Assembly (NCBI GenBank): GCA_947650365.1
Contig: OX393551.1
Span: forward strand, 93,346,697 to 93,410,696
Length of the DNA stretch: 64,000 nt
Direction of reading: 5' to 3'
DNA from: Chamaelirium japonicum
Lineage: Eukaryota > Streptophyta > Magnoliopsida > Liliales > Melanthiaceae
The notes beneath the pieces were generated by a model. That model saw only the letters and a list, made by a program, of their open reading frames with translations, was not told the DNA's origin and ran no database searches. How positions within the stretch are numbered: the first letter of the stretch is position 1; each line of letters opens with the position of its first letter. This document shows positions 1 to 64,000 of the stretch, one piece after another. The position numbers were made by a program, and so were the translations under genes.

Positions 1-629
1 TCTTCTCCTATAGATTAGGGTTTCTTATAGATTGCTTATGCCCTAAGTAAGCTTACCCTTTAAATAATATACGACCCCTTTAGGGTGGGACACGTTTGAT
101 GACTTTTCCTTTCTCCTATCTCGTAACACGTTATCAACATGAACATATGGAGCTTAGCCGACCAGTCGTATGAAAACAGAGAGAGAAACGAAGACAGAGA
201 AGAGAAAATAAGAGACAAGAGAACGAAGAGATAAACCAAGATAGAAGAGAAAAGAAGTCCTTCTCCAATCCATTAGCCACGGGTATAGGTGTAAAGTAAG
301 AAGGAATCTAAATTCCAAAACTCCACTTCTTAATAATATAATTAAATATCTCTATTCTTTTCTCTCTTTACCCATGGATTAGGGTTTTCCATAGATTGCT
401 TATGCCCTAAGTAAGCTTACCCTATAAATAATATACTACCCCTTTAGGGTAGGGCACGTTTGACGGCTTTCACTTTCTCCCATCTTACAATACGTTATCA
501 ATACAAACATATCAAGCCCAACCAACCAGTCACAAAAAAACAAAGAGAGAAATGAAGACAGAAGAGAGAAGAGAACAAAGAAATAAACAAAGAAAAATAA
601 GAGAAGAAGTCTTGCTCCAGTCTATTGGC
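1..629 (+). repeat. LTR/leader-like module array, block 1
   Basis: There is no gene here. The block holds two plus-oriented copies of a module with a fixed order: a telo-box-like TTAGGGTTT, a TATA-like CCCTATAAATAAT (about 52-80 and 418-440), a conserved TAGGGTGGGGCACGTTTGA region, CACGTTATCA, an ATG reading MSSPADQ-like residues in the better copies, a long purine-rich tract, and a tail ending in GGAATCTAAATTCC. The order resembles an LTR promoter followed by the start of an internal region. No matching polymerase is linked to it, so the family is unassigned. Confidence 0.7.
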
Positions 630-1507
630 TGTGGGTGCAAATTTTGGCCGAAAGCCTCACAAATAGTGGGACCCACCAGCCCTGCCTATGGGGTCCACAA
701 AGACGATAACAGGACCCACTAGCCCTACCTGTAGAATCCATAAAGATGATAGCGGGACCCACCAGCCCTGCCTGTGGGGTCCATCGAGGTAACGATAGGA
801 CCCACGGGCCCTGCCTGTGGGGTCCACCGAGATGACGGTAGGACCCACCAGTCCTGCCTGAGGGGTCTTCCGAGATGACAGCGGGACCCATCAACCCCGC
901 CAGGATTCAGGCGACAGCTGCAAAAACTGCCCTTTACTCTGGTTTCCCTTCAAGAAAAATCTATAAATAGAAGACCCAACGAGTGTACTAGAAAAAATCG
1001 GATCTCTGATTTCTGAATCAGACTTTCAAAAAACCTATAGCTCTTATATCCTAACTCTTCGATCTTTTTTTCAAAGAGATCAGTGATACTCGGCCTGTCG
1101 AAGTCACTTTGAGAAAAGTGTTAGTGAATTTAGGTTGCACCTTATAGCACGGAGATGTAGGTTTCGGCTGAACTCTAATATCATATCTTGTGTCAATCTC
1201 CTCTCTCTTCTTATTCATAGTTTGAATTCAAAGGCACTAACAAGCAACATCCGAATCAACAATCTAGACTAAAGTTTGATCAACCCTTCGACTCGACTTG
1301 ATTGACTGGTTGTGTGGAGTCTTCGGGTCTGATAGGTCCCGCTGTCGTCTTTGTGGACCCCACAAGCAGGTCTGGTGGGTCCCGTTGTCATCTTTGTAGA
1401 TCCTACATGCAGTACTAGTAGGTCCCGCTGTTGTATTTGTGGACCCCACAGGCAGGGCTGGTGGGTCCCACTATTTATGAGGCTTTCAGCCAAAATTTAA
1501 TCCCATA
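630..1507 (+). mobile_element. Solo-LTR-like element C, left copy
   Basis: This is an 878-bp insertion flanked by a TTGGC duplication (625-629 and 1508-1512) that interrupts one module. Its core is clearly related to the LTRs of elements A and B: it begins TGTGGGTGCAAATTTTGG, has a TATA-like CTATAAATAG-type site near 970, and shares the U5-side GTGTTAGTGAATT and GCACGGAGA segments. Unlike A and B, the far end is an inverted copy of its own GGGTCCC-type repeat block, so it has inverted repeats of roughly 250-300 bp. No internal coding region is present. An 878-bp mirror copy lies at 50863-51740. About 7% of bases differ in the stretch I compared. Confidence 0.75.
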
Positions 1508-4500
1508 TTGGCCATGGGTGTAGGTGTGAAGTAAGAAGGAATCTAAATTTCAAAACTTTACAAAAAGAAGAGAAGAAGATAGAAGAGAATGGAGAGATAA
1601 ATAAAGAGAGAAAAGAGAAGGAGTCCTACTCCAGTCCATTGACCACTGGTATAGGTGTGAAGTAAGAAGGAATCTAAATTCTAAAAATCCACTTTTGTCT
1701 TCGTTTCTTTCTCCATTTTCTTGCGACTGGTCGGCTGGGCTCGACATGTTCGTGCTGATAATATGTTATAAGATGTGAGAAAGAGAGAGCCGTCAAACGT
1801 GCCCCACCCTAAAGGGGTCGTATATTATTTATAGGGTAAGCTTACTTAGAGCCTAAACAATCTATGAGAAATCCTAATCCATAGGAGAAGAGAAAAGAGA
1901 ACGGAGAAATAAACAAAGAGAGAAGAGAGAAGAAGTCCTGCTCCAGTCCATTGGCCACGGGTATAGGTGTGAAATTAGAAGGAATCTAAATTCCAGTTTT
2001 CAATATTTATTTAACCTATTTAGGGTAGGGAACGTTTGACAACCCTCTCTTTCTTCCATCTCACAATACGTTATTAGCACAAACATATCGAGCCCAACCA
2101 ACCAGTCACAAGAAAACGGAGAGAGAAACGAAGACAGAAAAGAAAGAAGAAGAGAGAAGAGAACGGAGAGATAAACAAGAGATAAGAAGTCCTGCTCCAG
2201 TCCATTAGCCACAGGTATAGATGTGAAGAAGGAATATAAATTCCAAAACTCCATAGAAGAGAGAGAAGAAGAGAGAAGAGAATAGAAAGATAAATAAAGA
2301 GAGAAAAGAGAAGATGTCATGCTCTATTTCATTATCCACTATCAGATTTCTTCCATGGATTAGGATTTCTCATAGATTGCTTCGGCCCTAAGTAAGCTTA
2401 CCTATAAATAACATATGACCCCTTTTGGTTATGGCACATTTGACGGCTCTCTCTTTCTCCCATCTTACAATACATTATCAGTACGAATATATCGAGCACA
2501 GCCGTTAAATAATTCATTTATCTCTCCGTTCTCTTCTCTCTTCTTCTCTCTTCTCACAATACGTTATCAATACAAACATGTCGAGCCCAGTCGACCAGTC
2601 ACAAGAAAACATAGAGAGAAACAAAGACAGAAGAGAAAGAAGACGAGAGAAGATAACAGAGAGAAATGAAGAGAGAAGAGAGAATAAGTCATGTTTAAGT
2701 CCATTCGCCACGGGTTTAGGTGTGAAGTAAGAAGGAATATAAATTTCAAAACTCCACTTTTGTCTTCGTTTCTCTCTCTATTTTCTTTTGACTAGTCGGT
2801 TGGGCTCAATATATTTGTGCTGATAACGTATTGTGAGATAGAAGAAAGAGAGAGCTGTCAAATGTGCCCCACCGAAAAGGGGTCGTAAATTATTTATAGG
2901 GCAAGCTTACTTAGGGCCTAAGCAATCTATGGGAAACCTTAATCCATAGGAGAAGAGAACGAAGAGATTTAATTATATTTTTGAGAATTAGAGTTTTTGA
3001 ATTTAGATTCTTTCTTACTTCACACCTATACTGCTGATAACATATTTTGAGATGGGAAAAGAAGAGAGAAAAGAATGGAGAGATAAACTAAAATAGAAGA
3101 GACAAAAAGTCATGCTCCAGTCCATTGGCCACGGGTATAGATGTGAAGTAAAATAATTAAATTAAAATAACTAATTAATTATTTAATAACTTATTAGAGC
3201 CGACCAGTATTCGTTTTTTATAATCCATGGGTGAAGAGAGAAGAGAATAAAGTGATTTAATTATATTATAGAGAAGTGGAGTTTTGAAATTTAGATTCCT
3301 TCTTACTTCACACATATACCTGTGGCGAATAGACTAGAGCAGGACTTCTTCTTTCTTCTCTCTTCGTTCTCTTCTCACTTCTTCTCTCTCTTCTCTCTTC
3401 ATTTATCTCTTTATTCTCTTTTCTCCTACTCCAGTCTATTCGCCACGGGTATAGGTGTGAAGTAAGAAGGAATCTAAGTTCCAAAAGTCCACTTTTGACT
3501 TTGTTTCTCTTACTATTTTCTTACGACTGGTCGGTTGGCCTCGACATGTTCGTGCTCATAATGTGTTGTGAGATGGGAGAAAGAGAGAAAAGAATAGAGA
3601 GATAAACGAAGAGAGAAGAGAGAAGAGAGAAGAGAGAATAAGTCCTGCTCTAGTCTATTTGTCATGGGTATAGATGTGAAGTAAAAAGAAATCTAAATTT
3701 CAAAACTCCATAGTAGAGAGAGTAGAAGAAAGAAAAGAACGGAAAGATTTAATTATATTATTAAGAAGTGAAATTTTGGAATTTAGATTCCTTCTTATTT
3801 CACACCTATACCCGTGGTGAATAGATTGGAGAAGGACTTCTTCTCTCTTCTCTCGTCTCTCTTTATTTATCTCTCCGTTCTCTTCTCTCTTCTTATAACA
3901 CGTTATCAGCACGAACATGTTGAGCCCAGCCGGCCAGTCATAATAAAATGAAGAGAGATAAATATAGAAGAGAGCGAAGAAAAGAGAAAAGAATAGAAAG
4001 ATAAACAAAGTGAAAAGAGAGAAGATGTCCTACTCTAGTACATTGGCCACGGGTATAGGTGTGAAGTAAGAAGGAATCTAAATTCTAAAACTCCACAGAA
4101 AAGAGCAAAAAAGAGAACGGAGAGAAGAAGTTCTTCTCTTTCTGTTTTCTTATGACTGGTCGGTTGGGATCGACATGCTCATGCTGATAACCTGTTATGA
4201 GAAGAGAAAAGAAGATAAAAGAGAATAGAGAGATAAACAAAGAGAGAAGAGAGAAGAAGTCCTGCTCCAGTCCATTCACCACGGGTATAGGTGTGAAGTA
4301 AGAAGGAATCTAAATTTCAAAACTCCACTTCTCAATAATGTAATTAAATCTCTCCGCTCTCTTTTTTCTTCTCCTATGGATTAGATTTCCAAATATAGAA
4401 GGCAGAAGTAAAGTTTTCAAATATAGATTCCTTCTTACTTCACATCTATACCCGTAGCCTATGGATTGGAGTAGAACTTCTTCTCTCTTTATTTATCTCT

Positions 4501-6560
4501 CTATTCTCTTCTCTCTTTTTCTCTCTTCTATCTTTGTTTCTCTCTCTATTTTCTTACGACTGGTCAGCTGGGCTTGACATGCTCGTGTTATTAACGTATT
4601 GTGAGATAGGAGAAAAAGAAAGCCATCAAACATGCCCCACCCTAAAGGGGTTGTATATTATTTATAGGGTAAGAATAGAAAGAGAAACGAAGATAGAAGA
4701 GAGAAGAGGAGAGAAGAGAATAAAGAGATAAATAAAGAGTAAAGAGAGAAGAAGTCCTTTTATAGTCTATTGGACATTTTGATGGCTCTCTCTCTTTCTC
4801 CCATCTTACAACACATTATCAGCACGAACATGTCGAACCCAATCGATCAGTCATAAAAAACGGAGAGAAATAAATATAGAAGTGAAGATTTGGAATTTAT
4901 ATTCCTTCTTATTTCACACGTATACCTGTGGTAAATAGATTGGAGCAGGACTTCTTCTCTCATCTATCTTCGTTTATATCTTCGTTCTCATCTCTCTTCT
5001 TCTCTCTTCTCACAACACGTTATTAGCATGAATATGTCAAGCCCAGTCGACCTGTTACAAAAAAATAGAGGGAGAAACGAAGGCAAAAGTGGAGTTTTTG
5101 AATTTAGATAACTTCTTGCTTCACACATATACCCATGCCAATGGACTAGAGCAGGTCTTCTTCTCTCTTTTCTTTTCGTTTATCTTTTCGTTCTTTTCTC
5201 ACTTCTTTTCTGTCTTCTATCTTCATTTCTTTCTCCGTTTTCTTGTGACTGGTCGGCCGGGCTCGATATATTCGTGCTGATAACATGTTATGAGATGGGA
5301 GAAAGAGAGAGCCATCAAATATGCCCTACCCTAAAGGGGTCATATATTATTTATAGGGTAATCTTACTTAAGGCCAAAGCAATCTATATGAAACCCTTAT
5401 CCATAGGAGAAGATAGAAGAGAATGGAGAAATTTAATAATATTATTGAGAAGTGGAGTTATGGAATTTAGATTCCTTTTTACTTTACACCTATACTCATG
5501 GCGAATTGACTGGAGCATGACTTCTCTCTTCTCTCTTCATTTATCTCACTATTCTCTTCTCTCTTGTTCTTTCTTTTCTGTGGAGTTTTAGAATTTAGAT
5601 TCCTTCTACTTCACAAGCTTACCCTATAAATAATACGTTATCAGCATGAATATGTCAAGCCCAGCCGACCATGTCGAGTTTAGCCGACCAGTCACATGAA
5701 AATGGAAAGATAAACGAAGATAGAAGAGAGAGAAGAAGAGAGAAGTAAACGAAGAAATAAACAAAGAGAGAAAAGAGAAGATGTCCTGCTTCAGTCCATT
5801 GGCCACGGGTATATGTGTGAAGTAAGAATGAATCTAAATTCAAAAACTCTTTAAAAGAGAGAGAAAAGAGAAGAGAACGGAGAGATAAATTTAAATAGAA
5901 GAGAGAAGAAGTCTTGCTTCAGTCTATTAGCCATAGGTCTAGGTCAGAGGTAAGAAGGAATCTAAATTCCAAAACTTCACTTCTGTCTTTGTTTCTCTCT
6001 CTGTTTTTTTACATCTGGTCGGTTGGGCTCGATATATTCGTACTGGTAATGTATTGTGAGATGGAAGAAAGAGGGAGCCATCAAATGTTCCCCATATTAA
6101 AGGGTTCATATAAATATTGAGAAGTGGAGTTTTGGAATTTAGATTTCTTCTTACTTTACACCTATACTCGTGGCCAATAGATTGAAATATGACTTTTTCT
6201 CTCTTCTCTGTTCGTTTATCTCTCTGTTCTTTTCTCTCTTCTTCTGTCTTCTTTTCTCTCTTCGTTTTCTTGTGACTGGTCGACAGGGCTTAATATATTC
6301 GTGCTGATAACGTATTATGAGATAGGAGAAAGAGAGATCCGTCAAACATGTCCCACCCTAATGGGGTCGTATAAATATTAAGAAGTAGAGTTTTAGAATT
6401 TAGATTCCTTCTTACTTTATACCTATACCCGTGGTGAATGGACTGGAGCATGACTTCTTCTCTCTTCTCTTTTCTTTTATCTCTCCGTTCTCTTTTTCCT
6501 TCTTCTCTCTCTTTTGTCTTCGTTTCTCTCTTTCTTTTCTTGTGCCTGGTCGGTTGGGCT
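1508..6560. repeat. LTR/leader-like module array, block 2
   Basis: There is no gene here. Modules occur in both orientations. Minus-oriented TATA-like sites (TATTATTTATAGGGTAAG type) lie near 1811, 2886, 4662 and 5342. Plus-oriented ones lie near 2395 and 5608. Purine-rich and pyrimidine-rich tracts alternate as the orientation switches. Short open frames rich in Ser, Leu and Phe (pyrimidine strand) or Glu, Arg and Lys (purine strand) are by-products of these tracts. A short AT-rich piece lies at about 3150-3220. Confidence 0.7.
6556..6560 (+). repeat. Target-site duplication of element A (left)
   Basis: GGGCT occurs immediately before the LTR that starts TGTGGGGG and again at 31662-31666 after the LTR that ends CCCACA. 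The unduplicated target survives in the palindrome's other arm at 45068-45072, read as AGCCC. Confidence 0.93.
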
Positions 6561-7238
6561 TGTGGGGGAAAATCTTCGTGCCGACCCGAAGACTTCGCCG
6601 CACCAGTCAATTGAAGGTTTGAGTCGTAGATCGTTGATCGATCTGTTGATTGGAGTTGTCGCTTTCGATATGCAAAGAGAGGCGTAATCAGAGAGAGTTG
6701 ACACGAGAGGTGATCTCGGAGTTCAGCTGAAGCCTACGTCTCCGTGCTATAGGGAGCAACCCGAATTCACTAACACTTGTATCAAAGTGATCTCGACAGG
6801 CCGAGTATCACTGAAACCCCTTTGATCTCTTCAAAGACAAGAAGAAGATCAAAGAGAGGAAGTGAAGGGATGGAAACTGAAATCCGGAGCTCTGGTTTCT
6901 GAAAATCAAATCTCAGAAATGGAAATCGGATTTCGGATCCTTTTACATTCGTAGGTTCTGCTATTTATAGAATTCCCGGGGAGGAATTCCGAGGTAAATG
7001 GCGGTTTATGCTGTTGTATCTGGGGATCCTCTAGGTAAAGCTGGTGGGTCCCGCTGCCGTCTCCTGGGGGATTCCACAAGCTCTTGGGCCCACCAGGCAG
7101 GGCCGGTGGGTCCCGCGATACTCTTCGTGGGCCCACCAGGCGGGGCTGGTGGGTCTCGCTGTAGTCTTCGGGGCCCCCACCAGGCAGGGCCGGTGGGTCC
7201 CGCTGTTTGCAGACTTCTTGCCAAAATTTGCACCCACA
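6561..7238 (-). repeat. 3' LTR of element A
   Basis: The LTR is 678 bp, bounded by TG and CA, and pairs with 30985-31661 (677 bp). Going along the minus strand it starts TGTGGGTGCAAATTTTGG, then has a GC-rich block of GGGTCCC and GGGCCCACC units (about 7038-7205), the TATA-like CTATAAATAG (6961-6970 on the plus map), and a U5 end in CCCCCACA. Many short open frames of Gly, Pro, Arg and Trp in this region come from the GC-rich repeats and are not genes. Confidence 0.92.
6961..6970 (-). promoter_or_regulatory. TATA-like site in the 3' LTR of A
   Basis: CTATAAATAG on the minus strand lies in the same relative place in all four Tat LTRs here (6961, 15029, 26950, 31385). It fits the U3 promoter of the element. 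Position and conservation are seen; activity is inferred. Confidence 0.65.
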
Positions 7239-7255
7239 GTTACCCCCTCCAAGTT
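7239..7255 (-). other. Polypurine tract of element A
   Basis: The minus strand reads AACTTGGAGGGGGTAAC directly against the 3' LTR, the expected place for the plus-strand primer of an LTR retrotransposon. The same 17 bases lie beside the 3' LTR of B at 15596-15612. Confidence 0.8.
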
Positions 7256-7355
7256 AGCTAGAGGCCGATCTGGCTGGCTTGGATTCGTGGTGCGAAGCTA
7301 ACGATCCCCTGTCTACAAATGCCAAGGAGCTTGCCAAGTGTTAGTGTCAAAAGAG

Positions 7356-8343
7356 GACTGATCGGTCAATTTTGACTGATCGGTCAAAGTTGACCGATCG
7401 GTTGATTTTGACCGATCGGTCAAGTTTGACCGATCGGTTAAAATCAACCGGTCGAGGTTGGAGTGATCGGGCAAAAAACCAAGTTTTTTGCCCGATCCAG
7501 TAGAAAATCGACCGATCGGTTGATTTTGACCGATCGGTCAAGTTTGACTGATCGGTTAAAATCAACCGGTCGAGGTTGGAGTGATCGGACAAAAAACCAA
7601 GTTTTTTGCCCGATCCAGTAGAAAATCGATCGATCGGTTGATTTCGACCGATCGGTCAAGTTTGACCGATCGGTAAAAATCAACCGGTCGAGGTTGGAGT
7701 GATCGGGGAAAAAACCAAGTTTTTTGCCCGATCTAGTAGAAAATCGACCGATCGGTTGATTTCGCCGATCGGTCATGTTTGACCGATCGGTTAAAATCAA
7801 CCGGTCAAGGTTGGAGTGATCGGGTAAAAAGCCAAGTTTTTTGCCCAATCTAATAGAAAATCGAACGATCGGTTGATTTCGACTGATCGGTCATGTTTGA
7901 CTGATCGGTTAAAATCAACCGGTCAACGTTGGAGTGATCGGGTAAAAAACCAAGTTTTTTCCTTGATCTAGTAGAAAATCGACCGATCGGTTGATTTCGA
8001 CCGATCGGTCATGTTTGACCGATCGGTTAAAATTAACCGGTCAAGGTTGGAGTGATCGGGCAAAAAACCAAGTTTTTTGCCCGATCCAGTAGAAAATCGA
8101 CCGATCGGTTGATTTTGACCGATCGGTCATGTTTGACCGATCGGTTAAAATCAACCGGTCAAGGTTGGACTGATCGGGCAAAAAACCAAGTTTTTTGCCC
8201 GATCCAGTAGAAAATCGACCGATCGGTTGATTTCGACCGATCGGTCATGTTTGATCGATCGGTTAAAATTAACCGATCAAGGTTGGACTGATCGGGCAAA
8301 AAACCAAGTTTTTTGCCCGATCTAGTAGAAAATCGACCGATGG
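7356..8343. repeat. About 118-bp palindrome-rich tandem array in element A
   Basis: There are about eight copies with a period near 118 bp, for example AAAATCGACCGATCGGTTG-like starts near 7504, 7621, 7739, 7857, 7975, 8093, 8211 and 8329. Each unit holds one or more GACCGATCGGTC perfect palindromes, often extended to 14-16 bases, an AACCGGT site, and a hairpin-prone GGCAAAAAACC...TTTTTTGCC segment. The TTGAC cores match the W-box bound by WRKY proteins. The array lies between the 3' LTR and the antisense gene, directly upstream of that gene's promoter. Apparent proteins rich in Asp-Arg-Ser here are repeat translations. Confidence 0.9.
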
Positions 8344-8540
8344 AAGTCGAGTTGATACGGAATTTGAAGTGGCACCATTTTCACTGTTTCGATTGAATTG
8401 GTTGTTCACTTGGACCGATGGTTCTCTTGGACCGGCGGGTTTCTTTGACCGGCGGTTCCCTTGGGCTGGCGGTTCAGCTGGTGCGACGCTTCGGCTGGCT
8501 CCGACGGTTCGCCTGGTTTTGCGCTTGCTACGGATGGATG

Positions 8541-8627
8541 CCACGTGTCCTTGCAAAAACACGCGATTTGACATAGTGATGACCGTGTCCTTTCGATTTG
8601 CGCGCCAATTCCCCCAGGGTATATAAG
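8541..8627 (+). promoter_or_regulatory. Promoter of the antisense gene in A: G-box and TATA box
   Basis: CCACGTGT (8541-8548) has a G-box CACGTG core, and TATATAAG (8620-8627) lies about 105 bp before the ATG at 8730. The same pair, at similar spacing, is found in B (17028-17035 and 17108-17115). Conservation between the two copies supports a real promoter on the plus strand, opposite to the retrotransposon transcript. Confidence 0.68.
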
Positions 8628-8729
8628 CTACTCTGGCTGCCATTTTCGCCTCATGCTTTTAGAAATTTTTTCGAAGTCCATAATCTTTGCTCTTGGTTTT
8701 TGTTCTTTGTTTCCTTCCGATCGGTTGAA

Positions 8730-11487
8730 ATGGCGTCTTCTGGTAGCGTGAAGAAGGTGAACGTGGTCCCCTCGAAGAGGAAGGGGAAGGAGATTGTTGA
8801 AGTCTCATCCGTCCCGAAGGGCCGTGGCAAAGGCAAGGCTGAGCTTATCGAGCTTGGTCAATTGGGCAAGAGGCACCAGGGAGTGGGGTTTGCTTCTGTA
8901 CCATCCCGTCCAGAGCATATCCCCAAGGCAAAATTCGTTCTTTGCCCGCTGATGCCTCTGTCGGTGGAACCAGAGTATGGGTACAATACCGGTGGCAGAC
9001 TTACCAACTTGAAGAGGGAGAAATTGCAGAAGCTACTAGCTTGCTTCACAGAGGGGAAGATCCGACCATCGCTTCCGGGAGTTTTATCTGCTTTCGTGAT
9101 CGATAAGCGGACAATCTTTACTACATATGCGAGCAAGGAGCAAGTGATGGGGACGATAGTTACTATTGGCCAGTTGAACTGCGAACTACGCCTCCCACTG
9201 CCTCCGTTCGCCACAAGGCTTCTGAATACCTCAGGTCTTTGTCCTGGGCAGATCTCGGGGAACGCATGGAGAATCATCTATGCTTTCTGCCGCGTGGAGT
9301 CCGACTTCCAAGATGAGCTGAGGGAGTGTCACTCCAGCATTCCTGAGGGTGAGGTTGCAAGGATAGAGTTAGGCTATTTCTTCTACCACTACATGTGGGC
9401 TTCGAGGAAGGATAGCCCATTCTTCAATCTGACTGGTATCTCAGCCCTTCGGCCGATCGTCGACACCGTCGGCTCTGACAAGCTCTATACCGACTGGCCG
9501 ATATCGGTCTCCGGTGCATGGACACCTCTCTCAATACCTGAGACTCCTCGTTATAAGGTGCACGAAGAGATAGATATATACTGTGCAGGATGAGCCCTCG
9601 CATAGCCTTCAGAGCGGGTAGGGGCTATTGACAATCTCTTCCTAGAGCTGACATGCGGGACTCGATCATGGAAGCAGTTCTCGAACTGCCCCGTTCGACA
9701 TGGCAATGCCAACCTCCTTCACCGACTGCGGGCCCGCTATAAAGACAACGAAGTCTTGTATTCCGATTATGAGGAGGATCCTCAATCAGGCAAGATCGTT
9801 AGAAGAATTCGGGCCGAGAAGAAGGCGCACGGAGCCCGGCGCAGCTTACCCTCAGAGGAGAAGCTGGTGATCAATCGCAAGGGCCAGGCCAAGAAGAGGA
9901 AAATCTATGTCGAGGAGGAGAAGAAAAAAGAAGAAGAGAAAGAGAAGGAAGGTGGAGGTGGAGATGAAGATGAAGAGGATGGAGGTGACGATGATGAGGA
10001 CAGTGACGATGATGATGACGATGATGGTAGCAATGGCAGCAATGAAGGAGGAGAAAATGGAGATGGAGCAAATGGGGGTGGAGAGGAAGTATCGCCCATT
10101 CCCACTGGTGGTGGTGGGGACGAACTTCCTCCCACCCCCACTGGTGGTGGTGAGGGTGAGCTTCCTCCCACCCCCACTGGAGGTGGTGAAGAAGATTCAC
10201 AACCCATCCCTATAGACGAGGCTAAGGCCCGTCGCATGGAGGGAGTGATGGATGCAGAGGATGACGGCCAGAAGGTGCAACCCCTGTATCGTTTTGAAGA
10301 GTTGGAGAAGCCCTACTACAAGCGGAGGTTTAGAGGTTAAACAACCTCCTCCCCCATCGCTCTCTTTGGCGGAGGAGATGGCAGCCCTTGTGGCTGGGCT
10401 CGAGCAGCAACAAGATGAAGGAGAGATCTCACCTCCTCGAGGTGTTCTTTCTCTTGCACACATGGAGAGAGAGAGAGCCGCATGGGTGATGGGACTCCCC
10501 AACCTCAACCAGAGCCAACCCCTCCCAAAGAGAAGTCTACCCCCAAGGGTAAGAGCACTGATCGTGGGAAGGGGAAAGTATCTCAAGCTGATGCCACAGG
10601 TATCCTTACTAACTTCTACTTATAATTGTACTGCCTTTGAAGTTTGAAAATATTCTAACTCTTTGAATTTTTGCTTGTCTTGCAGAGACTCCTGCTGGCA
10701 CAACTTTGCTTTTGAAGGATTTGGGTGAGGTTGATATCAACCACCCAACTCCGGTGATCCGGAAACTCTGTAACCTCCCGGGGGCCTCGATCGAAGAAGC
10801 CTTCCATAGGCTTGAAGTGGTGGTAAGTGCATCAGCCTGACTTGACTTTTGAGTTGAATCTTCTGAAATATTCTAACACATCTTGTTTGTTCACAGAACT
10901 CAGCGGTTCTGAAGTTTGGCACAAAGCTTTTCAAGAAGGTCAGAGAGCGAGAGGCTTCATCTGAAGTCTCTCGCCTGACGGTTGAATTGGAAGCTGCCCA
11001 AGAAGAGAAGGATAAGCTGAGGGAGCTTCTTTCTTCTAAGAAGGAGGCTTTGAAGGCCAAGATCGAGGCCCTTCACAAGGAGAAATTGGAGAGCAAGGGC
11101 TGGCACGATGGTTATGTAGCTCGGGGTCACGATCTTGAAGAATTGAAAAACCGGTTCTTCAGGATTGAGACTCTAGCTCATGACCGATCGGTGGAGCTAA
11201 CGGAGCTGAAGAGCCAAGTTGCTGATAGGGAAGCTGCTCTCGCTGCTAGAGAAGCTGCTTTTGATACTAAGGAGGCTTCTTTTATTGCCAAGGAGGAGGC
11301 TCTCAGGAAGGAGTTGGAGCATACCCGTTCTGAATGTCAGAGCTTCAGGGAAACTGCAGAGAAGGCGGTGGAAGCACTCAGGGTCCATGCCAGCAGTGTC
11401 CGATCTTCTAAGGCTTCGGCTGCGAGCAAAGCTCATGGTGGATCTGAAGGAGAGAGGTCACGTGCCCCAAGCGTAGCCAAACCCTGA
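8730..11487 (+). pseudogene. Antisense passenger gene of element A (broken copy)
   Basis: It lies on the strand opposite gag-pol and runs tail-to-tail with pol. ATG 8730 is chosen because the same MASxGSxKK start is used in B. The N-terminus is basic (SKRKGKEIVE and KGRGKGKAELIEL), followed by a globular region with LPPFATRLLNTSGLCPG, NAWRIIYAF and YFFYHYMWASRKDSPFF, an acidic Glu/Asp run, Pro-rich PPTPTGGG repeats, and a C-terminal coiled coil. Two GT-AG introns (10600-10685 and 10823-10896) match those of B, and the middle exon is 137 bp in both. The pattern resembles the plant retrotransposon antisense proteins grouped as Transposase_28-like, but I cannot confirm the family. The copy is broken in a few places. 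Confidence 0.75.
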
Positions 11488-12103
11488 TGTAGTCTATCTT
11501 CTTCTTTGTTGTTGCACTTGTAAACTTTTGATATGTAAAAGCTCATTCCTGTACTTGAATCTTTTTGATAATGAAGATATCTTTTTGGTTATTTGAAATT
11601 GAATGTCTCTGGTATTGAATTCTTTGAATGTTGAGTGCTGGAATGTTTGAATATACATACACTTTAAATGTAAGGGGCCAAGTCGCAACTTGATCATCCG
11701 AACTGGTTAAGTAACTTGAAAATTGGACTTGAATTCGTTTAACATTTGCATGTGAGGGGTTGAGTCGCAACTCATACACCCAACCTTGTTAGACGATATC
11801 GAAATCGATTGAAATTGAAGGTCAAAATTGAAGATCAGTTTAACATTTGTAAGTAAGGGGTAGTGTCGCAACACAAACTCCCAAACCTGTTAAACCGACC
11901 AGTGACTTGAAGGTTGCTTTGCATGACAACCCAAAATCGTTTTAACATTTGCCCGTAAGGGGTTGAGTCGCAACTCAAGCACCCAAACTTTGTTAAACGA
12001 CCTTGTAATTTGAATATAGATAATTTGAAACTGCTTCAGAACTTGAATTGAGAGCTGAGTATTTGAACATTGAAAGAGAACTTTATTCATCATGGAATTT
12101 ACA
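11488..12103. repeat. Convergent intergenic region of A with four GTCGCAAC repeats
   Basis: This separates the stop of the antisense gene from the end of pol. It contains four imperfect units about 85-105 bp apart (near 11668, 11753, 11852 and 11955). Each has GTAAGGGG or GTGAGGGG, then a GTTGAGTCGCAACTC-like imperfect hairpin, then CCCAAACxTGTTA. The same four-unit arrangement lies in B near 20182, 20268, 20365 and 20445. It may carry the 3' ends of both converging transcripts. TGTAAA-type and TAATGAAG sequences near 11520-11580 could serve as loose polyadenylation signals. Confidence 0.7.
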
Positions 12104-14631
12104 TCATGGATAGAACAATTTGAGATGCCTAGCATTCCAAGCCCGTGGCAGTCTTTCTCCTTCCGGTGAAATCAGCCGGTAAGACCCTTTACCTCCTACT
12201 GATTCCACAATGTAGGGTCCTTCCCAGTTGGGAGCTAGTTTCCCGCTGCTGTGCTCCTTTGTGTTGTAAAAAACTGCTCTGAGGACTAGACTGCCAATTG
12301 GAAACTGTCTTTTGTAAACCTTCTGATCGTAGGCTCGTTTGATCTTCTGTTGATATTTGGCCATTCGAAGGGATGCTTGATCCCATAGTTCTTCAGAAAA
12401 GTCCAAATCATCGATTCGAAGCTCTTCATTGATCCCTTCTTCAACTGCCCTGGTCTTCAGAGTATTTGATATGTTCTCTGTTGAGAGTACTGCTTCCGAT
12501 CCATATGTCAGCCGGAAGGGTGAGAACCCTATTGATCTTCTCGGAGTTGTGCGATATCCCCAAAGAACTTCAGGTAGGAGTTGTTCCCACAATCCTTTTT
12601 TGTCATTGAGTTTCTTCTTGAGTATACCAAGAATAGCTCTATTAGAGGCTTCAGCTTGACCATTGCATTGAGGATATCTTGGAGTTGAATAAAAGAGCTT
12701 GATTCCGTTGTTCAGGCAGAACTCCCGAAACTTGTCGGAGTCAAATTGAGCCCCATTGTCAGCAACAAGAACTTGAGGTGTGCCAAACCTTGAGAAGATG
12801 TTGTATCGAATGAATTTGATCACTTCATCATTGGTCTCTCGGAAGAGTGGCACAGCTTCGACCCATTTGGTGAAGTAATCTGTGGCGAGTAGTAGATACT
12901 TCTTCTTGCTCGGAGTTGGAGGAAAGGGACCCAAGAAGTCCAACCCCCATTGATGGAAAGGCCACGGACTTGACAGTTGGTGAAGCTCATTTGCAGGGAG
13001 GTGAATAGCCCGAGCGTGTCGTTGGTATGGCTCGCACCTTTGAACAACTTGGTGAGCATCCTTTGCCATTGTTGGCCAGTAGTAACCTTGTAGCTTCGTC
13101 TTTGCTTCAAGAGATCTTCCTCTTCCACAAGCTCCAGAGTGGATATCAATCAGGATTGTTTTTGCTTGTTCAGGACCAATGCACTTGAGCAACATCCCGT
13201 TGTGAGACTTGAAGTATAGATCTTCTCCTTGAATGATATAGCATGGGAGCTTTCTGTGAAGTCTTCGGGCTTGATTTGGATCTTCTAGCATTTTGTCATG
13301 TTTGAAGAAGTCAAAAATTGCCAGTCTCCAATCCCCAAGCTCATTTGTAGTGGTAAGGTTCAATATCAGTTGATCTCCACCCCCAGATCTCTTTGTAGTA
13401 GCAAGGATCTGTTGTTCGGGGGTGGTCTTGGGCACTTCTTGATAATCGATTTGTATTTGCCTCCCTCCGAGTGAGTCTCCAAGAACTGAGGCAGCATTGG
13501 CCAAGGCATCTGCTTCTTGATTCTCTGCTCTTGGGATTTGAACGAATTCAGTATTAGTAAAACATCGTCGAAGACGTCGTACTAAGGCCAAGTAGAGTTG
13601 CATTCTCTCTTCACGAGCTATGTATTCTCCATTGATTTGCCTTATGATCAGCTGGGAATCGCTGTAGACGATGATTCGATCTACCTCCAGGGATTCAGCC
13701 ATTTCAAGTCCGGAAATGAGTGCTTCGTATTCGGCTTCGTTGTTGGTGGCATTGAACCCGAGGAGAGTGGCCTTCTGGAGATGATCAAGCTCGGGGGATA
13801 CCAAGACTATCCCAGTTCCCGAACTGATCGCACTTGAAGCTCCATCAGTATAAAGCTTCCATGGAGGAGTTGTGGCAATAGCCTCAAGGCTTGGATCGGT
13901 TTTTATAACCGGATTGAGCGGAGGATCAGCTTCATCTTCGAGGCATATGTCGACATCCTCTTTCTAGGTTATAGGGTCTTCCACTGGAAAGTCAGCTAGA
14001 AAATCAGCAATTGCCTGACCCTTGATTGAAGTGCGAGGTTCGAATTGAATCCCTAGAGCACTCATTTCGATCACCCATTTGGTCATTCGACCCACTCGAC
14101 CAGCTTTGTCAACGATATCTTTGAGAGGGTGTTCTAAAATGACAGTGATCTGATGAGAGACAAAGTAGGGTTGGAGGCGATGTGATACAGTGAGCAAGGC
14201 CAAAATGACCCTCTCAGTTTTTGAGTAACGAGTTTCAGTCGGAAGAAGAGTATGGCTGATGTAGTAGACCGGATGCTCGATGCCTTCTCTCCTGCTGACT
14301 AAAACCGTACTGATTGCTTGATCGGTGACAGCGAGATAGAGTCCTAGATCTTCTTTTGGAAGTGGAGCGGTCAGAATAGGAGCTTGCACTAGATATTTCT
14401 TGATGTCTTGAAAAGCTTTTTCGCAAGTTGGACTCTATCCGGATGTATCCGCCTTTCGTAGCTTGTCGAAGAGTGGTTTGCACTTGTCGAAAGACTTCGA
14501 GATGAACCGATTGAGGGCAGCAAGTCTTTCAGTGAGACGTTGCACTTCCTTCCGATTGGTAGGTGATGGCATATCGAGGATGGCTCGAATTTGGTCGGGG
14601 TTGGCTTTAATGCCCCTCCTGGTTACAAGGT
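12104..14631 (-). pseudogene. Element A pol, C-terminal part: RT end, two RNase H domains, integrase
   Basis: From high to low coordinate the region shows the RT tail (PSPTNRKEVQRLTERLAALNR), a gypsy RNase H-like domain (LYLAVTDQAIS, PVYYISHTL), a second archaeal-type RNase H (NNEAEYEALISGLEMAE, VYSDSQLI, ADALANAAS), and an integrase with WGLDFLGPFPP, VADNGAQFDSDKF and QCNGQAEASNR, which carry the Asp, Asp, Glu catalytic triad. A GPYIVE motif closes the C-terminus. Two successive RNase H domains are characteristic of the Tat clade. The integrase and second RNase H form one long open stretch. The region as a whole is broken about two or three times, and B cuts it off at 14631. Confidence 0.88.
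14627..14631 (+). repeat. Target-site duplication of element B (left)
   Basis: AAGGT precedes the LTR of B and recurs at 27476-27480 after it. The flanks read continuously across the insertion when compared with the matching RT segment of B near 23121-23170, which shows that B landed inside A's reverse transcriptase. Confidence 0.93.
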
Positions 14632-15028
14632 TGTGGGGGAAAATCTTCATGCCGACCCGAAGACTTCGCCTCACCAGTCAATTGGAGTTGGAGTCGACGT
14701 CGAAGATCGTTGGTAGATCTGTTGATTGAAGTTGAAGCCTTTGATATGCAATCAGAGAGAGTGTTTGACACGAGAGGTGATCTCCGAGTTCAGCCGAAGC
14801 CTACGTCTCCGTGCTATAGGGAGCAACCCGAATTCACTAACACTTATGTCGAAGTGGTCTCGACAGGCCGAGTATCACTGGAAACACTCTGATCTCTTCA
14901 GAAGAGAGAAGAAGATCAAAGAGAGGTGGAAGATGGGAAGCTGAGAAATTCTAGAGCTCTGGATTCTGAAAACCAGATCTCAGAGTGGAAGTCAGAAATT
15001 TCGAATCCTTTTACATTCGAAGGCTCTG

Positions 15029-15038
15029 CTATTTATAG
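15029..15038 (-). promoter_or_regulatory. TATA-like site in the 3' LTR of B
   Basis: CTATAAATAG on the minus strand is placed as in the other three LTRs. It lies just downstream, in element orientation, of the 43-bp repeat block, so that block occupies the enhancer part of U3. Confidence 0.65.
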
Positions 15039-15137
15039 GATTTTCTGGTGGTAAATGGCGGTTTTTGCTGCAGCATCTGGGGATCCTCCAGGTAAAGCTA
15101 GCGGGCCCCGCTATCGTTTTCTGGGGGATTCCACAGG

Positions 15138-15561
15138 CTCTTGGTCCCACTAGACAGGGCCAGTGGGTCCCGCGGTGGTCCTCGTGGACCCACCAGGCAG
15201 GGCCGGTGGGTCCCGCGGTGGTCCTCGTGGGCCCACCAGGCAGGGCCGGTGGGTCCTGTGGTGGTCCTCGTGGGCCCACCAGGCAAGATTGGTGGGTCCC
15301 GTGGTGGTCCTCGTGGGCCCACCAGGCGAGGCCGGTGGGTCCCGTGGTGGTCCTCGTGGGCCCACCAGGCAGGGCCGGTGGGTCCCGCGGTGGTCCCGTG
15401 GGCCCACCAGGCAGGACTGGTGGGTCCCGTGGTGGTCCTCGTGGGCCCACCAGGTAGGCCAGTGGGTCCCGCGGTGGTCCTCGTGGGCCCACCAGGCAGG
15501 GCCGGTGGGTCCCGCGGTGGTCCTCGTGGGCCCACCAGGCAGGGCCGGTGGGTCCCGCGGT
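15138..15561. repeat. 43-bp GC-rich tandem repeats in the 3' LTR of B
   Basis: Starts of CTCGTGG at 15181 and 15224 give a period of 43 bp, with about nine to ten units. Most units contain GTGGGCCCAC, a perfect 10-bp palindrome that resembles sites bound by plant TCP factors (GTGGNCCC and TGGGCC). The block is open in several frames on both strands, giving Gly/Pro/Trp/Arg-rich apparent proteins that should not be called genes. Confidence 0.9.
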
Positions 15562-15595
15562 AGTTGGTAAACTTCTGCCAAAATTTGCACCCACA

Positions 15596-15612
15596 GTTAC
15601 CCCCTCCAAGTT
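15596..15612 (-). other. Polypurine tract of element B
   Basis: The minus strand reads AACTTGGAGGGGGTAAC beside the 3' LTR, identical to the tract in A. Confidence 0.8.
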
Positions 15613-15712
15613 AGCTAGAGTTTGTTCTGGCTGGCTTGGATTTGGTACAAAAAACAGAAACCCCCTGTCAAAAAAGGCACGAAGAAGCTTTGTCGAGTGT
15701 TAGTCTAAAAAA

Positions 15713-16776
15713 GACTGATCGGTCAATTTTGACCGATCGGTCAAGTTTGACCGATCGGTCAAGTTTGACCGAACGGTCAATTTTAACCGGTCAAGGATTG
15801 GGTGATCGGTCAAAAAATATGGTTTTTTGACCGATCTAGTGGAAAATTGACCGATCGGTTGATTTTGACCGATCGATCAAATTTTGACCGATCGGTCAGA
15901 TTTGACCGATCGGTTAATTTTGACCGAACGGTCAATTTCAACCGGTCAAGGATTGGGAGATCGGTCAAAAAACATGGTTTTTGACCGATCTAGTAGAAAA
16001 TCGACTGATCGGTTGATTTTGACCGATCGGTCAATTTTGACCGATCGGCTAAAATCAGCCGGTCAAGGTTTGGGTGATTGGCAAAAAACCTTAGTTTTTC
16101 GCCAGATTCAGTAAAAAATCGACTGATCGGTTGATTTTGACCGATCGGTCAAGTTTGACCGATCGGCTAAAATCAGCCGGTCAAGGTTTGGGTGATCGGC
16201 AAAAAACCTTGGTTTTTCGCCAGATCCAGTAGAAAATCGACCGATCGGTTGATTTTGACCGATCGGTCAAGTTTGACCGATCGGCTAAAATCAGCCGGTC
16301 AAGGTTTGGGTGATCGGCAAAAAACCTTGGTTTTTTGCCAGATCCAGTAGAAAATTGACCGATCGGTTGATTTTGACCGAACGGTCAAGTTTGACCGATT
16401 GGCTAAAATCAGCCGGTCAAGGTTTGGGTGATCGGCAAAAAACCTTGGTTTTTTGCCAGATCCAGTAGAAAATCGACCGATCGGTTGATTTTGACCGATC
16501 GGTCAAGTTTGACCGATCGGCTAAAATCAGCCGGTCAAGGTTTGGGTGATCGGCAAAAAACCTTAGTTTTTCGCCAGATCCAGTAAATCGACCGATCGGT
16601 TGATTTTGACCGATCGGTCAAGTTTGACCGATCGGCTAAAATCAGCCGGTCAAGGTTTGGGTGATCGGCAAAAAACCTTAGTTTTTCGCCAGATCCAGTA
16701 GAAAATCGACCGATCGGTTGATTTTGACCGATCGGTCAAGTTTGACCGATCGGCTAAAATCAGCCGGTCAAGGTTT
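15713..16776. repeat. About 118-bp palindrome-rich tandem array in element B
   Basis: There are about nine units equivalent to those at 7356-8343, with the same GACCGATCGGTC and TTGACCGATCGGTCAA palindromes. The linker is B's own, with AATCAGCCGGTCAAGGTTTG and a hairpin segment around AAAAACCTTGGTTTTT. Units are more alike within B than between A and B, which suggests homogenisation within each element. The array lies upstream of the antisense gene promoter. Confidence 0.9.
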
Positions 16777-17027
16777 GAGTCTTGAACCTGTACTTTTGAG
16801 GAAGCGGTATAGCTTGTTCTTCTTTGATCTTTGGCAGTCTTGAATATCGACGGAGTTTGATTTTTTCTGCTTTGAATCTTCGGTTTGCCTGAATGTGGCT
16901 CTGAACCGGCGGTCCGATTTACTCAGACCGGTGGTTCACTTGGACAATTGGTTTACGTAGACCGGTAGGTTTGACGCTTCGTTTGGCCCGACGGTTCACC
17001 TGATTTTGCGCTTGCTATGGATAGATG

Positions 17028-17115
17028 CCACGTGTACCTGCAAAAACACGCGATTTGATATGGAGAAGACACATGTCTTCTCGATTTGCGTACCGTTTTA
17101 CCCTGGGTATATAAG
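17028..17115 (+). promoter_or_regulatory. Promoter of the antisense gene in B: G-box and TATA box
   Basis: CCACGTGT (17028-17035) and TATATAAG (17108-17115) lie 185 and 105 bp before the ATG at 17220. The same arrangement is found in A. A conserved GCAAAAACACGCGATTTG stretch follows the G-box in both copies. Confidence 0.72.
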
Positions 17116-17219
17116 TCTTTCTCGCTGTCATTTTCGCCTCACGCTTTCAGAATTTTTTTTTCGAAGTCCAGACTATTTGCTTCCCATCTCTTGTTCTTCG
17201 TCTCCTTTCGATCGGTCAA

Positions 17220-19987
17220 ATGGCGTCTTTGGGCAGTTCGAAGAAGAGTGCAGTTCCATCCAAGAGAAAGGGGAAGGAAATTGTTGAGGAAACATCTGTC
17301 TCGAAGGGCCGTGGCAAAGGCAGGGCCGAATTGATTGAGCTTGGCCAACTGGGCAAGAGGCACCAAGGAGTGGGATTCGCTTCTGCACCGTCAAGGCCAC
17401 AGCAGATCCCCAAGGCAAAGTTTGTCCTCTGCCCGCAGCTACCTTTGGAGGCGGAGCCTGAGTTTGGGTACAACATTGGCAGTAAACTTACAGATGTGAA
17501 GAGGGAGAAGCTGCAGGAGTTGCTGGCATGTTTCACAGAGGGAAAGGCTCGACCAGCACTTCCGGGAGTTCTATCCGCTTTTGGCATTGATAGGCGGATA
17601 ATCTTTGTCTCGTGGGCAAGCAAGGAGCAAGTGATGGGAACCATCGTCACGATCGGCCAGCTCAACTGTGGACTGCGCCTTCCGCTGCCGCCTTTCGCCG
17701 CGAGGCTGCTGAACACTTCCTGTCTTTGTCCCGGGCAGGTTACCGGGAACTCCTGGAGGATCATCTACGCTTTCTGCCGTGTAGAGTCGGACTTCCAGAA
17801 GGAGCTCAGGGAATGTTACTCCAGCCTTCCTGAAGGTGAAGAAGCCCGAATCGAGCTGGGGTATTTCTTTTACCATTACCGATGGGCTTGGAGGAAGGAT
17901 AGCCCGTTATACTATTTGACAGGTGTCACTGCCCTTCGCCCGATTGCTGGCACCATCGGCTCCGACAAGCTCTACACTGACTGGCCGTTGTCGGTGTCTG
18001 GTGCTTGGACTCCTATGTCTGTTCCGGAGGTTCCCCGATACAAGGTGCATAAAGAGATCGACATGTACAGTGTAGGAGGAGCTCTCTCGTGGTCTTCGGA
18101 ACGAGTAGGGGCCCTGGACAACCTCTTTCTGGAGCTGACATGTGGGACTAGATTTTGGAAGCAATTTTCGAATTGCCCGGTTCGATACGGCAATGCCAAC
18201 CTCCTCCATCGATCGAAGCTTCGTTACGAAGATAATGAGGTCATCTACTCAGATTATGAGGAGGACCCTCAGTCAGGAAAGATTGTCAGAAAACTTCGTT
18301 TTGAGAAGAAGGCTTACAGAGCTAGGCGCAGCTTGCCCTCGGAGGAGAAATTGGTGATTCTGAAGGGACCAGCGAAAAAGAAAAGGAAAATCCCCATCAA
18401 GCAGGAGGAGGATGAGGAGAAAAAGAAGGAGGAAGATGAAGAAGAGGAGGTAGAGAGCGAGGAGGAAGGCGGAGATGAGGAGGATGAGGGCACAGGCAGC
18501 GACGGGGAAGAAGATGGAGAAGATGAGGATGATGAAGATAGGGGTGGTGAGGAAGAAATTCCTCCCACCCCCACTGATGGTGATCAAAGACATGGGGGTG
18601 GTGAGGAAGAAATTCCTCCCACCCCCACTGGTGGTGCTGATGAGGATTCGCAGCCGATCCTCATAGACGAGGCCAAGGCTCGCAAGATGGAGGGGGTCAT
18701 GGATGCCATGGGCGATGGCCCTAAAGTGATTCCTACTTATCACTTTGGGGAGCTGAAAAAGAACCCTCTGCGCTTCAAGATCAAGATATCGGGGAGTGGT
18801 GGGGTTGGAAGCAACCCTACACCCCTCGATCAGATACCTCCCGAGGTTCCCCGTCTCGAAGGGGCGACTACAAGTGGGGGTGTGGAGGTTGAACAACCCC
18901 CACCCCCTTCACGATCTCTGGCTGAGGAGGTAGCTGCCATGGTGGCAGGGCTCGATAATTCGAGCGGGCAAGAAGACGAAGGGGGAGCCTCACCTCCTCG
19001 AGATGTTCCCTCTCCTGCTCACTTGGAGAGAGGAAGCCGGGTGGGTGATGCTACTCCTCAACCCCTGCCAGAGCTAACCCCCAGCAAGGAGAAATCGACC
19101 CCCAAGGGTAAGAGCTCCGACCGTGGGAAGGGAAAAGCTCCTCAGGTCGAGGCTTCAGGTACATGCACTAACTTGCCTTGATTGCCTTGCCGTTGAAGCT
19201 TGAAAATATTCTAACACTTTGAACTGTTGCATGGATTGTAGGTACACCTGCTGGCCAGGCTCCGAAGATAAGGAGTTTGGGTGATGTTGACATCAACCAT
19301 CCTACTAGTGTGATCCGGAAGCTTTGCAATCTTCCGGAAGCTACTTTTGAAGAAGCCTTCGATCGGCTAGATGTAGTGGTATGTGTATCTTCTTGATCAA
19401 ATATTCGAGTTGTTTCTTCGGAATAATTCTAACTTTCTATTCATCTGCAGAGCTCAGCAGTTTTGAGAATCACAAGCTCTCTCTCTAGGAGGGCAGGAGA
19501 ACGGGAGGCCGCATCTGAGGTGTCCCATTTGACAGCAGAACTCAAGGCTGTAAGCGAGGAGAGAGATGGGCTGAGGGAGCTCCTGACTTCGAAGAAAAAC
19601 TCTCTCAAGGCCAAGATCGAGGATCTTCGCAAAGGGAAGCAGAAGATCAAGGGGTTGCAGGACCGTTGCGAGGCGCAGGGTCACGAACTTGAATCCTTGA
19701 AGAAAAGGCTCGGCAAGGTTGAGAACGTGTCCTGTGGTCGCACAGACGAGATCAAGGAGCTGAAAGAACGACTTGCTGCTCAACATGCTGCTTTTACTGC
19801 CAGGGAGGAGACTTCCAAGAAGGCATTGGAGCATGCACTGTCTGAATGCAAGAGTTACAAGGAAACGGCGGAGAAAGCGACAGAGGCACTCAGGGTACAT
19901 GTCAGCAGTGTCCGATCTTCTAAAGCTTCGGTTGCGAGCAAAGTCGTGGCGGATCTGAAGGAGAGAAGTCACGTGCTCAAAGCGTAG
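17220..19987 (+). CDS. Antisense passenger gene of element B, three predicted exons, reads open
   Basis: The predicted exons are 17220-19158, 19242-19378 and 19451-19987. The introns are 83 and 72 bp, begin GT, end AG, and each holds a TTCTAAC branch-like motif. The phases agree (phase 1, then phase 0), with no stop before TAG at 19985. Exon 1 encodes a basic start (SKRKGKEIVEE, KGRGKGRAELIEL), a globular core (LPPFAARLLNTSCLCPG, NSWRIIYAFCRVESDF, YFFYHYRWAWRKDSP, GAWTPMSVPEVPRYK), an acidic run near residues 390-450 and PPTPT repeats. Exon 3 encodes a heptad-rich coiled coil (about 178 residues). It is opposite and tail-to-tail with pol. The core recalls Transposase_28-like antisense proteins of plant gypsy elements. 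The function is unknown; nuclear location is only suggested by the basic segments. Confidence 0.8.
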
Positions 19988-20600
19988 CCAAGCCCTGATG
20001 TATTTCTACCTTTTTTCTGTTGTTTATACTTGTAAACTCTTGACATGTAGCAGCTCATCATTGTACTTGGCAAATTTTGATAATCAAAAGATCTTTTTGG
20101 TGTTTGAAAATTGAATCTCTTGAGTTGAATATCTTTAATATCATGTACTGGATAGCATTGGAATAGATACAATCTTTTGAATGTAAGGGGTCGAGTCGCA
20201 ACTCGATTACCCAAACTTATTGTAACTTGAAAATTGAACTTGAATTCATGTAACATTTGAATGTGAGGGGTTGAGTCGCAACTCAAGTACCCAAACCTGT
20301 TAGACGATATCGGAATTGATTGAAATTGAATATTGAAATTTGAAGGTCAGTTTAACATTTAGTAAGGGGTTGAGTCGCAACTCAACACCCAAACTTGTTA
20401 AAAGACTTGGTAACTTGAATATGGTCAGTTTAACATTTGCTAGTAAGGGGTTGAGTCGCAACTCTAACTCCCAAGCTTGTTAAAAGACCTGGTAACTTGA
20501 ATGTGGATAATTTGAAACTGCTTCAGAACTTGAATTGAAAAGTTGAACACTTGCAAATTTGAACATTTGAAAGAGATCTTTATTCATCATGGTATTTACA
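19988..20600. repeat. Convergent intergenic region of B with four GTCGCAAC repeats
   Basis: There are four units near 20182, 20268, 20365 and 20445, each with AGGGGTTGAGTCGCAACTC-like sequence, matching 11488-12103 in A. TTGATAATCAAAAGATC and TGTAAACTCTTG near 20030-20090 follow the antisense stop and could hold its 3' end. No gene is seen. Confidence 0.7.
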
Positions 20601-23600
20601 TCATGGATAGAACAACTTGAGATGTCTAGAATTCCAAGCTCGAGGCAATCTATCTCCTTCTGGTGAGATCAGTCTGTAAGACCCTTTGCCTCCTATTGAT
20701 TCAATGATATATGGACCTTCCCAGTTGGGAGCAAGCTTCCCACTGCTGTGTTCTTTGGTGTTGTAGAAAACTGCTCTGAGAACTAGACTGCCCACTGGGA
20801 ACTATCTCTTATGGACTTTCTCGTCATAGGCTCGTTTGATCTTCTGCTGATACTAGGCCACACGAAGGGAAGCTTGATCTCGTAGTTCTTCAGAGAAGTC
20901 TAGATCATTGATCCGAAGTTCTTCGTTGATTCCTTCTTCAACTGCTCTGGTCTTCCGAGTACTTGATATGTTTTCTGTTAGGAGTACTGCTTCCGATCCA
21001 TACGTTAGACGAAAGGGCGAGAATCCTGTAGATCTTCTAGGAGTTGTGCGATACCCCCAAAGGACTTCAGGTAGGACTTGTTCCCACAATCCTTTCTTAT
21101 CGTTGAGTTTCTTCTTGAGTATACCAAGAATAGCTCTGTTTGAGGCTTCAGCTTAACCATTGCATTGAGGATATCTTGGAGTTGAATAGAATAGCTTGAT
21201 ACCGTTGATCAGACAGAACTCTCGGAATTTGTCGGAGTCAAATTGAGCTCCATTGTCAGCAACAAGAACTTGAGGTGTACCGAACCGTGAGAAGATGTTG
21301 TGCCGAATGAATTTGATCACTTCGTCGTCAGTCTCTCGGAAGAGGGGCACAGCTTCAACCCATTTGGTGAAGTAATCTGTGGCTAGCAATAGGTACTTCT
21401 TCTTGCTTGGAGTTGGTGGGAAGGGACCCAAGAAGTCCAACCCCCACTGATGGAAAGGCCATGGACTTGATAGTTGGTGAAGCTCATCTGCAGGGAGATG
21501 GATAGCTCGAGCGTGTCGTTGGCATGGCTCGTATCTTTGAACAACTTGTCGAGCATCCTTTGCCATTGTAGGCCAGTAGTAACCTTGTAGCTTTGTCTTA
21601 GCTTCAAGAGATCTTCCTCCCGAATGATTCCCACAAGCTCCAGAGTGGATATCAATCAGGATTGCCTGTGCTTGCTCGGGACCAAGGCACTTGAGCAACA
21701 TTCCATTGTGAGATTTGAAATATAGATCTTCTCCTTGTAGAATGTAGCATGGGACCTTCCTTTGAAGTCTTCGAGATTGATTTGGATCTTCAGGTATTTC
21801 ACCATGTTTGAAGAAGTTGAAGATTGGTTGTCTCCAATCCTCAAGCTCACTTGTAGTAGTGAGGTTTGATCTCAGTTGATCTCCACCCCCAGATCCTTTT
21901 GTAGTAGCAAGGATCTGTTGATCGGGGATGGTCTTGGGCACTTCTTGATAATCAATTTGTATTTGCCTCCCTCCAAGCGAGTCTCCAAGGATGGAGGCAG
22001 CATTAGCTAAAGCATCTGCTCCACGATTCTCTGCTCTTGGAATTTGAACGAATTCAGTATTTGTGAAGCGTTGTTGAAGGCGTCGTACTAAGGCCAAATA
22101 GAGTTGCATTCTTTCTTCACGAGTTGTGTACTCTCCATTGATCTGCCTTATGATCAACTGGGAATCGCTGTATACAATGATTCGGTCTACCCCCAGGGAT
22201 TCCGCCATTTCGAGTCCAGAAATGAGTGCTTCGTATTCGGCTTCGTTGTTGGTGGCATTGAACCCGAGGAGAGTGGCCTTCTGTAGATGATCAAGTTCGG
22301 GGGATACTAAGACTATCCCAGTTCCCGAACCGATTGAACTTGATGCTCCATCAGTGTAAAGCTTCCATGGAGGAGTTGCAGTAGTAGCTTCGAGATTTGG
22401 ATCAATTTTTGTCTCAAGGTTGATCGGAGTATTGTCCTCATCTTCTAAGCGCATGTCTACATCTTCTTCCCAAGTGATGGGGTCTTCAACTGGAAAGTCA
22501 GCTAGAAAATCAGCAACAGCTTGACCTTTGATAGAAGTGCGAGATTCGAACTGAATCCCCAGAGCACTCATTTCGATCATCCACTTGGTCATTCGACCAG
22601 CTTTACCAGCTTTGTCAACGATATCTTTGAGCGGGTGTTCTGAAATGACAGTGATCTGGTGGGAGACGAAGTAAGGTTGCAGACGACGTGATGCAGTGAG
22701 TAAAGCCAGTATGACCTTCTCAGTTTTTGAATAGCGAGTCTCAGCTGGAGGAAGGGTGTGGCTAATGTAATAGACTGGATGTTCGATGCCACCTCTTCTA
22801 CTAACTAGGACTGCGCTGATTGCTTGATCGGTTACGGCGAGATAAAGCCACAAATCTTCTTTTGGAAGTGGAGCAGTCAGGATAGGAGCTTGCACCAGAT
22901 ATTTCTTGATGCTTTGAAATGCTTCTTCACAGATTAGACTCCAGCCGGAGGTATCCGCCTTTCGTAATTTGTCGAAGAGGGGTTTGCACTTGTCGGAAGA
23001 TTTTGAGATGAATCGATTGAGTGCTGCTAACCTTCCAGTGAAACATTTAACTTCTTTTCGATTAGTAGGTGAGGGCATATCGAGGATGGCTCGAATTTGA
23101 TCGGGATTGGCTTCAATACCCCTCCTGGTCACAAGATGACCCAGGAATTTGCCAGATTGAACTCCGAAAGCGCACTTGGCTGGATTGAGCTTCATACGAT
23201 ATTTTCGAAGAACTTGAAAGGTTTCCGCCAGATCAGAAAGATGCTTGCTTCGCATGGAGCTCTTGGTGAGGAGATCATCGACGTAGACTTCGACGTTGCG
23301 ACCGATCTGATCTTCGAACATTTTTGTGACTAACCTTTGATAGGTAGAACCAGCATTCTTGAGGCCGAATGGCATGACATTGTAGCAGTAGAGGCCTCGG
23401 CTAGTCACAAAACATGTCTTCTCTTGATCATCCGGATGAAGAGGAATTTGATTATATCCAGAATACCCATCTATGAAAGATAATAGCTCGTGGCCAGCTG
23501 TGGCATCGACGAGTCTATCGATCCTTGGCATGGGGAATGGGTCTTTGGGGCAAGCCTTGTTGAGATTGGTAAAGTCGATGCAGACTCTGACCTTCCCGTT

Positions 23601-23960
23601 CTTCTTTGGAACAGCAACTATGTTAGAAATCCAGGTAGGATACTCTACTTCACGGATGAAGCCTGCTGAGAGTAGCTTGGTGATCTCTTCTTGAACGGCA
23701 ACTTGCAGCTCTGGTCGGAGGGTGCGTGGCTTTTGCTTGATAGGCTTTACTTCTTCTTTGATCGCAAGTCGGTGACAAGCGTCATCTGGGTTGATGCCAG
23801 GCATGTCTTCGAAGCACCAAGCGGAGACATCGATGTTGGACTGGAGGAAGGATACCATGTCTTGCGCTTCTGCGTCGCTAAGACCGGTACCAATGAAAGT
23901 CTGACGAGGGAGATCTCCGCTGCCGATATTGATTGGGATGATTTCTTAAATTGAAGGTGA
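20601..23960 (-). pseudogene. Element B pol: reverse transcriptase, two RNase H domains, integrase
   Basis: From high to low coordinate, the RT has TNLNKACPKDPFPMPRID, DGYSGYNQI, VMPFGLKNAGSTYQRL and the catalytic YVDDLL. A gypsy RNase H-like segment follows (VTDQAISAVLVSRR). Next is a second archaeal-type RNase H (LYTDGASSSIGSGTGIVL, NNEAEYEALISGLEMAE, VYSDSQLIIRQINGEY). The integrase core has WGLDFLGPFPP, VADNGAQFDSDKFREF and the NGQAEASNR region, with a GPYIIE C-terminal motif. One 2.7-kb open stretch covers RT to integrase core. The whole region carries about three breaks. The domain order and the dual RNase H point to the Tat clade. Confidence 0.9.
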
Positions 23961-23999
23961 CACATCCCATTCGATTGGTGGAGGTTCTGTCAGCGGAAT

Positions 24000-26390
24000 C
24001 TCCTTTGATTGCTATTTGGAAGGACCAGCTTCATCTCGCGGCCGCTTTGGAGGAGCAATATTGATCTTACGATCAGTTTTTGCAGCAGTGGCCTCACAAG
24101 ACCTTCCAGCTTGCTGATCACCACGAATACAGACTATGCCTTCTCCTGTTGCAAACTTAAGTAGTTGGTGGTAAGAAGAGGAGATGGCATTGATCTGGTG
24201 GAGGAATGGTCACCCGAGAATGGCGTTGTAGCTGGAGACTCCTTCGACAATTGCAAACCTCACCGAGACTCGAGTCTCTCGGCTGAGGTCGAGAGTGAAT
24301 CTCGATTCGCCCACCGTGATGCTTTGTTCGCCGTTGAAGCCAGTGATCACGGTCGGGACGACGTTGAGGCTTTGATATTTATGTCCCAGACGTTTGAAGC
24401 AGTTTGAGAACATAATGTCGATGGAACTCCCGGTGTCGATGAGGATCCGATTGACGGTGCTCCCGTCGATGATGAGTTTCAAAACCAGGGGGTCTCGATG
24501 TGGAGTATGAACTCCTTGAAGATCAGTGTCGTTGAAGACGATGGACGGCCAAGCAAGACCTTCGATGGGCTTCTCGATCCAAGTATCTTCTTTGTTTGTA
24601 GTAGATCGAACATGGAAGATGCGCCGAATCTGCCGATCGACTTCCTTCCCGGTCACTGATTGATTGTGCAATGATCCATGAATGCCAAAGATATTGGCAT
24701 TCACGGTGAGAGATGATGGGTTGGAAGAGATCTGATGAATCCAGCAAGCTTCTTTCCCCTTTGCAGAGGATCGATGTTGATCTTGTCCTTCTCTGGTGAA
24801 TTCATGGAGATGGCCTTCTCTCAGCAAGTCTTCGAGATGAAACTTTAGCCGATAGCACCGATCGGAGGAATGGCCATGGCTTCGATGGAAATCGCAATAA
24901 ACAGTTTTGTCGGCCGTGAACTTTGTGTTTGGCTGAAGTGGGTTGGGCCTTCGAAGGAACTCCTCGTGTTGAATGCGGTCGAGTATCTGTTCGACTGGCA
25001 TATTCCACTCGGTGAAAGTGGTCTTCGTTGGAGATCGACGCCCGTCATTCTTCGATCGTTTGTTGGCCGGAGGGGCTGCTGCCTCAGCGTTGTGAGCCTT
25101 GGCTGCATACTTGGGAGCTTCTCTCTCCGCAGGTCTTCGCTTTGTTTCTCGCCCTTTCCGAGCGACTTGATCATCTTCGACCTCGATTTCTCTCTGGATT
25201 CGATCGACCATAGCACCCAGAGAAAGAGGGGGATTGCGGATGAAGTCGTTGTAGATGTGCAGATCGAAGCGGAGAGCATTCTGGAAAGCCAACATGATGG
25301 CTTCATCATCTAGATGTCTTCCAGAGAGGGCGGCATGCTCGTTGCGAAACCTCCTAGTAAAATTTCAGAGAGTCTCATCAGCACCCATCCTTAGTCGATA
25401 GAGAGAGTCGAGCTTCTTCTCGGGCTTCAGATTGAGCTGATAATGCTGCACGAAGAGTTTAGCCAAAACATCGAACTGGGTGATGGATCCAGCTCGGAGA
25501 TTGTGATACCAGTCGAGCGAAGGCTCATCGAGACTTCCTGCGAAGGTGCGGCAGAGCACGTTGTTTTCTTCTTCGTGCGGCGTTAGAGCTTGCTTGAATG
25601 CGAGGATATGGAGAGTCGGATCTCCTCTTATGCAATTAAATTTGGGGAGGATAGGAGTTCTCCATCCCCTTGGAAATGTCGTCTCGAAGAGACTTCGATG
25701 GAGAGGTCCGGCGGAGGAATATCCATCTCTACGACCGTGTCCTCGACCTAACGGTGGGTCAAGAGGCAAGATCGCAAGGTCTTGCTCAGGCATTGGAGTA
25801 TTTGCTGGTTGAAGTCGATGTCGGAGGTCCGATCCAAGCCCACGTTGAAGTGGAATGGAAGGGGAGACTCTACTCTTTGAAGGAGCACCTTTCATTTGGT
25901 GCTTCATTTGGTGCTTCCATGGGGCAGCAGAGGGAGTTGGTTCACGTCGAATCCTCTCGAGGGCAGCAGTGCCCATTGACCTCCGTTGCTCAGAGTGGAT
26001 TGAATATCGAGGAAGATCGACCCTCTCACTTGTAGAGGGGATAGGTAGAGCGATCCCAGCCTCGGAAGCTGCTCTCTTAAGAGCATCCCTCTCAGCGGTG
26101 AGGGTGGCATTTTGCTTCGCCAATTGAAGAAGTTGGAAGTCGACCGCTGAAATTTGATAGGTCGATAGAGGATCTTCAGCAGGAGCGGGGGCTGTTTGCC
26201 CAATTGACTGCCGAGCAGGCTGGGCGATTGGTCGATCGACAGATCGTCCACTCCCTGAGCGAACCCCCATCTCAGGAACAGCAAGGGGCTGTCCAAAGTT
26301 GATCCTTTGACTCATTGATCGAGTCTCAGGACGAGCTTGTTGTTGAGTGTTACTTCCTTCTGGTTGACCCTGGTGTTTTGTCCTCGCCAT
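24000..26390 (-). pseudogene. Element B gag and aspartic protease
   Basis: The start is the ATG at 26390 (MARTKHQGQPEGS), 143 bases inside the primer-binding site. The gag core has FPRGWRTPILPKFNCIRGDP, AFKQALTPHEE, FAGSLDEPSLDWYHNL and FVQHYQLNLKPEKKLDSLYRL, typical of retrotransposon gag capsid regions. Near the C-terminal end is a Cys/His segment (YCDFHRSHGHSSDRCYRLK) arranged C-x2-H-x4-H-x4-C instead of the usual knuckle, as in many Tat-clade gags. The protease follows with LIDTGSSIDIMF. The region is broken about once or twice. Confidence 0.85.
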
Positions 26391-26532
26391 TCAGAGAGCG
26401 AAGGGTGCAACGAGAGTGCCGACGTCCGATCAGTTGTCTGATCAACCGAGGGGGCGAGGAAGTTTGGCTATCAAGATCGGTTGTATGCTCAACCGATCAA
26501 GTAGTAGCGGAGAGCTGGACTTTTTGCTCGAA

Positions 26533-26549
26533 TCCCACAGACGGCGCCA
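26533..26549 (-). other. Primer-binding site of element B
   Basis: The minus strand reads TGGCGCCGTCTGTGGGA, three bases inside the 5' LTR. It begins with TGG, as expected for pairing with a tRNA CCA end. The first bases match the TGGCGCCGT start of plant gypsy sites usually assigned to tRNA-Asp or tRNA-Arg; I cannot decide between them. Confidence 0.8.
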
Positions 26550-26552
26550 AAC

Positions 26553-27475
26553 TGTGGGGGAAAATCTTCGTGCCGACCCGAAGACTTCGCCTCACCAGTC
26601 AATTGGAGTTGGAGTCAACGTCGAAGATCGTTGGTAGATCTGTTGATTGAAGTTGAATCCTTTGATATGCAATCAGAGAGAGTGTTTGACACGAGAGGTG
26701 ATCTCGGAGTTCAGCCGAAGCCTACGTCTCCGTGCTATAGGGAGCAACCCGAATTCACTAACACTTATGTCGAAGTGGTCTCGACAGGCCGAGTATCACT
26801 AGAAACACTCTGATCTCTTCAGAAGAGAGAAGAAGATCAAAGAGAGGTGGAAGATGGGAAGCTGAGAAATTCCAGAGCTCTGGATTCTGAAAACCAGATC
26901 TTAGAGTGGAAGTCAGAAATTTCGGATCGTTTTACATTCGAAGGCTCTGCTATTTATAGGATTTTCTGGTGGTAAATGGCGGTTTCTGCTGCAGCATCTG
27001 GGGATCCTCCAGGTAAAGCTGGCGGGCCCTGCTATCGTCTTCTGGGGGATTCCACAGGCTCTTGGTCCCACTAGACAGGGCCAGTGGTTCCCGCGGTGGT
27101 CCTCGTGGACCCACCAGGCAGGGCCGGTGGGTCCCGCGGTGGTCCTCGTGGGCCCACCAGGCAGGGCCGGTGGGTCCTGTGGTGGTCCTCGTGGGCCCAC
27201 CAGGTAGGATTGGTGGGTCCCGTGGTGGTCCTCGTGGGCCCACCAGGCGGGGCCGGTGGGTCCCGTGGTGGTCCTCGTGGGCCCACCAGGCAGGGCCGGT
27301 GGGTCCCGCGGTGGTCCTCGTGGGCCCACCAGGCAGGACTGGTGGGTCCCGTGGTGGTCCTCGTGGGCCCACCAGGCAGGGCCGGTGGGTCCCGCGGTGG
27401 TCCTCGTGGGCCCACCAGGCAGGGCCGGTGGGTCCCGCGGTAGTTGGTAAACTTCTGCCAAAATTTGCACCCACA
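26553..27475 (-). repeat. 5' LTR of element B
   Basis: The LTR is 923 bp, pairs with 14632-15595, and is followed by the AAGGT duplication. It holds the 43-bp repeat block (about 27069-27441) and CTATAAATAG at 26950-26959 on the minus strand. Apparent proteins across 26913-27583 are translations of the GC-rich repeats and are rejected. Confidence 0.93.
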
Positions 27476-28360
27476 AAGGTGAACCAAGAATTTCCCCGAT
27501 TGAACTCCGAAAGCACACTTGGCTGGATTGAGCTTCATACGATACTTCCGAAGGACTTGAAAGGTTTCCGCCAGATCGGATAGATGTTTTTCTCGAGTGG
27601 AGCTTTTCGTGAGGAGATCGTCGATGTAGACTTCGACGTTGCGACCGATCTGATCTTAAAACATCTTTGTGACTAACCTTTGATAGGTAGAACCATCATT
27701 TTTAAGGCCGAATGGCATTATATTGTAACAGTAGAGACCTCTGCTAGTCACAAAGCATGTCTTCTCTTGATCATCAGAGTGGAACGAAATTTGATTATAC
27801 CCAGAGTATCCATCCATGAAAGATAACAGCTCGTGGCCAGCAGTGGCGTCGACGAGCTTGTCTATTCTTGGCATGGGGAATGGATCTTTGGGACAAGCTT
27901 TATTGAGGTTGGTGAAGTCGATGCACACTCTGACCTTCCCGTTCTTCTTTGGGATAGCAACTATATTGGAGATCCAAGTAGGGTACTCTACTTCATGGAT
28001 GAAGCCTGCTGCGAGTAGCTTACTGATCTTTTCTTGAACAGCAATTTATAGTTCTGGTCGGATTGTGCGTGGTTTTTGCTTGATAGGCTACACTTCTTCT
28101 TTGATTGCTAGGCGATGGTAGGCGTCATCTGGATTGATCCCTGGCATATCTTCGAAGAACCATGCGAAGACGTCGATGTTGGACTGAAGGAAGGATACCA
28201 TGTCTCGCGCTTCTGCGTCGCTAAGACCGGTACCAATGAATGTTTGTCGATGGACATCTCTAATGCCGATATTGATTGGGATGATTTCTTCAATTGAAGG
28301 TGAGGCTTCCCATTCGATTGGTGGGGGCTCGATCGATGGAATCTCCTTTGATTGCTATTT
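27476..28360 (-). pseudogene. Element A pol, N-terminal part: reverse transcriptase start
   Basis: This has the same protein family as B's RT start (TNLNKACPKDPFPMPRIDKL, DGYSGYNQI, MPFGLKNDGSTYQRL). It ends at B's insertion point, and its continuation lies beyond B at 14631. It is broken by the nested insertion and by a few other changes. Confidence 0.87.
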
Positions 28361-28379
28361 GGAAGAAGGGCCAGCTTCA

Positions 28380-30817
28380 TCTCATGGCCGCTTTGGAGGA
28401 GCGATATTGATCTTACGATCTATTTTTGCAGCAGCAGCTTCACAAGATCGCCCGGCTTGCTGATCGCCTCGAATACAGACAATGCCTTCTCCCATTGCGA
28501 ATTTGAGAAGTTGATGATAAGGAGAGGAGATGGCATTGATCTGGTGGAGGAATGGTCGCCCGAGAATGGCGTTGTAGCTGGACGTTCCTTCGATGATAGC
28601 AAATCTCACCGAGACTCGAGTTTTTCGGCTGAGATCGAGAGTGAATCTTGATTCACCCATAGTGATGCTTTGTTCACCGTTGAAGCCGGTAATCACCGTT
28701 GGAACAAGATCAAGACTTGAATATTTATGCCCCAGACGTTTGAAGCAGTCTGAGAACATAATGTCAATGGAGCTTCCGGTGTCGATGAGAATTCGATTGA
28801 CAGTGCTCCCGTCAATGAGAAGCTTCAGGACTAGAGGGTCTCAATGTGGAGTACGAACTCCTTGAAGGTCGGTGTCATTGAAGACGATAGAGGGCCAAGC
28901 CAAACCCTCGATGGGCTTCTCGATCCAGGTGTCTTCCTTGTTCGCCGCTGCACAAACGTGGAAGATACGTCGAACTTGCCGATCAACTTCTTTCCCTGTC
29001 ACCGCTTGATTGTGCAATGATCCATGAATGCCGAAGACGTTGGCATTCACAGTAAGAGGAGATCGGTTGGAAGAGATTTGATGGACCCAGCAAGCTACTT
29101 TCCCCTTCGCAGAGGATCGGCGTTGATCTTGCCCCTCTTTGGTGAATTCTTGTAGATGGCCCTCTCGCAGCAAGTCTTCGAGATAAAATTTTAGCCGATA
29201 GCATCGATCGGTGGAATAGCCATGACTTCGGTGGAAGTTGCAATAAACTGTCTTGTCAGCCGTGAATTTAGTATTCGGCTGAAGTGGATTGGGCCTTCGA
29301 AGGAATTCTTCGTGTTGAATACGGTCGAGGATCTGTTCGACCGGTAAATTCCACTCGGTGAAAGTGGTCTTCGTCGGGGATCGACACCCATCGTTCTTCG
29401 CTTGTTTGTTGGCAGGGGGGGCTGCTACCTCAGCGTTGTGAGCTTTGGCAGCATACTTTGGAGCTTCTCTCTCCGTAGGTCTTCGCTTCGTCTCTCGCCC
29501 TTTTCGGGCGACTTGATCATCCTCAACCTCAATCTCCCTCTGAATTCGATCAAACATTGAACCCAGAGAATGAGGGGGATTGCGGATGAAGTCATTGTAG
29601 ATGTGTAGGTCGAAGCGGAGGGAATTCTGGAAAGCCAACATGATGGCTTCATCATCCAGATGCCTTCCGGAGAGGGCAGCATGCTCGTTGCGGAATCTCC
29701 TTGTGAAACTGCGGAGACTCTCGTCAGCACCCATCCTTAGCCGATAGAGGGAGTCGATCTTCTTTTCTGGCTTCAGATTGAGTTGATAATGCTACACAAA
29801 GAGGTTAGCCAGAACACCGAACTGGGTGATGGACCCAGCTCGGAGATTATGGTACCAATCGAGGGATGGTTCGTCGAGACTCCCCGCGAAGGTGCGGCAG
29901 AGTACGTTGTTTTTCTCCTCGTGCGGCGTTAGAGCTTGCTTGAAGGCGAGTACATGGAGGGTTGGATCTCCCTTGACGCAGTTGAATTTGGGGAGAGTGG
30001 GAGTTCTCCATCCCCTTGGAAATACAGTTTTAAACAGACTTCGATGGAGAGGTCCGGCAGAAGAGTATCCGTCTCTACGACCATGTCCTCGACTTGGATA
30101 TAGATCGAGAGGCAAGATCGAGAGGTCTTGTTCGGGCTTTTGAATGTCAGCAGGTTGGAGTCGGTGACGAAGGTCCGATCCAAGCCCCCGCTGAAATGGA
30201 ATGGAAGGGGAAACTCTACTTTTTGAAGGAGCCCCTTTCATTTGGTGTCTTCTCGGTATGTCAGCCTTTGAAGGTATTTTTCTGTCGCAGTTGCGACCAG
30301 AAGAGGATTAGGAGGACTCATCGTCGAGGTGATCCCAAATACTCTGCTTCCATGGGGCAGCAGAGGGAGTTGGGTCGCGATGAATCCTCTCGAGGGCAGC
30401 AATGCCCATTGACTTCCGTTGCTCGGAGTGGATCTACTGTCGTGGAAGATCGACCCTCTTATTTGTAGAGGGGATAGGAAGAGCGATCCCAGCCTCGGAA
30501 GCTGCCTTCTTGAGAGCATCCCTCTCAGTGATGAGGGCGGCATTCTGTTTTGCCAACTGGAGTAGTTGAAAGTCGACCACCGAGATTTGATAAGTCGATG
30601 GAGGGTTCTCAGTAGGAGGAGGAGCAGTCTGCCCGATTGATTGGTGAAGAGGGGCGATCGGTCGATCGACTGATCTCCCGTTCCCTGAGTGAACCCCCAC
30701 ATCGGGGACAGCAAGGGGCTGTCCAAAATTGAGCCTTTGACTCATTGAACGAGTCTCAGGACGAGGTTGTCGAGTGTTACTTCCTTCTGGTTGGCCCTGA
30801 TGTTTCGTTCTCGCCAT
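28380..30817 (-). pseudogene. Element A gag and aspartic protease
   Basis: ATG 30817 begins MARTKHQGQPEGSNT, as in B. The gag core (FPRGWRTPTLPKFNCVKGDP, LDEPSLDWYHNLRAG), the Cys/His segment (YCNFHRSHGYSTDRCYRLK) and a protease with the FNGEQSITMGESRF flank follow in order. It is closely similar to B's gag along its length. An extra stretch near 30250-30340, absent from B, lies within the region. It is broken about two or three times. Confidence 0.83.
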
Positions 30818-30964
30818 TTAATAGAGAGCGAAGGGTACAACGAGAGTGCTGATGTCCGAACGGTTGTTTGATTAACCGAAGGGGTGAGGAAGTTTGGCTA
30901 TCAAGATCGGTTGTCTGCTCAACTAATCTAATAGTCGTAGAGAGAGCTTGGCTTTTCGTTCGGA

Positions 30965-30981
30965 TCCCACAGACGGTGCCA
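30965..30981 (-). other. Primer-binding site of element A
   Basis: The minus strand reads TGGCACCGTCTGTGGGA, three bases inside the LTR, and differs from B's site at one base. Confidence 0.78.
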
Positions 30982-30984
30982 AAC

Positions 30985-31661
30985 TGTGGGGGAAAATCTT
31001 CGTGCCGACCAGAAGACTTCGCCGCACCAGTCAATTGAAGGTTCGAGTCGTAGATCGTTGATCGATCTGTTGATTGGAGTTGTCGCTTTCGATATGCAAA
31101 GAGAGGCGTAATCAGAGAGAGTTGACACGAGAGGTGATCTCGGAGTTCAACCGAAGCCTACGTCTCCGTGCTATAGGGAGCAACCCGAATTCACTAACAC
31201 TTGTATCGAAGTGATCTCGACAGGCTGAGTATCACTGAAACCCCTTTGATCTCTTCAAAGACAAGAAGAAGATCAAAGAGAGGAAGTAAAGGAATGGAAA
31301 CTGAAATCCGGAGCTCTGGTTTCTGAAAATCAAATCTCAGAAATGGAAATCGGATTTCGGATCCTTTTACATTCGTAGGTTCTGCTATTTATAGAATTCC
31401 CGGGGAGGAATTCCGGGGTAAATGGCGGTTTATGCTGTTGTATCTGGGGATCCTCCAGGTAAAGCTGGTGGGTCCCGCTGCCCTCTATTGGGGGATTCCA
31501 CAGGCTCTTGGGCCCACCAGGCAGGGCCTGTGGGTCCCGCGATACTCTTCGTGGGCCCACCAGGCGGAGCTGGTGGGTCCCGCTGTAGTCTTCGGGGGCC
31601 CACCAGGCAGGGCCGGTGGGTTCCACTGTTTGCAGACTTTTTGCCAAAATTTGCTCCCACA
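30985..31661 (-). repeat. 5' LTR of element A
   Basis: The LTR is 677 bp with TG and CA ends and is followed by the GGGCT duplication at 31662-31666. CTATAAATAG lies at 31385-31394 on the minus strand. About 22 differences from 6561-7238 were counted by eye. Confidence 0.92.
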
Positions 31662-31839
31662 GGGCTCGACATGTTCGTGCTGATAATGTATTGTAAGATG
31701 AGATAAAGAGAGAGCCGTCAAACGTGCCCCATCTTAAAAGGGTCGTATATTATCTATAAGATACCCTAATCCATGGAAAAGATCCAACGGTGGACAGCTA
31801 TCTGATCGAACGATCACATAACAAGTGTAATGTTTTAAA
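31662..31839 (-). repeat. Module remnant with GATCCAACGGTGGA flank
   Basis: This resumes the module interrupted by element A (GGGCTCGACATGTTCGTGCTGA on the plus strand). It ends in GATCCAACGGTGGACAGC and a GATCGTTCGATC-like segment. That end appears to be the far 5' side of the module's promoter region. It is mirrored at 44864-45068. Confidence 0.75.
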
Positions 31840-32674
31840 GTTTTTTAAAGAAAAATATATATTATTTTTAAAGCAAAAAATTCGGGTATGCCTCATCTTC
31901 CATCTTTACTTCCTATTATTTAATAAATTAAATACTTAAATAGATAAATAATTAAATAAATATTTAACTATCTATATAATTAAATAATTAATTATTTAAA
32001 TAATTTATATATCATATAAATAATAAAATAAATAAATATTTATTTAATTATTTAAAAAATTTATTAAGTTATTTAAAAAAATATTTTATTATTTATATAT
32101 TAAAATAATTAACTAATTATTTAAATAATAAATAAATAGTTATTAAATTACTGTTTTATTTTATTACTTAATTAAATAATAAGTTTTTTAATTATTTCAT
32201 TTAATATTTTATAATATATTTTAATTATTTTTTATTTAACTATAAAATAATTTAATAATTAAATTATTTATTTGTTTAAGTAAATAATCAATTTAATATA
32301 ATTCTTCAATAAATAATTTTTATATATTTAAATATTTATCTAATTATTTAATTATTTAAAAATAAAATAATAATTAAATAAATAATTAATAAAATGAATT
32401 AATAAATTAATAATATAATTAAATTATTATTTCTTTATTTAATAATTTAAATAATTACCTAATTTAATTATTTAATAATATAATAATAAATAAATAAATA
32501 GAATAATAAATTTAATTAATTAAATTATTTATTTTACTAAAAACTTAATTATTAATTTATTTAAATTATTAAATTATTAAAATTATTTAATAATTAATTA
32601 ATTAATTAATTTAATTAAAAATATTGTAGTAATATTACTATGATAATCATAATAATGTTGAGATGATACTATTG
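31840..32674. repeat. AT-rich tract, left copy
   Basis: About 830 bp is almost entirely A and T (TTAATTATTTAAATAA-type sequence). It ends in TACTATGATAATCATAATAA and GATACTATTGAGA. It is mirrored at 44026-44863, and no coding potential is seen. Short related copies lie at 54665-54870 and 55095-55290, so the tract behaves as a dispersed module. Confidence 0.85.
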
Positions 32675-35384
32675 AGATGTAGAGTTTTGGAATATAGATT
32701 CCTTCTTACTTCATACCTATACCCGTGGCGAATGGACTGGAGCATGACTTCTTCTCTCCTCTCTTTGTTTATCTCTCGGTTCCCTTCTATCTTCTACTCT
32801 ATTCTCATAACATGTTATCAGCTTGAATATGTCGAGCCCAGCCAACCAGTCACAAGAAAACGGAGAGTGAAACAATGATAGAAGTATTGGAATTTCGATT
32901 CCTTCTTACTTTACACTTATACCCGTGGCCAATGGACTGGGGTAGGACTTCTTCTCTCTTCACTCTTCGTTTATCTCATCATTTTTTTCTCTCTTCTTCT
33001 CTCTCTTCTGTCTTTGTTTCTCTCTCCGTTTTCTTGTAACTGGTCGGCTGGGCACGATATGTTCGTGCTGATAACGTATTGTGAGATAGGAGAATGAGAG
33101 AGCCATCAAATATGTCCCACCCTAAAGGGGTCGTATATTATTTATAGGGTAAGCTTACTTAGGGCCTAAGTAATCTATAGGAAACCCTAATCCATAGGAG
33201 AAGAGAGATAAGAATGGAGAGTTTTAATAATATTATTGAGAAGTGGAGTTTAGGAATTTAGATTCCTTCTTAATTCACACTTATACCCGTGGTGAATGGA
33301 CTAGAGCAGGACTTCTTCTCTCTTCATTTATCTCTCCGTTCTCTTCTCTCTTCTTCTCTCTCTTCTGCGGAGTTTTAGAATTTAGATTCCTTCTTACTTC
33401 ACAAGTTTACCCTATAAATAATATACGATCCTTTTAGGGTGGGGCACGTTTGACGGCTCTCTCTTTCTACCATACGTTATCAATATGAACATATCGAGCC
33501 CAGTCGACCAGTCACAAGAAAATAAAGAGAGAAATGAAGACAGAAGAGAGAGAAGAAGAGAGAAGAGAATAGAGAGATAATAGAAAAAAGAAAAAAGAAG
33601 AAGTCCTGCTCCAGTCCATTAGCCACGGGTATAGATGTGAAGTAAGATGGAATCTAAATTTCAAAACTCCAAAAAAGAGATAGAAGGAGAAAGAAGAGAA
33701 CAGAAAGATAAATGAAGAGAGAAGAGAGAAGAAGTCCTGCTCCAGTCCATTCGCCACGGGTATAGGTGTGAAGTAAGAAGGAATAGAAATTCCAAAACTC
33801 TACTTCTGCTTCGTTACTCTCCCCGTTTTCTTACGACTAGTCGGCTGGGCTTGACATATTTTGTGCTGATAACGTGTTGTGAGATAGGAGAAAGAGAGAA
33901 CCATCAAATATGCCCTATAATAAAGGGGTCATATAAATATTGAGAAGTAGAGTTTTGAAATTTAGATTCCTTCTTACTTCACACCTATACCCGTGGCCAA
34001 TGGACTGGAGCAAGACTTCTTCTCTCTTCTCTCTTTATTTATCTCTTCGTTCTCTTCTTTCTTCTTCTTTCTCTTCTATCTTTGTTTCTCCCTCCGTTTT
34101 CTTGTGATTGGTCGGCTGGGCTCGACATGTTCGTGCTGATTATATGTTGTGAGATGGAAGAAAGAGAAAACCATCAAATATGCCCCACCCTAAAGGGGTC
34201 GTATAAACATTGAGAAGTGAAGTTTTGGAATTTAGATTCCTTCTTACTTCACACCTATACCCGTGGCTAATGGACTGGAGCATGACTTCTTCTCTCTTCT
34301 CTCTTTGTTTATTTCTCCGTTATCTTCTCTCTCTTCTATTTTTGTTTCTCTCTTCATTTTCTTGTGACTAATCGGCTAGTCTTGATATATTCGTACTGAT
34401 AACGTATTGTGAGATAGGAAAATGTGAGAGCTGTCAAATGTGCCCTACTCTAAAGGGGTGGTATATTATTTATAGGGTAAGCTTGCTTAGGGTCTAAGCA
34501 ATCTATGAAAAACCCTAATCCATGGGAGAAGAGAGAAGAGAATAGAGAGATTTAATTATATTATTAAGAAGTGGAGTTTTGGAATTTAGAATCTTTCTTA
34601 CTTCACGCCTATACCCACTGCCAATGGACTGGAGCAGGACTTCCTCTCTCTTCTCTCTTTGTTTGTCTTTTCGTTCTCTTCTCTCTTCTTCTTTCTCTTC
34701 TGTCTTCATTTCTTTCTCCGTTGTCTTGTAACTGGTAGGCTGGGCTCGATATGTTCATGCTGATAACGTGTTGTGAGATAAGAGAAAGATAGAGCCATTA
34801 AACTTGCCCCACACTAATTAGATTCCTTCTTATTGCACACCTATACCCGTGGCCAATGGACTGGAGTAGGACTTCTTCTCTCTTCGTTTATCTATCTGTT
34901 CTCTTCTCTTTTCTGTCTTTATTTCTCTTTCTAATTTCTTGTGACTGGCCGGCTGGGCTTAACATATTCATGCTGATAACGTGTTGTGAGATGGCAAAAA
35001 GAAAGAGCCGTCAAATATGCCCCACCCTAAAGGTGTCGTATAAATATTGAGAAGAGGAGTTTTGGAATTTAGATTCCTTCTTACTTCACACCTATACCCA
35101 TGGCGAATGGACTGGAGCAGGACTTCTTCTCTCTTCTCTCTTTTTGTATCTCTCCATTCTCTTTTCCCTTATTTTCTCTCTCCTATCTTTGTTTCTCTCT
35201 CTGTTTTCTTGTGACTAGCGGCTAGGCTTTACATAATAACGTGTTGTGCGATGGGAAAAAGAGAGAGACGTCAAACATACCCCACCTTAAATGGGTCATA
35301 TATTATTTATAGGGCGAACTTACTTAGGGCCTATGCAATCTATGGAAAACCCTAATCCATGGTAGGGATCTGACGGTGGATAGC
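32675..35384. repeat. LTR/leader-like module array, block 3
   Basis: Plus and minus modules alternate. TATA-like sites lie at about 33403 (plus) and at about 33125, 34452 and 35297 (minus). GATCTGACGGTGGATAG near 35366 marks a module's 5' end. No gene is seen. Confidence 0.72.
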
Positions 35385-35545
35385 CATCCGATCGAATAAT
35401 TTCATAACAGTTATAATATTTTATAATTAAATATTTAAATAATAACATTAAGATAATACTATTTGAATATTTAAAGAAACTATATACTTTACAATATTTA
35501 AAAAAATATTACCTGAAATAAATAAAATAAATAAGCAATCTTCTA
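35385..35545. repeat. Short AT-rich flank module, left copy
   Basis: This runs from CATCCGATCGAATAATTTC to AAATAAATAAGCAATC and is mirrored at 41146-41320 with high similarity. It is one of the clearest paired landmarks of the palindrome. Confidence 0.82.
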
Positions 35546-37023
35546 TCTCACAGCACGTTATCAGCATGAACATATCGAGCCCAGCCGACTAGTCACAAGA
35601 ATACAGAGAAAAAAAGGAAGACAAAAGAGAGAGAAGAAGAAAGAAGAGAAGAGAGATAAATGAAGAGAGAAGAGAGAAGAAGTCTTGCTCCAGTTGATTC
35701 GCCATGGGTATAGGTGTGAAGTAAGAAGGAATCTAAATTCCAAAACTCCAATTCTCAAAAATATAATAAAATCTCTCCGTTCTCTTCTCTCTTCTCCCAT
35801 GCATTAGGGTTTCCCATAGATTTCTTAGAGAAGAAGTCCTGCTCTAGTCCATTTGCCATGAGTATAGGTCTGAAGTAAGAAGGAATCTAAATTCCAAAAA
35901 ACTACTTCTATCTTCATTTCTCTCTTCATTTTCTTATAACTGGTCGGCTGGGCTCGACATGTTCATGCTGATAACGTGCTGTAAGATGGGAGAAAGAGAG
36001 AGCCGTCAAACTTGCCCCACCCTACTTAGTGTCGTATAAATATTGAGAAGTGGAGTTTCGGAATTTAGATTCCCTATTACTTCACACCTATACCCGTGGG
36101 CAATGGACCGGAGCAGGACTTCTTCTCTCTTCTTTTATCTCACCGTTCTCTTCTCTCTTCTTCTCTCTCTTTTGTCTTCGTTTCTCTCTCCGTTTTATTA
36201 TTTATATATTCAAATAATTAACTAATTATTTAAATAATAAGTAAATAGTTATTGAATTCTTGTTTTATTTTATTACTTAATTAAATAATTAAAATTTTTA
36301 TTTATTTTAATTAATATTTAATAATTTAATAAAATAATTTCTTAATTATTTAATTAAATAATAATTTATTTAAATAAATAATATACGACCCCTTTAAGGT
36401 GGGGTATGTTTGACGGCTCTCTTTTTTCTTTCATCTCACAACATGTTATCTACATAAACATCTCGAGCCCAGCCGACCAGTCGCAAGAAAACAGAGAAAG
36501 AAACAAAGCTAGAAGAGAGAGAAGAAGAGAGAAAAAAACTGAGAGATAAACAAAAAAAGAAAAGAGAAGAAGTCCTGCTCCAGTCCATTAGCCACGTGTA
36601 TAGATGTGAAGTAAGAAGGAATTTAAATTCCAAAACTCTACTTTTGTATTCGTTTCTCTCTCCGTTTCTTATGACTGGTCGACTGGGCTCGATATGTTCG
36701 TGCTGCTAACGTGTTGTGAGATGGGAAAAAGAGAGAGTCATCAAACATGCCCCACCCTAAAGGGGTCGTATATTATTTATATGGTAAGCTTACTTAGGGC
36801 CTAAGCAATCTATACGAAACCCTAATCCATAGGAGAAATCAAGAAGAGAACGAAGAGATTTAATTATATAATTGAGAAATGGACTTTTGGAATTTAGATT
36901 CCTTTTTACTTAACACCTATACCCATGGCGAATGGACTGGAGCAGGACTTCTTCTCTTTTCTCTCTTCGTTTATCTCTCCGTTCTCTTTTTTTTTCTTCT
37001 CTCTTCTCACAACACGTTATCAG
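35546..37023. repeat. LTR/leader-like modules with an AT-rich piece
   Basis: 35546-36190 is mirrored at about 40505-41145 with roughly 8% difference over the 210 bp compared. 36195-36372 is AT-rich. 36373-37023 holds further modules that end at GTTATCAGCA, where the gypsy fragment begins. The second half has no counterpart in the right arm. Confidence 0.75.
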
Positions 37024-39335
37024 CAAGGTTCATAGAGTTAAAGAGTCGGATCAAAGCTGGGGCTTAAATCTAAATCTGGTTCCAATCCCACCTCAGAACC
37101 AGAACCAATCCTTACCTCATAATCAAAACTGTTACCTACCACAAGAGCGAAATCGGGCTGACTATTTTGATTCACCCTCTGAGTCTGAAGCTGAGTTGGA
37201 CGAGTCTGACATAAACTTTGAACGGGAGAACGTTCAGTTCGATCATCCCAGAAACCCTAAAAAGCGACATACGCATGATCAGCACGGCATGGAAGAATGC
37301 CTTGTGCGAGCTTTTGAGAGATCACAAAGTTATGGAGTCCAAGTTGACATCGATGACTTTAGGGGAAGCCATGATGCTGATGCATTGCTTGATATGATAG
37401 AAAGCATCCAGCACTTTTTTGAATGGAAAGATCTCCCTGACGATAGAAAAGTCAAACTCGTGGCAACTAAACTAAAAGGAGCCGCTTTGGTTTAGTGGCG
37501 AGAGTTGCAAGCGAATCGCCTTAGAGAAGGGAAACAAAAGGTCACAACGTGGACCAAGATGCATGACAAGATGCGACTAAAGTACCTTCCTCCTGACTAT
37601 CGTACCTCTCTGTACCAGAGGTTGCTTAGCCTGAAACAAGGCAATAGAAGTGTACAGGAGTATACTGAAGAGTTTGACATCTTGACCATTTGAAACACTA
37701 TCCCGAAAGACGAAAAACAGAAGGCTGCACGCTACATCTTGGGATTGCGCTATCAAATTCAAGATGCGTTAACAATGCAAACCATCCTCACTGTGATGGA
37801 AGCATCTAGGCAAGCTCTAAAGGCCAAGAAGATTCAACAACAGGCCTTTAGGAGAGAAGTTGCCCCTAGAGTACCCCCATGTGCCCCTTCAACTGGAAGA
37901 GGAGCGCCTCCTACCAGAGTCACCCCACCTGTTCCCACTCCGACTATAACTCCAGCAAGAACCAATCAACCCCTGGGTCGGGTTGAACAACCAAGTCGTG
38001 AGCGAGGTACGATAGGGAGTCGACTATCCAAAGCAACTTACAAATGCTTCGAGTATAGAGAAGTAGGACATCTCATTGCTCAATGCCCAAAAAGGAGACC
38101 TCAGACTCATCTGACAGAAAGTGAAGAGCCGAGTGAGGAAACCCTAAACAACATGGCTGAAGAAGAGCATGATGATGATCCTAGAGATACTGACTATTGG
38201 GAGTATATATGATGAAACACATGATGTCGTCGCTGAAGCTGACGAGGCAACGCATGCACTAGTCATGCATCGTGTTTTGTCAATACCTAAAGCCCCTGAA
38301 CTAGATAGGTGGTTTAGAAGGAATATCTTCCACCCCACTTGTACATCAAAAAGGAGACATTGTGTCCTCATCATAGACAGTGGTAGTACCGAAAACTTAG
38401 TTGCCCAGATTATGGTTGACAAGTTAGGACTCAAGACGGAGAAGCTAGTCAAGCCATACAATTTATCTTGGTTTAATAAAGGATCATATGTCTCTATTAA
38501 AGAGCGATGCCTAGTCGAGTACACCATTGGCAAAATGTATAAGGAAGCCGTTTGGTATTATGTGGCATTTGTCACGTTCTGTTGGGCCGCCCGTGACAAT
38601 ACGACAGAAAGACAAAGCATGATGGGGAAAAGAACACTTACTCATTCTGTAAAGATGACTATAACATCACCTTAGTGCCTCATAGGGAGCCACTGAAGCT
38701 ACTTTTTAGTGAGCCGAAACCCCCACATGTTACCCCAAAATTGCCAAAAGAGAAACCAAAGGCCCTACCAGCATTACTGATACAAGCTTGCTTCGAGGAC
38801 GAGCCCAGAGAATCTCACTTCATCGTATTCCTCGTAGCAAAGGAGGCCCGAGAGGGCCCTAGCATTCCTCATGAAATTCGAGTCCTACTTGAAGACTTCA
38901 ATGATCTCATTCCAGAGAAACTACCTGAAGGACTTCCACCTCTTAGGGATAATCAACATTGCATTGATTTAGTCTCGGAAGCGACGCTACCTTATTTTCC
39001 TTACTACCGAATGAGTCCGTCTGAAGATAAGGAGATGCGTCGATAGATTACCGAGTTATTGCAAAAGGGACTAATCCAAGAGAGCATGTGTCACTGCACA
39101 GTACCTGCACTCCTAACTCCCAAGAAGGATGGGATATAGAGAATATGCATAGACTATCGTGCCATCAATCGAATAATGATCAAGTATAGGTTTTTGATTC
39201 CCCGATTAGATTATATGCTTGATATGCTACATGGCACAAATTTTTTTTCAAAAATTTATTTTCGTAGTGGTTATCCTTAGATCCGCGTACGACCCGGTGA
39301 CGAATAGAACACTGCATTTAAAACTCGGGATGGAC
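37024..39335 (+). pseudogene. Chromovirus-type Ty3/gypsy fragment: gag, protease, RT start
   Basis: The gag core is VDIDDFRGSHDADALLDMI, FEWKDLPDDRKVKLVATKL, YLPPDYRTSLYQRLLSLKQG and NRSVQEYTEEFDIL. A degenerate zinc knuckle follows (CFEYREVGHLIAQCPKR), then a protease with VLIIDSGSTENLV. An RT start comes next (PPLRDNQHCIDLV, YYRMSPSEDKEMRR, TPKKDG, and FFSK near 39240). The sequence is unlike A and B and resembles plant chromoviruses of the Reina/Galadriel kind; the lineage is not settled. It has no LTRs, no integrase and several breaks. It is joined directly to module sequence at its 5' end. Confidence 0.82.
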
Positions 39336-39370
39336 TGTCCTCAAAAATTAATCTTCGTAGTGGTTATCCT
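38817..39370. other. Unpaired centre of the palindrome
   Basis: About 555 bp between the last paired bases (38808-38815 with 39372-39379). It holds the continuing RT start of the gypsy fragment. A short stretch reading TCGTAGTGGTTATCCTTAGA occurs twice in direct orientation (about 39263-39282 and 39354-39373), and the sequence turns back into the inverted copy directly after the second occurrence. Confidence 0.8.
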
Positions 39371-40505
39371 TAGATTCTCTTGGCTCGTCCTCCAAGCAAA
39401 CTTGCATCAGCAATACTGGTAGGGCCTTTGGTTTCTCTTTTGGCAATTTTGGGGTAACGTGTGGGGGTTTTGGCTCACTATAAATTAGCTTCAGTGGCTC
39501 CCTATGAGGAACTAAGGTGACGTTATAGTCATCTTTACAGAATGAGTAAATGTTCTTTTCCCCATCATGCTTTATCTTTCTGTCGTATTGCCATGGGCGG
39601 CCCAACAGAACGTGACAAATGCCACATCATACCAAACGGCTTCCTTATACATTTTGCCAATGTTGTACTCGACTAGGCATCGCTCTTTAATAGAGACATC
39701 TGATCCTTTATTAAACCAAGATAAATTGTATGGCTTGACTAGCTTCTCCATCTTGAGTCCTAACTTGTCAACCATAATCTGGGCGACTAAGTTTTCGGTA
39801 CTACCACTGTCTATGATGAGGACACAATGTCTCCCTTTTGATGTACAAGTAGGGTGGAAGATATTCCTTCTAAGCCACCAATCTGGTTTAGGGGCTTTAG
39901 GTGTTGACAAAACACAATGCATGACTAGTGCATGCATTGCCTCGTCAGTTTCAGCAACGACATCTTGTGTTTCATCATACATACTCCTGATAGTCAGCAT
40001 CTCTAGGATCATCATCATGCTCTTCTTCAGCTATGTTGTTTAGGGTTTCCTCAGTCGGCTCTTTATTTTCTGTCAGATGAGTCTGAGGTCTCCTTTTTGG
40101 GCATTGAGCAATGAGATATCCTACTTCTCCACACTCGAAGCATTTGTAAGTTGCTTCGGGTGGTCGACTCCCTATCGTACCTCGCTCACGACTTGGTTGT
40201 TCAACCCGACCCAGGGGTTGATTGGTTCTTGCTGGAGTTATAGTCGGAGTGGGAACAGGTGGGGTGACTCTGGTAGGAGGCGCTCCTCTTCTAGTTGAAT
40301 AGGCACATAGGGGTACTCTAGGGGCAACTTCTCTTCTAAAGGCCCGTTATTGAATCTTCTTAGCCTTGAGAGCTTGCCTAGATGCTTCCATCATAGTGAG
40401 GATGGTTTGCATTGTTAATGCATCCTGAATTTGATAGCGCAATCCCAAGACGTAGCGTGCAGCCTTCTGTTTTTCTTCTTTCAGGATGGTGTTTCGAATG
40501 GTCAA
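39371..40505 (-). pseudogene. Inverted partial copy of the chromovirus-type fragment
   Basis: This is the minus-strand equivalent of about 37690-38816, covering late gag, the zinc-knuckle region and the protease (VLIIDSGSTENLV is conserved). Over about 273 bp near the protease I counted eight differences, roughly 3%. Both copies are broken. It passes straight into mirrored module sequence at about 40505. Confidence 0.87.
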
Positions 40506-43500
40506 GATGACATAAAAGAGAGAAGAAGAAAGAAGAGAATGGGGAGATAAAAGAAGAGAGAAGAACTCCTGCTCCGGTCCATTGGCCACGGGTATAGGTG
40601 TGAAGTAACAAGGAATCTAAATTCCGAAACTCCACTTCTTAATATTTATACGACCCTAAGTAGGGTGGGGCAAGTTTGACGGCTCTCCCTTTCTCCCATC
40701 TCACAACACGATATCAGCACGAACATGTCGAGCCCAGCCAACCAGTCGTAAGAAAATGAAGAGAGAAACAAAGATAGAAGTGGTGTTTTGTAATTTAGAT
40801 TCCTTCTTACTTCACATCTATACTCGTGGCAAATGGACTAGAGCAGGACTTCTTCTCTAAGAAATCTATGGGAAACCCTAATCCATGGGAGAAGAGAGAA
40901 GAGAATGGAGAGATTTAATTATATTATTCAGAATTAGAGTTTTGGAATTTAGATTTCTTCTTACTTCACACCTATACCCATGGCGAATGGACTGGAGCAA
41001 GACTTCTTCTCTCTTCTCTCTTCGTTTATCTTTCTATTCTCTTCTTTCTTCTTCTCTCTCTTCTGTCTTTGTTTTTCTCTCCGTTTTCTTGTGACTGGTC
41101 GGCTGGGCTCGATATGTTCATGCCGATAATGTGTTGTGAGATAAAAGATTGCTTATTTATTTTATTTATTTCATGTAATATTTTTTTAAATATTATAAAG
41201 TATATAGTTTTTTTAAATATTCAAATAGTATTATCTTAATGTTATTATTTAAATATTTAATTATAAAATATTACAACGGTTATAAAATTATTCGATCGGA
41301 TGGCTGTCCACCGTTAGATCCCTCCCATGGATTAGGGTTTCCCATATATTGCATAGGCCCTAAGTAAGGTCACCCTATAAATAATATACTACCCATTTCG
41401 GGTGGGGTACGTTTAACGTCTCTCTCTTTTTCCCATTGCACAACACGTTATTAGCACGAACATGTCGAGCCCAGCCGACCAGTCATAAGAAAACGGAGAG
41501 AGAAACGAAGATAGAAGAGAGAAAAGAAGGGAAAAGAGAATGGAGAGATAAACAAAGAGAGAAGAGAGAAGATGTCTTGCTCCAGTCTATTCGCCATGGG
41601 TATAGGTGTGAAGTATGAAGGAATCTAAATTCCAAAACTCCTCTTTCTAATATTTATACGACACTTTTAGGGTGGGGCATGTTTGACGGCTTTTTCTTTC
41701 TCCCATCTAACAACACGTTATCAGCACGAATATGTTGAGCCCAGCCGGCCAGTCACAAGAAATTAGAAAGAGAAATAAAGACCGAAGAGAGAAGAGAACA
41801 GAGATATAAAGAAAGAGAGAAGAAGTCTTGCTCCAGTCCATTGGCCATGGGTATAGGTATGAAGTAAGAAGGAATCTAATTAGGGTGGGTCAAGTTTAAC
41901 GGCTCTCTCTTTCTCCTATCTCACAACACGTTATCAGCACGAATATATCGAGCCCAGCCCACCAGTTACAAGAAAACAGAGAAAGAAACAAAGACAGAAG
42001 AGAGAGAGAGGAAGAGAGAAGAGAACGGAAAGACAAACAAAGAGAGAAGAGAGGAAGTCCTACTCAAGTCCATTGGCCGCGGGTATAGGCGTGAAGTAAG
42101 AAAGATTCTAAATTCCAAAACTCCACTTCTCAATAATATAATTAAATCTCTCTATTCTCTTCTCTCTTTTCCTATGGATTAGGGTTTCCCATAGATTGCT
42201 TAGGCCCTAATCAAGCTTACCCTATAAATAATATACCACCCCTTTAGAGTAGGGCACATTTGATAGCTCTCTCTTTTTCCAATCTCATAATACGTTATCA
42301 TTACAAACATATCGAGCCCAACCGATCACTCACAAGAAAATGAAGAGAGAAACGAAAACAGAACAGAGAGAAGATAACGGAGATATAAACGAAGAAAGAA
42401 GAGAGAAGAAGTCATGCTCCTATCCATTGGCCACGGGTATAGGTGTGAAGTAAGAAGGAATCTAAATTCGAAAACTTTACTTCTCAATATTTATACGATC
42501 CCTTTAGGGTGGAATATATTTGACAGCTTTCTCTTTCTCCCATCTCACAACACGTTATCAGCACGAACATGTCAAGCTCAGCCGACCAATCATAAGAAAA
42601 CGGAGAGAGAAACAAAGATTGAAGAGAAGAAAAGAAGAAAGAAGAGAACGAAGAGATAAATAAAGAGAGAAGAGAGAAGAAGTCTTGCTCCAGTCCATTG
42701 GCCACGGGTATAGGTGTGAAGTAAGAAAGAATCTAAATTTCAAAACTCCACTTCTCAAAATTTATATGACCCCTTTATTATAGGGCACATTTAATGGCTC
42801 TCTCTTTCTCCTATCTCATAACACATTATCAGTACAAACATATCAAACCCAACCGACTAGTCATAAGAAAATGGAGAGAGAAACAAAGCAGAAGTGGAGC
42901 TTTGGAATTTATATTCCTTCTTACTTCACACCTATACCCGTGGCGAATGGACTGGAGCAGGACTTCTTCTCTCTTCTCTTTTCATTTATCTTTCTGTTCA
43001 CTTCTCTCTCCTTCTATCTTTTTTTTGGAGTTTTTAAATTTAGATTCCTTCTTACTTCATATCTATACCCGTGGCTAATGGACTGGAGCAGGACTTCTTC
43101 TTTTTTCTTTTTTCTATTATCTCTCTATTCTCTTCTTTCTTCTTCTCTTTCTTCTGTCTTCGTTTCTCTCTCTATTTTCTTGCGACTGGTCGGTTGGGCT
43201 CGACATGTTCGTATTGATAACATATGGTAAAAAGAGAGAGTTGTCAAACATACCCCACCCTAAAGGGATCATATATTATTTATAGGGTAAACTTGTGAAG
43301 TAAGAAGGAATCTAAATTCTAAAACTCTGCAGAAGAGAGAGAAGACGAGAGAAGATAATGGAGAGATAAATGACGAGGAAGAGAGAAGTCATGCTTTAGT
43401 CCATTCGCCATGGGTATAGGTGTGAAGTAAGAAGAAATCTAAATTCCTAAACTCCACTTCTCAATAATATTATTAAAACTCACCATTCTTATCTCTCTTC

Positions 43501-44025
43501 TCCTATGGATTAGGGTTTCCTATAGATTACTTAGGCCCTAAGTAAGATTTCCCTATAGATAATATATTACCCCTTTAGGGTGGGACACATTTGATGACTC
43601 TCTTATTCTCCTATCTCACAATACGTCATCAGCACGAACATATCGTGCCCAGCCGACCAATCACAAGCAAACCAAAAGAGAGAAACGAAGACTGAAGAGA
43701 GAGAAGAAGAGAGAAGAAAACGATGAGATAAACGAAGTGAGAAGAAGTCCTACTCAAGTCCATTGGCCACGGGTATAGGTGTGAAGAAAGAAGGAATCTA
43801 AATTCCGAAACTCTACTTCTATCGTTGTTTCACTCTCTATTTTCTTGTGACTGGTCGGCTGGGCTCGACATGTTCAAGCTGATAACATGTTATGAGAAGA
43901 GAGAAGAAGATAGAAGAGAATGGAGAGATAAACAAAGAGAGAAGAGAGAAGAAGTCATGCTCCAGACCATTCGCCACGGGGATAGGTGTGAAGTAAGAAG
44001 GAATCTATATTCCAAAACTCCACTT
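40506..44025. repeat. LTR/leader-like module array, block 4 (right arm)
   Basis: Mirrored copies of blocks 35546-36190 and 32675-35384, including the short AT-rich flank at 41146-41320. Plus TATA-like sites lie near 41380, 42220 and 43550; a minus site lies near 43270. No gene is seen. Confidence 0.72.
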
Positions 44026-44863
44026 CTCAATAGTATCATCTCAACGTTATTATGATTATCATACTAATATTACTATAATATTTTTAATTAAATTAATTAT
44101 TTATTTAATTATTAAATTATTTAAATAATTTAATAATTTAAATAATTTAATAATTAACTTTTTAGTAAAATAAATAATTTATTTAATTAAATTTATTATT
44201 CTATTTATTTATTTACTATTATATTATTAAATAAATAAATTAGGAAATTATTTAAATTATTAAATAAATAAATAATAATTTAATTATATAATTAATTTAT
44301 TAATTCATTTTATTAGTTATTTATTTAATTATTATTTTATTTTTTATTAATTAAATAATTAGATAAATATTTAAATATATAAAAATTATTTACTAAAGAA
44401 TATATTAAATAGATTATTTACTTAAACAAGTAAATAATTTAATTATTAAATTATTTTACAGTTTAAATAAAAAATAATTAAAATATATTATGAAATATTA
44501 ATTAAAATAATTAAAGAACTTATTATTTAATTAAGTAATAAAATAAAAAAGTAATGCAATAACTATTTCCTTATTATTTAAATAATTAGTTAATTATTTT
44601 AATATATAAATAATAAAATATTTTTTTAAATAACTTAATAAATTTTTTAAATAATTAAATAAATATTTATTTATTTTAATATTTACATAATATATAAATT
44701 ATTTAAATAATTAATTTTTTAATTATATAGATAGTTAAATATTTATTTAATTATTTATCTATTTAATTATTTAATTTATTAAATAATAGGAAGTAAGAAG
44801 GAAGATGAGGTATACCCGAATTTTTTGCTTTAAAAATAATATATATTTTTCTTTAAAAAACTT
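44026..44863. repeat. AT-rich tract, right copy
   Basis: This is the inverted copy of 31840-32674, bounded by CTCAATAGTATCATCTCAAC and by CCCGAATTTTTTGC. No gene is seen. Confidence 0.85.
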
Positions 44864-47800
44864 GAAAACATTACACTTGTTATGTGATCGTTCGATTGGA
44901 TGGCTGTCCATCATCGAATCTCTCCCATGGATTAGGGTATCTTATAGATTGCTTAGGCCCTAAGTAAGTTTACCCTATAAATAATATATGACCCTTTTAA
45001 GGTGTGGCACGTTTGACGGCTCTCTCTTTCTCCCATCTCGCAATACATTATCAGCACGAACATGTCGAGCCCAGTCGACCAGGCACAAGAAAAGAGAGAG
45101 AAACGAAGACTAAAGAAAGAGAAGAAGGAAGAAAAGAATGGAGAGATAAAAGAAACGAGAAGAGAGAAAAAGCCATGCTTTAGTCCATTCACCTGGGGTA
45201 TAGGTATAAAGTAAGAAGGAATCTAAATTCCAAAACTCTACTTCTTAATATTTATACGACCCTATTAGGGTGGGGCATATTTGACGGATTTCTCTTTCTC
45301 CTATCTCATAACACGTTATCAGCACGAACATATTAAGCCCAGCCGACCAGTCACAAGAAAACGATGAAAGAAACGAAGACAGAAGAAGAGAAAAAATAAC
45401 AGAGAGATAAACGAACAGAAAAGAGAGAAAAAGTCTTATTCCAAAATATTGGCCACGAGTATAGGCGTAAAGTAAGAAGGAATCTAAATTCCAAAACTCC
45501 ACTTCTCAATATTTATACGAACCCTTTAATGTGGGGAACATTTGACGGCTCTCTCTTTCTTCCATCTCACAATACATTATCAGTACGAATATATCAAGCC
45601 TAACCGACCAGATGTAAGAAAAAAGAGAGAAAAACAAAGACAGAAGTAGAGTTTTGGAATTTAGATTCCTTCTTACCTCTGACCTATACCCATGGCTAAT
45701 AGATTGGAGCAAGACTTCTTCTCTCTTCTCTTTTTATTTATCTCTCTATTCTCTTCTCTCTTCTCTCTCTTCTATGGAGTTTTTGAATTTAGATTCATTC
45801 TTACTTCACACCTATACCCATGGCCAATGGACTGGGGCAGGACATCTTCTCTCTTCTCTCTTTGTTTGTCTCTTTGTTTACTTCTCTCTTCTTCTCTCTC
45901 GTCTATATTCGTTTATCTTTCCATTTCTTATGACTGGTCGGCTAGGCTCGACATGGTCAACTGGGCTTGACATATTCATACTGATAACATATTATTTATA
46001 GGGTAAGCTTGTGAAGTAAAAAGGAATCTAAATTCTAAAACTCCATAGAAGAGAAAGAACAAGAGAGAAGAGAACGGTGAGATAAATGAAGAGAGAAGAG
46101 AGAAGAAAGAAGAACTCATGCTCCAGTCAATTCGCCATGAGTATAGGTGTAAAGTAAGAAGGAATCTAAATTCTATAACTCCACTTCTCTAGAATATTAT
46201 TAAATCTCTCCATTCTCTTCTCTCTTCTCCTATGGATAAGGGTTTCACATAGATTGCTTTGGCCTTAAGTAAGCTTACCCTATAAATAATATATGACCCC
46301 TTTAGGGTGGGGACTGTTTGATGGCTCTCTCTTTCTCCCATCTCACAACATGTTATCATCATGAATATGTCGAGCCCGGCCGACCAGTCACAAGAAAACG
46401 GAGAAAGAAATAAAGATAGAAGAGAGAGAAGAAGTGAGAAAAGAACGAAAAGATAAACATAAGAGGAGAGAAGAAGACCTACTCTAGTCCATTAACATGG
46501 GTATATGTATGAAGTAAGAAGTTATCTAAATTCCAAAACTCTACTTTTGCCTTCGTTTCTTCCTCTATTTTCTTGTGACAGGTCGACTGGGCTCGACATA
46601 TTCATGCTGATAATGTGTTATAAGAAGAGAGAAGAAAAAAGATGAGAACAAAGATATAAATGAAGATAGAAGAGAGAAGAAGTCCTATTCCAATCTATTC
46701 GCCACAGGTATAGGTGTGAAATAAGAAGGAATCTAAATTCCAAATCTTCACTTATATATTTGTTTCTCTCCATTTTTTATGACTGATCGATTGGGTTCGA
46801 CATGTTCGTACTGATAATGTGTTGTGATATGGGAGAAAGAGAGTGAGCCATCAAACATGTCCAATGGACTGGAGCAGGACTTCTTCTCTTTACCCTCTTT
46901 ATTTATCTCTTTATTCTCTTCTCTCCTCTTCTCTCTTCTATCTTTGTTTCTCTTTTCATTCTTACCCTATAAATAATATACAACCTCTTTAGGGTGGGGC
47001 ACATTTGATGGCTCTCTTTTTCTCCTATCTTACAATACGTTAACAATACGAGCATGTCAAGCCCAGCCGACCAGTCGTAAGAAAACAGAGAGAGAAACAA
47101 AAACAAAAGAGAGAAAAAGAGAGAAGAGAATAGAGAGATAAATAAAGAGAGAAGAAGTTCTGCTCCAATCAATAGTCTATGGATATAGGTGTGAAGTAAG
47201 AAGGAATCTATATTTGAAAACTTTACTTCTACCTTCATTTCTCTCTCTGTTTTTTGGTGACCGGTCGGCTGGGCTCGACATGTTCGTGCTGATAACGTGT
47301 TGTGAGATGGGAGAAAGAAAGAGCCATCAAATGCACCCTACCCTAAAAGGGTCGTAAATGATTTATAGTGTAAGCTTACTTAGGGCTTAAGCAATCTATA
47401 GGAAATCTAATCCATAGGAGAAAAAAAAGAGAACAGAGAGATTTAATTACATTATTGAGAAGTGGAGTTTTAGAATTTAGATTCCTTCTTACTTCACACC
47501 TATACCCGTGGTGAATGGACTGGAGCAGGACTTCTTCTCTCTTCTCTCTTTGTTTATCTCTCTATTCCCTTTTCTTTTATTTTCTCTTCTCACAACAGGT
47601 TATCAGCATGAGCATGTTGATCCCAACCGACCAGTCATAAGAAAACAGAGAGAGAACTTCTTCTCTCCATTCTCTTCTTCGCTCTCTTCTGTGGAGTTTA
47701 AGAATTTAGATTCCTTCTTTCTTCACACCTATACCCATGGCCAATGGACTGGAGCAGTACTTCTTCTCTTTTTTCATTTTGTTTATCTTTCTATTCTCTT

Positions 47801-50800
47801 ATCTCTTCTTCGCTCTCTTCTGTCTTTATTTCTCTTTTTGTTTTATTATGACTGGTCGGCTGGGCTCGACATGTTCGTGCTGATAACGTGTTATAAGAAG
47901 AAAGAAGAAGAGAGAAGATAACAGAGAGATAAATAAAGAGAAAAGAGAGAAGAGAGAAAAGAGAAGAAGTCCTTCTCCAATCTATTCACCACGGGTATAG
48001 GTGTGAAGTAAGAAGGAATCTAAATTCCAAAATTTCACTTCTTAATAATATAATTAAATCTCTCCGTTCTTTTCTCTCTTCTTCTCTCTCTACTATGGAG
48101 TTTTGAAATTTAGATTTCTTTTTACTTCACACCTATACCCATGGCGAATAGACTAGAGCAGGACTTCTTCTCTTTTCTCTCTTCTCTCTTTGTTTATCTC
48201 TCTGTTCTTTTCTCTCTTTCTCCTATCTCACAACACATTATTAGCACGAACATATCGAAGCCAGCCGACCAGTCGTAAGAAAATAGTGAGATAAACAAAG
48301 TCAAAAGTGGAGTTTTGGAACTTAGATTCCTTCTTACTTTACACCTATACCCATGGCGAATGGACTAGAGCAGGAGAAAAGAGAACAAAGAGATAAAAGA
48401 AGAAAGAAGAGAGAGAAGAAGAGAGAAGAGAACGAAGAGATAAACGAAGAGAGAAGAGAAAAGAAGTCCTGCTCCAGTCTATTCGCCACAGGTATATGCG
48501 TGAAGTAAGAAGGAATCTAAATTTCAAAACTCCACTTCTCTATAATATAATTAAATCTCTTTATTCTCTTCTCTCTTCACCCATGGATTATAAAAAAGGA
48601 ATACTGGTTGGCTCTAATTAGTTATTAAATAATTAAATAGTTATTTTAATTTAATTATTTTACTTCATATCTATAACCTTGGCCAATGGACTGGAGCATG
48701 AATTTTTGTCTCTTCTCTCTTAGTTTATCTCTCCATTCTTTTCTCTCTTCTTCTCCCATCTCACAACATGTTATTAGCAGTATAGGTATGAAGTAAGAAA
48801 TAATCTAAATTCTAAAACTCTAATACACATAAATATAATTAAATCTCTTCGTTCTCTTGTCCTATGGATTAAGGTTTCCCATAGATTGCTTAGGCCCTAA
48901 GTAAGCTTACCCTATAAATAATTTACGACCCCTTTTCGGTGGGGCACGTTTGACAGCTCTCTCTTTCTTCTATCTCATAATACATTATCAGCACAAATAG
49001 GTTGAGCCCAACCGACCAGTCAAAAAAAAATGGAGAGAGAAACGAAGACAAAAGTGGAGTTTTGAAATTTATATTCCTTCTTACTTCACACCTAAACCCA
49101 TGGCAAATGGACTCAAACATGACTTCTTCTCTCTTCTCTCTTTATTTCTCTCTGTTATCTTCTCTCTTCTTCTCTCTCTTCTATCTTCGTTTCTCTCTAT
49201 GTTTTCTTGTAACTGGTCGGCTGGGCTCGACAAGTTCGTGTTGATAACGTATTGTGAGAAGAGAGAAGAGAACGGAGAGATAAATGAATTATTTAATGGT
49301 TGTGCTCGATATATTCGTACTGATAACGTATTATAAGATGGGAGAAAGAGAGAGCCGTCAAATGTGCCACAACCTAAAGGGGTCGTATATTATTTATAGG
49401 GTAAGCTTACTTAGGGCCTAAGCAATCTATGAGAAATCCTAATCCATGGAAGAAATCCGACAGTTGATAATGACATAGAGCATAACTTCTTCTCTCTTCT
49501 CTCTTTATTTATCTTTTTGTTCTCTTCTCTCTTTTTCTCTCTTCTATGGAGTTTTGGAATTTATATTCCTTCTTACTTCACATCTATACTCGTGGCTAAT
49601 GGACTAGAGCATAACTTCTTCTCCCTTGTTTATCTCTCTGTTCTCTTCTCTCTTATTCCCTCTTTTCTGTCTTCGTTTCTCTCTCCGTTTTCTTGTGACT
49701 AGTTGGTTGGGCTTGACATGTTCGTGCTGATAACGTATTATGAGATGGAAGAAAGAGAAGGCCGTCAAACGTGCCCTACCCTAAATAGGTCAAATAAATA
49801 TTAAAAACTAGAGTTTTGGAATTTAGATTCCTTCTTACTTCACACCTATACCCGTGATCAATGCAATGGAGCAGGTCTTCTCTCTTTATTTATCTCTCCG
49901 TTCTCTTCTCTCTTCTTCTCTCTCTTCTGTCTTATTTTCCCTCTCTATTTTTTTAGGAATAGTCGGTTGGTCTCAACATGTTCATGCTGATAACATATTG
50001 TGAGAAGAGAGAAGAAGAGAGAAGAGAATAAAGAGATAAACGAAGAGAGAAGAGAGAAAGTCCTATTCCAATCCATTCACCACGGATATAGGTATAAAGT
50101 AAAAAGGAATCTAAATTCCAAAACTCCATTTCTCAATAGTATAATTAAATCTCTCCGTTCTCTTTTTGATCACTCTTATGGATTAGTATTTCCTATAGAT
50201 TGCTTAGGCCCTAAGTAAGCTTACCTTATAAATAATATACGACTCTTTTAGGGTGGGGCACATTTGATGGTTTTTTCTTTCTCCCATCTCACAACACGTT
50301 ATCAGCACGAACATGTCAAGCCCAGTCGACCAGTCGCAAGAAAATAGAGAAAGAAACGAAGAAAGAAGTGGAGTTTTGGAATTTAGATTCCTTCTAACTT
50401 CACACCTATACCCGTGGTCAATAGACTGGAGCAGGATTTCTTCTCTCTTCTCTCTTCGTTTATCTCTTCGTCCTCTTCTCTCTTCTCCCATGGATTAGGA
50501 TTTCTCATAGATTGTTTAGGCTCTAAGTAAGCTTACCCTACAAATAATATGCGACCCCTTTAGGGTGGGGCACGTTTGACGGCTCTCTCTTTCTTATATC
50601 TTATAACATATTATCAACACGAACATATCGAGCCCAGCCGACCAGTCGCAAGAAAACGGAGAGAGAAACAAAGACAAAAGTAGAGTTTTGGAATTTAGAT
50701 TCCTTCTTACTTCTCACCTATACCCGTGGATAATGGGCTGGAGTAGGACTCCTTCTCATCTCTCTTTATTTATCTCTTTATTCTCTTCTATCTTCTTCTC

Positions 50801-50862
50801 TCTTTTTCGTGGAGTATTGAAATTTAGATTGCTTCTTACTTCACACCTATACCCGTGGCCAA
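44864..50862. repeat. LTR/leader-like module array, block 5 (right arm)
   Basis: This is the mirror of 1508-6560, about 740 bp longer. Plus TATA-like sites lie near 44970, 46275, 46965, 48910, 50225 and 50535; minus sites lie near 45985, 47353 and 49386. Short AT-rich pieces lie near 48610-48660. Apparent open frames follow the purine and pyrimidine tracts and look like by-products. Confidence 0.72.
45068..45072 (-). other. Empty target site of element A
   Basis: AGCCC here is the reverse complement of A's GGGCT duplication, present once. Flanks on both sides match those of element A (TTTTCTTGTGCCTGGTCG on one side, CGACATGTTCGTGCTGATAA on the other, both read on the minus strand). It records the state of this sequence before A arrived in the other arm. 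Confidence 0.88.
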
Positions 50863-51740
50863 TGTGGGTGTAAATTTTGGCCGGAAGCCTCACAAATAGC
50901 AGGACCCACCAGCCCTGCCTGTGGGATCCACAAAGACGACAGCGGGACCCACTATCACTGCCTGTGGGATCTACAAAGATGATAGCGGGACCCACCAGCC
51001 CTGCTTGTGGGGTCCACAAAGATGACAGCGGGACCCACCAGACCAGAAGACTCCACACAACCAGTCAATCTAGTCGAGTTGAAGGGCTGATCGAACTTTA
51101 GTCTAGATTGTTGATTCGGATGTTGCTTTTTAGTGCCTTTGAATTTAAACTTTAAATAAGAAGAGAGAGGAGATTGACACAAGATATGATATTAGAGTTC
51201 AGCCAAAACCTATGTCTCCGTGCTATAAGGTGCAACCTAAATTCACTGACACTTTTCTCAAAGTGACCTTGACAGGCCGAGTGTCACTGATCTCTTTGAA
51301 AAGAAGATCAAAGGGTTAGGATGTGAGAGCTCTAGGTTTTTTGAAAGTCTGATTCAGAAATCAGAGATCCAATTTTTTCTAGTACACTCGTTGGGTCTGC
51401 TATTTATAGATTTTTCTTGAAAGGAAACCAGAGTAAAGGGCAATTTTTGCAGCTGTCACCTGAATCCCGACGGGGTTGATGGGTCTCGACGTCATCTCGG
51501 TAGACCCCACAGGCAGGACTGGTGGGTCGCACCATCGCCTCGGTGGACCCCACAGGCAGGGCAGGTGGGTCCTATCGTTACCTCGATGGACCCTACAGAT
51601 AGGGCTGGTGGGTCCCGCTATCATCTTTGCAGATCCTATAGGCAGGGCTAGTGGGTCCCGTTGTCGTCTTTGTAGACCCCACAGGCAGGGCTAGTGGGTC
51701 CCACTATTTGTGAGGCTTTCGGCCAAAATTTGCACCCACA
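50863..51740 (-). mobile_element. Solo-LTR-like element C, right copy
   Basis: This is an 878-bp inverted counterpart of 630-1507, flanked by GCCAA (50858-50862 and 51741-51745), the reverse complement of TTGGC. It has the same internal organisation, with GGGTCCC-type repeats at both ends in inverted orientation, and no coding region. Because both copies keep their duplications, C was in place before the inverted duplication. Confidence 0.78.
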
Positions 51741-54664
51741 GCCAATGGATTGGAGCAAGAATTCTTCTCTTATCTTTCTTTGTTTATCTCTTCATTCTCT
51801 TCACTCTTCTGTCTTCATTTCTCTCTTTGTTTTCTTGTGACTGGTCGGTTGGGCTTGACATGTTCGTATTGATAACGTATTATAAGATGGGAGAAAATGA
51901 GAGACATCAAACGTGCCCTACCCTAAAGGGGTAGTATATTATTTATAGGGTAAGCTTACTTAGGGCCTAAGCAATCTATGGGAAACCCTAATCCATGGGT
52001 GAAGAGAGAAAAGAATGGAGAGATTTAATTATATTATTAAGAAGTGGAGTTTTGGAATTTAGATTCCTTCTTACTTCACACCTATACCCATGGCTAATGG
52101 ATTGGAGAAGGACTTCTTTTCTTTTTTATCTTTGTTTATCTTTTCGTTCTCTTCTCTCTTATTTTCTCTTCTCTGTATTCGTTTCTCTCTTCGTTTTCAT
52201 ACGACTGGTCGGTTGAGCTCCATATGTTCGCGCTGATAACGTATTATGAGATAGGAGAAAGGGAAAGTCATCAAACGTGTCCCACCCTAAAGGGGTCATA
52301 TATTATTTATAGGGTAAGCTTACTTAGGGCATAAGCAATCTATAAGAAACCCTAATCTATAGGAGAAGAGAGAAGAGAATGGGGAGATTTAATTAAATTA
52401 TTTAAAAGTAGAGTTTTGGAATTTAGATTCCTTCTTACTTCACACCTATACCCATGGCGAATAGACTAGAGCATGGCTTCTTCTCTTTTCTCTTTTTGTT
52501 TATCTCTCTGTTGTCTTCTCTCTTCTTACAACACGTTATCAGCACGAACATGTCGAACCCAGCCGACCAGTCGCAAGAAAACAGAGAGAGAAACAAAGTC
52601 TAAAGAGAGAGAAGAAAAGAGAAGAGAACGAAGTAAGAACAGAGAGATAAATGAAGAGAGAAGAAGCCCTGCTCTAGTCCATTGACCACAGGTATAAGTG
52701 TGAAGTAAGAAGGAATCTAAATTCCAAAACTCTACTTCTTAATATTTATACGACCCCTGTTTGGTAGGGCACGTTTAATAACTCTATTTCTTTCATCTCA
52801 CAATACGTTATCAGCACGAACATGTCAAGCCCACCAGGCCAGTCGCAAGAAAACGAAGACAGAAGCATGACTTCTCTACTTCTCTATTTATTTATCTTTT
52901 CGTTCTCTTCTTTCTTCTTCTCTCTCTTCTGTGGAGTTTTAGAATTTAGATTCTTTCTTACTTCATACCTATACCCTTGGCCAATGGACTCGAGCATGAC
53001 TTATTCTCTCTTTTATTTCCGTTTATCTCTCTGTTCTCTTCTTTTTTTTCTTTTCTCTCTTCTGTCTTCGTGTTGATAACGTGTTTTGAGATGAGAGAAA
53101 GGGAGAGCCGTCAAACATGCCGCACCCTAAAGGGGTCGTATAAATATTGAGAAGTGGAGTTTTGGAATTTAGATTACTTCTTACTCCACAGCTATACCCG
53201 TGGCCAATGCACTGGAGCAGAACTTCTTCTCTCTTCTCTCTTCGTTTATCTCTTTATTCTCTTTTCACTTCTCCCTCTTCTGTCTTTATTTTTCTCTTTG
53301 TTTTCTTATGACTGGTCAGCTGGGCTCGATATATTCATACTGATAATGTGTTGTGAGAAGAGAGAATAAGAGAGAAGAGAATAGAGAGATAAATGAAGAG
53401 ATAAGAGAGAAGAAATCCTGCTCCATGTTATTTAACTAATATATTTTCATGAAGAAAACGGAGAGGGAAATAAAGACAGAAGAGAGAGAAGAAGTGAGAA
53501 GAGAATGGAAAGATAAACAAAAAGAGAGAAGAGCAAAGAAGTCCTGCTCCAGTCCATTCGCTACAGATATAGGTGTGAAGTAAGAAGGAATCTAAATTAC
53601 TAATCTGCACTTCTTAAAATTTATACGACCCCTTTAGGGTGGGGTATGTTTGACAGCTCTCTCTTTCTTCCATCTCACAACACTTACCCTATAAATAATA
53701 TAAGACCCCTTTAGGATAGGGCACGTTAAACGGCTCTCTCTTTCTCCCATCTCACAAAATGTTATCAGCATGAATATATCGAGCCCAGTCGACCAGTAAT
53801 AAGAAAACGGAGAGAGAAATAAAGACAAAAGAGAGATAAGAAAAGAGAGAGAATGGAGAGATAAACGAAAAGAGAAGAGCGAAGAAGTCTTGCTCTAGTC
53901 CATTGGCCATGGGTATAGGTGTGAAGTAAGAAAGAATCTATATTCCAAAACTCCATTTCTGTCTTCGTTTCTCTCTCTATTTTCTTGTGATTGGTCAGCT
54001 GTGCTCGACATGTTCTTACTGATAATGTGTTGGGAAATGGGAGAAAGAGAGAGACATCAAATGTGCCCCACCCTAAAGGGGTTATATAAATATTTAGAAG
54101 TAGAGTTTTAGAATTTAGATTCCTTCTTACTTCACTTCTACACCCATGGCCAATGGACCGAAGCAGGACTTCATCTCTCTTCTCTCTTCGTTTATCTCTC
54201 CGTTCTTTTATCTCTTCATTTATTTCTCCATTCTCTTCGCCCTTCTTCTGTCTTCTCTCTTCGTTTATCTCTTCGTTCTCTTCTCTTTTATTTTCTTTCT
54301 TCTATGTTTGTTTCCCTCTCCGTTTTCTTGTGACTGGTCGGCTGGGCTCGATATGTTTATGCTGATAACATATTTTGAGATAGGAGAAAGAGAGAGCCAT
54401 CAAACATGCCCCACCCTAAAAAATGTCGTATATTATTTATAGGGTAAACTAACTTAGGGCCTAAGTAATCTATGGGAAAGAGAAACGAAGACAGAACATA
54501 AAAGAAAATAGAAGAAAACAGAGAGAGAAACGTAGATAGAAGAGAAAAAAGAAGAAATAAGAGAACAGAGAGATAAATAAAGAGAGAAGAAGTCCTGCTC
54601 CAATCAATTCTCCATGGGTATAGGTGTGAAGTAAGAAGGAATATAAATTCCAAAACTCCACTTC
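51741..54664. repeat. LTR/leader-like module array, block 6
   Basis: 51741-52370 mirrors 1-629. The rest has no partner inside the window. Minus TATA-like sites lie near 51925, 52300 and 54430; a plus site lies near 53688. No gene is seen. Confidence 0.7.
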
Positions 54665-55360
54665 TCAATAGTATCATCTTAACATTATTATGATTATCAT
54701 TGTAATGTTACTATAATTATTTATTTAATTTTTAAATAATTTAATAATTTAAATAGTTTTTTAATTAAGTTTTTAGTAAAATAATTAATTAATTAAATTA
54801 TTTAATTATCTAGTTATTTATTTATTTTTTTAATATTAATAATAAAAAGTAAGCTAATTAAATAAATATTGAGAAAGAAGAGAGAAGAAGTCGTGCTCCA
54901 GTCCATTCGTCACGGGTATAGGTGTGAAGTAAGAAGAAATCTAAATTCCGAAACTCCACGGAAGAGAAAGAATAAGAGAGAATAGAACAGAGAGAGAAAT
55001 GAAGAGAGAAGAAGTCCTGGTCCAGTCTATGGCCACGGGTATATGTGTGAAGTAAGAAGGAATCTAAATTCTAAAAACTCCACTTCGTAATAGTTCATTT
55101 TATTTAAATAATTCAATATCTATTTATACTATAATAAATATATTTAATTAATTATTTTACTAAAAACTTAATTATTAAATTATTTAAATTATTAAATTAT
55201 TTAATAATTAAATAAATAATTAATTTAATTAAAAAATTTATAGTAATATTACTATGATAATCATAATAACGTTGAGATAATACTATTGTGAAGTGGTGTT
55301 TTGAAATTTAGATTCCTTCTTACTTCACCCTATACTCGTGGCCAATAGACTGGAGCAGGA
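54590..55360. repeat. Smaller inverted repeat around AT-rich pieces
   Basis: AT-rich pieces at about 54665-54870 and 55095-55290 face each other. Their inner flanks hold short module fragments and their outer flanks hold inverted GGAATCTAAATTCC tails. The outer ends carry AGTATCATCTTAACATTAT and its inverted relative near 55260-55285. Pairing stops within about 100 bp outside each piece. Confidence 0.65.
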
Positions 55361-57059
55361 CTTCTTCTTTCTTCTCACTTTGTTTATTTCTCCGTTCTCT
55401 TCTCTTTTATTTTCTCTCTTTTGTCTTCATTTCTCTCTCCGTTTTCTTGTAACTGGTCGGTTGCCCTTGGCATGTTCGTGCTGATAACGTGTTGTGAGAA
55501 GGGAGAAAATAAGAGCCGTTAAATGTGCCCTACCCTAAAAGGGTCGTATATTATTTATAGGAATAATTTATTTAGGGCCTAAGTAATCTATAGGAAACCC
55601 AATTCCATGGGAGAATAGAGAAGAGAATGGAGAGATTTAATTATATTATTGAGAAATAGAGTTTTGGAATTTAGATTCTTTCTTACTTCACACCTATATC
55701 CGTGGCCAATGGACTGGAGCAGGACTTCTCTTTTCTAACTTCGTTTATTTCTCCATTCTCTTCCCTCTTCTTTTCTCTTCTCTATCTTTATCTCTCTCTC
55801 TGTTTTCTTGTGACTGGTCGGCTGGGCTTGATATATTCGTACTGATAACATATTGTGGGATGAAAGAAATAGAGAGCCGTCAAATATGCCCCACACTAAA
55901 AGGATCGTGTATTATTTATAGGTTAAGCTTACTTAGGGCCTAAGCAATCTATGGGAAACCTTAATCCATAGGAGAAGAGAGAAAAGAACAGGGAGATTTA
56001 ATTATGTCATTGAGAAGTAGGTTTTTGGAATTTAGATTCCTTCTTACTTCACACCTATACCCTTGGCGAATGGACTGGGGCAGAACTTTTTCTCTCTTCT
56101 TTCTACTTTTATCTCTCTGTTATCTTCTCTTTTCTCACAATATATTATTAGTATGAACATGTGCAGCCCAGCCGACCAGTCGCAAGAAAACGGAGAGAGA
56201 AATAAAGACAAAAGAAGGAGAAGAAGTGAGAAAAGAACAGAGAGATAAATAAAGAGAGAAGAGAGAAGAATCCCTGCTCTAGTGCATTGGCCATGGGTAT
56301 AGGTGTAACCTAAGACGGAATCTAAATTTCAAAACTCCACTTATCAATATTTATATGACCCCTTTATGGTGGGGCACGTTTGATATCTCTCTCTTTCTCC
56401 CATCTTATAACACCTTATCGGCACGAACATATTGAGCCCAGCCGACCAGTCGCAGGAAAATGGAGAGAGAAAGGAAGACAGAAATGAAGTTTTGGATTTT
56501 AGATTCCTTCTTACTTCACACATATACTCGTGGTCAATGGACTAGAGTAGGACTTCTTCTCTTTTCACTTTTTATTTCTCTCTCCGTTCTTTTCTCTCTT
56601 CTTCTCTCTCTTCTGTGGAGTTTTGGAATTTAGATTCCTTTTTACTGCACTCTTATACCCTTGGCCAATGGACTGGAGCAAGACTTTTTCTATATTCTAT
56701 CTTCGTTTAACTCTCTGTTATCTTCTCTCTTCTTCTCTTTCTTCTGTCTTTGTTTCTTTCTCCATTTTCTTGTGACTGGTCGATTGGGCTTGACATGTTC
56801 GTGCTGATAACATGATGTGAGAAGGAAGAAAGAGAGAGCTATCAAAGATGCCCTACTCTAAAAGGGTCGTATAAATATTAAGAAGTAGAGTTTTAGAATT
56901 TAGATTCCTTCTTACTTCACAGCTATACCTGTAGCCAATAGCCTAGAGTTGGACTTCTTCTCTCTTTGTTTATCTCTTTGTTCTCTTTTTTCTTCTTATC
57001 TCTCTTTTGTCTTTAGTTTTCTCTCTGTTTTTTTATGACTGGTCTGCTGGGCTCGACAT
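55291..57059. repeat. LTR/leader-like module array, block 7
   Basis: Minus TATA-like sites lie near 55545 and 55907. A module with its ATG reading MCSPADQSQENGERNK lies at about 56157. This stretch lines up, in direct orientation and with an offset near 3.83 kb, with about 59130-60735. No gene is seen. Confidence 0.68.
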
Positions 57060-60000
57060 GTTCATGCTGATAACGTGTTGTAAGAAGAGTAAAGAGAGAC
57101 AAACAAATTATTTAATGGTTGGGCTTGATATATTCATGCTGATAACGTATTGTAAGATAGGAGAAAGTGAGAGCATTTAAATTTGCCCCACCCATTATAT
57201 TATTTATAGGGTAAGCTTACTTAGGGCCTAAGCAATCTATGAAAAATCCTATTCCAAGGGAAAGATCCGACGGTGGATAATGAACTAGAGTAGGACTTCT
57301 TCTCTCATCATTTATCTCTCTGTCTCTTCTTTCTTCTTCTCAATCTTCTGTAGAGTTTTGGAATTTAAATTTCGTCTTACTTCATATTATAGCCATGGCC
57401 AATGGACTGGATAAGGACTTCTTTTCTCTTTTTCCTTTATTTATCTTTCCGTTCTCTTCTCTCTTCTTATCTCTCTTCTGTCTTTTTTTCTCTATCTCTT
57501 TTATCTTCATTTCTCTCTTCGTTTTCTTATGACTGGTCGGCTGGGCTCGACATGTTCATGCTGATAACGTGTTGTGAGAAGAGAGAAGAAGAGAAAAGAG
57601 AATAAAGAGATAAACGAAGAGAGAAAAGAGAAGAAGTCCTGCTCCAATCCATTCCTCATGGGTATAGGTGTGAAGTAAGAAGGAATCTAAATTCCAAAAC
57701 TCCACTTCTCAATAATAATACTATAATCTCTTCGTTCTCTTCTCCCTTCTCCTATAGATTTGGGTTTTCCATAGATTGCTTAGGCCCTAAGTAAGCTTAC
57801 TCCATAAATAATATACGACCCTTTTGGATAGGGCATATTTGACGGCTCTCATTTTCTCTGATCTTACAACACGTTATCGGATTCTTTCTTATATATCACC
57901 TATACCCATGGCCAATTGGAATAGAGCATGACTTCTTCTCTCTTCTCTCTTCGTTTATCTTTCTGGTCTCTTCTTTCTTCTTCTATCTCTTCTGTCTTTA
58001 TTTATCTCGCTGTTTTCTTGTGACTGGTCGGTTGGGCTCGAAATATTCGTGCTGATAACGTGTTGTAAGATGGGAGAAAGAGAGAGCCGTCAAACATGCC
58101 CCACCTTAAAGGGGTCGTATAAAGTGAAGTTTTGGATTTCAGATTCCTTCTTACTTCACACCTATACCTGTGGCCAATGCACTGAAGCTGGTCTTCTTCT
58201 CTCTTCTCTCTTTATTTATCTCTCTGTTCTTTTTTCTCTTCTTTTCCTTTTTATGTGTTCGTTTCTCTTTATTTTTTTGCGACTGGTCGGTTGGGATCGA
58301 CGTGTTTATGCTGAAAATGTGTTGTGAAAAGAGAGAAGAAGAGAGAAGAGAACGGAAAGATAAACGAAAAGATAAATAAAAAGAGAAGAAGTATTGCATA
58401 TGTCCATTTACCATGGGTATAGGTATGAAGTAAGAAGGAACCAAAATTCCAAAACTCTATTTCTCAATAATATAATTAAATCTCTCCGTTATCTTCTTGA
58501 TCTCTTATATGGATTAGGGTTTCTTATAGATTTCTTAAGCCCTAAGTAAGCTAACCTTATAAATAAATTACGACCCCCTTAGGGTGGGGAAAGTTTGACG
58601 GCTCTCTCTTTCTCCCATCTCACAACACATTATCAGTACGAACATATCGAGCCCAGTCGACCAGTCAGAAGAAAACAGAGAGAGAAACAAAGATAGAAGT
58701 GGAGTTTTAAATTTTAGATTCCTTCTAACTTTACACCTATACCCGTGGCCAATGGACTAGAGTAGGCCTTCTTCTCTCTTCTCTCTTTATTTATTTCTCA
58801 GATCTCTTCTATCTTCTCTCATAGATTAGGGTTTCTCATAGATTGCTTAGACCCTAAGTAAGCTTACTCTATAAATAATATACGACCACTTAGGGTGGGG
58901 CATGTTTGACGGCTTTCTCTTTCTCCTATCTTAAAACACGTTATCAGTAGGAAAATATCGAGCCTATCCGACCAATCGTATAAAAACGGAAAGGGAAACG
59001 AAAACAAAAGTGAAGTTTTAGAATTTAGATTCCTTCTTACTTCACACCTATACCCGTGGCCAATGTACTGGAGTAGGACTTCTTCTCTTTTCTCTCTTTA
59101 TTTATCTCTTTATTTTCTTCTTTCTTCTTCTCTCTTTTCTGTGGAGTTTTGGAATTTAGATTCCTTCTTACTTCACACCTATACTTGTGGCCAATGGACT
59201 GGAGTAGGACATTTTTTCTCTTCTCTCTTTGTTTATCTATCCGTTCTCTTCTCTTTTCTTCTCTCTCCGTTTTTTTATAATTGGTCAGTTGGGCTCGATA
59301 TGTTCGTGCTGATAATATATTATGAGATAGAAGAAAGTAAGCACCGTCAAACGTGCCCTACCCTAAAGGGGTCATATATTATTTATATGGTAAGCTTACT
59401 TAGGGCCTAAGCAATCTATGGGAAACCCTAATCCATAGGAGAAGAGAGAATAGAATGGAGAGATTAAATTATATTATTGAGAATTGGAGTTTTGGAATTT
59501 AGATTCCTTCTTACTTCACACCTATACCCGTGGCCAATGGACAGAAGCGGGTCCTCTTCTATCTTCTATCTTCGTTTATATCTCCGTTCTCGTCTCTCTT
59601 CTTCTCTCTTCTCTGTCTTCGTTTTTTTCTCCGTTTTCTTAAGACTGGTCGGCTGGGCTCGATTTGTTCAAACTGATAACGTATTATGAGATAGGAGAAA
59701 AAGAGAGCCGTCAAACGTGCCCCACCCTAAAGGGGTCGTATATTATTTATAGGGTAAGCTTACTAAGGGCCTAAGCAATCTATGAAAACCCTAATCTATG
59801 AGAGAAGAGAGAAGAGAATAGGGAGATTTAATTATATTATTAAGAAGTGGAGTTTTTGATCTTAGATTTCTTCTTACTTCATACCTATACCCATGACGAA
59901 TGGACTGGAGCAGGACTTCTTCTCTATTCTCTCTTCGTTTATATCTCCGTTCTCTTCTTTCTTCTTTTCTCTTCTCACAACACATTATCAGCACGAACAT

Positions 60001-60734
60001 GTCGAGCCCAGCCGACCAGTCACAAGAAAACGGAGAGAGAAACAAAGATAGAAGAGAGAAGAAGAGAGAAGAGAATGGAGAGATAAATAAAGGGAGAAGA
60101 ATCCCTGCTCCAGTCCATTGGCCACGGGTATAGGTGTGAAGTAAGAAGGAATCTAAATTCTAAAACTCCACTTATTAATATTTATATGACCCCTTTATGG
60201 TGGGGCAAGTTTGACGGGTCTCCCTTTGTCCTATCTCACAACACGTTATTAGCACGAACATGTCGAGCCCAGCTGACCAGTCGCAAGAAAACGGAGATAG
60301 AAACAAAGACAGAAATAGAGTTTTTGATTTTAGATTTCTTCTACTTCACACCTATACCTGGGCCAATGAACTGGAGCAGGACTTCTTCTCTATTCTCTCT
60401 TTATTTATCTCTCTATTTTCTTTTCTTTTCTTCTCTCTCTTCTATGGTGTTTTAGACTGGAGCAGGACTTCTTCTCCCTTCTATCTTCGTTTATCTCTCT
60501 GTTCTCTTCTCTTATTTGTCTTTGTTTCTCTTTCTATTTTCTTATGACTGGTCGGCTGGGATCGTTATGTTCGTGCTGATAACGTATTGTGAGATGGGAG
60601 AGAGCGAGAGCTGTCAAATATACCCCACCCTAAAGGGGTCGTATAAATATTGAGTAGTGGAGTTTTGAAATTTTGATTCCTTCTTACTTCACAGCTATAC
60701 TCTCTTTGTTTTCTTGTGACTGGTCGACTAGGCT
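57060..60734. repeat. Higher-order repeat, copy 1 (about 3.7 kb)
   Basis: The order of modules matches 60735-64000 in direct orientation with offsets of 3.65-3.73 kb. Matched landmarks include AATTATTTAA...GATCCGACGGTGGA (57100-57265 and 60800-60975), a shortened module with ACACGTTATC joined to ATTCTTTCTTA (near 57875 and 61567), TGTCCATTTACCATGGGTAT (58400 and 62132), and CACTATTAATATTTAT-like tails. TATA-like sites lie near 57187, 57795, 58555, 58865, 59385 and 59745. No gene is seen. Confidence 0.7.
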
Positions 60735-63700
60735 TGACATGTTCGTGCTGATAACGTGTTATGAGAAGAGAGAAGAGAGAAGAGATGGGAGAGATAAATG
60801 AATTATTTAACGGCTGGGTTCAATATATTTATACTGATAACGTGTTGTAAGATGGAAGAAAGGGAGAGCCGTCAAATATGCCCTACCCTTTATATTAATT
60901 ATAGGCTAAGCTTACTTAGGGCCTAAAAAATATATAGGAAACCCTATTCCAAGGGAGAGATCCGACGGTGGAGAATGAACTAGAGTAAGACTTCTTCTTT
61001 CTTTATTTATCTCATTGTTTTCTTCTCTTTTCTTTACAATCTTTTGTGGAGTTTTGGAATTTAGATTCCTTCTTACTTCACACCTATACCCATGGCTAAT
61101 AGACTGGAGTAGGACTTCTTCTTTCTTCTCTCTTCGTTTATCTCTCCGTTCTTTTCCCTCTTCTTCTCTCTCTTCTGTCTTCGTTTCTCTCTTACTTCTA
61201 TCTTTATTTTCTTTTTTTTTTTTTGTGACAGATCGGCTAGGCTCGATATATTCGTGCTGATAACGTATTGTGAGAAGAGAGAAGAAGAGAGAATAGAATA
61301 GAGAGATGAATGAAGAGAGAAGAGAGAAGAAGACCTACTCCAATCCATTCGCCATGGGTATAGGTGTGAAGTAAGAAGGAATTTAAATTCCAAAACTCCA
61401 CATCTTAATAATATAATTATAATCTCTCCATGCTCTTCTCTCTTCTTTCATGTATTAGGGTTTTCTATAGATTGCTTAGGCCCTAAGTAAGCTTATACCA
61501 TAATTAATATACGACCCCTTTTGGATAGCGCACGTTTGACGGCTCTCACTTTCTCCCATCATATAACACGTTATCAGATTCTTTCTTACTTCACACCTAT
61601 ATCGTGGCCAATGGAATAGAGCTAGACTTCTTCTCTCTTCTCTCTTTGCTTATCTCTCTGGTCTCTTCTCTCTTTTTCTCTCTTCTGTCTTTGTTTATCT
61701 CTCCGTTCTCTTGTGACTGGTCGGTTGAGCTCGAAATGTTCGTGCTGGTAACGTGTTGTGAGATGAGACAAAGAGAGAGCCGTAAAACGTGCCCTACCTT
61801 AAAGGGGTCGTATAAATATGAAGAAGTGGAGTTTTGGATTTTTGATTCATTCTTACATTACACCTATACTCGTAGCCAATGCACTGGCTATACCCATGGC
61901 CAATGCACTGGAACAAGTCTTCTTCTCTCTTCTCTCTTAATTTATCTCTCCGTTCTCTCCGTTCTTTTCTCTTTTCTTCTCTCTCTTTTGTCTTTGTTTA
62001 TCTCTTCATTTTTTTACGACTGGTCGGTTAGGGTCGATATGTTCATGCTGATAACATGTTGTGAGAAAAGAGAAGAAGTGAGAAGAAAACAAAGAGATAA
62101 ATGAAGAGATAAGAAAGAAGAAGTAATGCTTATGTCCATTTACCATGGGTATAGGTACGAAGTAAGAAGGAACCTAAATTCCAAAATTTCATTTCTCAAT
62201 AATATAATTAAATCTCTCCGTTCTTTTCTTTATCTCTCATATTGATTAGGGTTTCCTACCGATTGCTTAGGCCCTAAGTAATCTTACCTTATAAATAATA
62301 TACGACCCCCTTAGGATGGGGAACGTTTGACAGCTCTCTCTTTCTCCCATCTTACAAGACATTATCAGCACGAACATGTCAAGCCCAGCCGACCCGTGGC
62401 CAATAGACTAGAGCAGGACTTTTTCTTTCTTCTATTTTCTTTTATTTCTCCGTTCTCTTCTATCTTCTCCCATGGATTTGGGTTTCTCATAGATTGTTTA
62501 GGCCCTAAGTAAACTTACCCTATAAATAATATATGACCCCTTTAGGGTAGGGCATTTTTGACGCTTTCTCTTTCTCCCATCTCAGAACACATTATCAGCA
62601 CGAACATGTCGAGCCCATCCGACCAATCATAAGAAAATAGAGAGAGAAACGAAGACAGAAGTGGAGTTTTGAAATTTAGATTCCTTCTTACTTCACACCT
62701 ATACCCGTGGCCAATGGACTGGAGTAGGACTTCTTCTCTTTTTTCTCTTTATTTATCTCTTTATTCTCTTCTCTCTTCTTCTCTCTCTTTTGTGGAGTTT
62801 TGGAATTAAGATTCCTTCTTACTTCACACCTATACTTGTGGCCAATAGACTGGAGCAGGACTTCTTCTCTCTTCTCTCTTTGTTTATCTCTTCGTTCTAT
62901 TCTCTTTTCTTCTATCTCTTTTGTTTTTATTTCTCTCTCCGTTTTCTTATAATTGGTCGGTTGGGCTCGACATGTTCGTGCTGATAACGTATTATGAGAT
63001 AGGAGAAAGGGAGCGTCGTCAAATGTGCCCCACCCTAAAGGGGTCGTATATTATTTAAAAGGTACGCTTGTTTAGGGCCTAAGCAATCTATGGGAAACCC
63101 TAATCCATAGGAGAAGAGATAAGAGAATAGAAAGATTTAATTATATTATTGAGAAGTGAAGTTTTGGAATTTTGATTCCTTCTTATTTCACACCTATACC
63201 CGTGGTCAATGGACTCGAGCAGTACTTCTTCTCTCTTCTATCTTCGTTTATATCTCCGTTCTCTTCTCTCTTCTTCTCTCTCCTTTGTCTTCGTTTCTCT
63301 CTCTATTTTCTTATGGCTGGTCATCTGGGCTCGACATATTCGTGCTGATAACGTATTATGAGATAGGAGAAGAGAGAGATGTCAAATATGCCCCACCCTA
63401 AAGGGGTCATATATTATTTATAGGGTAAGCTTACTTAGGGCCTAAGCAATCTATGGGAAATCCTAATCCATGGGAGAAGAGAGAAGAGAACGTGGAAATT
63501 TAATTATAATATTGAGAAATAGAGTTTTGGAATTTAGATTCCTTCTTACTTCATACCTATACCCGTGACGAATGGACTAGAGCATGACTTCTTCTCTATT
63601 CTCTCTTCGTTTATCTCTCCGTTCTCTTCTCTCTTCTTCTCTCTTCTCACAACACATTATCAGCATGAACATGTCGAGCCCAGCCGACCAATCGCAAGAA

Positions 63701-64000
63701 AACGGAGAAAGAAATAAAGACAGAAGAGAGAAGTAGAGGGAGAAGAAAAGAGAAGAGAATTGAGAGATAAATGAAGAGAGAAGAGAGAAGAAGCCCTACT
63801 CCAGTCCATTGGCTACGAGTATAGGTGTGAAATAAGTAGGAATATAAATTCTAAAACTCTACTTCTTAATATTTATACGACTCCTTTATGGTGGGGCACG
63901 TTTGATGGGTCTCTCTTTATCCTATCTCCCAACACATTATCCGCACGAACATATCGAGCCCATCCGACCAGTCCCAAGAAAACGAAGAGAGAAACAACGA
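60735..64000. repeat. Higher-order repeat, copy 2 (cut by window end)
   Basis: This is the direct repeat of 57060-60734. TATA-like sites lie near 60890, 61497, 62287, 62517, 63050 and 63410. It continues to the last base of the window, so its end is not seen. No gene is seen. Confidence 0.7.

Follow-up and report, generated by a model that had tools for sequence, protein, structure and literature searches.

A giant palindrome dispersed through distal repeat blocks of Chamaelirium japonicum as a probable ancient fold-back duplication

Is a giant mirror-image structure in plant repeats genuine, and how could it have arisen? The question is raised by a stretch of 64,000 nucleotides from Chamaelirium japonicum (assembly GCA_947650365.1, contig OX393551.1, positions 93,346,697 to 93,410,696 of the forward strand; hereafter the window), described in an initial annotation as a palindrome with arms of at least 13-14 kb folded at about 39.09 kb. 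Coordinates are window positions; negative values lie to the left of the window and values above 64000 to its right. As determined by self-BLAST, the structure is genuine and bigger than first described (Table 1). Its fold centre lies at 39093.5, where it had been placed, within a spacer of 556 bp. The innermost mirror piece (37675-38815 / 39372-40512) matches at 94.3% without gaps and is centred on 39093.5; it is followed outward by pieces at 31659-36179 / 40506-45075 (91.2%) and, within the window, 1-6560 / 45068-52369 (90.4-92.0%). These paired inverted matches bear out the mirrored order of landmarks noted on the two sides of the fold. When the window is compared with itself and its flanks, the anti-diagonal called for at the outset is found, but as several pieces, and its centre moves from ~38.35 to ~25.8 kb because a 25.1-kb gypsy insertion sits in the left arm and splits it. 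The left arm does leave the window, and with the fetched flanks the mirror can be followed to -33434 / 85602, mostly at 90-93%. The right arm measures at least 46 kb, running from 39372 through the end of the window until another gypsy element starts at 85602; the 13-14 kb given for the arms thus stands as a lower bound. In five shuffles of the window, a simple control that permutes 2-mer blocks, the longest inverted matches were 36, 19, 18, 24 and 0 bp.

Table 1. Positions of the palindrome's parts and of sequences inserted in or confined to one arm.
Feature	Position	Strand	Remarks
Left arm, outer part	1-6560	+	Inverted match to 45068-52369, 90-92%; extends left to at least -33434
Ty3/gypsy insertion in left arm, 25.1 kb	6561-31661		LTRs 6561-7239 and 30985-31661, 96.6%
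Second gypsy element inside the first	14632-27475	-	LTRs 97.5%; TSD AAGGT
Left arm, inner part	31662-38815	+	Inverted match to 39372-45075
1.5 kb confined to left arm	36180-37674	+	Self-BLAST; no counterpart in right arm of the window's subfamily
Spacer (fold loop)	38816-39371	+	Colinear with left arm
Template of junction insertion	39248-39282	+	35 bp
Templated 35-bp insertion	39341-39375	+	33 of 35 bases match template today
Right arm (inverted copy)	39372-64000	-	Extends beyond window to at least 85602
Right-arm segment of ~315 bp	45976-46290		Absent from copies C47 and C33:841

The insertion that splits the left arm is flanked by the TSD GGGCT (6556-6560 and 31662-31666) and is absent from the same point in the three other copies of the palindrome compared (C47, C33:841 and C43); it entered the left arm later than the palindrome formed. 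The element nested within it carries reverse transcriptase, RNase H and integrase domains on the minus strand, with protease matches near the cut-off. A profile scan covered six of the ten window ORFs of at least 200 aa, all within the gypsy insertion: three contain gypsy domains, the protease matches of the second protein being at or below the cut-off, one has a weak gypsy-type Transposase_28 match and two have no match. The only genes found in the window are those of retrotransposons; a tRNA scan gave no hits and an Rfam scan nothing at gathering threshold. At its inner end (~36.9-38.8 kb) the left arm is itself a decayed Ty3/gypsy gag-pol fragment (Retrotrans_gag match at 37496-37690, E=1.2e-11) running on into the spacer, which, from its translation as read and without a Pfam hit, appears to be part of a gypsy reverse transcriptase. 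The 1.5-kb interval confined to the left arm measures, by the spacing of arm pieces, 0 bp in the right arms of the window, C47 and C33:841, and is kept in those of other subfamilies (1482-1507 bp in C41, C7:80.85, C10:58.87, C12 and C2:110.26).

Seven chromosomes and a number of unplaced contigs carry the fold, at no fewer than 37 places and in both orientations; this number, counted by hand and then recounted, is a lower bound taken from the 40 candidates scored among 665. A 36-bp junction pattern with up to three mismatches has 30 hits genome-wide, all at one of the 37 fold places; the reversed control pattern has none. The palindrome forms a dispersed family situated in extensive distal blocks, which are built from a short repeated module, a putative LTR derivative given its primer-site-like motif. 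A 21-mer of the module occurs on both strands alike (2366 and 2418 exact copies). Its 4784 genome-wide copies, set against 34 in 220 kb, put the blocks at ~31 Mb, a rough estimate, as the 21-mer is half as dense on C1 and is absent from 20 kb of C43. Four markers keep a constant order and similar spacing over ~1 Mb at C3-left, C12-right and on contigs C14 and C36. The copies on C1 and C10 and three of the four on C2 sit 11-20 Mb from the assembly's ends, and the term 'subtelomeric' is therefore not apt for all of them.

How the fold formed can be approached through its junction. The 35-bp insertion repeats a template located 93 bp upstream, and its last 4 bp, AGAT, are a microhomology with the inverted arm. 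Among the 26 fold-bearing copies read, including that of the window, the whole junction is intact in 22; two more lack the sequence that separates the 35-bp direct repeats but retain the join to the right arm, which is seen in 24 copies altogether, and two have lost the centre. Two unfolded relatives (C11:67.13 and C8:76.95 Mb) pass straight through arm and spacer and are colinear, at 88%, as far as spacer position 523; left arm and spacer therefore represent the old order. Two marks of a fold-back duplication are found here: the single-copy spacer is colinear with one arm, and the templated insertion and short microhomology stand where the spacer meets the inverted arm.

We consider the palindrome to be, probably, a fossil fold-back inverted duplication that was amplified with the distal repeat blocks. 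The common break point suggests a past event in which, within the relic of an old transposable element, a DNA strand folded back and served as its own template. A chromosome break or replication-fork failure inside the decayed Ty3/gypsy remnant would have left a growing end that re-copied the 35 bp from 93 bp upstream, then annealed through AGAT to the opposite strand roughly half a kilobase behind it, from where copying ran in the reverse direction for at least 46 kb; in the resulting palindrome the 556-bp spacer would form the single-copy loop. We infer that these copying steps were of the fold-back, MMBIR or polymerase-theta-like joining kind, and that both arms derive from one segment. Amplification would have followed, in which the palindrome and the sequence beside it multiplied within the large distal blocks; the most likely route is ectopic exchange between chromosomes or break-induced copying from one to another. 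Since then the arms have diverged, and several copies now lack some of their centre or some of an arm.

The arms are far from identical, and the view that the event is not recent holds. The initial estimate of 3-8% divergence came near the measured values of 5.7-9.6% raw and a K2P distance of 0.080 over 19.8 kb. Left and right arms are ~0.08 apart in all four copies tested (K2P 0.075-0.083), the same arm differs between copies by 0.031-0.045, and the two cross-copy left-right pairs computed gave 0.080 and 0.087. There was no clear sign of arm-to-arm gene conversion in 21 one-kilobase intervals of the four copies; the intervals at 49372 and 59372 contain mis-paired modules (distances 0.16-0.21) and were kept in the totals. 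In none of the four are the arms near-identical or homogenised within a copy in the manner of an ampliconic palindrome. In a tree of 51 arms, left-arm subfamilies reappear among right arms; LEFT requires three changes and RIGHT four, and starred branches force at least two each. Because the deep nodes are short, some without support, and both arm classes need several changes, the case for a single fold rests mainly on the common junction.

A serious rival is the head-to-head joining of two copies of a large unit, tandem or dispersed, that existed beforehand and had already diverged, in which case the 8% would partly predate the fold. It has to be weighed because arm-like sequence without a fold is common and some of it is as close to an arm as its partner, or closer. 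Among the matches listed for window 4600-6500, 32 of 40 full-length places have no fold nearby, mostly at 93%, whereas the right arm of the window itself matches at 91.4%; for 50377-52369 this applies to 13 of 40 listed matches, nine at 96% and four at 92-93%, compared with 92% to the left arm. Moreover, a left-arm-like segment repeats every ~135-210 kb on C2-left and C4-right, and the block carries the module in both orientations. However, in the inner 1.1 kb the left-right distance within a copy (0.063; 23 copies) resembles that of the same arm between subfamilies (left 0.059, 195 pairs; right 0.067, 211 pairs), which leaves only a short interval between the split of the arms and amplification, and the junction consists of a templated insertion and 4-bp microhomology, not of a crossover within shared repeats. 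We regard the joining of older paralogues as unlikely.

The many locations, on seven chromosomes and contigs and in both orientations, might also be expected of a giant DNA transposon that was bounded by very long terminal inverted repeats and transposed as a whole. This is very improbable, as sequence of the -58 kb flank, outside the mirror as verified, recurs at 95% at eight other places, on the same contig as a fold and 21-91 kb from it, and the six ORFs scanned, all within the gypsy insertion, include no cut-and-paste transposase. The concern that two haplotypes were joined head-on during assembly draws on the difficulty of assembling palindromes in repeats, on the many unplaced contigs and on contig C157, which matches the left arm of the window at 98-99% and gave no junction in genome searches for the fold and the 36-bp pattern; judged from the assembled sequence it is nevertheless very unlikely, since the same junction bearing a templated insertion and microhomology recurs at all these places, including separate contigs, the arms differ by ~8% in four of four copies compared with 0.4-0.6% between the putative alleles C4_889 and C33_841, and the gypsy insertion with its TSD is in just one arm.

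It is doubtful that the fold-back copying we favour was a recurrent engine of distal-block growth and not a one-off. At two places on C2 there is a further head-to-head fold close to the outer end of the arm sequence, its spacers measuring ~116 bp, and neighbouring palindromes alternate in orientation among the three at 109-111 Mb on C2 and the two on C10, as expected from repeated fold-back or breakage-fusion-bridge steps. The lack of alternation on C7 (+ + + -) and C4-left (- - + +) counts against a recurrent process.

In a literature search of limited reach we found no report of giant palindromes amplified as a family in the distal blocks of plant chromosomes. The subtelomeric heterochromatin of rye reportedly consists of blocks of co-amplified tandem repeats and transposons, and the blocks described here are likewise distal and enlarged by repeat amplification. 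The readable junction allows the fold to be dated relative to its copies, and makes both the decay of a palindrome, as its arms diverge and its centre or one arm is lost, and the passage of distal blocks between chromosomes directly measurable.

Large duplications of the fold-back kind are familiar chiefly as newly arisen lesions, for example the human cases of Hermetz et al. (2014; PMC3907307), whereas here one such event has apparently been retained and amplified. In the human cases the single-copy spacer, of 766-70,466 bp, is continuous with the non-inverted copy, inverted microhomology of 2-8 bp is present at 13 junctions, and some junctions have insertions, partly copied from nearby. The C. 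japonicum palindrome shares the continuity of the spacer with the non-inverted arm, the microhomology, here of 4 bp, and the nearby-templated insertion, but its event is old, is represented at 37 or more places and has a spacer of 556 bp. Cassandra TRIM elements (PMC7215508) form long tandem arrays in plants, with short units that are non-coding and LTR-derived; the present blocks are also short-unit plant arrays, with a putative LTR origin suggested by the primer-site-like motif, but their module is equally represented on both strands. The palindromes of the willow W chromosome (PMC7023750) carry genes, have four 20-kb arms more than 99% alike and another pair at 96-99%, and show gene conversion in a 3-kb stretch. 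Ours resembles them in being large, in occurring in a plant and in containing LTR retrotransposons; unlike these sex-chromosome palindromes, it has arms ~8% apart that, in the four copies tested, are unhomogenised and without a clear sign of conversion, and the window contains retrotransposon genes only.

The feature in the window is a real, old and multiplied palindrome whose junction is of the fold-back type. Self-comparison bore out the initial annotation of a palindrome folded at about 39.09 kb, placing the mirror centre at 39093.5 between three inverted arm-pair pieces (see table), whose offset is caused by a gypsy insertion in the left arm. With 60 kb of left and 40 kb of right flank added, the mirror persisted from -33434 (negative positions and those beyond 64000 lie in the flanks) to 85602, where another gypsy LTR-type end starts on the right side. 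At a copy at 523 kb on C4 (C-numbers denote chromosomes and contigs of the assembly), the -35 kb sequence occurs once on each side of the fold, at distances of 81 and 88 kb and in opposite orientations, and the arms there may therefore exceed those of the window. A second fold, homologous to window -34350 to -32750 and close to the outer limit of the arm sequence, is seen as two head-to-head inverted pairs (C2:109914519-109917811 and C2:111378507-111381800) whose spacers measure 115 and 116 bp.

Features of the palindrome and of the insertion in its left arm (window positions)
Feature	Position	Orientation	Remarks
Inner arm pair	37675-38815 / 39372-40512	inverted	94.3% (self-comparison)
Next arm pair	31659-36179 / 40506-45075	inverted	91.2% (self-comparison)
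Outer arm pair in window	1-6560 / 45068-52369	inverted	90-92% (self-comparison)
Junction insertion, window copy	39341-39375		35 bp
Template of junction insertion	39248-39282		93 bp upstream of insertion
Outer gypsy insertion	6561-31661		LTRs 96.6% identical, TSD GGGCT
Second gypsy, nested in first	14632-27475		LTRs 97.5%, TSD AAGGT
653-aa open frame	17220-19181	+	inside nested element, antisense to gypsy genes
331-aa frame	8598-9593
118-bp minisatellite	7392-8341 and 15886-16777		about 8 copies each

Searching the assembly (1.52 Gb, 3253 contigs) with arm plus spacer gave at least 84 matches among the best 40 of 665 candidates scored, and the fold was present at no fewer than 37 places (counted by hand, then recounted): 21 on C1, C2, C3, C4, C7, C10 and C12, the other 16 on unplaced contigs. 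Some of the copies on contigs may be allelic to copies on chromosomes, so that distinct loci would number fewer than 37; C33 parallels the left end of C4 in order. A 36-bp junction pattern yielded 30 matches genome-wide at up to three mismatches, and its reversed control none at the same threshold. The copy at C4:2177850 (L035:653) has lost its left arm, the loss ending no more than a few bases from where arm and spacer meet; in C33:1695 and C4:1715 kb the left arm begins only at arm position 359.

We read the junction in 26 copies with the fold (counting that of the window) and in two unfolded relatives. The whole junction is kept in 22 of the 26; in C3:97.30 and C7:82.32 the sequence separating the 35-bp direct repeats is gone, and in C59 and C1:117.81 the centre. 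The junction insertion differs today from its template at 2 of 35 bases, and AGAT is common to template and inverted arm. Both unfolded relatives, at C11:67.13 and C8:76.95 Mb, align with arm and spacer (88%) as far as spacer position 523 and then diverge into other sequence. As they cross from arm into spacer, left arm plus spacer represents the ancestral arrangement, and the right arm is the copy that was inverted. Of six pieces scanned against Pfam, one, the gag part of the decayed gypsy remnant here, matched Retrotrans_gag (1.2e-11), two gave weak matches under the cut-off and three had no match; in our own reading of its translation, the spacer is part of a reverse transcriptase.

In a tree of 51 arms and the two unfolded rows, neither left nor right arms form one clade, and subfamilies seen in left arms reappear in right arms: C3-window/C47/C33/C4/C80/C43/C171, a C2/C3/C4/C12/C14/C36 type with a 73-bp central deletion, and C2/C1/C274/C10/C3/C7. 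The deep nodes are short, some without support. Mean within-copy K2P between left and right arms is 0.063 (23 copies), and between-subfamily distances for the same arm are 0.059 (left) and 0.067 (right). Over 7.6-19.8 kb, the two arms differ by 0.075-0.083 in all four copies compared; comparing one arm across copies gives 0.031-0.045. The right arm of the window's subfamily lacks 1.5 kb opposite 36180-37674; match coordinates show this interval retained (1482-1507 bp) in C41, C7:80.85, C10:58.87, C12 and C2:110.26.

Stretches of 20-40 kb examined in C47, C33:841 and C43 run colinear with the window (94-96%), and the 25-kb gypsy is missing from all three. The outer gypsy, with LTRs 3.4% apart, postdates the fold. 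Within this insertion, the 653-aa frame has a weak Transposase_28 match under the cut-off and is resembled, as judged by eye, by the 331-aa frame; the minisatellite motif is GACCGATCGGTC.

Arm-like sequence without a fold is common and speaks against the fold-back reading. Among the best 40 full-length places scored for each segment, no fold lies within 60 kb at 32 for window 4600-6500 (checked against the 37 folds) and at 13 for 50377-52369. Most of the 32 match the left arm at 93%, slightly above the 91.4% of the right arm, and 9 of the 13 match the right arm at 96% versus 92% for the left. Such segments may each be one half of a palindrome that broke, or units in which no fold ever formed; the latter would place the fold inside an already spreading family, or imply the joining of two older units. 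C157 matches the window's left arm (about -36 kb to 6.5 kb) and C57 its outer left flank, both at 98-99%, and neither the arm-plus-spacer search (best 40 of 665 candidates) nor the 36-bp pattern search found a junction in them. Either may represent another haplotype, or a near-copy whose fold was lost, is missing or was not assembled.

Outside the gypsies, the arms form a mosaic densely packed with a short module. In 164 kb, one 21-bp motif of it was counted 88 times on one strand and 96 times on the other (up to three mismatches); the exact motif occurs genome-wide 2366 and 2418 times. On C1 the exact motif is absent from the first 116.29 Mb and occurs at least 100 times in the next 1.23 Mb (first 100 places listed). 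Central-deletion copies (mean same-arm distance 0.007, six copies) lie at 1.17 Mb on C3, whose nearby end opens with telomere repeats (the one end so seen among the matches listed), at 1.57 Mb on C2, and 1.25 and 1.55 Mb from the right ends of C12 and C4. Across roughly 1 Mb, four markers stand in one order and at similar distances in C3-left, C12-right and contigs C14 and C36. Together with the near-terminal copies, this fits terminal block exchange between chromosomes; the marker order itself could reflect either such exchange or allelic contigs. Not all copies are terminal, since 11-20 Mb separates those on C1 and C10, and three of those on C2, from the ends; the window (C3:93346697-93410696) holds a copy lying 6.7 Mb short of the right end of C3 (100.1 Mb).

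Larger periodicities were also observed. C2-left (0.20-1.22 Mb) and C4-right (93.70-94.69 Mb) carry a common tandem macro-unit: the 4600-6500 segment occurs seven times at each end (93%), its copies about 135-210 kb apart, with an outermost interval of 209.4 kb on either chromosome. One marker recurs in direct orientation every 259.5-259.7 kb on C5, C6, C32 and C77, 258 kb on C44 and 275-286 kb on C7; measured inward from the left ends of C5, C6 and C7, and likewise from the right end of C7, its occurrences fall at about 0.53-0.58 and 0.79-0.86 Mb. Interstitial telomere-type repeats occur on both strands at C1:105031018-105052468.

Fold-back events of this type are already known; what is unusual here is that the product has multiplied into a family within distal repeat blocks of a plant.
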